Source of the DNA: a virus
Virus record (IMG/VR): IMGVR_UViG_3300030104_002907
Location: 1 to 36,260 of that record
DNA: 36,260 nucleotides
Direction: 5' to 3' (one strand)
The notes beneath the pieces were generated by a model. The model ran no database searches, was not told the origin of the DNA, and was given only the letters and a program-made list of their open reading frames with translations. Below are positions 1 through 36,260 of this stretch, piece by piece (position 1 is the stretch's first letter; every line of letters starts with the position of its first letter). The position numbers and the translations under genes were made by a program.

Positions 1-206
1 CTCCAAGAAGTTTTAGTTTTACCATCAACCATATCTTCTACTCTTTTAATAAATTCACCAACTTCTGAATGCATTGGTGTGGTGTTAGCAGTAAAGGGAG
101 GAATCTGTAAAAGTTCTGCAACTTTATCGGCAGTGGTATAATATCCTCTACCTGCTGAGTAATCAGGATTAATTGTGGTGGTGTCTGAAGGTGATTTATA
201 TGTCAT
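1..206 (-). CDS. Probable head-tail adaptor (connector), C-terminus cut off by window edge
   Basis: About 68 residues are readable before the window ends, so the gene is partial. It begins at an ATG preceded by a GAGGTTTAATC ribosome site, 2 bases after the stop of the upstream gene. The stretch Y-T-T-A-D-K-V-A-E-L-L-Q-I followed by FTANTTP, FIKRVED and DG-K-T is the usual look of small phage head-tail adaptor (gp6-like) proteins, where a helix ending LLxI is followed by T-T-P and F-I-x-x-A/V-E-D-x-I/V-D. The family call is from pattern memory only. Its place after capsid genes agrees with a role at the portal ring below the head. Confidence 0.55.
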   Translation of the reverse strand, partial: MTYKSPSDTTTINPDYSAGRGYYTTADKVAELLQIPPFTANTTPMHSEVGEFIKRVEDMVDGKTKTSW

Positions 207-208
207 GA

Positions 209-1822
209 TTAAACCTCAACTTCATGTCTATCTATTTCTTGAATCGCCTTTTTAAGTTTTTCAAATCTACCATTTATAAAATTAAGATAGAAAGATAAAT
301 CCATTTTAGATTGTTCACCTCTATATTCCTCTCCCTCATCTAAAGTTTGTCCAGCCCCCACAACTTTAGTACCTGCAAATTTTTCTCCTTCTTTCTTTTC
401 TTTAGTTTTTTTAGTGGCTCTCGCTACATTAGTATCAGTTAAGTCTTTACCTAAAATAGCAGGTCTTAATTTAGCGACTGGTTGTAATCTAATTTTAACT
501 CCAGTTAGTTTACCGCTTGTTAGATTTAAACCGATTGTATCACCTTTCTTTAATAAAATGTCATATAGAATAGTAGGATTACTATATGCAACTACCCAAC
601 TACTTCCTTTTTCTGAATCTTTTTTAGCATCTACTATGGCTTGCATTGCGGCCATCTCATCTACTATTTTATCTTCCTTTTTTACTTCTTTACCATATTT
701 ATCGTATTGAGTTTGTAATTCCGCTTCACCTATTTTGGTTTCTTTAGCCTCTAAATCCATCCCTCTAAAATCTTCTAATATATCTTCTGCTTCTTCAGCA
801 TCATCATCTTGTATATCTTCTTCAAGAGATATTTTTCCCATACCCTCTATTATTTTATAAAAATTATCTGCTATCCACTTTCCGATTTCTTTTATACTCT
901 CGCTCTTTACTTTATCGGCTGTTATTTTTTTTCTCATAGCATAAGTTTCTCTTAAATTTTTAGCCTCATCAGATTGACTAGTACCCGCTATCTTTCCTAA
1001 TTGTTGAATATCTACTGGAATAGAACCAACCATTTGAGCATCCGCAGTTTTAGTGCTTATCTTTCTAGCAGATTCTTTATAGGGTATTTTTTTAACTGCA
1101 TCTCCGCCTAATCTATTGGTTAAAATTTTGACCTTAGACATCGGGTGTTGTGCTTCTAATGCTGGAGCCTTGAAAGTAAAAGAAACTTTATTTTTATCTA
1201 CTTTTCTTATTGTAAGGGCAACTCCATATTCATTTACATATACATTTTCATATGCAACGTCTTTACTACCCTTTGGCTTCCAAGTACCTTTAAATCTCTC
1301 TATAAATTCTTTTTGAGAAATAAGGTCGTAAGCCTTTTCATATTTACTTCTTCTTTCTGCTGTGGCTAAACCCCCAACAACTTCTCCTAATTGACTAACT
1401 TTTTTATCATCAATTTCAACTTTCTTAGTTTTGATTTCTTTAACTTTATAATCTTTAGGAAAATCATTCCAAAAAGATTCTTGAGTAACATTGAAACCTG
1501 TAGTAGAATCAAAATACTTTTTCTCAGTAATGGTTTCTCCTATACTTAAATTACCTAACTCATCTAACGCTTTTGTCGAAAAGTCCTTTAATTGTTTACG
1601 AGTATTTTCATCATATTTTTTATCTTTTATTTTAGGGTGTGTAGAGTCATCAAATTCATCGTCCATATTTTTAATAAGTCTAGGCAATTCATCTAAATTA
1701 CCTCTGTCTTCATCGTTAAGAATAAAAACGTAATCTCTAAAATCTTCTAAAAAGGGATTGGTTTTATTATCTGTAGATTTTGTATTGACATTAGATTGTT
1801 TAGATGCCCACACATAATCCAT
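209..1822 (-). CDS. Large lysine-rich protein of unknown function, near the head-tail genes
   Basis: 537 residues, not recognised. It is strongly charged, with many KK, EE and DD pairs, no membrane segment and no cysteine pairs. An acidic stretch lies at about residues 330-370 (DIQDDDAEEAEDILEDF), and a segment with P-V-A-K-L-R-P-A-I-L-G-K near 455. The start is an ATG 11 bases after the upstream stop, with GAGGTGATTAAGT as ribosome site. It lies between an N/Q-rich structural-type protein and the probable adaptor, so a virion or neck/tail role is plausible but inferred. It resembles the other large Lys/Glu-rich unknown proteins of the operon in composition only. Confidence 0.75.
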   Translation of the reverse strand: MDYVWASKQSNVNTKSTDNKTNPFLEDFRDYVFILNDEDRGNLDELPRLIKNMDDEFDDSTHPKIKDKKYDENTRKQLKDFSTKALDELGNLSIGETITEKKYFDSTTGFNVTQESFWNDFPKDYKVKEIKTKKVEIDDKKVSQLGEVVGGLATAERRSKYEKAYDLISQKEFIERFKGTWKPKGSKDVAYENVYVNEYGVALTIRKVDKNKVSFTFKAPALEAQHPMSKVKILTNRLGGDAVKKIPYKESARKISTKTADAQMVGSIPVDIQQLGKIAGTSQSDEAKNLRETYAMRKKITADKVKSESIKEIGKWIADNFYKIIEGMGKISLEEDIQDDDAEEAEDILEDFRGMDLEAKETKIGEAELQTQYDKYGKEVKKEDKIVDEMAAMQAIVDAKKDSEKGSSWVVAYSNPTILYDILLKKGDTIGLNLTSGKLTGVKIRLQPVAKLRPAILGKDLTDTNVARATKKTKEKKEGEKFAGTKVVGAGQTLDEGEEYRGEQSKMDLSFYLNFINGRFEKLKKAIQEIDRHEVEV

Positions 1823-1833
1823 ACTTAATCACC

Positions 1834-2538
1834 TCAAGCCAACCATTTAGCCCATGCCGCACCTTTCTGTATCATCTTACCTAAACCTAAACCTGCACTT
1901 GGAGGGGTATAACTCGCTTGGCCTGTTTGTGGGTCTATCCAATATGGATTGTTATAGTTATCATAACCTGCTGGTGGAACTGGATAACCTGATTGGTTTG
2001 TCATTGCCGCTTGACCCATTGCCATATTTTGATTCATTGCACCAGTAGAAGGTTGTCCCGCAATATTATTAGGAACTTGATTATTTACCATTCCTTGATT
2101 AGCGGGCATTCCTTGACCTGCTGGTGAACCCCCATCGCCAAAGCCTTGTGCTTCTAAATATTGACTCTTAGCCATTTGTCTTTGATAAACAACTTCTTGA
2201 TTTATAGACGCTCCTAATATTTGTTGTATATCTAATTGAATATTTTCTTCTGTTATTCTTTCATATTCAGCAAGACACATTTTCTCTAACTTAATATCTC
2301 CTTGAGTTGCTTCTAATTTGAAGTGTAACTTAGTTAACATCTTACTCATAACCCTTTCAATAACATCTTCTAATAATTTTTCATACGCTGAAAAGAACGC
2401 TTCACCATGATAAAGTAAAAACTCTTCTACATGATTATCTTGTAATGTTAAAAGATTATTCATTGCTTTAAAGTTATCATTATTATGTTGATTCATTTGT
2501 GATGCTAATGCACCATTACTCGTTCCTAATATTCCCAT
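1834..2538 (-). CDS. Helical protein with N/Q/G/P-rich low-complexity C-terminal half, probable structural protein
   Basis: 234 residues. The first about 130 are predicted helical (LYHGEAFFSAYEKLLEDVIERVMSK region). About residues 135-215 are low complexity, rich in Asn, Gln, Gly, Met and Pro (GQGMPANQGM, NNQVPNNIAG). The protein ends with a short Trp/Lys amphipathic tail (KGAAWAKWLA). The ATG overlaps the TAA of the zinc protein upstream by one base and has AGGTGAAGAATA before it. The helical base with a flexible tail suggests a virion or connector protein, but no family is recognised. Confidence 0.75.
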   Translation of the reverse strand: MGILGTSNGALASQMNQHNNDNFKAMNNLLTLQDNHVEEFLLYHGEAFFSAYEKLLEDVIERVMSKMLTKLHFKLEATQGDIKLEKMCLAEYERITEENIQLDIQQILGASINQEVVYQRQMAKSQYLEAQGFGDGGSPAGQGMPANQGMVNNQVPNNIAGQPSTGAMNQNMAMGQAAMTNQSGYPVPPAGYDNYNNPYWIDPQTGQASYTPPSAGLGLGKMIQKGAAWAKWLA

Positions 2539-3158
2539 TATTCTTCACCTACCAGTTCATCTATTTGTCCTATTTTTCCTTTTAATTCTATGAGTAATTC
2601 TACTAACTTTTGTTCTGCTGTTGTCGTGTCCGCTTGTGGGGGTGTAATTTGCCAACCCTTAGAGGTTAATGAAATTATATCTCCCTGTGACAAAGCGACC
2701 AATGGCCCTCTATTCATAATTTGTGGAACTTTTGGTTTAGGAATATACTTTTTAAACTCTAATCCATGCTTTTCAGCAATAACTTGTTGCTCTATCATTT
2801 CTAATTGTTTATGCATAGAAGCATGTCTAGGACAATAAGTTCCTCTTAATGGTCTACCCTTTGTTACACCAGTTAAAGGAATAGGAGGTCTAAGATTATC
2901 TCCCGCTTCCCATATATGATGCGCCCCACAAACCACACATCTATCTCTAATGTTAAATTTATACCCATATTTAAAAATAAATCTTTTCTTTTCAGGTTTT
3001 AAAACTGTAAGTAATTCTTTTAATTGCTTCTTTAATGTAAAAGTCTTAAACTCATAATTTATAATTGGCCCTGCATTCCTAGCATTACTACTAATTTTTA
3101 AAGGGTTAATCATTGTATTATTACTTCCTATTATGTTTGGTGTATATATGCTTGTCAT
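2538..3158 (-). CDS. Zinc-binding protein of unknown function
   Basis: 206 residues. A CVVCGAHH motif near residue 74 followed by GTYCPRHASMH near residue 107 gives Cys-x2-Cys...Cys-x2-His, a likely single zinc site resembling HNH-type treble-clef ribbons. No full HNH catalytic set is visible. A basic region KKYIPKPK follows, and the C-terminus is a probable coiled helix (AEQKLVELLIELKGKIGQIDELVG). The start ATG has AAAGGAG upstream and lies just after the GTPase stop. It may bind nucleic acid or be a zinc-stabilised structural protein; I cannot choose between these. Confidence 0.75.
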   Translation of the reverse strand: MTSIYTPNIIGSNNTMINPLKISSNARNAGPIINYEFKTFTLKKQLKELLTVLKPEKKRFIFKYGYKFNIRDRCVVCGAHHIWEAGDNLRPPIPLTGVTKGRPLRGTYCPRHASMHKQLEMIEQQVIAEKHGLEFKKYIPKPKVPQIMNRGPLVALSQGDIISLTSKGWQITPPQADTTTAEQKLVELLIELKGKIGQIDELVGEE

Positions 3159-3162
3159 TCTA

Positions 3163-3840
3163 TCAATACTCCTTTACCATTGTCATTATTCCTCTGTAGA
3201 CCATTTCTGGGTCGGACTTCGCAGACACGATGTATTTGAAACATGGTATTCCTCTATCCTGTAATCGTTGCATTCCGAGTTTGAACGGTTCAAAAATGGG
3301 ATGTTTGTCGATGGACCCGTTGTGTTCATATTTATCCTTCCATAAATCAAATTTGTTCGCCCATATTCCTACTGCGATTGGGAAATCCTTATCCTTCTTC
3401 TTTTTAGACTTACCCTTTGGTAATCTCCAATATTCATCACATATAACATCTACCAAGTATTTCCAAGATAGTTGATGTTCTAAATTATATGCTTCTGATA
3501 AATGCCTATCATCTATCATAAAAATAATATATTTTACTTTACGCTTTTTCATATCCTTTTTCCATTCTTCCCAATAATATGTTTGGCCGCCTACATCAGC
3601 AGTTTTAATTGTCCTAGAATCTTTATCTATTTTTACAACTTTTCTTGTTGCCCTTCTCAACCCTACAGTTCTATCTCTAATAACTGGAACTTCTCCCCTA
3701 GTTCTCAGTTGACTATGTAATGTAGTTTTACCTACTTTACTAGCACCATATACTCCAAAGTTAAGAGCATGAATTCTTCTATAAAATGCCGCCGCCGCTT
3801 CAGCAGTTATAATTGCAAATCCTGTGAGTAATGTAGCCAC
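3163..3840 (-). CDS. Arf/Ras-like small GTPase encoded by the virus
   Basis: 225 residues with all five GTPase boxes in order: G1 GASKVGKT (32-39), G2 Thr in RDRTVG (58), G3 DVGGQ (82-86), G4 NKFD (162-165) and G5 SAK (206-208). DVGGQ rather than DTAGQ is the Arf/Arl/SRbeta form. The N-terminus before G1 is hydrophobic and alanine-rich (about residues 3-19) and could act as an amphipathic membrane helix, as in Arf. A KGKSKKKKDKD insert precedes G4. The start is GTG with TAGGTGGG upstream. Its two upstream neighbours encode small membrane proteins, so it probably acts at a membrane, but target and role are unknown. Family assignment is firm; function is inference. Confidence 0.9.
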   Translation of the reverse strand: MATLLTGFAIITAEAAAAFYRRIHALNFGVYGASKVGKTTLHSQLRTRGEVPVIRDRTVGLRRATRKVVKIDKDSRTIKTADVGGQTYYWEEWKKDMKKRKVKYIIFMIDDRHLSEAYNLEHQLSWKYLVDVICDEYWRLPKGKSKKKKDKDFPIAVGIWANKFDLWKDKYEHNGSIDKHPIFEPFKLGMQRLQDRGIPCFKYIVSAKSDPEMVYRGIMTMVKEY

Positions 3841-3851
3841 ATTAAACCCAC

Positions 3852-4061
3852 CTAGAATATATCCTTAAAACTATTAATGGTCATTCTAAGTAAATCTAAT
3901 CCGAAGTGACATAAAACATTACCTATTATAAAAGCAGAAACACCTACAATTGTTCCCCAAATCCATGCTCTCAATTTTAAAAAGAATACATCTGCTGAAT
4001 GCGCTCTTGATAAATCATAAGCCAAAGACTGTTCATCTACTCCTAAGAGTCTATCTAACAA
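3852..4061 (-). CDS. Small single-span membrane protein
   Basis: 69 residues with one clear hydrophobic segment at about residues 34-56 (WGTIVGVSAFIIGNVLCHFGL), preceded by a charged helix. The start is TTG (TTG TTA GAT) with GAGGGTGATTACC in front; no ATG is available in frame. It lies between another membrane protein and the Arf-like GTPase, with gaps of 11-12 bases, so the three probably work together at the host or virion membrane. It could be a holin-like or membrane anchor protein; size and one span alone do not decide. Confidence 0.7.
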   Translation of the reverse strand: MLDRLLGVDEQSLAYDLSRAHSADVFFLKLRAWIWGTIVGVSAFIIGNVLCHFGLDLLRMTINSFKDIF

Positions 4062-4073
4062 AGGTAATCACCC

Positions 4074-4454
4074 TCACTCTAATGCCTTTAGAAACGCTTC
4101 AGGAACTTCTTCATAACCTTGTGGTGTCCCTTGATAATAAGTCAAATTTCTTTGAGCCATTGAATCTTTGATTTTCTTTCTTTGGGCTTCATCTCTTGCT
4201 TTCTTTTCCCAATAAAGGTCAATCTTTCTATTCAGTAACCACATTTCAAATCGCTCATTAACTACCATATCAAATAATGATTTTTGTAACATAATAACGC
4301 CTACTGTAATTAGGCTGAATAATACCGCATGTGTAAAGGCAGTAAATGGTAATTCAGCACCATAAACTGAATAGAAATAAACATTCATTCCAGCCATTGC
4401 ACCTACATACATTATTGTCATTATTAGTCTTGTATCTTTATCTATTGCCGCCAT
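4074..4454 (-). CDS. Membrane protein with two predicted spans and a charged C-terminal helix
   Basis: 126 residues. Two hydrophobic segments at about residues 10-29 (IMTIMYVGAMAGMNVYFYSV) and 38-57 (AFTHAVLFSLITVGVIML) are followed by a long charged helix (NRKIDLYWEKKARDEAQRKK) and a tail rich in Glu and Tyr. The ATG is preceded by GAGGGTTATAG. The hairpin membrane topology with a charged tail would fit a class II holin, a spanin-like part or a virion membrane anchor. It neighbours the single-span protein and the GTPase. No family is recognised. Confidence 0.7.
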   Translation of the reverse strand: MAAIDKDTRLIMTIMYVGAMAGMNVYFYSVYGAELPFTAFTHAVLFSLITVGVIMLQKSLFDMVVNERFEMWLLNRKIDLYWEKKARDEAQRKKIKDSMAQRNLTYYQGTPQGYEEVPEAFLKALE

Positions 4455-4463
4455 CTATAACCC

Positions 4464-4787
4464 TCAATTAAACTCAACTGTGAAAGCCGCACCACTAGAA
4501 CCAGTCAAATAAGTTATATCTGCATAAAGCCCCACTTTAAATAAAACACCATGCAAATCTGCTTCTGCGTATCTTGCATCTCCACTAGCCGCTTTTTCAA
4601 GTGCTAAAAAACCTACAAGATTACTTGCCGCAATATCACCTGAATCATCAACATCATAAAGTTCTATTGTTGCAGATGCCGCACCCGCAACAATCCCATG
4701 AATACTGATAACTTTACCTTGTCCTTTCAAAATTTGCGTGTCGGCAGTTAGTCTACCGCTACTTCTACATCCACCTATTCCAGTCAT
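4464..4787 (-). CDS. Small beta-rich structural protein, probable capsid decoration or tail-type protein
   Basis: 107 residues, alternating hydrophobic pattern typical of an all-beta fold: GKVISIHGIVAG, ATIELYDVDD, ADLHGVLFKVGLYADITY, AAFTVEFN. Proteins of this size and pattern are common next to archaeal and bacterial virus capsid genes, but I recognise no named family. The ATG has GAGGAAGAAAAGC upstream. It is separated from the upstream gene by 47 bases, one of the larger gaps in this part of the operon, so a local promoter is possible although none is clear. Confidence 0.7.
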   Translation of the reverse strand: MTGIGGCRSSGRLTADTQILKGQGKVISIHGIVAGAASATIELYDVDDSGDIAASNLVGFLALEKAASGDARYAEADLHGVLFKVGLYADITYLTGSSGAAFTVEFN

Positions 4788-4834
4788 GCTTTTCTTCCTC
4801 GTTAAAGGGTGCTAATTACTTAAAGGGTATAAAA

Positions 4835-5203
4835 TTACTCATCAGAACTTTCTTCTTCTGCTGGTTCTTCTACCTTCTTTTCTTCAACAATTTTAGGTTT
4901 TGTTAGAGTACTTTTTACTTTAGATGCTACGGATTTTCTAGGTAGTAATGTAGTTTTTACTGATTTTACATCACAATTTAGTTTCTCCCCCATTTCTACT
5001 AATAGTTCTTCGGGTAAATCTTTAAAGTCTGCCTCGGTAAATTGTACAAGAAAGTTAGGTTCTTTCATATACATAACACCAATTTGTGTACTTACTTCTT
5101 GTGCTGGTTCACCCGCTACAAAGGTTATATTTTGAAAGACAAAGGAACTTATAGCATTCCTTTCATCTTGTTCCTCTTTAGAGAGTAATGATACTTTAGC
5201 CAA
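4835..5203 (-). CDS. Small structural-region protein with acidic C-terminal tail
   Basis: 122 residues from a TTG start placed 6-7 bases after AAGGTGATAT; a GTG nine bases further up lies inside that ribosome site and is less likely. The body is mixed alpha/beta (ISSFVFQNITFVAGEPAQ, FLVQFTEADFKDLPEELLVEM). The last about 20 residues are almost all Glu, Lys, Ser and Asp (EEKKVEEPAEEESSDE). Position three genes after the major capsid gene suggests a minor head or tail-assembly protein. No family is recognised. Confidence 0.7.
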   Translation of the reverse strand: MAKVSLLSKEEQDERNAISSFVFQNITFVAGEPAQEVSTQIGVMYMKEPNFLVQFTEADFKDLPEELLVEMGEKLNCDVKSVKTTLLPRKSVASKVKSTLTKPKIVEEKKVEEPAEEESSDE

Positions 5204-5213
5204 GGATATCACC

Positions 5214-5570
5214 TTAGATTAAACCATATACCCTAACTCTTACTGCACAAGTTGGGTCACCATCATCTGCTACTGTCGCATTAGTGCCGTCTAAACTTGT
5301 AAAGATAAGAGCAAGAGAAGTTGCCGATTCATAAGCCCCTGCCGCACTTGCTTCGATAAAAGGTAATCTAGTGTTTCCACCTTCTGTTCCTGTAATACAA
5401 GCCGCAGTTATTGTCGTTAAGCCAAATTCACTAGCGGGAATTACAGCCCCCGCCGCTACATGGGATGTTACATCTATTACCGCATCGACAAAGTATTCAT
5501 CTCCTGAAACTCTAGGAGCAGTTGTACCTTTGTGGTCTGCTAATATTGCTACTGTAAACGCTAAAGCCAA
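5214..5570 (-). CDS. Small structural protein next to the major capsid gene
   Basis: 118 residues, rich in Ala, Thr and Val with beta-strand alternation (YFVDAVIDVTSHVAAGAVIP, CAVRVRVYGLI) and few charges, a composition typical of capsid decoration or head-completion proteins. The start is TTG in GAGGTGATTTGATTG, with a good ribosome site and no closer ATG. It begins 11 bases after the major capsid stop. The decoration-protein role is inferred from position and composition. Confidence 0.75.
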   Translation of the reverse strand: MALAFTVAILADHKGTTAPRVSGDEYFVDAVIDVTSHVAAGAVIPASEFGLTTITAACITGTEGGNTRLPFIEASAAGAYESATSLALIFTSLDGTNATVADDGDPTCAVRVRVYGLI

Positions 5571-5580
5571 TCAAATCACC

Positions 5581-6939
5581 TCATTTTAGGTTGGTGATTT
5601 TTCCTTGTCCTCTAAAGAAAGTACAACCAGTTTCACCCATTGTTCTGTAAAGTCCTCTGTTTCCAAGCACACCAACACCGAATGGGTTTCCATGATTGAT
5701 ACCATCTTCGAAGTATTGGGTTGGCTTCATAGTTGCAAACCATAAGTGGTTAGTGTCTAATAATAACATATCAGATAAACCGCTTGATGCTGAACCAGTC
5801 TTAGGCATATCCTTACAAGGAATTAGTGGAATGTCGTAGTATGTTGCTACTCTGAATCCGACTTCTTGACCTTTTACACCTTTTACACCGTTATGTGTAG
5901 GTATGATTTCTTTAGCATCCATGAATCTTTCTTGACTTTGTAGCAAGTCAGATAATGCTTGGATTGTATCATATCCTGTTAAGATAACATTTGGAGTTCC
6001 ACCGTTCAATCGTAGGTTTTGGATAACATCGTTAATTATACTTAATGTTAAAACTCTACCTGCTGTTGCATATGATGAACCGTAGTTAACTACTGCATCC
6101 ATGAATGATGCTCCACTTGCTCTTGATGTGTTACCATAAAGAGTTGTTACATCTGCATCAAGTTCTGAAATTTGTGTAGAGACAGATGAAAGCCTATCAA
6201 GTTCACCACCAGCATCAGCCACTTCATCGTTATTACTAACAATCTTCAATAGAGAAGTATAGTTTTCACGAATTCTTCCGCTTGAAGTATCTGCTCCAAG
6301 TGTATCATAGTTTTCAAGAGGCATTACTAGCATAACTGATTGAGATTCTGCATGGAATTTACCCATATCTTCACGAATAAGTTTTCTAATATCTCCAACA
6401 CCGTCATCAATCTTTGCCATTTCTGCCGCTAATTCACTGTAGTCAAACATGTGAGCAACAATTTTTGGATTCATGTATAGAGTTGTATATTCAGGAGCCA
6501 ATGCTTTTAGTTGTGTACTGTCTAATGCTTCATTTTCTCCAACACCACCAATTAAGTCACCATCAGGACTTGCCGCACCTTGAGCGCCAGTTCCAGTTGT
6601 AGCACCGACAGAGAAAGCCGCCGCTGAACCACCTTGAGGTCTGTTAGTCATTACTCTCCATCCACTTGATGTGTATGGTCTTTTAGGTAGAATTGATAAT
6701 GGATTAATTTCTTGGTTAATCATTGACCAAACTTTTTGTCCATATACTATGTTGTAAAGTGCAGTTAGATTATTACCTGCTGTACCGTTCAAAGTTAATG
6801 CTGTGTCACTAGAACCAGTAAATCCACTGTTAATAGAACCAACAACACCAGCACTTTTCAACAATCCATTTCCTGTACCACCTATGTTACCATAAGTAGC
6901 CGCTTCTAAATCTTTCATTGTGTTTATGTATTTTGTCAT
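5581..6939 (-). CDS. Major capsid protein (HK97-fold type)
   Basis: 452 residues, translated from the ATG with AAAGGACGTGAATAAA upstream (a GTG nine bases earlier lies inside the ribosome site). It directly follows the protease/scaffold gene, the standard place for the capsid gene. Features seen: a Gly/Ser/Thr-rich N-terminal part (about 20-55), the phrase SSGWRVMTNRP near 90, a long helical middle (GDIRKLIREDMGKFHAESQSVM), a P-domain-like stretch around NVILTGYDTIQAL, and a C-terminal region with LLLDTNHLWFATMKP and GLYRTMGETGC typical of HK97-like capsids of archaeal viruses. Assignment is by context and general pattern. Confidence 0.85.
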   Translation of the reverse strand: MTKYINTMKDLEAATYGNIGGTGNGLLKSAGVVGSINSGFTGSSDTALTLNGTAGNNLTALYNIVYGQKVWSMINQEINPLSILPKRPYTSSGWRVMTNRPQGGSAAAFSVGATTGTGAQGAASPDGDLIGGVGENEALDSTQLKALAPEYTTLYMNPKIVAHMFDYSELAAEMAKIDDGVGDIRKLIREDMGKFHAESQSVMLVMPLENYDTLGADTSSGRIRENYTSLLKIVSNNDEVADAGGELDRLSSVSTQISELDADVTTLYGNTSRASGASFMDAVVNYGSSYATAGRVLTLSIINDVIQNLRLNGGTPNVILTGYDTIQALSDLLQSQERFMDAKEIIPTHNGVKGVKGQEVGFRVATYYDIPLIPCKDMPKTGSASSGLSDMLLLDTNHLWFATMKPTQYFEDGINHGNPFGVGVLGNRGLYRTMGETGCTFFRGQGKITNLK

Positions 6940-6953
6940 TTTATTCACGTCCT

Positions 6954-7748
6954 TTAAATTTGGCCCTCAAGCCTTTCAACTAGAGCATTTATGTCGCTCC
7001 AATCCATTTTAGCGATTTCATCACTTGATGGAATATTAAGTTCTGCAACTACTTCTTCTTGTTTCCTAATTACAGTTTGTTTTTCTTCTTTTAATGATTT
7101 TAAAAGAGAACTGAATTGTTCTTTTAATTCTGCTACTTCTGCTTTAGCATCATAGTTAGCCTTTTCAATTTCTTGTGTTTTAGCAACCATTTCAGAATCA
7201 AATCTTGCTTGGAAGTTGTTTCTTACTGAATCGTAAGCCGCTTTTTCCAATTGTTCTGCTTTGAATTCTGCATAAGCCTTTTCTAAGTTTTCAGGAGATA
7301 AGTCTAATGTAGATTGTTCATCAAACTTAGCCACGAAATTAGGCTTTAATTGAGGATGAGGGTCATCCACATATCCACCAGCATTTCCAGCATCTATATG
7401 TCCTGTAGCCAAATCAGGTCTTGATTTTGCTTCCATTTCATCATCAGCCTTTTCTTCATCCATAGCCTTTTCTTCCATTTCGCCCATAGCCTTTTCTGAA
7501 TGCATTCCTTTTTCATCCATAGCCTTTTCTTCAGGCATATTAGGATTCATCTTATCTTCCTCTGTTTCCATATATTCCATATTCTCTTCTTGTGTCATGT
7601 CTTTTCCACCTTCCGATAAGCCAACATTTTTCACTATGTTCTTTATATTGTTTTCTATGGTTTCTTGATTTTCTCCCCTTATTTGCCCTTTGTTAATATT
7701 GTCCAAAGTGTTATTTAATTCTTGCAATGCTTTTTCTATATCATTCAT
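6954..7748 (-). CDS. Possible nested scaffold protein from an internal start in the protease gene
   Basis: Inside the protease gene, right after the protease domain, the text AAAGGTGATAAA precedes an in-frame ATG (MNDIEKALQEL). That is the same ribosome site and spacing that start the independent genes of this operon. It would give a 264-residue scaffold without protease, as phage lambda does with C and Nu3. A second in-frame ATG at 7598 also has a good site (GGTGGAAAAGAC). The sites are seen; their use is inference. Confidence 0.5.
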   Translation of the reverse strand: MNDIEKALQELNNTLDNINKGQIRGENQETIENNIKNIVKNVGLSEGGKDMTQEENMEYMETEEDKMNPNMPEEKAMDEKGMHSEKAMGEMEEKAMDEEKADDEMEAKSRPDLATGHIDAGNAGGYVDDPHPQLKPNFVAKFDEQSTLDLSPENLEKAYAEFKAEQLEKAAYDSVRNNFQARFDSEMVAKTQEIEKANYDAKAEVAELKEQFSSLLKSLKEEKQTVIRKQEEVVAELNIPSSDEIAKMDWSDINALVERLEGQI

Positions 7749-8288
7749 TTTATCACCTTTTTCCATTTTTAATATGTCAAACTTTGCTTCGGGGTTAATC
7801 CCCTTTTCACAAATTGTAACTTCATGGAGTTCTAATTTGGAGATTTCATTATACTCTCCATATTCTTTATGAGTTTTTTTCTGCTTTTCTAAGGCTTGAC
7901 CACCAATACTGAAAGAGCGTAAAGAACCATCTCTGATTTCTCTACCCACCTCTTTAGCCTTTTCAATATCTTCTCTCATCTTAATAACTACAAAAAACCC
8001 AACATCATCCACTTGAGTTTTCCATAGTTTTCCAGTTTTGTCTCTATAACTTGGAATGACTTCACCAACTTGAACATTAGAATGGTTTGTCATTACATTT
8101 CTAAATTTGGTAATTTTCATATATTTACCAACCGCTTCATTCAAAGCCTCTAAAGTAATTAAATCGTTTTGTTTATCTACCATTTCTATTGAAGCATATC
8201 CGCCGATTACTAAATCTTTAGATTTTAAAATGCTAAAAGAATCATGTCTAATTGGGCTAATAGTTTTCAATACAGCACTAGCACTCAT
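6954..8288 (-). CDS. Prohead protease (XkdF-like) fused to a scaffold domain
   Basis: 444 residues. Residues about 20-175 match the XkdF-type prohead serine protease pattern: VIGGYAS, DKQNDLI, NVMTNHSNVQVG with probable catalytic His69, GSLRSFSIGGQAL with the candidate nucleophile Ser125 or Ser127, and LHEVTICEKGINPEAKFDIL. Residues 180-444 form an acidic helical scaffold with Met/Glu/Lys micro-repeats (EKAMDE, EEKAMDEEK) and a coiled coil, ending in the helix MDWSDINALVERL. It would chaperone capsid assembly and then cleave scaffold and tagged proteins in the prohead. The ATG has only a weak ribosome site, unlike its neighbours. Confidence 0.88.
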   Translation of the reverse strand: MSASAVLKTISPIRHDSFSILKSKDLVIGGYASIEMVDKQNDLITLEALNEAVGKYMKITKFRNVMTNHSNVQVGEVIPSYRDKTGKLWKTQVDDVGFFVVIKMREDIEKAKEVGREIRDGSLRSFSIGGQALEKQKKTHKEYGEYNEISKLELHEVTICEKGINPEAKFDILKMEKGDKMNDIEKALQELNNTLDNINKGQIRGENQETIENNIKNIVKNVGLSEGGKDMTQEENMEYMETEEDKMNPNMPEEKAMDEKGMHSEKAMGEMEEKAMDEEKADDEMEAKSRPDLATGHIDAGNAGGYVDDPHPQLKPNFVAKFDEQSTLDLSPENLEKAYAEFKAEQLEKAAYDSVRNNFQARFDSEMVAKTQEIEKANYDAKAEVAELKEQFSSLLKSLKEEKQTVIRKQEEVVAELNIPSSDEIAKMDWSDINALVERLEGQI

Positions 8289-8318
8289 GGCTTTCGCTTT
8301 ATGAGAGAACTATATTAA

Positions 8319-10796
8319 CTATTCCTCTAAAATCAACTTAGCGTTTTTATCTTCTCTAATATCCCAAACCCCTTCATCTGATTTAGGGTCAACTGGTTCT
8401 GTTTCAAGCCCAGTCCAAGCAAGCCACATTTCTTTACCCTTGACTGGTATTACTCTAACATGGAATTTAGTTTCGAATTTATTCCCTTTTAGGAAGTATT
8501 CATGATAACCATCCCTTTGAACCCCTAACTCTACTTTACCTGAATCGACTAACTTTCCTTTTCTAAATTTCTTTTCTACTTGGGCGGCAAATTTTTCAGA
8601 CTTACCGAATAAAGAAAAAATATCATCTTCTTCATCTATATCTATTTCCCACCCAATCAACTCTTTATCTAATTTAAACATAATAGATAGGTTATTATTA
8701 TCTTTACGATATATTTTGAATTCTCCTTTTCTATACTTATCAGGAGTTTCATATTTGGCAATTATATTATCTGTGTCTGAAAAAGCATCTTTTTCTTTAT
8801 TATAGATGAACACGTCTTGTGTTTTCATCCAATCTTTCAATTGTTTAGACGAAGATTCAAATACATTGCTAAAAATTTTCATATGATTTTTAGTTACATA
8901 CTCTTCTATTTCTTTGTAAGGAACTTCATCATTTTTATTTCTTAATAAATTCTTAAGAGTAATTCTTAATTCAGAAGTTTGAGTCTTTATCATTTCTTGT
9001 ATTTCAGTTTTCCAAACGTCAATATCAAGAGATGCGTTCTTAGCCATCAAGTTATTTTCTTCAAATGTATAGAAAGTATATCCATCTAAATCTGATTTAA
9101 GAATAACAGTTGCTTCTCCATGAATAGTATCAGTTATTGAATAACCTTTCTCTAATGCTTTAATATCATAATTAAGAGACTTTTTAGTATCTTTAGATAA
9201 AAGGTCTAAAGTAATTAGTTTTTCTGGAAGTTCTACTTCAGGAATTTCTATAACCTTAGCAGAATAAACCTTGTAAGCGCCATTCTTATCTTTCTTAACT
9301 TCATCAATCTTAACTCTAACTATTTTACCAACATCTACATCTATTTTAGTATTAAGAGATTTACCAACATTAAGATACTTTTTATCATTAATAGTTTTAA
9401 CATCTTTAAATTCTTCTTCCCCTAAAGGACCAGCACCTAAAACATAACTAAACAAATTAGACTTAGTAGTTTTCTTATCTAAGACTATTAAATCTAAATC
9501 TACAAACTTTTTCCATTTAACCCATTTAGGATTTTTCTTAGTACCAATAAAATAAGTAGAGGTAGTGTCTTTTATTACCACACCTTCTGCTGTAGGAATC
9601 TCCATAATTTCTTCTGCATATTCTTTAACTTGTTCAATTGAATCCGCATACCTAGTATCTTTTTTAGAAGGGAATGCTAATAATTCATGGGAGTGGGGAG
9701 AATAATTATTGAATAATATACTTAATCGCTCTGATAATTCACCATCATGCAATTCTTCGTCATCATGTCGCATAATATCAAAGACATGCGCTCGTAATAT
9801 GGTGTCAGATTTTTTATTCTTGAAAATTCTAGCAACAACTTCCGCCCTATGAAGAGGTTCTTTACCATCAAATAACATTAACTCTGCATCTAAAATACAG
9901 TCACCAAAATGTTTACTTCTCATTAGTTTAACTTGTTCGGGACATTTTTCTGTAATGTCTTTATTATTAAAAGAATAAATTTTAATTTGTTTATCTATCT
10001 TATGGATTTGAATTCTCATTCCATCATACTTTTCTTGAACAACCCACTTTCCAGTAAATCCTTTTAATTGTTTTAAATCGTCAATTTCAAAAATTCTATA
10101 CATGGGTTTGTTGGGAACTAAAAAATGAGTTTCTGATTTCGTTGCCTTTTTTAGACTAACTAAATTATCCCATGTATCTTTACTATGGTGCGAAATGTAA
10201 ATTTTTTCTAATAATTTTTTAGCACCTTTAAATTTACCTTCTATTCTTCTAGTATCTTTATCATCGCCATAATGTTCTACAATAAAATCAACAACATCTT
10301 TTTCTGAAAGATTCAAACCAGTAAATCCTTCTGTTATATTATCAGGTTCTAAATCATTCTTTTCCCATGCTTCATCGCTCAAAGCCTTATCATGTATTCT
10401 AATAGCCCAATGAATAAATTTAGCAAACAAAGATTCATTTTCCATCAACTGTTCTAAAACTTCTTCATTAAATTTATTTGCAAAAGGGTCTTTGACTAAT
10501 TCAGAAGAATATCTTAATTGTTTTATTTCTTCATATATTTTTCTAGCAGTATCACTTTCGACATCTTCCGCCTCATTAGAAAATAATTCCTTTTCAGTTA
10601 TACTTTTTTTAATTGCTTGTGCAAAATCATCTATGTCATCCCATTGTTTTCTAAGGGTTTTAATTTCTCCTACCCATTTCTTACCATACGTTTTCTTATC
10701 CGATAAAGCGGATAAGTATGACATTCTCATTTTTTCAAAAAATTGAATTACTCTAACTGTTAAAGGTTCTTTATCCTTTTGAAGTAAGAGTGACAC
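8319..10796 (-). CDS. lig: ATP-dependent DNA ligase with a long C-terminal extension
   Basis: 825 residues. The archaeal/eukaryal type ligase order is visible: N-terminal helical DNA-binding domain (1-230), motif I KYDGMR with nucleotidyl Lys256, DAELMLFD, HVFDIM, motif IV AEGVVIKD, motif V KWVKWKK, then an OB-fold. Archaeal ligases usually end near 560; here about 270-300 further residues follow, including GYHEYFLKG, FHVRVIP and MWLAWTGLE. No HDLR motif of a LigD phosphoesterase is seen. The start is GTG after AAAGGTGATTACGT. It would seal nicks, using ATP. A ligase inside the head-gene run, just before the protease, is unusual and suggests late or virion-associated use. Confidence 0.93.
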   Translation of the reverse strand: MSLLLQKDKEPLTVRVIQFFEKMRMSYLSALSDKKTYGKKWVGEIKTLRKQWDDIDDFAQAIKKSITEKELFSNEAEDVESDTARKIYEEIKQLRYSSELVKDPFANKFNEEVLEQLMENESLFAKFIHWAIRIHDKALSDEAWEKNDLEPDNITEGFTGLNLSEKDVVDFIVEHYGDDKDTRRIEGKFKGAKKLLEKIYISHHSKDTWDNLVSLKKATKSETHFLVPNKPMYRIFEIDDLKQLKGFTGKWVVQEKYDGMRIQIHKIDKQIKIYSFNNKDITEKCPEQVKLMRSKHFGDCILDAELMLFDGKEPLHRAEVVARIFKNKKSDTILRAHVFDIMRHDDEELHDGELSERLSILFNNYSPHSHELLAFPSKKDTRYADSIEQVKEYAEEIMEIPTAEGVVIKDTTSTYFIGTKKNPKWVKWKKFVDLDLIVLDKKTTKSNLFSYVLGAGPLGEEEFKDVKTINDKKYLNVGKSLNTKIDVDVGKIVRVKIDEVKKDKNGAYKVYSAKVIEIPEVELPEKLITLDLLSKDTKKSLNYDIKALEKGYSITDTIHGEATVILKSDLDGYTFYTFEENNLMAKNASLDIDVWKTEIQEMIKTQTSELRITLKNLLRNKNDEVPYKEIEEYVTKNHMKIFSNVFESSSKQLKDWMKTQDVFIYNKEKDAFSDTDNIIAKYETPDKYRKGEFKIYRKDNNNLSIMFKLDKELIGWEIDIDEEDDIFSLFGKSEKFAAQVEKKFRKGKLVDSGKVELGVQRDGYHEYFLKGNKFETKFHVRVIPVKGKEMWLAWTGLETEPVDPKSDEGVWDIREDKNAKLILEE

Positions 10797-10812
10797 ACGT
10801 AATCACCTTTAT

Positions 10813-11172
10813 CTAAACTCTACCTTCTTTTATATCGCTTATCTCATCAAGTTCTGCTTGTAATAATGAATCTAAATACATTATTTCATGAGTATCTTTA
10901 ACATCATTTAATTTTTCTATAAGGTCAGTTGCTACTATGTATAACTTCTCCATCTTTTCATCTGTCCCTTTTTCATCTGCTTTAGAAATAGTTGCACTGG
11001 CGTATTCTCTTTTTCCTTCCTTTACACTAGTACCTTTTGCTTCATCAGAAAGATGTCCAACTCCTAAAGGTTTAGTTTTATCTTTTTCACCTTTAGTTCT
11101 TTTCAATTTCATTTCTTCGCCAATAACGAATTCTTTCATTTTTTCCATATATTCTTGTGTGTATCTACTCAT
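10813..11172 (-). CDS. Small charged protein of unknown function
   Basis: 119 residues from an ATG with AAAAGGTGAATAAA upstream. N-terminal helix YTQEYMEKMKEFVIGEEM, a Lys/Gly-rich linker (about 25-60, TKGEKDKTKPLGVGHLSDEAKG) and a C-terminal helix pair. The linker phrase KPLGVGHLSDEAKGTSVKEGKREYASA resembles low-complexity segments of phage internal or capsid-assembly proteins. It is the last gene before the ligase in the tagged small-gene run but lacks the W-x-x-I-L-K tag. Confidence 0.7.
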   Translation of the reverse strand: MSRYTQEYMEKMKEFVIGEEMKLKRTKGEKDKTKPLGVGHLSDEAKGTSVKEGKREYASATISKADEKGTDEKMEKLYIVATDLIEKLNDVKDTHEIMYLDSLLQAELDEISDIKEGRV

Positions 11173-11177
11173 TTTAT

Positions 11178-11492
11178 TCACCTTTTAAAAAATATCATCA
11201 TCCCTTTTCCTGAAGGATAAAACTGTCCTTCTATTCTACTTATTCCACTATACTCATTAGCGAGTAATCCTAAATGATTGGGCATATTTTTAATTAACTG
11301 TTTTAACTCTTTAACTTGTTCCATATCTAAATCAACTTTATAACCTCTAGCGTTAGGATTTTCAGAAATCGCTTGTTGTAAAGGGTTATCTAAATTTTCT
11401 TCAGCCCATTCAAATAAAGCCTCTGGAGAACTTGCCGCTTCTGTAAATGCTTGCACATCAAAAGGTGCTTTCAAAACTTCTTGCCAACTCAT
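11178..11492 (-). CDS. Tagged small protein (MSWQEVLK N-terminus), unknown function
   Basis: 104 residues. The ATG at 11492 is chosen over a GTG 12 bases earlier because AGGTGG sits at the right distance and the protein then begins exactly with the shared tag MSWQEVLK. After the tag comes a helical acidic domain (SPEALFEWAEENLDNPLQQAI, MEQVKELKQLIKNMP) and a short beta end (QFYPSGKGMMIFFKR). The upstream stop TAA overlaps the ribosome site region. No family is recognised. By its tag it belongs to the proposed virion cargo group. Confidence 0.75.
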   Translation of the reverse strand: MSWQEVLKAPFDVQAFTEAASSPEALFEWAEENLDNPLQQAISENPNARGYKVDLDMEQVKELKQLIKNMPNHLGLLANEYSGISRIEGQFYPSGKGMMIFFKR

Positions 11493-11493
11493 T

Positions 11494-11730
11494 TTAATTA
11501 CCACCTAATCTGTCTACTAAATCGTTTATATCATCCCAACTCATCTTAGCAATTGTATCTGAATCTGGAACATCAGACCTTTTACCCATTGCTGGAACTG
11601 GAGTATTACTTGTAACCATTCCTGATTTCATTAAAAGATTATCATTATTATAAACTGTCTTTTCTATTTCTTTTATTCTGCCTACTAATTCTTTTAGTAA
11701 GTCCATCATTTCATTATTTTCTTCTGTCAT
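11494..11730 (-). CDS. Small scaffold-like protein with the same C-terminal helix as the protease/scaffold
   Basis: 78 residues: an N-terminal coiled-coil helix (MTEENNEMMDLLKELVGRIKEIEKTV), a short linker, then SDTIAKMSWDDINDLVDRL and GGN at the end. The C-terminal segment is nearly the same as the end of the prohead protease/scaffold (SDEIAKMDWSDINALVERL). The ATG overlaps the upstream TGA (ATGA) and has GGGAGGATGA before it. It may be a second scaffold or an adaptor competing for the same site on capsid or portal protein. The homology of the tail is seen; the role is inferred. Confidence 0.75.
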   Translation of the reverse strand: MTEENNEMMDLLKELVGRIKEIEKTVYNNDNLLMKSGMVTSNTPVPAMGKRSDVPDSDTIAKMSWDDINDLVDRLGGN

Positions 11731-12068
11731 TTTTCATCCTCCCTTAAACTACCAGCACTCTTTGGATATACTATTTTTCTTACTTGGCGATACAGTTGTT
11801 CGTACTGCTTACGAAGTTTGCTCGCAGTAGCGACCATATCAACGTTTTGCTCATTAATAGATTTCATTCGCTTTTTCATTTTAGAATCATCTTTAACCAA
11901 ATCAAGTTCTTCTAGCATCCCAATCAAATCTCCTAACTGTGTAAAGTCTTGACCGAAATACTCTGTAGGTTCTGCCGCTTGAAGTGTTTTCTTTAACTTC
12001 TTTTTCATTTTAGAATCTAAAGCATTAAGAATTTTATTTTCTTCTTTTAGTATATCTTCCCATGTCAT
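11727..12068 (-). CDS. Tagged small helical protein (MTWEDILK N-terminus)
   Basis: 113 residues, beginning with the canonical tag MTWEDILK. The rest is almost all helix and strongly charged (NALDSKMKKKLKKTLQAAE, GDLIGMLEELDLVKDDSKMK, ASKLRKQYEQLYRQVRKI) with a basic C-terminal half, so nucleic-acid contact is possible. The stop overlaps the next ATG (ATGA), and its own ATG overlaps the stop of the gene before it. No family is recognised. Confidence 0.75.
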   Translation of the reverse strand: MTWEDILKEENKILNALDSKMKKKLKKTLQAAEPTEYFGQDFTQLGDLIGMLEELDLVKDDSKMKKRMKSINEQNVDMVATASKLRKQYEQLYRQVRKIVYPKSAGSLREDEK

Positions 12069-12355
12069 GCCATTTCCTCTCCATCTTCAGTAATTATCAT
12101 CTCATCTCCATCTTCATCATCATAAGTAATAGACCACATGTAACCCCCGTATTCAATCTCTTTGGGGCCGTAAAGACCTTCTTCTGCTTCATCCATTAAT
12201 TTTTCAGCCATTTTTATAGCCCCTTCTTTGGTGTCCATAATTTCTTCTTCGATATTCATCGGCGGATAAGGTCTACCACTTTTAGTATAGAACGTTAGTA
12301 ATATGTTAAATTGCTGTATTTTAACATCCCGTTTCAATATATCTTCCCAAGCCAT
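12065..12355 (-). CDS. Tagged small acidic protein (MAWEDILK N-terminus)
   Basis: 96 residues from the ATG at 12355. A longer reading from 12406 is possible, but the ATG at 12355 has GGTGATATT at ideal distance, that site covers the stop of the preceding gene, and the protein then begins with the tag MAWEDILK. After the tag comes an alpha/beta domain (IQQFNILLTFYTKSGRPYPP, GAIKMAEKLMDEAEEG, GGYMWSITYDDEDGDEMI) with a very acidic C-terminus. It resembles small phage proteins of unknown function. Confidence 0.75.
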   Translation of the reverse strand: MAWEDILKRDVKIQQFNILLTFYTKSGRPYPPMNIEEEIMDTKEGAIKMAEKLMDEAEEGLYGPKEIEYGGYMWSITYDDEDGDEMIITEDGEEMA

Positions 12356-12359
12356 AATA

Positions 12360-12698
12360 TCACCCATAATATTTTCTTTTTCCTTCGGTTTTTCTTTTTG
12401 GGTCATACTCCAAAAGTTTTGGATTAAAGGGGTCTTTAGAACCTGTTCTTGTTCTACTGTAAATTAGCCCCCTTTCTTGTAAATATTTTTGGAGTTTAGG
12501 GAGAGCAAATCTCGCAAATTCTTTAGTATCAAAATTAAACTTCCACCTATCTTCTTCTCCCTTACTTTTTGCATAGTCTTCTTCTAAATCAATAATGAAA
12601 TTTCCTCCACCATATGAATCATCTACCATTTCCCTTAATCGTTTATATCTTCTTTCTAAAGTAACTTCACTTTTCAACAATATATTTTCCCAAGCCAT
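12360..12698 (-). CDS. Tagged small basic protein (MAWENILLK N-terminus)
   Basis: 112 residues. Tag MAWENILLK, then an alpha/beta body (RYKRLREMVDDSYGGGNFIIDL, EFARFALPKLQKYLQERGLIY) ending in a Lys/Arg/Tyr tail (RKTEGKRKYYG). The segment LPKLQKYLQERGLIYSRTR has a winged-helix feel. The 5' end shares 21 identical bases with the next gene in the operon (GGTGATATTATGGCTTGGGA plus one), covering ribosome site, start and tag. Function unknown. Confidence 0.75.
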   Translation of the reverse strand: MAWENILLKSEVTLERRYKRLREMVDDSYGGGNFIIDLEEDYAKSKGEEDRWKFNFDTKEFARFALPKLQKYLQERGLIYSRTRTGSKDPFNPKLLEYDPKRKTEGKRKYYG

Positions 12699-12706
12699 AA
12701 TATCAC

Positions 12707-13102
12707 CTAATCCTCATAATACGAAGCGGGGGGGCTTCTATCTAATGCTCTTAATTCTGGATTGGGATTGTATGAAGAAGAAGAAGGCTTTAACCTTTGA
12801 TTCCCAAAACGAAAATCTTTAAGTCTGTCAGGCTCAAAACGCAATACCTTTTCCCTTACTTCTTCTTCGGTATCACTTACACTATACCATGACCTCCACC
12901 ATTCTAAATTTTTAAGCCAATTTTCATCATTAGTATATTTATGCCAAGCGTCTTGATAAACATCGCCATCGAATTCCTCGGCATTGTCTTCGCCTTCATT
13001 CCTTATACTCTGGAGAAGGTCCCCCCACCAATAAGGCGCTAATTCCTCTAAATCAAATTCTGAATAAGTTTTTCTATTTTTTAATATATCTTTCCAACTC
13101 AT
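12707..13102 (-). CDS. Tagged small acidic protein (MSWKDILK N-terminus)
   Basis: 131 residues from the ATG that overlaps the upstream TGA (ATGA), with GAGGGG before it. It begins with the tag MSWKDILK. The body is rich in Trp, Asp and Glu (LEELAPYWWGDLLQSIRNEG, NLEWWRSWYSVSDTEEEV) and ends in a Ser/Pro/Arg-rich tail (SSSSYNPNPELRALDRSPPAS). No family is recognised. Confidence 0.72.
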   Translation of the reverse strand: MSWKDILKNRKTYSEFDLEELAPYWWGDLLQSIRNEGEDNAEEFDGDVYQDAWHKYTNDENWLKNLEWWRSWYSVSDTEEEVREKVLRFEPDRLKDFRFGNQRLKPSSSSYNPNPELRALDRSPPASYYED

Positions 13103-14697
13103 AAACTTCCCCTCTCTGCCCAATCCGAAAGCGCACCTTCTAAATTAGTTTCCTGTCCTATTGTAACTTCCTTATCTTTTTGGCCCATTCTTTTTCTTCT
13201 CGCTAAACGCTGAGACATAGTTTTAGGCTCCATTCTTTTAGGTTCACCATATTGAGTGACTTTAATATCTTTCAATGCAGATAAATTTGGTTCAGATGAA
13301 AACTTATGTATTTCTTTTTCTAATTGACTTGCTTTAAATTCAGGTAGTCTTTTACCAGTTTTATCTTTTAACAAGATAGGAACTTCTAAAACATTAGCAG
13401 ATACTTTTTTGATTCTACTCATGTCTGTTGTGTCAACGATAGAAACTCCATTTTGAATTAAAATATATTCAACTAAATTAACCATGTAATCTATATCAGT
13501 ATCACCTAAGCCATTGAAAGCAAATGGAATAACGATAATATCTTTTTTAATTTTTAAGTCTTTACTTCTATATTTATCTAACGCCATTCTTAATTTATTT
13601 TCTAATTGACTCGCATCTTCAACTAAGACAACTTTATATTTTTGTCTGTAAACATATTTGATAGCATCATATAAAGGCATATTAACTTCTTCGCCTTTTA
13701 TATTAGTGAATGTAATATCGTCTGTTAGTTCTTTAAATAATTTGTATTTCCCTAAAAGTTCTCCTTTCTCTTTAGGTGTTTTAGGTTTTAATGTTTTATC
13801 GCCAACTTTGTAAGAACCATCCTTTTGTTTAATTGGTACGTTTTCAGGCTTAGATAATTTGGTCATCCTTTTCCAAGTAGAAGAATCACCTATTAGTTTA
13901 TCCACTTCTTTTTCTATTTTCTTATTATAAATTAAAGTTCCCTCAGCATCATACTTTTCAGCAGATTGTAGTAGTTTTTTAAATTCTCGTAATCTTTGTA
14001 AACCTTTCTTATATTCTTCAGTTATATTAACTATTTCAGTAGCCCTAGTATCTCCACTTTTTCCTCGCTTAACACTTACTCCTTGTAATCTAATATTTTC
14101 TACTTCTATAAGTTTTTCAATACCTTCGATAATTCTTTTAACTAAAACTATAGTATTTGATTCATCTTCTGATAATGGCCCTTCTTCTTTACGTCTTTTT
14201 CCAAATCCTTGTAAATCAATTTCTTCCAAAGCATTTCTAAAATTAATTAAACTTTGTAGTCTAAATGGTTCTTCATAACCACTTTCAACTTCTCTAGTTT
14301 CTTCATAAGTAATTTGCTTCCCATCAGGTTTTCTAGGGTCATCGGGTTCTGTTATTTTCTTTTGATAATTTTCAGGAAGGTGGAACGGTTCTACTAATAA
14401 TATATCTTTTACCTTATCTTGAGGGCTACCCTCTTTAGTTTTTGAACCATATATTTCTTCTAACTTTTCAAATGCTTGTTTTACATTACCGCTTAAAAGT
14501 CTACTACCTAAAACTTCCTTTTTACTTCTTTTACCATAAGGTTTGATTCTTGTATCCATAACACCCTTTTCATGAAAAAGTAAATCAGCATAACTAGCAC
14601 CCTTTAAAATATCATCCTCTAATGAATCTAAAAGCATTCTAAACATCTTGATAGGATGAGTAGTTTTTGTCAAATATGCTTTTAGTAAAGTTGCCAT
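13099..14697 (-). CDS. Large lysine-rich protein of unknown function
   Basis: 532 residues from ATG (MATLLKAYLTK), chosen over a TTG 12 bases upstream because TGAGGG lies at ribosome-site distance. It is highly charged with long helices (SGNVKQAFEKLEEIYGSK, KKGLQRLREFKKLLQSAEKY). A segment at about 385-420 (KKDIIVIPFAFNGLGDTDIDYMVNLVEYIL) looks like a folded alpha/beta core, and the C-terminus is basic (MSQRLARRKRMGQKDK). It has no W-x-x-I-L-K tag. Composition resembles the other large unknowns of the operon. No function can be given. Confidence 0.75.
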   Translation of the reverse strand: MATLLKAYLTKTTHPIKMFRMLLDSLEDDILKGASYADLLFHEKGVMDTRIKPYGKRSKKEVLGSRLLSGNVKQAFEKLEEIYGSKTKEGSPQDKVKDILLVEPFHLPENYQKKITEPDDPRKPDGKQITYEETREVESGYEEPFRLQSLINFRNALEEIDLQGFGKRRKEEGPLSEDESNTIVLVKRIIEGIEKLIEVENIRLQGVSVKRGKSGDTRATEIVNITEEYKKGLQRLREFKKLLQSAEKYDAEGTLIYNKKIEKEVDKLIGDSSTWKRMTKLSKPENVPIKQKDGSYKVGDKTLKPKTPKEKGELLGKYKLFKELTDDITFTNIKGEEVNMPLYDAIKYVYRQKYKVVLVEDASQLENKLRMALDKYRSKDLKIKKDIIVIPFAFNGLGDTDIDYMVNLVEYILIQNGVSIVDTTDMSRIKKVSANVLEVPILLKDKTGKRLPEFKASQLEKEIHKFSSEPNLSALKDIKVTQYGEPKRMEPKTMSQRLARRKRMGQKDKEVTIGQETNLEGALSDWAERGSL

Positions 14698-14705
14698 ATT
14701 ATCCC

Positions 14706-14927
14706 TCAAAAGAATGGTATATTTTCTTTCTTTTGCCTTTTCCTTTTAGGTAAATGAATTACATTAGGTACACTATTAGTTTTAGGTTCAGGTCTATCCT
14801 TTTCCTTTTTTAATTGCATAGGCATATAATTAGGCTTAGGCGCTTTAAGTTTTTCTTGTTGTGCTAAAATTCTTTCAGCCCTAACTAATTCTTTTCTCAT
14901 TTTTATTGTATCTTCTCTTGTTGTCAT
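14706..14927 (-). CDS. Small very basic protein
   Basis: 73 residues. One N-terminal helix (DTIKMRKELVRAERILAQQEKLK) followed by a basic, proline-rich unstructured tail (KKEKDRPEPKTN, PKRKRQKKENIPFF). The ATG has GGGAGAAGATAAA upstream and follows the gene before it by one base. Size and charge fit a DNA-binding internal virion protein, but it lacks the tag and no family is recognised. Confidence 0.7.
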   Translation of the reverse strand: MTTREDTIKMRKELVRAERILAQQEKLKAPKPNYMPMQLKKEKDRPEPKTNSVPNVIHLPKRKRQKKENIPFF

Positions 14928-14928
14928 T

Positions 14929-15156
14929 TTATCTTCTCCCTTCTTCTATGTATATAATAGGGCCATATCTATCAGCCCCTCTAGTATCTCTTTTCATCAT
15001 AACTGTATATTTTCCATCTTTTTTTCTAATAACATGAGGAACAGCAAAAGACCATCTGTAGGCTTGTCTTCTTGCTTTTTCAAAATCATCGAATGTTCTC
15101 CTAGAGCCTTCTTCATCAAAGTAACTCCATCTTTTTAAAATTGAAACCCAAGTCAT
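14929..15156 (-). CDS. Tagged small basic protein (MTWVSILK N-terminus)
   Basis: 75 residues with the tag MTWVSILKRW. The rest forms one small alpha/beta domain: FDDFEKARRQAYRWSFAVPHVIRKKDGKYTVMMKR, in which a helix is followed by two strands of the type seen in small DNA- or peptide-binding domains. The ATG overlaps the portal stop and is preceded by GAGGTGGGATATA. Function unknown. Confidence 0.75.
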   Translation of the reverse strand: MTWVSILKRWSYFDEEGSRRTFDDFEKARRQAYRWSFAVPHVIRKKDGKYTVMMKRDTRGADRYGPIIYIEEGRR

Positions 15157-16802
15157 TATATCCCACCTCTTTCAGTTCTTCTATCTACGTTATTATTAGC
15201 GGCTTCTTTTGGTAAACCCTTACTACGATTAGGTGGCCCTACACTCATCTTAGGTTTAGACTTTACTTCAGCGGGCTTTCCCGCCTCTGCCATTGTAGGT
15301 CTAGTTCCCGCCTCCATCATTTGCCCTAGTTGTGACTGGTCAATATCTGTTCCAGCATAAGGGTCAGACTCTATTGTTTTTTCTTCCCCTTCTTGCCCTT
15401 GCATGTCAGGTTTAGGTTCAGGCTTTTTAAATGTGAATTTACCATTCTCATCCATATCAACTTCAAAACCTAAGTTTTTAATTTGCCCTGCAATATTAAC
15501 TTCAATTTCTCTTTTACGCATAACTGCAATTTCGTCCTCTTCCTCAGATGGAGGAAGAACTAATCTCCAATCAGTTATACCAAACTGCTTGGTTATAAAA
15601 GGAAATACATATTTATTGTAAACATTTTGAGCCATTTCTACTGCTCTATTTGTTACAAGTATTTGCATACCTTCATTGTTTAAACCACCACTAGCAGAAT
15701 TATCCGCCATGAAGATTTTACTTACACCATAGAAAGCGGCAACTCTATCTCTTAAATCTTCTTTAACTGAAATATAATCCATTTCTTTTAAACTGTCCAT
15801 GAACTTAACCCACTCTACAGAACCTCTACCGTTCTCTGCTTCTATTCCCATAACTGGAATAAAGTGTGCATCTTGTTCCATCTTTTCTTTAACTCCTCTC
15901 CAAAAAGTTTTCATTGATTCTATATTTCTAGTTTGAACAGCAAGCAATCCTTTAGGCATCCTTGCTTTTGTATATGCTTGATTGATATAATTCTCCATAG
16001 CGATTAAAGTTGTTAAGTGATTCCATAATGTTATTACTGGGCTAGTTCCATATAATCTACTTGGAGAATATTTACTGAAATGCAATACTTCTCCTTTGAT
16101 AAAATTCTGAGCATCTCCATGCGCCCTATTAGTATAATGAACTGGATACATATCTCCACCACATTCTCCACATTTTTCGTGAGGGTCAGAAGTAGTAACA
16201 TGTCTATGGTGAATACAAGTATAAGTATCTCCACCTTTATTCCCTTCATCATCACAAACAATAGCCATAGTTACTGGGTCTGCTCTATAAATTTCTTTTA
16301 TTTTATGCGCTCTAATATTACCATTACCATCAATAAAATACTCTTTAACTAATACAATATAAGCATCGTCCATAACATTCAAATCATCCTCTAATTCTTT
16401 TAGGACATCAATGAACATCTGCTCAGATTCATTAATATATTCTGCTTCCATTAATTTATTAGCGTACATTTTTTGTCGCTTGTCAGGCTTTCTAAGATTA
16501 GTTGAATCACACTCTACACATTGGTCTACAGTCTGCTCATGTTCTTTTCCGCAATCCATACATTTAACTGCAAATCTAGGAGTCCACTCGTATCCTCTTC
16601 TAAAGATTTCATTCTTTAATTGAGTTATACAAGTTCTAAGAATAACTGAATTGTCAGCAATATGATAAACTATAGGACCAGTCATCATTAAAGGATGATG
16701 TCTTTCTTGTATTCCCATTTGGTAAACTTCTCTATCTTGTGGAACTGGTGTACTCTTTCTAAAGAAATTAGTAATAGAAAATCTTCTTTTTTCTTCGGGC
16801 AT
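15156..16802 (-). CDS. Portal protein with zinc-ribbon insertions
   Basis: 548 residues. The portal core is visible in FSKYSPSRLYGTSPVITLWN and in the helices after it (MENYINQAYTKARMPKGLL, YISVKEDLRDRVAAFYGVSK), the usual portal stem and clip order. Two Cys-rich inserts lie in the wing region: CMDCGKEHEQTVDQCVEC at about 80-97 (CxxC...CxxC) and HEKCGECGGDM at about 215, so one or two zinc sites. The C-terminal 90 residues are disordered and rich in Glu, Pro and Lys. It follows the LAGLIDADG-like gene with a one-base overlap; ribosome site GGGTGG. It forms the dodecameric DNA gate at one capsid vertex. Confidence 0.88.
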   Translation of the reverse strand: MPEEKRRFSITNFFRKSTPVPQDREVYQMGIQERHHPLMMTGPIVYHIADNSVILRTCITQLKNEIFRRGYEWTPRFAVKCMDCGKEHEQTVDQCVECDSTNLRKPDKRQKMYANKLMEAEYINESEQMFIDVLKELEDDLNVMDDAYIVLVKEYFIDGNGNIRAHKIKEIYRADPVTMAIVCDDEGNKGGDTYTCIHHRHVTTSDPHEKCGECGGDMYPVHYTNRAHGDAQNFIKGEVLHFSKYSPSRLYGTSPVITLWNHLTTLIAMENYINQAYTKARMPKGLLAVQTRNIESMKTFWRGVKEKMEQDAHFIPVMGIEAENGRGSVEWVKFMDSLKEMDYISVKEDLRDRVAAFYGVSKIFMADNSASGGLNNEGMQILVTNRAVEMAQNVYNKYVFPFITKQFGITDWRLVLPPSEEEDEIAVMRKREIEVNIAGQIKNLGFEVDMDENGKFTFKKPEPKPDMQGQEGEEKTIESDPYAGTDIDQSQLGQMMEAGTRPTMAEAGKPAEVKSKPKMSVGPPNRSKGLPKEAANNNVDRRTERGGI

Positions 16803-18157
16803 TATACAACCACCCCTCTTTCCAACTCATCCATAATATTCATTTTATTATTCTCCTTATATTTAGAAATGTTTTCAATATCAATATTGTCTTTAGAAAA
16901 ATCATAATTGACGTGGTCCGCATGGTTAGCCCATTTCATCAACTTAAATAACTCTCCCATTCTTTCTTTGGCCCAAGACTGTTTTTTGTGATTTTTCTTA
17001 ATTCGAATTAATTCCATAAGAATATCTGCATTATCCCCCTTCATTCGATAATAAGGGCGAGTTTTTTCTATTAGTTTAGTAATATCATTTTGAGAATAAA
17101 AATTTAATCTTTGAACAGCCCTAGTTGCTTGAGGTGATTTTTGGTCTAAATGTAATTTACCAAATCCTAGTTCTTTATGTAATTCAGTTACGAATGCTTT
17201 ACCTCTGTTACCTGTAGCAATTATACCAATTCTAGGATTGTAATTTCTATCCATAGTTATGTAACCATCTGAATCTATAAAAGCCGCAGTATAAGCATAA
17301 AGGTCTTTTTTAATTTCCATAGGTAATTTATAGTATTCACCATCAATATTAGTTATATTCATTTTATCGGCGACTTTACAAATTATTTGTGGAGAAGCAC
17401 GTCTATGTAATTTGTTTGGCAACCGTTCATAAATTTGCCTAGCAGTTACACCTTGTTCATCACAAACAGCCTTTAGAACAAAATCATCTAATTGTTTTGT
17501 AATATTAGTTTTTATTATTTGATTAGGTATGCTAGTAACTAACTTCCTAAATTCCTTTTTAGAATTAGTCATAGTTTTAGTTAAAGAAGAATAATCAGAG
17601 TCATAATTTTTACCCCTATGTAATTCCGCCTCCCAGTATTTACATAAAGAATCTATTATTTCTCTTCTAGTAGATTCATCTTTTACAGAGTATATTTTCT
17701 TTAAATCTGATTCTGTATATCTCATTTGTCTTAATGGAGTTTCATAGGGTGCTAACCAATAGATAGATTTTATACAATCTGTTAAATGATTAGAATAAGC
17801 AACTATTAGATTTTCAATACCTTTTGTAAATTCTAGTTTATTATCTCCCTTTAGTTTTCTTCTATATTTTCTTAAATCTTTAACTATCTCAGGGATAGAT
17901 TTATTTTCAATAGTATATTTTTTAGGAAAGGAATCTAATTTCATTTTAGCATCTGTGATATTTATATTGTATTTTTTAGAAACACTCATCGCTACTTCAT
18001 AATCACTCATAATAGGTAAAGTAGAAACCCATTTTCCAACTGTTTCTAATTGGTCTTTTATTTCTTCTTCCCTGTCTTTTAAGTCAGCCAACTCTTCGTG
18101 TTGTCTTGCTTGCTCTCGAAGTTTATCTCCTTCTTCACCTTTAGAAATTAAGTCCAA
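16802..18157 (-). CDS. LAGLIDADG-like domain protein between terminase and portal
   Basis: 451 residues from a TTG start just behind GGAGGGGGA, overlapping the terminase end by 17 bases. Residues 1-60 are a charged coiled coil, 225-275 resemble a winged helix (VTARQIYERLPNKL, YYKLPM), and 285-400 hold a LAGLIDADG-type motif AAFIDSDGYI (291-300) with the following fold (NPRIGIIATGN, LGFGKLHLD, KGDNADILMEL). Only one motif copy is seen, so a homing enzyme would have to act as a dimer. The gene is not an intein and does not interrupt either neighbour. It could be a homing endonuclease or a packaging-related nuclease or regulator that took over the fold. Confidence 0.7.
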   Translation of the reverse strand: MDLISKGEEGDKLREQARQHEELADLKDREEEIKDQLETVGKWVSTLPIMSDYEVAMSVSKKYNINITDAKMKLDSFPKKYTIENKSIPEIVKDLRKYRRKLKGDNKLEFTKGIENLIVAYSNHLTDCIKSIYWLAPYETPLRQMRYTESDLKKIYSVKDESTRREIIDSLCKYWEAELHRGKNYDSDYSSLTKTMTNSKKEFRKLVTSIPNQIIKTNITKQLDDFVLKAVCDEQGVTARQIYERLPNKLHRRASPQIICKVADKMNITNIDGEYYKLPMEIKKDLYAYTAAFIDSDGYITMDRNYNPRIGIIATGNRGKAFVTELHKELGFGKLHLDQKSPQATRAVQRLNFYSQNDITKLIEKTRPYYRMKGDNADILMELIRIKKNHKKQSWAKERMGELFKLMKWANHADHVNYDFSKDNIDIENISKYKENNKMNIMDELERGVVV

Positions 18158-19589
18158 ACATTCCCCCTCCTATAACACTCGCCTGTGGTTGCTCATTATC
18201 AAATATTGCCATATCATCTAATAAGACAATTGACTCTAACATATCATGTGTGGCGGAGTTAGCAAGAGCGAGGCCCATAACTAAATCATCGTGAGCGCCC
18301 ACTCCTTCAAACTTTCCATTGTCAGTAATACTAAACATAGATAATTCTTCTACAATATTATCCGTCACTTTTCTTGATTCATCATTTCCTCTAGGGAATA
18401 TAATCTTAGTATTTTCAATATTCATTTGCAAGTTAAGAATAATTTCTTCTTTCTTTCTACGGGTCATTGTCACATCTCTAATATTTAAATCAGTTTCATT
18501 ACGCAACTCTTGAGTAAATGATTTAGCAAAAGTATTAGTTTCAAAATAAATTACATCAGGTTCAAATAATTGTGCAACCATTTTTATTTTATTTATGTTA
18601 TCTCTAAACTCTACATTCTTTTGTCTATCAACATAAATTATTCTTTTATTTCTTTGTTCATCTACTTCTAAAACCATAATAACATTATAGTCACCATCAG
18701 TAGAAATGGCGGGGTCAACCCCAACATAGTAATTATAACCCGAATCTTTTCTATGTCTTAATCTTAGAATATCTTTTTTACCCGCTTGTTTACATGCATC
18801 AATATGCTCTTGTGCGAAAAGAGCAGTACCAGTGGATATAGGAATACAAAGATACTCTCTTGTAAATTTTAAAGAACCTACTTCTTTTTTTCTTTGCATA
18901 AGAGAATCGTAATCCCAACGAGAAGACCATAGTGGTTCATTGTTTTGATTAAGACATGGGTAATTCCTAACAGTATATACTTGCTCATACTCTTCACTCG
19001 CTAACAAAGCAAAAATATCTGTATAAGTAAAGGGCGTTCCAATCATTCTAAGACTAGCGGTGTGATGAAGTGTAGGAATCATATCCCCGAAGAACCAATC
19101 TGTAACTTTTTTAATAGCAGTTAAACTAAATTCCTTTAGAGGGTCATCAATGATTATTTCTTGTGGATGAAGACCTCTAATCTGAGAACCTACTGAACGC
19201 TCTAAAATAGAGTTGCCATTAGTAAGAGTAATATTTCCTATAGCCCACCCCCTTGAGGGTCTAAAGTGTGAGATAGTTGGATTGTTAAATAGTTTATCTA
19301 TATCCCTCATATGAACCATAGTCTGTTTATGGTTAGAAGAAATGTATAACATTTGATAAGGAGCAGGTTGAAAACACAATTGCCAAACAGCCCATGAATG
19401 CATGAAGACAGATTTACCATGGTCACGACTACAAATAATAACTGTTCTATCTGTATCGTTCATAAGGTCTAACCACTCTTGATGAAAAGTAGTAAATTCG
19501 AAACCTAAAACTTCTGTAAAGAAATATGGAAAAGATGTCCTTGACATTTCTAAATCCATTTGCTTTTTGAAGTCTAAATTATCTAACAT
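18141..19589 (-). CDS. terL: Terminase large subunit (TerL)
   Basis: 482 residues. The ATPase part has Walker A CSRDHGKS (53-60), Walker B EIIIDDP and the coupling motif MIGTPF. The nuclease part has VGVDPAISTDGDYN, the glutamate in VIYFETNTFAKSF and AHDDLVMGLALA, the three acidic sites of the RNase H-like fold. It cuts concatemers and pumps DNA through the portal. The ATG overlaps the GNAT-like gene's stop by a few bases. The order TerS-like, TerL, portal, protease, capsid is kept, though with many insertions. Confidence 0.95.
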   Translation of the reverse strand: MLDNLDFKKQMDLEMSRTSFPYFFTEVLGFEFTTFHQEWLDLMNDTDRTVIICSRDHGKSVFMHSWAVWQLCFQPAPYQMLYISSNHKQTMVHMRDIDKLFNNPTISHFRPSRGWAIGNITLTNGNSILERSVGSQIRGLHPQEIIIDDPLKEFSLTAIKKVTDWFFGDMIPTLHHTASLRMIGTPFTYTDIFALLASEEYEQVYTVRNYPCLNQNNEPLWSSRWDYDSLMQRKKEVGSLKFTREYLCIPISTGTALFAQEHIDACKQAGKKDILRLRHRKDSGYNYYVGVDPAISTDGDYNVIMVLEVDEQRNKRIIYVDRQKNVEFRDNINKIKMVAQLFEPDVIYFETNTFAKSFTQELRNETDLNIRDVTMTRRKKEEIILNLQMNIENTKIIFPRGNDESRKVTDNIVEELSMFSITDNGKFEGVGAHDDLVMGLALANSATHDMLESIVLLDDMAIFDNEQPQASVIGGGMFGLNF

Positions 19590-20107
19590 ATTCCTAACCT
19601 ATCATACATTTCATCTTTCAATAACATTTCTTTCCATGTGAACGCTCTCTTTTTAATACCCCAATTGCCATCAGGGTAATTTTTTTTCCAAGTTTCTATA
19701 ACTTTTTGAGGAACACCTTCAAATTCATCGGGGTTTAAAGACCATCCTGTATTTCTAAAAAAATCTAAGTATTGTTCTTGACTTCCTCTTTTTGCATTTA
19801 ATCCCGCTATCTTTGGTTTGCCCCCAATCCATTTTTCTCTTTCTTTTTGGAATAATTTAAGAGTGCCTGTAACTCCCTCTCTACCTTTAGCGCCCCCAAC
19901 TAGAAAATAACTACCTCTATCAGTAAACCCTTGAATACCAACAACTTCACCATTAAGAACTCTAACAATCCATTCTTCTAAAGGATAAAAACTATCAAGG
20001 TTAGAACGTCTAATATATTTATCATTAGGATTATCTTCATTAAATAAATCAACAGCACTATCTTTAGTCATTGGTTCGCTAACGCCATCAGGTAAATTTG
20101 TTGGCAT
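19583..20107 (-). CDS. GNAT acetyltransferase-like protein with a C-terminal tag-like motif
   Basis: 174 residues. A GNAT-like pattern is visible: EWIVRVLNGEVVGIQGF (strands), YFLVGGAKGREGVTGTLKLF (acetyl-CoA loop like region followed by a helix) and PKIAGLNAKRGSQEQYLDFFRNTGW (late strand and helix). No catalytic residue can be assigned with certainty. The C-terminus carries FTWKEMLLKD (Trp158), which matches the W-x-x-x-L-K tag but sits at the end of the protein. ATG after TTTAGGTGATACG. Located just upstream of TerL. Confidence 0.6.
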   Translation of the reverse strand: MPTNLPDGVSEPMTKDSAVDLFNEDNPNDKYIRRSNLDSFYPLEEWIVRVLNGEVVGIQGFTDRGSYFLVGGAKGREGVTGTLKLFQKEREKWIGGKPKIAGLNAKRGSQEQYLDFFRNTGWSLNPDEFEGVPQKVIETWKKNYPDGNWGIKKRAFTWKEMLLKDEMYDRLGIC

Positions 20108-20111
20108 CGTA

Positions 20112-22622
20112 TCACCTAAACATAGCCTTTATTGTATATACCACTTCTTCGGTTACTCCATAGTTTCTTGCTAAAGATTCATAAGACGCAACTGCCTTAA
20201 CAATTTTATCTACTTCAGTAGCAGTTAAATCCATATTATGATTTACATGAATTTTATTTATAATGGTGTCCATATCTTCTATTTTATTTAATGACAGTCT
20301 ACTTTTTATAATTTCCCTACCTTGCATTTTTCTAATCGTATCATGAGCCAATAAAAGAGCAAAATTAACTTCATCCATTTTAACAATAAAGTCTTCAAAG
20401 GCTTCCTCTAGCCTTTTAATCTCTTGAGTTAATTTAGTGTTTTTGAATATACCTTGTTTTTCTCCACCTCTTCTTGACCTATATTGAGAAGTACTAAACC
20501 AAGCGTTAAACTCTGGAAGTTCTAAAACGGTTCTTAAAGCGTTAATAGGATAAACTCCTTTCTTCGTGTATTTATCAGCAAGTTCGTCAATATTTTCCCA
20601 ATATCTTTTATTTGCTTTAGATGTAATATGAGAAGAAAGATTTGGCCTTTCTCTAGTAACTAAATTCTTAGTCTTAAAAACATCTTTAATGATATAAGCG
20701 ATTGATTCTTTATTTTCATCAGACCACCTTTCTCCAAATAAATCATCTAACGCTTCTGATGCCTCCCTACCTTTTGTAATCAAATTACTAGTTTTAGGTC
20801 TAGGGTCTTTTGCTAATTCTATGAATTCTCTAATACTTTTTATATCTAAGTGGTCTATACTAAGTAAAGAATTGTCAACTACTTTTTGCAATATAGAACC
20901 TATAGGATTATTTTCAGAACCTTTTAATGAAGTTATCAACCCTGCATGTCCAGTAACCCATACTGGTTTTTGTTTAGCCTGAACGAAATATCTTTGTTGT
21001 GTAGGCCATAAATAATAATCGTTAAGAGCCTCTATAAATTTTTGCCAAGCGGTTTGAAACTGAGCAGGGATAATTGTTTCTATTCCTAAAGAAGCGGGAT
21101 ATTGCATCATGTTGAATAAAAGCGCCCCTTTATCACCAGTCCTTGATTGTTGTTTTTGTTCTTTTTGATAAACTGTAAAAGCCGTCTTAATATCTTCAGA
21201 CATTTCAGCAACTAAAGTTAACAACTCTAATATTTTATCTTCATCTTGCACTAATTTATCACTTGACATTTGTTTTCCATCAACTACTAATTGTCCCTTA
21301 TAATCACTAGTAATAAAATCAGAAACAGGTAAGTAATAATCTTGTTTACTACTCACTGGACGTTCATCCACTTCATCATGATATGAATCTAACCATTCTT
21401 CAAACTCATCTAAATCATCCTCATCTACAAAATCATCTAAAATAGGCCAGTTCTCAGAATCTCCAAAGATAATAGATTCGATGCCCGCTAGTTTTTCTTT
21501 AGGTAATTTTAACTTACTATAATCTTGATAATGATTATACCAAAATATAGGGTCTACTAATAATTTATCTCCTTCTATTTTAATATCATTAATTAACCTA
21601 GAGTAAGATTGCATTGTCTCTCCAGCCCTTCCCCCTGTAATCTCTTTATCTTCAGGAGTTTTAGGAATATCTTTTAACCCAACTCCCTTAATCTCATAAT
21701 ATTTCTCCATTATATTTAAAGCAAGTTCTAAATCTCCACCTACTCTTAATTCAAATGGAAGAAACTCATAAACATATTTTGGTAAATTTGCATTCTTTTT
21801 AGACCATGATTGTAATTGTTTAGCCTTATTAAAAAATGATTTAAATTCTTCTTTTTGTTGTGGAGATTTACCTTCTTTTTCTTCATAGCCAAAGTATTCT
21901 AATACTTCTGACATATCAGAAATAGCATCTACAAAATCATCTTGCTCAGGGTCAAGAGAAACTACACCCTTTACCCAATCATCATCTAAAAGGTCTACGA
22001 CCTCTTTGTATGTTTCATTAACATTATCGTATCTACCATGTACGTCTTCCCAATAATCATAAATTGTTTCCCTAACATTCCATCTACTTACAGGTAAATC
22101 GCCAACTTCTTCTGCCCAACCAAAATCTAATCTATCTGTTATATCAGATTCAACAGGTTTAGCACCTGCTTCTATTTGTTCTACTTTTTTAATTAGTCTA
22201 TTTAGCCTATTTTTTATCTCTGTTTCTTGAATATCAGTTTCTAAATTATCTACATCTGCTAACATCTTAGGAAGTGAATTGACGTAGTTATCCCAACCAG
22301 TTCTCAATTTAACTTTACTGGCAGTAAAATCAGGTTTTAAAAATTTATTTAATGTTAATGCAGTTCCCTCATAAAAAAATATTTTTCCTAAATTGTTCCA
22401 GTCATCTATATATGTGGTTTCCTTTTTACCTAAAGTTCTTTTAGCCTCATCAAACCAATCTTCTAACACATCAAAAGTTGCGTTAGGAAAATTGCTTTCT
22501 AATATGTCATAAGCCTCATTACTCCAATCGTCCCATTTATTAGTGTTCTTTGCTTCTTGAGCGCTTTGTATGCTCATTCCGTTTTGGTCTAAAATTTCCC
22601 ATCCTTCTGCTTGTGAAACCAT
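20112..22622 (-). CDS. Very large helical protein of unknown function, upstream of TerL
   Basis: 836 residues, the largest protein here by a small margin. Acidic and helical throughout, with many Trp and Asp (NKWDDWSNEAYDILESN, DDFVDEDDLDEFEEWLDSY). A more neutral stretch at about 500-560 (LLFNMMQYPASLGIETIIPA) may be a folded core. The N-terminus reads AEGWEILDQNG near residues 6-16, a possible degenerate tag. ATG after GGGAGGTAATTAAA. Candidates are an internal virion, ejection or host-takeover protein; none can be supported by motif. Confidence 0.75.
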   Translation of the reverse strand: MVSQAEGWEILDQNGMSIQSAQEAKNTNKWDDWSNEAYDILESNFPNATFDVLEDWFDEAKRTLGKKETTYIDDWNNLGKIFFYEGTALTLNKFLKPDFTASKVKLRTGWDNYVNSLPKMLADVDNLETDIQETEIKNRLNRLIKKVEQIEAGAKPVESDITDRLDFGWAEEVGDLPVSRWNVRETIYDYWEDVHGRYDNVNETYKEVVDLLDDDWVKGVVSLDPEQDDFVDAISDMSEVLEYFGYEEKEGKSPQQKEEFKSFFNKAKQLQSWSKKNANLPKYVYEFLPFELRVGGDLELALNIMEKYYEIKGVGLKDIPKTPEDKEITGGRAGETMQSYSRLINDIKIEGDKLLVDPIFWYNHYQDYSKLKLPKEKLAGIESIIFGDSENWPILDDFVDEDDLDEFEEWLDSYHDEVDERPVSSKQDYYLPVSDFITSDYKGQLVVDGKQMSSDKLVQDEDKILELLTLVAEMSEDIKTAFTVYQKEQKQQSRTGDKGALLFNMMQYPASLGIETIIPAQFQTAWQKFIEALNDYYLWPTQQRYFVQAKQKPVWVTGHAGLITSLKGSENNPIGSILQKVVDNSLLSIDHLDIKSIREFIELAKDPRPKTSNLITKGREASEALDDLFGERWSDENKESIAYIIKDVFKTKNLVTRERPNLSSHITSKANKRYWENIDELADKYTKKGVYPINALRTVLELPEFNAWFSTSQYRSRRGGEKQGIFKNTKLTQEIKRLEEAFEDFIVKMDEVNFALLLAHDTIRKMQGREIIKSRLSLNKIEDMDTIINKIHVNHNMDLTATEVDKIVKAVASYESLARNYGVTEEVVYTIKAMFR

Positions 22623-22623
22623 T

Positions 22624-24576
22624 TTAATTACCTCCCATTAAATTTTTAAATTTTATTGCTTGTCTTCTTTCTAAATATTTAGTAGGGTTTTCTGCTACTT
22701 CAGTTGCCTTTGTTTCGGCATCAGTGACAATAGCGTTTCTTATTTCTTTTATATGTGTATCTAAAAGAGAATAATATTCTTTTATCTTTTTATCAAGTTC
22801 TTTATTATTCAACGTAATAATTCTACTTAATTGTTTTAATTGATTATAATTAGACCTATCGTATAACTCTCCTACAAATTGTAAGAAGTTTAAAAAGTTA
22901 TTAACGCTCCAAGAATTCATAGAACCCAAACTAACACCTTCAGAACCAACGGCAGTTTTACCTAGTAAATCCTCTAATGTTTCTTCTCCCTTTAACCCAC
23001 TATAAACTATTTTAGCAAAGGGGATTTCTTCTTTACTGAATTGATTTAAGTCTACATCTTTAGCACTTTTAATTTCTGCTAATAATTCCGTAACTGCATC
23101 TTTCGCTTTACTAGCCATTCTTTTCTTTTGTCTTCTAAATGCATTACCATATAATGTATCATCATTAACCTTTTTATCATAAAAATTTCTAAAAGAATTG
23201 TAAACTTTAGGATTGAGCATATACTTAAAATTAATTTCTTTTTTATCTATAGTTTCAGTTTTGGGTTTTATTTGAACATTTCTTAAATCATTTACTAATT
23301 TTTTAAATTTACTAACTTCTTCCTCTGAATTGATAGAGCGCTCTAGCGCACTCTCTTCCTTTTTTAGAAAATCTATATAATCTAATTCACCTGTAGATAA
23401 TGAGTATTTTAAAGAGTTTCTTAAAGCATTCAATTTTCTAGTATAATTTTCTACCGCTTCATCGCTAAAGTCTTCTTGTCTATTACGCAAATAATTTCTT
23501 ACATTCTCATTTGTTATATCTAATTTAACTTCTAAATTGATTGACATTCCGTAAAATAAACTATCTTTTATTTCTGTTAAATCATCCTCTAACAATTCCT
23601 TTAGATATATGTTTAATTTTTTTTGCTGAATTAAACCTACTCTTTTCATCTCTTTCATTTGTTTAGAAAAGTTTATCTTTTTCTTTTTTCCACCAAATCC
23701 AATTAAAAATTGTTTCGTCTTCTTCTCGTTCCAAGTCCCAATACTAATATCCTTGTAGTCTTCTAATAACTCACTTTGCGTTTGGTCCCTTTCCTTAATG
23801 TTAGAAAGGTCAAACAATTGTATTAGAGGATGAGGGTAAGTTATTTCAGTTAATCCAAGTTCTCTCTTTAGAGATTTTATTTCTTGCATTTCTCCTTTAG
23901 TAAAATTTCTAACCCATTGAACTTTACCTGCTTTACTAAATGCCTTCTCATAACCTTTTAATTCATCGCCATCGTAATTATACACTATAGATATAAATTG
24001 ATTAGAATACGGATTTGATTTTGTAGGATACTCATCTAAGTAAGGCTTCATTTCAATTTTATATTTAGTATATTTATTCTCTACTCTTTTTGGTAAAGAC
24101 TCAGCAACTTCTCTTAAAATTTCACCTTTGTTATTAGCATCATCAAAAATGAACTCTCCATCTCTTTCAAAATAATCTTTATAATTTTGAGGTTTAGGTT
24201 TATATTGTTTACCTTTCTTACCAGCAGTACGTCTAGTTTCTCCTAACTTTTCATTAAGATATTTTTTTGCTTCTGTAACTACTTCATCTACCGCATTAAT
24301 CATATCCCCTTCAGGAATATCATCATCTAATACATATTCTCCAAGTTCAAAATACTCATCTTCTTTTATACTGTTAAAAAAATTTCTAGCATCTTGAATA
24401 CCTTTACCATAGTTGCCACTCTTTAAATCTTTGATGAATTCATTCTTTCCTTTAGTCCATTTTCTATTTTCAAAACTAGAATCTAAAAGATTAAATATTT
24501 CAAAATGATTAGGTTCTTTTGAACTAGGTAATTGAACAGTCCAAGGTTTAAATTTTAAAATTTGCATCCAACTCAT
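22624..24576 (-). CDS. Tagged large protein (MSWMQILK N-terminus), unknown function
   Basis: 650 residues from the ATG that overlaps the upstream TGA (ATGA), with GAGGAGAAATT before it. Starting there puts the tag MSWMQILK at the very N-terminus. The rest is Lys/Glu/Asn-rich and helical (KKTKQFLIGFGGKKKKINFSK, QMKEMKRVGLIQQKKLNIYL), with no cysteine pairs or membrane segments. It is the largest tagged protein, which shows that the tag is not limited to microproteins. Confidence 0.77.
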   Translation of the reverse strand: MSWMQILKFKPWTVQLPSSKEPNHFEIFNLLDSSFENRKWTKGKNEFIKDLKSGNYGKGIQDARNFFNSIKEDEYFELGEYVLDDDIPEGDMINAVDEVVTEAKKYLNEKLGETRRTAGKKGKQYKPKPQNYKDYFERDGEFIFDDANNKGEILREVAESLPKRVENKYTKYKIEMKPYLDEYPTKSNPYSNQFISIVYNYDGDELKGYEKAFSKAGKVQWVRNFTKGEMQEIKSLKRELGLTEITYPHPLIQLFDLSNIKERDQTQSELLEDYKDISIGTWNEKKTKQFLIGFGGKKKKINFSKQMKEMKRVGLIQQKKLNIYLKELLEDDLTEIKDSLFYGMSINLEVKLDITNENVRNYLRNRQEDFSDEAVENYTRKLNALRNSLKYSLSTGELDYIDFLKKEESALERSINSEEEVSKFKKLVNDLRNVQIKPKTETIDKKEINFKYMLNPKVYNSFRNFYDKKVNDDTLYGNAFRRQKKRMASKAKDAVTELLAEIKSAKDVDLNQFSKEEIPFAKIVYSGLKGEETLEDLLGKTAVGSEGVSLGSMNSWSVNNFLNFLQFVGELYDRSNYNQLKQLSRIITLNNKELDKKIKEYYSLLDTHIKEIRNAIVTDAETKATEVAENPTKYLERRQAIKFKNLMGGN

Positions 24577-25235
24577 GCCAATTTCTCCTCCATCTGCTTT
24601 TTGATGTCTAACCAAACTTGCGGATGTTGTTGGGCTAATACTTCTTGAACAACTTGCATTTGGGCGACAATTATGGTATCCTGTCTTTTATGAACAAGTT
24701 GTCCTTTAAATTCTAACATATATTTTAAAGACTCACGTATTTCTTTGGCAAGTTTGGTCAGACTGTCAATGTACTTAGGATTAAGGTCATCTTCTGCAAA
24801 CAACAACTCAATCTTATCTTCTAATCTATGAATGTTATCTGAAAGCATATCTATCTCATTCAAATCTTTTTTCATAATTTCCATTGCCGCAGATTTCTGA
24901 ACAATGGGTTTTAAATGTTTATTCATGTGTTTCATTACTTGTTGGCGTGTAACTCCTAAATCTGCCGCAACAGTTGAGGGAGATAACTTACCTTCATGAA
25001 TGGCTAATTCTAATTCTTGCCTTTGTGAACTAGTGCATAAAGCACATCTAGGATTTGACTGGTCAGTATATTCCGTATCCATGTGATTTCTTAAATGTCT
25101 TGAAGAAACTCCGCTAGGCCATTGCATTTCAACATCTAGTTCATCAGGAGTAATTTGTAAAGAAGTTAATCTTTCTTCTAATTGCTCTCTATCAGGATGT
25201 TGACAGAACCTACAGCGTTTTCTTGTTTTAGCCAA
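24573..25235 (-). CDS. Tandem zinc-HTH DNA-binding protein, probable terminase small subunit
   Basis: 220 residues from a TTG start after TTAGGTGAATTAA. Two tandem copies of one unit are clear: Cys8-x2-Cys11 with His47-x3-His51, and Cys64-x2-Cys67 with His103-x3-His107; the Cys-to-His distance is 36 residues in both. Each unit has the order CxxC, acidic helix (EQLEERL / QELELAIHEGKL), then a helix-turn-helix (GVSSRHLRNHM / LGVTRQQVMKHMNKH). The C-terminal half is a long coiled coil (LSDNIHRLEDKIELLF). DNA binding plus oligomerisation and a place a few genes before TerL fit a terminase small subunit; a transcription regulator is the alternative. Confidence 0.65.
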   Translation of the reverse strand: MAKTRKRCRFCQHPDREQLEERLTSLQITPDELDVEMQWPSGVSSRHLRNHMDTEYTDQSNPRCALCTSSQRQELELAIHEGKLSPSTVAADLGVTRQQVMKHMNKHLKPIVQKSAAMEIMKKDLNEIDMLSDNIHRLEDKIELLFAEDDLNPKYIDSLTKLAKEIRESLKYMLEFKGQLVHKRQDTIIVAQMQVVQEVLAQQHPQVWLDIKKQMEEKLA

Positions 25236-25240
25236 TTAAT

Positions 25241-25771
25241 TCACCTAACCATATCTTTGATAGAATCTAGTCTTTTTAGCGCTTCTCTTAATTTTTTTCT
25301 ATTAGGTATATATTGAGTTCTATACATCTCATCATACCATTTAAATCCTAACGTATTAGGCTCAAGTGTATCAAGTTGTCTGAGTTGTCCGTTAATAACG
25401 CTAACTTGCTCATCAACAAAACCTTTCATGGTTTTTCCTACTTCTTTCAATCTTTTCTCATGATTACCACTAACTACTTTCTTAGCGAGTTTTTCGATTC
25501 GTCTTACAATACTCAGTGGGTCTGCCTCGGCCGCATTATTGGCATAGAGGTACAGACCCCATTCTTCATCTTTAGAAGTATTTTTTTCACTAGGTATTTG
25601 CTCTTGTTGCCTAATCCATTCTTCGGGGTCGTCAACTATATCTTGAGTATCATCACCACTTTCTTCTTCTGGAGGACTTTCGGTTCTTAATGACCTTTCT
25701 TCATTGTATGGAGAATACCCAGTTTCATCTAATCGTCCATATGTTCTTTTCAATATATCTTCCCATGTCAT
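25241..25771 (-). CDS. Tagged protein (MTWEDILK N-terminus), unknown function
   Basis: 176 residues: tag MTWEDILKRTYG, then an acidic unstructured linker rich in Glu, Ser and Pro (about 20-75), then a helical domain (LSIVRRIEKLAKKVVSGNHEKR, VINGQLRQLDTLEPNTLG). The ATG is preceded by GGAGATGATTAA. The tag plus flexible linker plus folded domain layout is what a cleavable targeting tag would need. No family is recognised. Confidence 0.77.
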   Translation of the reverse strand: MTWEDILKRTYGRLDETGYSPYNEERSLRTESPPEEESGDDTQDIVDDPEEWIRQQEQIPSEKNTSKDEEWGLYLYANNAAEADPLSIVRRIEKLAKKVVSGNHEKRLKEVGKTMKGFVDEQVSVINGQLRQLDTLEPNTLGFKWYDEMYRTQYIPNRKKLREALKRLDSIKDMVR

Positions 25772-25775
25772 TTAA

Positions 25776-27341
25776 TCATCTCCATAAAGAGTATCCCCAA
25801 CTTTTCTTAACTTTAGTTTGTTTTTTTGCTTTTATTCTTCTAATGGCATCATCATATTTTGAGCGCCATTCTCCTGAAAATGAATTCCTAGATTTATTAC
25901 TACCTCTAAGTTCGAATGGCCTTTTACCATCAGGAGCCATAATTACACTATTTTTACCTCTAACGATTTTATTGATTGCATAATTTAGGAACACTCCAGT
26001 AAAAGAAAAATCAACAAATTCAATTTCGACTAAATTTTCTTCTTCTAAAATAAATTCAGCAATTTGATAAGTTTTTAAAAACTCTTGACTTATTGTTACA
26101 TTTCTAAAAGGTCTTCCCATTTCTTCTAACAAACTACCATATTTAATAATATGACTCATATTACCTCTCTTAAAATTATTAGCATTCTTCATAGCGTTTA
26201 CTAACCTCTTTTCAAATTCTGTTGCTAAAGAACCAGTTGAATCTAATGAAAGTGATATAGCCTTTTCTTCCATCTTACCTGTACTTAATCCTTTGAAATT
26301 AATATTAGTAATTATAGGCGGAGGTGGTTTTTTACCTATCTCAACGATTATTTCAACAATATGCAAAAGACCTTTAGTAACTGCATCTCCATCCTTTTTA
26401 GATTCAGAGGAACCAGCAAACATAGATTGCCACAAAGGAGGTTCTGCTGTATTAGGAGAACCACTATACCAATCTTTATTATCTAATGGTTTTTCTTTTT
26501 TACCATGCACTTTATTTCTAACCTCTACATAACCATCTGTCCTATAATGTCCATAAACGGTTTCTTTTGCTTCAGGTACAAATTTATCTCCTACTTTTTT
26601 AGCACCAGTTGATACATTAAAAACAATATTACGAGGATTACGTTTTGTATTTTTATTTAATATCTTTAATTGCTTCTGTAAGGTTTTGAATTTATCCATA
26701 TCATCCCTAGTAATTAATTCTAATTCTTTACCAAATATAGTATCCATTCTTTTCCAAATACCCTTTACACCCCGTCTTCTTGGTTGGTTTGGTCTTTGAT
26801 AATTAGAATCTATATGTGCCAATGTAGCCTCATAAAGATTAGTAGTGAATTGTTTAGGTTTACCATCTGTGTATCCTGAGCCACCAGTTACACCTATATC
26901 CATCTTAGAGGCTCCAGTAGTCTCACTCTTCCAAGTTTCATATGCACTTTTAGCCTGTTCAAATTTTTCACCTAGATTTTGGTCTATTATAAAACCTATA
27001 CCGTCTGGAGTTCTACCACTAACTCCGCCAACTTTTTTAACTCTCTTTGATATAATTTCTTCTTTTTTCTTTTTACGATAACGAGGTTTACTTTCAAGGC
27101 CCGCAGTTGTACTCATAACTGCACCCGCCATTTTTTCTTCCTCATCAGAGATTTTTAACATTTTAGCCCAAGAACCAAATCCCGCTTTACCCGCTAACTT
27201 ATCTAAAATAGACAAACGGTATTTCTTAGCAAGTTTAAGTTCTGCCTGTTGTTGTTCTATATTACCAAACTTCATAGTCTCTTCAACCTCTCTACGGTAT
27301 TGTGGATATTGCCGAATAAATTCTGATTCTACTATTGCCAT
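25776..27341 (-). CDS. Large basic protein of unknown function with an internal tag-like motif
   Basis: 521 residues from an ATG behind GTAGGTGAAATGA. An N-terminal helical region (QYRREVEETMKFGNIEQQQAE) leads into FGSWAKMLK with Trp58, which matches the shared tag but about 55 residues in. Lys-rich spacer regions (KPRYRKKKKEE) follow, then a mixed alpha/beta domain in the second half (KEKPLDNKDWYSG, PPIITNINFKGL, LVEIEFVDFSFTGVFLNYAI). No motif gives a function. Confidence 0.75.
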   Translation of the reverse strand: MAIVESEFIRQYPQYRREVEETMKFGNIEQQQAELKLAKKYRLSILDKLAGKAGFGSWAKMLKISDEEEKMAGAVMSTTAGLESKPRYRKKKKEEIISKRVKKVGGVSGRTPDGIGFIIDQNLGEKFEQAKSAYETWKSETTGASKMDIGVTGGSGYTDGKPKQFTTNLYEATLAHIDSNYQRPNQPRRRGVKGIWKRMDTIFGKELELITRDDMDKFKTLQKQLKILNKNTKRNPRNIVFNVSTGAKKVGDKFVPEAKETVYGHYRTDGYVEVRNKVHGKKEKPLDNKDWYSGSPNTAEPPLWQSMFAGSSESKKDGDAVTKGLLHIVEIIVEIGKKPPPPIITNINFKGLSTGKMEEKAISLSLDSTGSLATEFEKRLVNAMKNANNFKRGNMSHIIKYGSLLEEMGRPFRNVTISQEFLKTYQIAEFILEEENLVEIEFVDFSFTGVFLNYAINKIVRGKNSVIMAPDGKRPFELRGSNKSRNSFSGEWRSKYDDAIRRIKAKKQTKVKKSWGYSLWR

Positions 27342-27350
27342 TCATTTCAC

Positions 27351-27515
27351 CTACATAGTTGGAACTTTCATTGGGCAATAAGGAGGCGCTGAAGTCTCTC
27401 CTTTTGCGGGTAATTTAAGAGGACAAATATCTCCAGTCCCTATAAATTTCTTACATTTAGAACAGGTTCCAGAATATTGAGTTCTTCTAGTTTTTAAAAT
27501 TTCTATCCACGCCAT
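27351..27515 (-). CDS. Tagged zinc-ribbon microprotein (MAWIEILK N-terminus)
   Basis: 54 residues from the ATG with GGGTGATAGA upstream; a longer reading from 27551 is not supported by a ribosome site. The whole protein is the tag MAWIEILKTRR plus one small ribbon: CSKC (residues about 18-21), then CPLKLP and CPMKVP, four cysteines in CxxC...C...C arrangement. That is enough for one zinc. The tag has been placed directly before a minimal zinc module. Confidence 0.75.
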   Translation of the reverse strand: MAWIEILKTRRTQYSGTCSKCKKFIGTGDICPLKLPAKGETSAPPYCPMKVPTM

Positions 27516-27557
27516 TCTATCACCCAACACTTGCTCGTAATTATATCTCATTTAATA

Positions 27558-28064
27558 TCATTTCTTTTTTAAAGGTTCCTTCCACCCTGTAAAGGTTAAT
27601 CTTTGCCCACTCGGAAAATCTGTAGAGTACTCTGCATCAGGGTCAAACTCCATATCTTCAAATCCACCCTCAAATTTACCTTTAGGAGTTATAAATTTAG
27701 CACCTTTTTCACCCTCTTCTGATACAGCAATAGCGTCTTGACCATATTTATCAGCCATCTCATAAATCTTACTCTCTAAACTAGTAGGAACTCCTGTCAG
27801 CATAAAAGAAGGCTCAGTTCCCCATATATCGGGAGTCTTACCCGTAGCAGAAGTAATAGTAAATTTATTCCCTACATTTAATCTTGCTAACTCATCTAAC
27901 ATTTTATCAGCCAACTTACTCATTTCTTTAGGAGTTAAATTTTTATTAGCAGGTTTAGCCGCAATAAAAAAATTGTGACGTTTTGGTTTAATTAAACGCT
28001 GTACTTGTTTAGGGTCAAACCCATGTAAGGTAGTTTGTCTCTTAAGTATGCGTTTCCATTTCAA
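27558..28064 (-). CDS. Tagged protein (MKWKRILK N-terminus), unknown function
   Basis: 168 residues from a TTG start (TTG AAA TGG) with GTGGTGATTAT before it; the only nearby ATG is out of frame. After the tag MKWKRILKRQ comes an alpha/beta domain: HNFFIAAKPANKNLTPKEM, KLADKMLDELARLN, SKIYEMADKYGQDAIAVSEEG. The phrase YGQDAIAV is seen in small phage and bacterial proteins of unknown function, possibly of the DUF3293 group, which I cannot confirm. Confidence 0.75.
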   Translation of the reverse strand: MKWKRILKRQTTLHGFDPKQVQRLIKPKRHNFFIAAKPANKNLTPKEMSKLADKMLDELARLNVGNKFTITSATGKTPDIWGTEPSFMLTGVPTSLESKIYEMADKYGQDAIAVSEEGEKGAKFITPKGKFEGGFEDMEFDPDAEYSTDFPSGQRLTFTGWKEPLKKK

Positions 28065-28068
28065 ATAA

Positions 28069-28416
28069 TCACCACAACTTCTTACATGCTAAACATTTAG
28101 GAGTTGTAATTTTACCCTTACATTGGTCGCAATTATGTCTTGCTCTAAAATTGGCTCTACGTTTACTACTTCTATGAGTTCCGCCACCCCTATTTTTTCC
28201 TTTGCGTTTGTAATTACCATAACCTTTTGCACCAGCATGAATCTTTTTACCTTCATGAGTTAACATCATTATTTTTTTACCTGCTCTATCACTAGGATAG
28301 ACTCTACCTACTCGCATGTCTTCTTTTTTCTTTGGCTTTCGCTTCTTTTTACGTTGTTTAGATGCTTTCTTTCTTCGAGACTTACTCTTTTTACGGAGAA
28401 CCTCAAACCATTCCAT
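28069..28416 (-). CDS. Tagged, extremely basic protein with a DUF5754-like domain and C-terminal zinc ribbon
   Basis: 115 residues. Tag MEWFEVLRKK, then a Lys/Arg-rich run (about 10-33). Next comes the phrase VYPSDRAGKKIMMLTHEGKK with HAGAKGYGNYKRKG and RRANFRARHNC, which I recall from a short family found in phages and large eukaryotic viruses (DUF5754-type). It ends with CDQCKG and CLACKKLW, a CxxC...CxxC ribbon. Charge and size fit a DNA-condensing internal protein. The tag is not part of the known domain, so it looks added. Confidence 0.75.
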   Translation of the reverse strand: MEWFEVLRKKSKSRRKKASKQRKKKRKPKKKEDMRVGRVYPSDRAGKKIMMLTHEGKKIHAGAKGYGNYKRKGKNRGGGTHRSSKRRANFRARHNCDQCKGKITTPKCLACKKLW

Positions 28417-28420
28417 AATA

Positions 28421-28753
28421 TCACAGCCCGTCCATTAAAATAATGTCACCGTCTTTATGAGTCTTTATGTTTTTCATTGAATCAAGAACTGCTTTACATT
28501 CCTTTTTAGATAAACCAGTTTCTTTACATAAAACATCTAGTCCAGCGGCTCCACCTTCTTTCTTTAGAGTTCTAATGATGATTGGTTTTGGGTCAGCCTT
28601 TTTTTCTCTCAATTGCCTAAAGTCTTCTCCAGTTATTTTACCATCACCATCAGCATCTATTCTTTTTTGATTGCCAACTAATGCCTTTTCTTCTTCAACA
28701 TCTACTTTACGTTCTGTTCCGCAATGCATTTTTAATACATCTTCCCATGTCAT
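28421..28753 (-). CDS. Tagged protein with an EF-hand-like calcium loop and a winged-helix-like domain
   Basis: 110 residues: tag MTWEDVLK, then DADGDGKITGED (33-44), which fits the 12-residue calcium loop D-x-D-x-D-G-x-I-x-x-x-D as in single EF-hands and dockerins. A winged-helix-like domain follows (60-110: IRTLKKEGGAAGLDVL, SKKECKAVLDSMK, KDGDIILM). The last domain is clearly related to that of the next gene. The ATG has GAGAGGTGATAAAAA before it. Calcium binding is predicted from the loop only. Confidence 0.77.
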   Translation of the reverse strand: MTWEDVLKMHCGTERKVDVEEEKALVGNQKRIDADGDGKITGEDFRQLREKKADPKPIIIRTLKKEGGAAGLDVLCKETGLSKKECKAVLDSMKNIKTHKDGDIILMDGL

Positions 28754-29256
28754 TTTTTATCACCTCTCTTTTTTTCCATCTTAGGGTGGAATTTCATTGT
28801 TACTTTTTTTGCATCTTTTTTGATAGACACACCATCAACTAATACTTCTACAGGATAAGGTTCATGTTTACCTGCCCAATATGCCATATCATAACTATTG
28901 TCTTTTAATAACTTAACAAGTAATCCTCTGTCATACTCTTTATCTTCCGCCTTAAGCACTGTTTGTTTACCTTTAGTTAATAGTAAATCAATGCCTTTTT
29001 TAGATGATTTTGGTTTATGAGTATAAAAATCTCCATTAGAATGTTCATAAATGATTCCCCTCTTTTTCATATCTTCAAGAACCATCTTTAACTTTTTAGG
29101 AGAACCTATTCCTTTTAAGTTTTTCATACCTAAAGCCCCTCCTTCTTTTTTAACTTCTGCTAAAATCTTTTTCTCCATATCTTTACATTCATCATGAGTA
29201 ATGGTAGTTTCTCCATCTTTTAGTTCTCGTTTTATTAGTATATCTTCCCAATTCAT
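28750..29256 (-). CDS. Tagged winged-helix-like protein (MNWEDILIK N-terminus)
   Basis: 168 residues. Tag MNWEDILIK, then a domain at about 25-80 (EVKKEGGALGMKNLKGIG, KKLKMVLEDMKKRGIIYEHS, GDFYTH) that shares KKEGGAxG, K-x-V-L-x-x-M-K and G-D with the neighbouring EF-hand gene, so the two are paralogous there. The second half is a separate alpha/beta region ending in a very basic tail (KMEKKRGDKK). The stop overlaps the next ATG. It probably binds nucleic acid; unproven. Confidence 0.75.
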   Translation of the reverse strand: MNWEDILIKRELKDGETTITHDECKDMEKKILAEVKKEGGALGMKNLKGIGSPKKLKMVLEDMKKRGIIYEHSNGDFYTHKPKSSKKGIDLLLTKGKQTVLKAEDKEYDRGLLVKLLKDNSYDMAYWAGKHEPYPVEVLVDGVSIKKDAKKVTMKFHPKMEKKRGDKK

Positions 29257-30089
29257 GATTTCATCCTCTGTGTTTTTCTCTTGCTAGACTCCTTTCGGGA
29301 TAGAGCAACCTTATGGGCCGCATTTAATCTCTTTTTCGCTTCAGGGTCTTTTGCCCTTTTAGCCGCAACTCTCGCTCTTTGCTCTACTAAGTTAATGATT
29401 TGTGATTGTCTTTTATGTGGTTTATTCTTAAACGCAGAACTAGAAAATGTTTCTCTAACATCCTGTGCGGTTTTAAATTTTACAGGTACAGTATCTTTTG
29501 GATTTTCATCAGTGTATAATCTTCTAGTAGAACCTTGGGGTTTTTTACCAGTACCTTTTCTTGGTTCCTTTTTTATAATTTTTTCCCATTTTTGAACAAT
29601 AGGTTCTAACTCTTTAATTGGTTTTACTTCATCTTTAATTTTATCCACGTCATCCTTACATGACTCAAATTTATCTATTATATCTGATAACTCGTTTAGA
29701 CAATCTATCACAAAAGCATGGTCAAGTTTGGGGGATACTTCTGTTAATTCTTCTGGAGACATATTTTTCATTCTTTCCCACTCTGCTTTTCCATCTATCA
29801 TAAAATCATATAACTCTGAACAATCCTGTTGGTCTATAATATCTAAAACACCATCTATATCCATAAATTCCCTATCCATAAATTCTATTAATTCTTGTCT
29901 AGCAGTTTCGCAACAGGCTTTAGATGCTTCATCTTCATCAATCCCAATTTTCTTTAGAATAGTTTGCCAACCTTTCTTTACATAACCACTAGCATAAGCC
30001 GCTTGAGCAACTTGTTGTGCCTTTTTCTTAGTTTTAAACGGACCTTTAGAACCCCAGTAATAACCATCTTTTCTTTCAGTTATAGGCAT
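29253..30089 (-). CDS. Protein with a GYYWGSKGPF-type N-terminal motif and an internal tag-like motif
   Basis: 278 residues from the ATG (MPITERKDGYYWGSKGPF); a GTG nine bases earlier is less likely. The first 35 residues (G-Y-Y-W-G-S-K-G-P-F, KKAQQVAQAAYASGY) are a short motif I have seen at the start of many phage proteins. It is followed directly by GWQTILKK (Trp41), the shared tag in an internal place. The middle is acidic and helical with several Cys, and the C-terminus is basic (RARVAAKRAKDPEAKKRL, SSKRKTQRMK). Unknown function, probable virion cargo. Confidence 0.72.
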   Translation of the reverse strand: MPITERKDGYYWGSKGPFKTKKKAQQVAQAAYASGYVKKGWQTILKKIGIDEDEASKACCETARQELIEFMDREFMDIDGVLDIIDQQDCSELYDFMIDGKAEWERMKNMSPEELTEVSPKLDHAFVIDCLNELSDIIDKFESCKDDVDKIKDEVKPIKELEPIVQKWEKIIKKEPRKGTGKKPQGSTRRLYTDENPKDTVPVKFKTAQDVRETFSSSAFKNKPHKRQSQIINLVEQRARVAAKRAKDPEAKKRLNAAHKVALSRKESSKRKTQRMKS

Positions 30090-30094
30090 CTTAA

Positions 30095-30367
30095 TCACTT
30101 TTGACTAAACTTTTTTCCAGTCTTCACATGTTGCTTTCCTTTTTTACTACCTTTCTTTTTCTTTTTATCTTGATAATCTAATCGAGATTTAGGAGTTTTT
30201 TGATATGTTGCTTTTGGCATATATCTTCCTTCAGTTTTAGGTTTAGGAGTTTTCCCTTTTTCTTTCGCACTATGTTGTTCTTGGCTACCCCACTCTTCCT
30301 CTTCCCATTGGTCTAAGTCTTGTTGTATTTTTTTCTTAGCCTTCAAGACTTCTTGCCATTTAATCAC
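30095..30367 (-). CDS. Tagged basic protein from a GTG start (MIKWQEVLK N-terminus)
   Basis: 90 residues. No ATG lies at the right place. A GTG at 30367 follows AGGTGGCTATC at good distance and overlaps the stop of the preceding gene, and it yields M-I-K-W-Q-E-V-L-K, the shared tag shifted by one residue. The rest is low complexity, Lys/Gln/Pro-rich (EKGKTPKPKTEGRYMPKATY, YQDKKKKKGSKKGKQH), very basic, and probably disordered and DNA-binding. A longer frame up to 30445 exists but lacks a ribosome site. Confidence 0.68.
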   Translation of the reverse strand: MIKWQEVLKAKKKIQQDLDQWEEEEWGSQEQHSAKEKGKTPKPKTEGRYMPKATYQKTPKSRLDYQDKKKKKGSKKGKQHVKTGKKFSQK

Positions 30368-30575
30368 GATAGCCACCACCTGCTTTCTTATAGGCTTGGG
30401 CCAACATTTGTGCTTTTCTTGCAGACCATTGACCTGCCGCACCACCTTTTGAGCCTCTTTTTATTCTAAGGAATATTCTTCTTCTTAACGCTGGTTTAGT
30501 ATAATTACCTGCTTGATTGACAGTTGATTTACGCTTCTTCTTTCCTTTCTTATGAATAATATCTTCCCAAGTCAC
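30360..30575 (-). CDS. Tagged small basic protein with a DUF5872-like domain
   Basis: 71 residues from a GTG start (GTG ACT TGG GAA GAT) after AAGGAGATGATA. Tag MTWEDIIHKK, a Lys-rich linker, then YTKPALRRRIFLRIKRG, KGGAAGQWSARKAQML and KKAGGGYRD. The pattern Y-T-K-P-x-L-R...K-G-G-x-x-G-Q-W-S-A-R-K-x-Q...G-G-G-Y is one I recall as DUF5872, known from phages and large viruses without this tag. This gene is good evidence that the tag is grafted onto pre-existing domains. Confidence 0.77.
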   Translation of the reverse strand: MTWEDIIHKKGKKKRKSTVNQAGNYTKPALRRRIFLRIKRGSKGGAAGQWSARKAQMLAQAYKKAGGGYRD

Positions 30576-31405
30576 ACTATCATCTCCTTAGATTTTAGCC
30601 AGTTAGCCAACTTGTCGATAGCCGCCAAATCAACTCCCGTCTGATACCCCCGACTATCTGCCCAATTAATCAATTTATTTGTTGATAAGTTACTTTGGCT
30701 ATCGGGCATAAATGGACATCCACCTAAACCACCAACACTCGCATCAAAAGTCATAACTCCCCAATAAATAGCGGCATCAACACTACTAAACATGTCATTT
30801 TTACCCTCATGTAAGTGCAAAGCGACCTCAACATCTAAACTTCTTGTCAATTCTAAAGTTTGCAATAACTTACTTGGATAACATGCACCAACAGTATCAC
30901 ACAAAACAACAGTTTTTCCCAATTTGGCCGCCATTTTCAGAATTTTTCGCAATTTGAACTCACTAGGCAATCCCTCGTAAGGACAGCCAAATGCACAAGA
31001 CACATATACACGCACATTCTCTCTTTTTACTCCATCTAACATTATGGAATACTCATCATATAGTTCATTTAGAGTCTTTTTCCAATTTCGCATATTAAAT
31101 TCTTCAGAAGGAGCAAAACAAACATTAAATTTAGTAGCACCTACATCTGTTGCCCTAAGAAAACCCTTAGAATTAGGCACTAATACCCCAAATTCACCCA
31201 AATTCTTAGTTCTCTTAACTACCTCATCAGCATCCGCTAAATTAGGAACCCATTTTGGATGAACAAACGATGTAATCTCAATATCTGTTAACCCTGCATC
31301 ATACAAATCGTTTATCATACTAACTTTTTCATCTGTACTTAACTTACCTTCCCAATTTTGGAGTCCATCTCTAGGTCCAACCTCGTAAATTGTTATGGGC
31401 ATCAT
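30572..31405 (-). CDS. Hydroxymethylglutaryl-CoA lyase-like enzyme (HMGL/DRE-TIM family)
   Basis: 277 residues, slightly shorter than cellular HMG-CoA lyases (about 300). The family signatures are intact: EVGPRDGLQN with catalytic Arg12 and Asp13, HLH (His197, His199) for the metal, and ASVGGLGGCPF with the active-site Cys230, the HMG-CoA lyase signature rather than that of isopropylmalate synthase. Expected reaction: HMG-CoA to acetoacetate and acetyl-CoA, or a related 3-hydroxy-acyl-CoA cleavage. Tandem ATGs behind AAGTGAGATAT start it. It sits among late small genes with overlaps on both sides, so it is part of the viral operon: an auxiliary metabolic gene without the tag. Confidence 0.9.
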   Translation of the reverse strand: MMPITIYEVGPRDGLQNWEGKLSTDEKVSMINDLYDAGLTDIEITSFVHPKWVPNLADADEVVKRTKNLGEFGVLVPNSKGFLRATDVGATKFNVCFAPSEEFNMRNWKKTLNELYDEYSIMLDGVKRENVRVYVSCAFGCPYEGLPSEFKLRKILKMAAKLGKTVVLCDTVGACYPSKLLQTLELTRSLDVEVALHLHEGKNDMFSSVDAAIYWGVMTFDASVGGLGGCPFMPDSQSNLSTNKLINWADSRGYQTGVDLAAIDKLANWLKSKEMIV

Positions 31406-31410
31406 ATATC

Positions 31411-31725
31411 TCACTTCTTTTTAAGAACATTTGACCATGACTTGTTTACCCTTTGCCATTCTCGCCTAAACTGAAACTTCTTAGGAGGCATTTTAAAATC
31501 AATACTAGGTTCTGAATCATCATAACTGAACTCATCATCATCATATTCTTCCTCTTCCAACACCATATCTACATATTCATTAAATCCCTGCTGAAAGGCT
31601 TCTGGGTCTATCGCTTTCCATGCCCTTACTGCCGAATATTCCATCTCTCCTATCTTAAACTCAAACATATCATCTATAAGTTCTTCATAATGCTTCAATA
31701 ATTCTTTCTCTCTTGTGGGGTTCAT
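31411..31725 (-). CDS. Acidic small protein with a C-terminal tag-like motif, first gene of the long leftward operon
   Basis: 104 residues from the ATG behind AGGTGATAATA. Helical and acidic (EKELLKHYEELIDDMFEF, DMVLEEEEYDDDEFSYDD), then a basic end ...KSWSNVLKKK. The last ten residues match the W-x-x-[IV]-L-K tag at the C-terminus instead of the N-terminus. It is the most upstream gene of the leftward late operon. No family recognised. Confidence 0.72.
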   Translation of the reverse strand: MNPTREKELLKHYEELIDDMFEFKIGEMEYSAVRAWKAIDPEAFQQGFNEYVDMVLEEEEYDDDEFSYDDSEPSIDFKMPPKKFQFRREWQRVNKSWSNVLKKK

Positions 31726-31817
31726 TATTATCACCTAACTTTTTCAAAAATTGACCTGTAATTTGTGTGGGACTAGCAAAAAATTTTTTTGGGCTTTTAT
31801 TCTATTTCCAGCGAAGC
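31726..31817. other. Intergenic gap with A6T7 tract, possible terminator and late promoter region
   Basis: Between the 72-aa leftward gene and the late operon. Reading leftward, the stretch at 31790-31778 is a run of seven A then six T, a possible archaeal T-tract terminator for the gene at 31818-32036. AATAAAAG at about 31796-31803 on the minus strand could be a TATA element for the late operon, but it is not convincing. No palindrome of the CATATG type occurs here, so the late operon is probably not controlled by the same signal as the right end. Confidence 0.35.
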
Positions 31818-32036
31818 CTAGTTTATCTCCTTAGTATTGATTAACTCAGTTAAAGTGTCCTTATCGTAATGTTCGCTAAAGACTCTAGCAATAAAAACTT
31901 CTTTAGAGGCTACAGATTTAAACTTAGCATTGCGAGTTTTAACCTGTTTTTGTGTTAAAGAGTTTGTTTTTGTTAAAGTTTTTAAGTCTGAAAAACCTTT
32001 TTTATCTTTTTGTGTGTTGAAATTTTTATTGACCAT
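31818..32036 (-). CDS. Small basic protein, possibly leaderless transcript
   Basis: 72 residues (MVNKNFNTQKDKKGF start), rich in Lys and Thr, with one probable C-terminal helix region (KEVFIARVFSEHYDKDTLTELI). A TATA-like CTTATAATC lies about 28 bases before the ATG, so transcription would begin at or just before the start codon. A weak GGGGTCAG also precedes it. The first genes on the two strands (this one leftward, the next rightward) diverge here. A regulator of early or late switching is a guess from place and charge only. Confidence 0.6.
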   Translation of the reverse strand: MVNKNFNTQKDKKGFSDLKTLTKTNSLTQKQVKTRNAKFKSVASKEVFIARVFSEHYDKDTLTELINTKEIN

Positions 32037-32070
32037 ATCTGACCCCAATAATTATGTCTGATTATAAGTC
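32034..32070 (-). promoter_or_regulatory. TATA-box promoter for the leftward 72-aa gene
   Basis: On the minus strand ACTTATAATC is centred near 32064, about 28 bases upstream of the ATG. This is the normal archaeal TATA-to-start distance, suggesting a leaderless or nearly leaderless mRNA. Confidence 0.45.
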
Positions 32071-32133
32071 TATTAATAGATATGTCGTTATTTAGAGGCA
32101 GATTGAGTTGACTTGGATAAAAAAATTTTTTTT

Positions 32134-32174
32134 ACAAAGCCATATGGTTGTAGGCTTTGCCATCAACCTTAAAG
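32134..32174. promoter_or_regulatory. CATATG palindrome module R1 with rightward TATA-like arm
   Basis: ACAAAG (32134-32139), core CCATATGG (32140-32147), GCTTTG (32154-32159), then the outer arm ACCTTAAAG (32166-32174). The outer arm ends about 22-25 bases before the ATG at 32196, so it can serve as TATA box for the rightward operon. This is the copy nearest to the divergence point and drives the rightward microgenes by position. Confidence 0.6.
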
Positions 32175-32195
32175 ACAAAAAAGTGGATAATGGGT

Positions 32196-32423
32196 ATGGC
32201 GAAACGAAAATACGACATGAAAGAAATGAATTATGACAGACCAACAAACAGATTAGTTGTTCCTAAAAGAGCAGGTAAAACATCACCTAAGAATAATAGA
32301 GATGGTTTTCCTAGTAAATTAGATAGACAACTAGAAACAAAAAGAAAATACGGTGAGTATGTTTCTTTATTTGGTAAAACACTAGAAAACCTATTTGATG
32401 GCAAAAAGGAGGAAGAAAAATGA
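32196..32423 (+). CDS. Small basic protein, first gene of the rightward microgene operon
   Basis: 75 residues (MAKRKYDMKEMNYDRP), Lys/Arg-rich with conserved-looking VVPKRAGKTSPKNNRDGFPS and a final helix ending KKEEEK. Two ATGs are close (32190, 32196); the second is preferred because it lies about 25 bases after the TATA-like arm of the palindrome module. Its stop overlaps the next start. No family is recognised. Confidence 0.6.
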   Translation: MAKRKYDMKEMNYDRPTNRLVVPKRAGKTSPKNNRDGFPSKLDRQLETKRKYGEYVSLFGKTLENLFDGKKEEEK

Positions 32424-32638
32424 GTAGAATAAAATGGGCTTTCTTTCATGGTTTATACGATGTAAGAAAAATAGGATTCAGACTAAATGGGTGGAATAAC
32501 ACCTTATTTAGTAAAAATGCTATCTTAGAAAAATTAAATAATGATTATCCTAAAATGTCATTCATGATAGAAGACTTTGAAGATTCAGAAGGCAACTTAG
32601 GAAAGAGTCAGATTATATGGTGGAGAAGAAAATGGTAG
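32420..32638 (+). CDS. Small Trp-rich protein of the rightward operon
   Basis: 72 residues. ATG overlaps the upstream TGA (ATGA) and follows AAGGAGGAAGAAAA, a strong ribosome site. Pattern: FHGLYDVRKIGFRLNGWNN, a helix, DYPKMSFMIEDF, then GKSQIIWWRRKW at the end. The order F-R-L-x-x-W...P...I-x-W/Y-x-R/W-K is shared with the 68-aa leftward gene at 34379-34585, so the two may be distant paralogs. Function unknown. Confidence 0.65.
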   Translation: MSRIKWAFFHGLYDVRKIGFRLNGWNNTLFSKNAILEKLNNDYPKMSFMIEDFEDSEGNLGKSQIIWWRRKW

Positions 32639-32898
32639 AAGTAGAAATAGAAATGATATATATTTGTGATGTATGTAATGAACCATCAGAAACAGTAACA
32701 CATGAAGATATAGTTGAAACTTCATATGGTAATGGTCAATTAGTTAGTGAAGTAATAACTTGGGAAGGTTCACAGTGTTGTGGTTCTGAGTGTTACGAGT
32801 GGCCTTTAGAGCATTGGATTTCAGAATTTCCTAGTGAGGCTTTAGAATATAAATATATAACACAAGAACAATATGACAAAATAATAGAGGATGAATAA
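32632..32898 (+). CDS. Acidic zinc-binding microprotein
   Basis: 88 residues from the ATG at 32632 with GGTGGAGAAGAAA before it; it overlaps the previous gene by 7 bases. ICDVC near residue 11 and CCGSEC near residue 50 give a likely zinc site (CxxC...CxxxC). The remainder is acidic (EALEYKYITQEQYDKIIEDE). Looks like a small interaction protein; no family named. Confidence 0.65.
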   Translation: MVEVEIEMIYICDVCNEPSETVTHEDIVETSYGNGQLVSEVITWEGSQCCGSECYEWPLEHWISEFPSEALEYKYITQEQYDKIIEDE

Positions 32899-32899
32899 T

Positions 32900-33016
32900 A
32901 TGGAAGAAAAAGATATAATGATAAAAGTAGTAAAAGCGGCAGGTAAAGAAAAACAAGAAACTAGAGATAGGCTTTTTGAAATAATTGCGAAAGCATTATT
33001 GGAGGAAGAAAAATGA
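32900..33016 (+). CDS. 38-aa helical microprotein
   Basis: ATG with AGAGGATGAATAAT before it, 1 base after the preceding stop, and its TGA overlaps the next ATG (ATGA). The product is one charged helix (MIKVVKAAGKEKQETRDRLF, ending LLEEEK). The tight coupling on both sides is the main reason to accept such a short gene. The whole rightward operon ends its genes with GGAGGAAGAAAAATGA-type joins, so the C-terminal EEEK is partly imposed by the next ribosome site. Confidence 0.6.
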   Translation: MEEKDIMIKVVKAAGKEKQETRDRLFEIIAKALLEEEK

Positions 33017-33258
33017 GAAAAGTAATAAGATACGGAGATATAGTATTCTCTAGTGGAGATGTAGAAAGAAAAATAGTTTACAAATACATAAGTAAACAGG
33101 AACAAATAGCACATAGACAAATACTAGATGATGAAAACGATATGCTAGATGAAGATGACAAAAGAAACATAACTTGTTATACTGGAAGATTAGAAACAGA
33201 AATAAATGATTATGTTTGTTACAAAAGTGTTAAAGACAAAATTGGTGAGGAAGAATAA
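33013..33258 (+). CDS. Small acidic protein of the rightward operon
   Basis: 81 residues. ATG behind ATTGGAGGAAGAAAA. Basic/aromatic N-terminal half (MRKVIRYGDIVFSSGDVERKIVYKY) likely forms strands, followed by an acidic stretch (DDENDMLDEDDKRN) and CYTGRLETEINDYVCYKSVK. No family is recognised. Confidence 0.62.
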   Translation: MRKVIRYGDIVFSSGDVERKIVYKYISKQEQIAHRQILDDENDMLDEDDKRNITCYTGRLETEINDYVCYKSVKDKIGEEE

Positions 33259-33284
33259 TGCCTAGATTTTGGTGGAATGAATAA
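33258..33284 (+). CDS. Possible 8-residue ORF at the end of the rightward operon
   Basis: ATG overlaps the upstream TAA by one base and is preceded by GAGGAAGAATA, the same site type as the genes before it. It encodes MPRFWWNE and stops. The reading is only a candidate: the site is good but eight codons prove nothing. It lies directly before a strong hairpin, so translation of it could affect that hairpin. Confidence 0.25.
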   Translation: MPRFWWNE

Positions 33285-33288
33285 TAGC

Positions 33289-33314
33289 GCTAGGGGGGTT
33301 GAGATTCCCCTAGC
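33289..33314 (+). terminator. Strong hairpin after the rightward operon
   Basis: GCTAGGGG (33289-33296) pairs with CCCCTAGC (33307-33314), loop of 10 bases. No T tract follows, so it may block exonucleases or stop readthrough rather than act as a classic T-run archaeal terminator. Confidence 0.55.
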
Positions 33315-33328
33315 CTCATGGTAGAATA

Positions 33329-33376
33329 GCAAAGCACACTACCATATGGTTCTAACTTTGTGGGTTGAACCTTGAA
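33329..33376. promoter_or_regulatory. CATATG palindrome module R2
   Basis: GCAAAGC (33329-33335), core ACCATATGGT (33341-33350), ACTTTGT (33355-33361), and an outer arm ACCTTGAAA (about 33369-33377) on the right. It lies between the hairpin after the rightward operon and a long inverted repeat. Same order of elements as the other modules. Confidence 0.55.
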
Positions 33377-33495
33377 ATTGACGGGCGGCGTGGAAGGAAC
33401 TCACCCACTTCCCACTAGTTACCCGACACCGTCAATTATTGAAAGGTTAGTCAATCCTATGAAGAGTAACACAAGATATATCAGAGGCGATTGAC
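33376..33495 (+). ncRNA. Possible structured RNA with two helices and alternative pairings
   Basis: No convincing gene lies here. AATTGACGG (33376-33384) pairs with CCGTCAATT (33429-33437), enclosing GTGGAAG with CTTCCCAC (one bulge). A second helix follows, GTCAATC (33450-33456) with GATTGAC (33489-33495). Because the four arms are versions of the same sequence, arm 1 can also pair with arm 3 and arm 2 with arm 4, a switch-like layout. Directly beside palindrome R2. Direction of transcription is assumed. Confidence 0.4.
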
Positions 33496-33523
33496 CAGTT
33501 CCTCTTAATTGAATTTATTTTTT

Positions 33524-33646
33524 TTAAGTTTCACAACTGGGACAATTGCATCTATTCTCCATTCCCATTAATTCAAACATTCTTCTTTCGCATCCATCAA
33601 ATTCATCTAATGCTATTTCTGCTAATACTACACCTATATGACTCAT
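33524..33646 (-). CDS. 40-aa zinc-type microprotein
   Basis: ATG (MSHIGVVLAEIAL) with TTGAGGTATTAG before it. The product ends with CNCPSCET, and another Cys lies in DGCERRMF, giving C...CxCxxC, enough for one metal. Upstream on the same strand is a long stem-loop that begins about 20 bases after the TATA-like arm of palindrome R3, so the gene would have a structured leader. The stop is followed by an A-rich stretch. Confidence 0.6.
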   Translation of the reverse strand: MSHIGVVLAEIALDEFDGCERRMFELMGMENRCNCPSCET

Positions 33647-33662
33647 ATCTAATACCTCAAGG

Positions 33663-33731
33663 GTAGCAACAAGGTTTGGCTCCCGTACATCCTCCCATTT
33701 AAGGTATTGATGGGGTGCGACCTTGTGCTAC
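33663..33731 (-). ncRNA. Structured 5' leader with a 12-bp closing helix
   Basis: GTAGCACAAGGT (minus strand from 33731) pairs with ACCTTG-T-TGCTAC down to 33663, 12 pairs with one bulged base. Inside, CCCAT and ATGGG (33694-33714 region) form a second hairpin. It ends 17 bases before the ATG of the 40-aa gene, whose ribosome site is just outside the helix. Riboswitch-like or protein-bound leader by layout only; it fits no class I know. Confidence 0.45.
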
Positions 33732-33778
33732 AATTAAGGTGAGTCGATTTTGCTTATGACGGGTATTCCAAAGGATAT

Positions 33779-33788
33779 ACCATATGGT
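33779..33788. promoter_or_regulatory. CATATG palindrome R3
   Basis: Core ACCATATGGT. The inner arms are degenerate here. On the left, reading leftward, ACCCGTCATAAGC (about 33757-33745) takes the place of the TATA-like outer arm and is 15-25 bases before the structured leader of the 40-aa gene. Confidence 0.5.
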
Positions 33789-33838
33789 TTGATGAAATAT
33801 GTATTTTTTTTCACTTTAATAAACAATGTTCTTTTTTT

Positions 33839-33854
33839 AGAATTTGAAGTTAGT
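33839..33854. repeat. 16-base direct repeat AGAATTTGAAGTTAGT, first copy
   Basis: Partner of 36179-36194, at the same distance from palindrome R3 as the other copy is from R7. The fixed spacing suggests a duplicated unit of about 75 bases. Confidence 0.7.
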
Positions 33855-33911
33855 CTAAAGAACTAAATTTAAAAACTAAACATTAGAAAAATATCTTATG
33901 TACCAATCTTG

Positions 33912-33956
33912 ATACATTTTTCATTACCATATGGTAATGACGTAAGTGAAATGTAT
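33912..33956. promoter_or_regulatory. CATATG palindrome R4, perfect 20-bp copy
   Basis: TCATTACCATATGGTAATGA (33921-33940) is a perfect palindrome. ATACATTT (33912-33919) and AAATGTAT (33949-33956) add an outer pair with unequal spacing. The ACAAAG arms are absent, so this copy shares only the core with the others. Confidence 0.55.
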
Positions 33957-33987
33957 TGAATCTTTGAGTAAAGGAGTGAAACGGGTA

Positions 33988-34116
33988 TTACCCCGAATCT
34001 TGTTCCTCCCAAATACTAGGTTTTTCTTCATATTTAGGTTGTAATGCCTTTAATTTAGCATTATTCCATTTTTTCAGTCTTTCTTTATTTCTATTCACTC
34101 TGTATTTATCTTTCAT
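33988..34116 (-). CDS. 42-aa basic microprotein
   Basis: ATG immediately after the stop of the gene before it (TAA then ATG). Lys/Arg-rich helix (YRVNRNKERLKKWNNAKLKA) followed by an acidic end (KPSIWEEQDSG). A short hairpin CGGG-TATTA-CCCG covers its stop codon and could end the transcript. No family. Confidence 0.5.
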   Translation of the reverse strand: MKDKYRVNRNKERLKKWNNAKLKALQPKYEEKPSIWEEQDSG

Positions 34117-34245
34117 TTATTCATCACACTCACATGCATCATAACCTAATTCTTCTAATTCTGTTATACAGTGCCAGCCACCATCTTGATAACTGCAACT
34201 ATTACATAATATTCTTGCTTTCAATATTTTATCTCTTATATTCAT
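34117..34245 (-). CDS. 42-aa zinc-type microprotein
   Basis: ATG with GAGAGGTGGAATA before it, inside the end of the previous gene (17-base overlap). ILCNSCSYQDGGWHC then DACECDE: C-x2-C...H-x-C...C-x-C, a plausible zinc site in a very short protein. The stop abuts the next ATG. Confidence 0.6.
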   Translation of the reverse strand: MNIRDKILKARILCNSCSYQDGGWHCITELEELGYDACECDE

Positions 34246-34378
34246 TATTCCACCTCTCATTGAAAGTTATTTCATTCTCCCAAACTATACCAACACATGT
34301 TTCTCCATCCATGACATACCAACCTTTTTCACTTGTCTGCCATTGCTGAAGTGTAAGTGTTTTTGTTACTTTTATCAT
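34229..34378 (-). CDS. 49-aa microprotein
   Basis: ATG directly after the stop of the 68-aa gene, with AAGGGGTTTAA before it. Alternating pattern TLTLQQWQTSEKGWYVMDG, CVGIVWENEITF suggests a small beta sheet. Ends NNEYKR. Member of a tight four-gene leftward set (34585 to 33988). Confidence 0.58.
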   Translation of the reverse strand: MIKVTKTLTLQQWQTSEKGWYVMDGETCVGIVWENEITFNERWNNEYKR

Positions 34379-34585
34379 TTAAACCCCTTTCCATCTGTAT
34401 TGAATCCATCTTATAGAACCATATTTGTTACAAGGTTGAACTCTCCATTCTTCATTGGGAAATTGTGTTCTTAGCCTTTTCATCAATTTTCTTATTGTTG
34501 GTTCAGGCGCATCCCAACTACTTAATCTAAAGTTCGTTACATCTTTTGTGTTTACCACATGAAAGTTATTCCATTGTTCATTCAT
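34379..34585 (-). CDS. 68-aa microprotein, first gene of a short leftward operon
   Basis: ATG about 25 bases after CCTAAAG in the outer arm of palindrome R5, so a leaderless start is possible; GGGT also lies directly before it. Pattern: TNFRLSSWDAPEP, a basic helix (RKLMKRLRTQFPNEEW), then GSIRWIQYRWKGV. Order and spacing of FRL, W, P and the aromatic/basic end resemble the rightward 72-aa gene at 32420-32638. Confidence 0.62.
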   Translation of the reverse strand: MNEQWNNFHVVNTKDVTNFRLSSWDAPEPTIRKLMKRLRTQFPNEEWRVQPCNKYGSIRWIQYRWKGV

Positions 34586-34605
34586 ACCCTATTTTCTATG
34601 ATTTA

Positions 34606-34669
34606 CTTTAGGGTGCGATGACAAAGCCTACCTTACCATATGGTTCTGCTTTGCTAGAACCCTATAAGG
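34606..34669. promoter_or_regulatory. CATATG palindrome module R5, the most complete copy
   Basis: Order left to right: outer arm (CTTTAGGGT, the leftward TATA-like side), ACAAAGC (34621-34627), core ACCATATGGT (34635-34644), TGCTTTG (34647-34653), and outer arm ACCCTATAAGG (34659-34669). Read on the minus strand, the right half gives CTTATAGGGTTCTAGCAAAG, almost the same as the left half of R7. This shows that the whole 60-bp unit is one imperfect palindrome with TATA boxes facing outward. Confidence 0.62.
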
Positions 34670-34670
34670 G

Positions 34671-34707
34671 GGTGGAGGCCAAGCCCTATTAGGCTTAACC
34701 TTCCACC
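34671..34707 (-). terminator. Inverted repeat covering the stop of the 173-aa gene
   Basis: GGTGGAGG (34671-34678) with CCTTCCACC (34699-34707, one bulge) encloses AAGCC-CTATTA-GGCTT (34681-34696). The inner hairpin contains the TAA stop of the leftward gene, so a terminator or mRNA-end stabiliser is likely. Confidence 0.45.
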
Positions 34708-35216
34708 TCTTCATTTGTTGGAACTACTATATTTGGTAGTTCGTTTTTATCTAATTTACCATTCCATTGCTTATGTGAAGCATCTTTCTTAACATATGCC
34801 TTGTACATTGATACTAAATTATCGTAAGCAATGCCCGCTTCATATGTTGCTTGAGTTTCTGCATCTCCAAACATAGGGGAGTATTGTCCTCTACGGCTGT
34901 AAATTCTACCACAAAGCGGCTCTGAAGTTGCCATAGTCATGTACGCATCGTACACTCTTTGTTGTAATGTTTTTACTACAGTCAACACATCTGCTGGTAG
35001 TGTTGACCTGATGCCCCCTAAAGGGTTGTTAGGTAACAATTTACAAGTACTGTAGATTGTTTGCCATAGTGTAGGTCTGATAGTTTTATCTGCCTTACCT
35101 GCATCCATAGCCCATTGTAGACCTGCACTTGCTCCGCCTACATCATTGTTGTTCAAATATTCTGTAATTAAATTACATCTTGTTGTCCATGTTTCGTCTG
35201 TTATTTCTTTTGCCAT
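34695..35216 (-). CDS. 173-aa protein of unknown function
   Basis: ATG behind AATAGGTGAATAAA, the same ribosome-site string as the major capsid gene. Mostly helical (CNLITEYLNNNDVGGASAG, VLTVVKTLQQRVYDAYMTMA), with LLPNNPLGGIRSTLPAD and MFGDAETQATYEAGIAYDNLV, ending acidic (TNEEVEG). Codon and residue use are less Lys-rich than the late genes. A CTATAAAAG TATA box in palindrome R6 lies about 70 bases upstream. Not recognised. Confidence 0.72.
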   Translation of the reverse strand: MAKEITDETWTTRCNLITEYLNNNDVGGASAGLQWAMDAGKADKTIRPTLWQTIYSTCKLLPNNPLGGIRSTLPADVLTVVKTLQQRVYDAYMTMATSEPLCGRIYSRRGQYSPMFGDAETQATYEAGIAYDNLVSMYKAYVKKDASHKQWNGKLDKNELPNIVVPTNEEVEG

Positions 35217-35281
35217 TTTATTCACCTATTAATCAAGTTAATTTAATAAAACTTGGCCTCCAAACAAGGCTTTTCAAAATT

Positions 35282-35346
35282 ACTTTTATAGGGTATCGTA
35301 CAAAGTCGAACCATATGGTTTTGCTTTGTGAAAACCTTACAAGTGT
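35282..35346. promoter_or_regulatory. CATATG palindrome module R6 with clear leftward TATA box
   Basis: ACTTTTATAGGGT (35282-35294), ACAAAG (35300-35305), AACCATATGGTT (35309-35320), GCTTTGT (35323-35329), ACCTTACAAGTGT (about 35334-35346). On the minus strand the left arm reads ACCCTATAAAAGT, a textbook archaeal TATA box for the 173-aa gene, with the palindrome centred about 27 bases upstream of it, where an activator or repressor would sit. Confidence 0.65.
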
Positions 35347-35357
35347 AAAATTGAAAA

Positions 35358-35426
35358 GGGACCACTAGCGCATCGCTAAATGTTGAATCTTATAGGTCGC
35401 TAAACCGTATTCGTGCTAGTGGCCCC
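35358..35426 (+). ncRNA. Possible structured RNA beside palindrome R6
   Basis: GGG-A-CCACTAGC (35358-35369) pairs with GCTAGTGG-CCCC (35415-35426), 11 pairs with one bulged A. The loop holds two copies of TCGCTAAA (35373-35380 and 35397-35404). The helix begins about 20 bases after the rightward TATA-like arm of R6. A CCCCATGGGG palindrome follows at once (35423-35432). No ORF with a ribosome site overlaps it. Small RNA or terminator-like element between convergent signals. Confidence 0.42.
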
Positions 35427-35457
35427 ATGGGGTCAATAGTAGTCAAGGGACTTCACC

Positions 35458-35655
35458 CTAGTTCATCCTTAAAAGATTAAAATCTTGAAGGGCTGATTGT
35501 AAGTCCTCAATGCAGTTTTGTAAATCATCACCACTAACTCTAAGTTTTTTGATAATCAATTCATTGTTTCTGTTGTGTCCAACTTCTATAACAAATCGTT
35601 GTTCTACATTTTCTATTCTTTCCTCAATCGTATTTTTCCTGTTAAACCATTTCAT
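35458..35655 (-). CDS. 65-aa coiled-coil-like microprotein
   Basis: ATG behind AAAAGGAGGAAGAGAAAA, overlapping the preceding 31-aa gene by 14 bases. Basic start (MKWFNRKNTIEERI), then helix-strand-helix (VEQRFVIEVGHNRNNELIIK, DDLQNCIEDLQSALQDF). It begins with M-K-W but lacks the I-L-K part of the late-gene tag. No family. Confidence 0.65.
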   Translation of the reverse strand: MKWFNRKNTIEERIENVEQRFVIEVGHNRNNELIIKKLRVSGDDLQNCIEDLQSALQDFNLLRMN

Positions 35656-35737
35656 TTTTCTCTTCCTCCTTTTTCTTTTTTTCTTCTTCTTTTTCTCTCA
35701 TTTCTTTGTAAAGTCTAGCCCTTTTTTTAAAGCCCAT
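35642..35737 (-). CDS. 31-aa lysine/glutamate-rich microprotein
   Basis: ATG with AAGGTGATAAT before it. MGFKKRARLYKEMREKEEEK and more of the same: a single highly charged helix. The C-terminal codons double as the ribosome site of the next gene. Accepted for its strong ribosome site and coupling. Confidence 0.5.
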   Translation of the reverse strand: MGFKKRARLYKEMREKEEEKKKKEEEKNEMV

Positions 35738-36100
35738 ATTATCACCTTGAATCTAAGTGGTTGCTCCTTTGATGGAAAAGGTCTGAAAAAATTAAGAGAA
35801 GTAGGCGAGCAACCATTTTCCCACTTGTGAGTGTAAAAGCCGAACAGTTTAGGTTTATGCGCATCTATCCTTAGTAACTTACTTTTAATCGCAATCGGAG
35901 GGACGGCTCATCATTCTATTGTCGTATTGAAAGTGCATCTATAACTTCCTAGGAAAATTATAGCAATCTTACGGCTCACATGTGCTACAACGTGTCGCAT
36001 TGGTTAATTTCATTTACCCTGCTCTAATCGCCCACAAGTCAAAGGTCGAAACCTAATCATTGTGTTTGACTAACCAAAGTTTTGAGATTTACTTATGTAG
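35738..36100 (-). other. Gene-poor, repeat- and hairpin-rich leader region between R7 and the microgenes
   Basis: About 360 bases. Seen: TTGGTTA/TAACCAA (36000-36006 with 36071-36077) around AGTCAAA/TTTGACT and AGGT-CGAA-ACCT; CTATAACTTCCTAGGAAAAT continuing to ATAG (35939-35963), an imperfect inverted repeat; GCAATC...ACGGCTCA twice (35891-35910 and 35963-35978); TGGTTGCTC/GAGCAACCA (35758-35766 with 35807-35815). Tiny leftward frames of 14-40 codons occur (for example 36010-36060, 35742-35864) but with weak ribosome sites or odd composition. A long structured leader or RNA gene is more likely. Confidence 0.4.
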
Positions 36101-36133
36101 GGTATCTCACAAAGCAGAACCATATGGTTTTGT
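36088..36133. promoter_or_regulatory. CATATG palindrome module R7
   Basis: ACTTATGTAGGGT (about 36091-36103), ACAAAGC (36109-36115), AACCATATGGTT (36118-36129), TGTGAAA. The leftward arm CCCTACATAAG is TATA-like and lies about 15-20 bases before the first helix of the structured leader. Confidence 0.58.
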
Positions 36134-36178
36134 GAAATATCTATGTATTTGTAACATGTGACAATTTTAATGAAATAG

Positions 36179-36194
36179 AGAATTTGAAGTTAGT
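36179..36194. repeat. 16-base direct repeat AGAATTTGAAGTTAGT, second copy
   Basis: Identical to 33839-33854. Each copy begins exactly 59 bases after the first base of its CCATATGG core (33780 and 36120). The intervening bases are only partly alike (GAAATAT follows both cores). Confidence 0.7.
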
Positions 36195-36202
36195 TTTTAG
36201 AT

Positions 36203-36212
36203 GCATATGGTT
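36203..36212. promoter_or_regulatory. Degenerate CATATGG core R8 at window end
   Basis: GCATATGGTT with none of the arms preserved, 83 bases after R7. It may be a decayed copy or chance. Confidence 0.25.
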
Positions 36213-36260
36213 GGTACGCAGTTAAACATAACTTCATCGAATTAAGTGTTTCTTTTAAAT

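Follow-up and report, generated by a model that had tools for sequence, protein, structure and literature searches.

A short Trp-Lys peptide on unrelated late proteins as a likely capsid-targeting tag of Magrovirales-like archaeal viruses

Encapsulin cargo-loading peptides are short terminal sequences, typically C-terminal and uncleaved, that load unrelated enzymes into an HK97-fold shell. In phage T4, a capsid targeting sequence (CTS) of about 10 N-terminal residues is common to the otherwise different internal proteins IPI-III and Alt, with separate residues for targeting and processing, and processing of Alt affects both of its ends (PMC9026906). The 30 N-terminal residues of phage P1 DarB are enough for a foreign protein to enter the capsid (PMC9024508), and in HK97 the scaffold region is removed by a cut after Lys in a flexible segment, at K103/S104 (PMC10275583). 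We find that many late proteins of Magrovirales-like viruses carry a tag, M-[S/T/x]-W-x-[D/N/x]-[I/V]-[L/I]-K, that recalls each of these systems in part. As in the T4 CTS, a Trp/Ile part is followed by a terminal cleavage-like residue, and one enzyme is tagged at both ends; unlike the T4 CTS, the magrovirus tag reads W-x-x-I-L-K with cleavage suggested after K, occurs also at C-termini and in linkers, belongs to archaeal viruses with an S78 protease, and is known, from sequence, on hundreds of clusters in one lineage, with 3-22 tagged genes per contig as counted. The tag shares with the P1 DarB signal a short N-terminal form, but DarB is one protein, with no motif common to many unrelated proteins. 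It differs from encapsulin peptides in being mainly N-terminal and viral. As a possible counterpart of the HK97 site, the magrovirus capsid protein has a conserved N-terminal N-x-L-L-K, and its gene adjoins that of the S78 protease; in HK97, however, the scaffold is a capsid protein domain, whereas here the protease itself bears a fused scaffold-like region, and the HK97 study (PMC10275583) mentions no tagged set of cargo proteins. The best reading of these sequences is that the tag works like the T4 CTS while being unrelated to it in residues, position rules and scale; a literature search with the tag strings found no paper.

The window, the whole 36,260-nucleotide stretch analysed here (IMG/VR record IMGVR_UViG_3300030104_002907), is a late-gene fragment of a Magrovirales-like virus. 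Magrovirales genomes are about 90-100 kb long, with two opposed modules, an HMG-CoA lyase and a DNA ligase (PMC10768690). The window encodes HMGL and ligase domains (Pfam), and its capsid protein matches HVTV-1, HCTV-1 and HCTV-5 at 27-28% identity over 86% of the query, a relatedness to haloviruses (Druskaviridae) that characterizes Magrovirales, the viruses of Poseidoniales. Related contigs of 87-97 kb have the Magrovirales layout, the late module on one strand and the other modules on the opposite one. Of 25 contigs retrieved by tag DNA alone, 21 encode the Peptidase_S78 prohead protease-scaffold and 2 more have other genes of the group. Three tag-bearing contigs without the SU10_MCP capsid protein were examined; two are fragments of the same group missing the capsid region, and the third, G043, has a single tag and looks unrelated. 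Among the genes examined, the halovirus relatives HVTV-1 and vir519 have neither the tag nor the scaffold tail described below.

An earlier note on this DNA had proposed that fifteen unrelated late proteins, of 54 to 650 residues, share the tag at their N-termini. All fifteen tags are present and the size range is correct (Table 1). Every one lies on the minus strand, which the note had left unstated, so that each start codon has its first base at the higher coordinate. Three of these start codons are not ATG, and at 12355, 13102, 24576, 27515 and 30367 the tag begins at a start codon inside a longer ORF. Pfam finds the EF-hand claimed for this set, in 28421-28753, and finds no zinc ribbon, also claimed, in 27351-27551. 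Homologs of the Cys-rich protein place the same Cys-rich domain behind differing N-terminal tags. A degenerate tag DNA pattern with at most one mismatch has 20 matches in the window, compared with 2.8 in shuffles (maximum 7), and 15 of the 41 late genes have the motif within their first 40 residues, where 2000 within-protein shuffles yielded 0.13 such genes on average and never more than 2.

Table 1. Tag copies, head genes and candidate cleavage sites in the window.
Feature	Position	Strand	Remark
Major capsid protein	5581..6948	-	SU10_MCP, phrog_24667; HK97-type
LLK of capsid protein	6856..6864	-	residues 29-31, near N-terminus; candidate cleavage site
Prohead protease (Pfam Peptidase_S78)	6954..8288	-	fused to helical scaffold-like region
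C-terminal tail KMDWSDINALVERLEGQI of protease-scaffold	6957..7010	-	conserved
FDILK of protease	7767..7781	-	residues 170-174, C-terminal edge of protease domain; near-invariant
FSILK of protease	8223..8237	-	residues 18-22, N-terminal of protease domain; candidate cleavage site
N-tag MSWQEVLK	11469..11492	-	
78-aa protein	11494..11730	-	coiled-coil-like N-terminus; conserved LLMK-SG site
N-tag MTWEDILK	12045..12068	-	113-aa core late protein (11727-12068); tag outside core fold, low AF2 confidence
N-tag MAWEDILK	12332..12355	-	
N-tag MAWENILL	12675..12698	-	
N-tag MSWKDILK	13079..13102	-	
N-tag MTWVSILK	15133..15156	-	
Degenerate tag WKEMLLK (TWKEMLLK)	19616..19636	-	close to C-terminus of 19583-20107
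N-tag MSWMQILK	24553..24576	-	650-aa protein
N-tag MTWEDILK	25748..25771	-	
Internal tag SWAKMLK	27153..27170	-	within 25776-27341; followed by AGAVMSTTAG
N-tag MAWIEILK	27492..27515	-	Cys-rich protein
N-tag MKWKRILK	28041..28064	-	TTG start
N-tag MEWFEVLR	28393..28416	-	Lys/Arg-rich protein
N-tag MTWEDVLK	28730..28753	-	EF-hand-containing protein
N-tag MNWEDILI	29233..29256	-	
Internal tag KKGWQTILKK	29952..29969	-	between two domains of 29253-30098
N-tag MIKWQEVLK	30341..30367	-	GTG start
N-tag MTWEDIIH	30552..30575	-	GTG start
C-terminal tag WSNVLK	31420..31437	-	ends 31411-31734 (KSWSNVLKKK-stop)

The motif search over late proteins of related contigs that the earlier note had asked for finds the tag again in 20 contigs, which together with the window form the comparison set for tag counts. 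In this set, positions 1-5 of late-strand proteins hold 156 motifs against 0.71 expected, and those of the opposite (replication) strand hold none. The W-x-x-[IV]-[LI]-K tag is confined to late-strand genes, most of them 5' of those for protease and capsid; a tag is present in 34% of the late genes that lie upstream of the protease-scaffold and in 2% of those downstream of it, which make up the tail half (P=1e-27). The capsid protein, portal, TerL, TerS, protease and other core head and packaging proteins are never tagged. Conservation is confined to 8 residues and ends abruptly past +5, the lysine. With the tag masked before clustering, the bearers form about 394 mutually unrelated protein clusters, so the claim of a tag on unrelated late proteins holds up, while its framing as a feature of one locus gives way to a lineage-wide system. 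The tagged set includes enzymes, DNA-binding, Lys/Arg-rich, GNAT-like and metallopeptidase-like proteins, and PADLOC and PHROGs, run on 100 tagged proteins, gave scattered hits only. Descent of all bearers from one protein, as diverged paralogs that retain an ancestral N-terminus, might account for some fusions and shared N-terminal modules (tag plus a D-x-D-G-D linker: L012, L013 and L149), but is hardly credible, as the masked clusters stay unlinked at E 1e-6, the Pfam folds differ (polymerase, PAP2, GNAT, EF-hand), and the tag is gained, lost or moved among homologs. We regard common ancestry as refuted by fold diversity and by the switching of the tag between N- and C-terminus.

The tag is mostly, not strictly, N-terminal, which amends the earlier description, as genuine C-terminal and internal copies exist. 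A scan of protein ends finds 9 extreme C-terminal tags against 0.99 expected (P=1e-6) and none 13-25 residues from the end, and further copies occur in linkers and at domain fusions. In one family the tag switches from the N- to the C-terminus (BLAST E 5e-13), and a 416-aa protein is tagged at both ends, with Pfam nucleotidyltransferase domains at 30-390. In the window, the earlier note missed the C-terminal copy of 31411-31734, the internal copies of 25776-27341 and 29253-30098, and the degenerate copy of 19583-20107. Homologs of 31411-31734 on other contigs carry the tag N-terminally instead, those of 19583-20107 end in true C-terminal tags (WMKILRD-stop, WHLILKRY-stop), and the internal tag of 29253-30098 is kept in related contigs G003 and G022. 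A second motif, [AST]G.V[TS][ST], recurs downstream of internal tags in a few families and is absent behind N-terminal tags. AlphaFold2 gives the 113-aa core protein a pLDDT of about 52 at residues 1-10 versus 87-94 over most of the core, which is helical; Foldseek gave no convincing match in the PDB. Judged from sequence and model, the tag lies apart from the folds of its bearers.

A DNA or mRNA element at gene starts, such as a translation enhancer or the end of a recombination cassette, could mimic a peptide of this kind, and the Ser -1 codon is indeed AGT in 246 of 258 MSW starts, compared with 247 of 403 (61%) untagged MS starts, a bias suggesting that some tags spread by DNA copying. Such an element is nonetheless very improbable as the explanation of the tag, since copies exist at C-termini and inside proteins, the Leu, Ile and Lys codons vary as broadly as the background, and AGT and TCN are used alike in non-initial copies; the non-initial copies and the codon diversity largely refute it. 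The presence of the tag at both termini and inside proteins points to a portable docking peptide, and from these sequences we conclude that the tag is very probably a docking peptide shared by its bearers.

N-terminal copies further carry the marks of a lysine-specific cleavage site. The K:R ratio at the tag lysine is 364:6 in N-terminal tags versus 17:6 in C-terminal tags (P=1.5e-5), and Pro is never found directly after the lysine, against 12.6 expected (P=2.7e-6), while it is enriched one residue further on. PhiPhiK sites are conserved in the capsid protein, the protease and the 78-aa protein, where they account for 6 of 25 conserved lysines, while other families have 2 of 86 (P=0.0016); those of the capsid protein and protease had escaped the earlier note. 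The N-terminal region of the capsid protein conserves N-x-[LI]-L-K-[AS]-[AG]-G around LLK, the FSILK site of the protease lies in a near-invariant F-x-I-L-K-S, and tags of the WF class hold the exact protease-flank strings F[DS]ILK. The lysine specificity, the lack of Pro after K and the matching conserved sites lead us to predict cleavage after the tag lysine, although on sequence evidence we put the chance that the S78 prohead protease makes this cut at about even. Exclusion of Pro could instead reflect helix geometry, the residues after the tag lysine are unlike the A/S/G of the capsid protein and do not establish a common cleavage consensus, and C-terminal tags would gain nothing from cleavage. 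FDILK is either a candidate for cleavage or the fold's last strand, and F-x-I-L-K beside the protease may likewise be a strand of the S78 fold; the Pfam Peptidase_S78 match covers residues 27-181 of the protease-scaffold, and its AlphaFold2 model (mean pLDDT 54) is too poor to tell a strand from a cleavable linker.

These same marks bear on the idea that the tag is a recognition sequence for the prohead protease and nothing else, its bearers entering the head by other means and being trimmed there. K specificity, Pro exclusion and the similar PhiPhiK sites of capsid protein and protease fit such a role, which we nevertheless hold to be quite improbable: the Trp is near-invariant in tags and absent from the capsid-protein and protease sites, and C-terminal copies tolerate R and stop 1-6 residues past K, where a cut is nearly pointless. 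The earlier proposal is partly supported, as to a shared and portable targeting or docking tag but without its implied distinctness from signals removed by a protease, and the lysine-site marks of N-terminal tags suggest that the tag may be closer to the T4 CTS than had been thought.

A possible pointer to the docking partner is the C-terminal tail of the protease-scaffold, KMDWSDINALVERLEGQI, in which a predicted helix begins with the W and which the C-terminal tail of the 78-aa protein, KMSWDDINDLV, resembles; both M[SD]W.[DE]I tails are kept in every homolog seen. S/D-W-x-D/E is a common helix-capping pattern, and in a scoring test of tag against scaffold tail 1.6-8% of all W-containing windows score as well, by the columns used. 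We dropped mimicry of the scaffold tail as proof of the partner on this result, and take the likeness as a weak hint. The partner could lie outside the head, and the tag might gather late proteins without packaging them by docking on the outer surface of terminase or portal, a tail or assembly factory, or a host protein. The TerS, TerL and portal genes are surrounded by tagged genes, and the sequence evidence for docking is neutral on the partner; this alternative is unlikely, leaving unexplained the strict lysine of N-terminal tags, the missing Pro after it, and the PhiPhiK sites in capsid protein and protease.

We favor a capsid-targeting, or cargo-loading, tag of Magrovirales-like archaeal viruses, with or without a cleavage step, as a reasonably likely reading of the sequences, which also make it likely that tagged proteins are packaged into the head. 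Late proteins are made, as their sequences show, mainly with an N-terminal tag, the extreme C-terminus and linkers being rarer sites for it. As an N-capped helix, W-x-x-[IV]-[LI]-K would then dock on a shared partner in the forming prohead, for which the candidates are the protease-scaffold and the capsid protein's inner face, perhaps at the site used by the scaffold's own W-x-D-I tail, a weak link. The S78 prohead protease would cut N-terminal tags after K, freeing cargo in the maturing head, much as it probably makes cuts in the capsid protein, after N-x-L-L-K, and in its own chain, at F-x-I-L-K; C-terminal copies would dock only. By analogy with T4 and P1, the tagged proteins would be virion cargo that is probably delivered along with the viral DNA. 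More tentatively, and at somewhat less than an even chance, loading may be open, such that any late gene gaining the 8-residue tag, whether at one of its ends or in a linker, becomes virion cargo for Poseidoniales, its N-terminal tag clipped after K. Hundreds of different proteins would then have been loaded into the heads of this abundant group of ocean viruses, with tRNA-nucleotidyltransferase-like, PAP2-like, GNAT-like, metallopeptidase-like and basic DNA-binding candidates among the cargo.

If this reading is true, the tag would mark, by sequence alone, the virion-delivered proteins of a virus lineage that is abundant and uncultured, and several hundred small proteins, now unknown, would form a defined list of candidates for injected effectors. 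The tag would also provide a testable cleavage rule for the S78 prohead protease of archaeal viruses and a short portable peptide to load HK97-type shells. The idea of capsid targeting would broaden as well, from a handful of T4 proteins to an address system that spans a whole lineage and does not depend on position.

All fifteen N-terminal copies of the tag M-x-W-x-x-[IV]-L-K reported for the window in the earlier note are present at the coordinates given there, all on the minus strand, and 15 of the window's 41 late genes encode W-x-x-[IVM]-[IL]-[KRLIH] within the first 40 residues; 2000 shuffles gave 0.13 such genes on average and never more than 2. The description of the tag as N-terminal holds for these starts but not for the tag as a whole, since C-terminal and internal copies also occur, several of which had gone unnoticed in the window (see table).

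The tag is a lineage-wide feature of late genes only. Over the window and 20 related contigs, the core motif occurs 272 times vs 19 in shuffled proteins, with 156 motifs at positions 1-5 on the late strand (0.71 expected) and none at these positions on the other strand. Late genes upstream of the protease-scaffold gene (S78 prohead protease fused to a helical scaffold-like region) are tagged in 34% of cases (215/632), the share falling to 4% between that gene and gene 1834 and to 2% across the tail half (P=1e-27); the capsid protein, portal, TerL, TerS, protease, ligase and other core genes never carry it. Tag DNA alone, used as a query against 2.9 million viral contigs, leads back to this virus group. 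Of 25 records tested, 21 carry its protease and two have different genes of the group; one is seemingly unrelated and one short record is unassigned.

The late module of the window encodes an SU10-type capsid protein, the S78 protease with its long helical extension, portal, TerL, an ATP-dependent DNA ligase and an HMG-CoA-lyase-like gene. Among named capsid proteins, the closest come from haloviruses HVTV-1, HCTV-1 and HCTV-5; about 395 relatives are found in viral contigs, and related contigs, which reach about 97 kb, have their two modules on opposite strands. This architecture and the halovirus-like capsid protein match Magrovirales, viruses of Poseidoniales, published descriptions of which agree with the features of the group (PMC10768690, PMC12999244, PMC10160649). 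A MAG labelled Maricaulis sp. (IN14) includes two contigs with the group's capsid gene (L102, L103), probably through misbinning of an archaeal virus. The tag is absent from the HVTV-1 genes read; several head-region proteins of that virus (L161; genes 113, 115 and 116) have in common a repeated element, Y[VI]..S(P).EAPE.V.V..G, which may be a shared module peculiar to it. The 825-aa ligase-domain protein, never tagged, is encoded between the 78-aa protein and protease genes in contigs with mapped gene order, an unusual position for a replication enzyme.

Features of the tag system and neighbouring genes (window coordinates unless a contig handle is given; Φ, hydrophobic residue)
Feature	Location	Motif or property
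Protease-scaffold, Φ-Φ-K sites	6954-8288 (-)	F-x-I-L-K-S and F-D-I-L-K, one on each side of the protease domain
Protease-scaffold, C-terminal tail	6957-7010	[IV]A.M[SD]W.[DE]I[HN].[LM]
825-aa protein	8319-10796	central ATP-dependent DNA ligase domain
78-aa protein	11494-11730 (-)	same C-terminal tail; Φ-Φ-K site L-M-K-S-G
113-aa core protein	11727-12068 (-)	tagged MTWEDILK
Capsid protein, Φ-Φ-K site		N-x-[LI]-L-K-[AS], near N-terminus
451-aa ORF between TerL and portal	16802-18157	no Pfam match; C-terminal half (AYTAAFIDSDGYI) looks, by eye, like a LAGLIDADG-type homing endonuclease
Extra tag copy	19583-20107	degenerate
Extra tag copy	25776-27341	internal
Extra tag copy	29253-30098	internal
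Extra tag copy	31411-31734	C-terminal, KSWSNVLKKK-stop
Internal W..xLK, then [AT]G.VT[ST][ST]	25776-27341; L087:18123-18395; L140:7327-8340; L137:1927-2355	e.g. WVKMLKLAGAVTSTTAG
tRNA-nucleotidyltransferase-like enzyme	L151:13868-15118; L155:3747-4991	N-tagged in both viruses

We find that the tag is a portable peptide. Clustering with the tag masked yields 394 tag-bearing protein clusters, with the consensus M-[S 57%]-W-[E/K/Q/F]-[D 48%]-[I 83%/V]-[L 78%/I]-K; conservation stops at the Lys, residues from +6 onward being mostly non-specific. Among homologs the tag is gained, lost or changed, and tagged N-terminal modules are shuffled. A 416-residue nucleotidyltransferase-like enzyme has Pfam domains at 30-390 and a tag at both ends, and in the AF2 model of the 113-aa core protein the first ten residues have a pLDDT of 52, vs 87-94 for most of the core. 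The C-terminus of the tRNA-nucleotidyltransferase-like enzyme carries the tag in one of two viruses and a degenerate SWEDLLWR in the other. The Ser codon is AGT in 95% of MSW starts vs 61% of other MS starts, which suggests that DNA copying has spread some tags.

Counted over the last 12 residues before a C-terminus, the tag occurs nine times (0.99 expected, P=1e-6); at 13-25 residues from the end it does not occur. The tag of window protein 31411-31734 is C-terminal, and N-terminal in its homologs on contigs L059, L109 and L200 (BLAST E 5e-13 to 9e-10); other copies sit where proteins are fused (L258, L051) or within a Gly-rich linker (G024). The C-terminal and internal copies and the N/C switch rule out a signal for translation or the start site, and these placements fit a docking peptide. 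After internal W..xLK copies there is often a stretch like the one that comes next to the conserved LLK, on its C-terminal side, in the capsid and 78-aa proteins.

N-terminal tags show signs of cleavage after the Lys. Of 400 clusters, 381 have K directly after M-x-W-x-x-Φ-Φ and 7 have R, compared to a background K:R of 1.9; the ratio is 364:6 in N-terminal vs 17:6 in C-terminal tags (P=1.5e-5), the latter count including some copies homologous to each other. Pro never immediately follows the Lys (12.6 expected, P=2.7e-6) and is enriched one residue further on (22). Among conserved core-family lysines, Φ-Φ-K accounts for 6/25 in the capsid protein, protease-scaffold and 78-aa protein and 2/86 elsewhere (P=0.0016); two of the six fall within a domain or helix. 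The tag class M-S-W-F-[DSN]-I-L-K includes the exact protease-flank strings; these flank sites may instead be strands of the fold, on which AF2 is indecisive. HK97 is cleaved at K103/S104 (PMC10275583).

We propose that the tag would form an N-capped helix starting at Trp that docks cargo onto a shared prohead partner, with the S78 protease then cutting N-terminal tags after K, and C-terminal tags serving in docking only. The tail common to the protease-scaffold and 78-aa protein, conserved in every homolog seen, is a second shared terminal element, probably for a common partner; its core M-[SD]-W-x-[DE]-I is similar to the tag, not decisively so.

In T4, residues 4 and 7 of the capsid-targeting sequence (CTS) are needed for targeting and 8 and 10 for processing, which in Alt takes place at either end of the protein (PMC9026906); P1 DarB has an N-terminal packaging signal (PMC9024508). 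The tag would work like the T4 CTS, but with virion location and cleavage putative, and with copies not restricted to the N-terminus, we claim no T4-type membership. A literature search for the tag strings found no paper containing them. What is new relative to the T4 CTS is the scale of the tag, its position-independence and its archaeal virus context.
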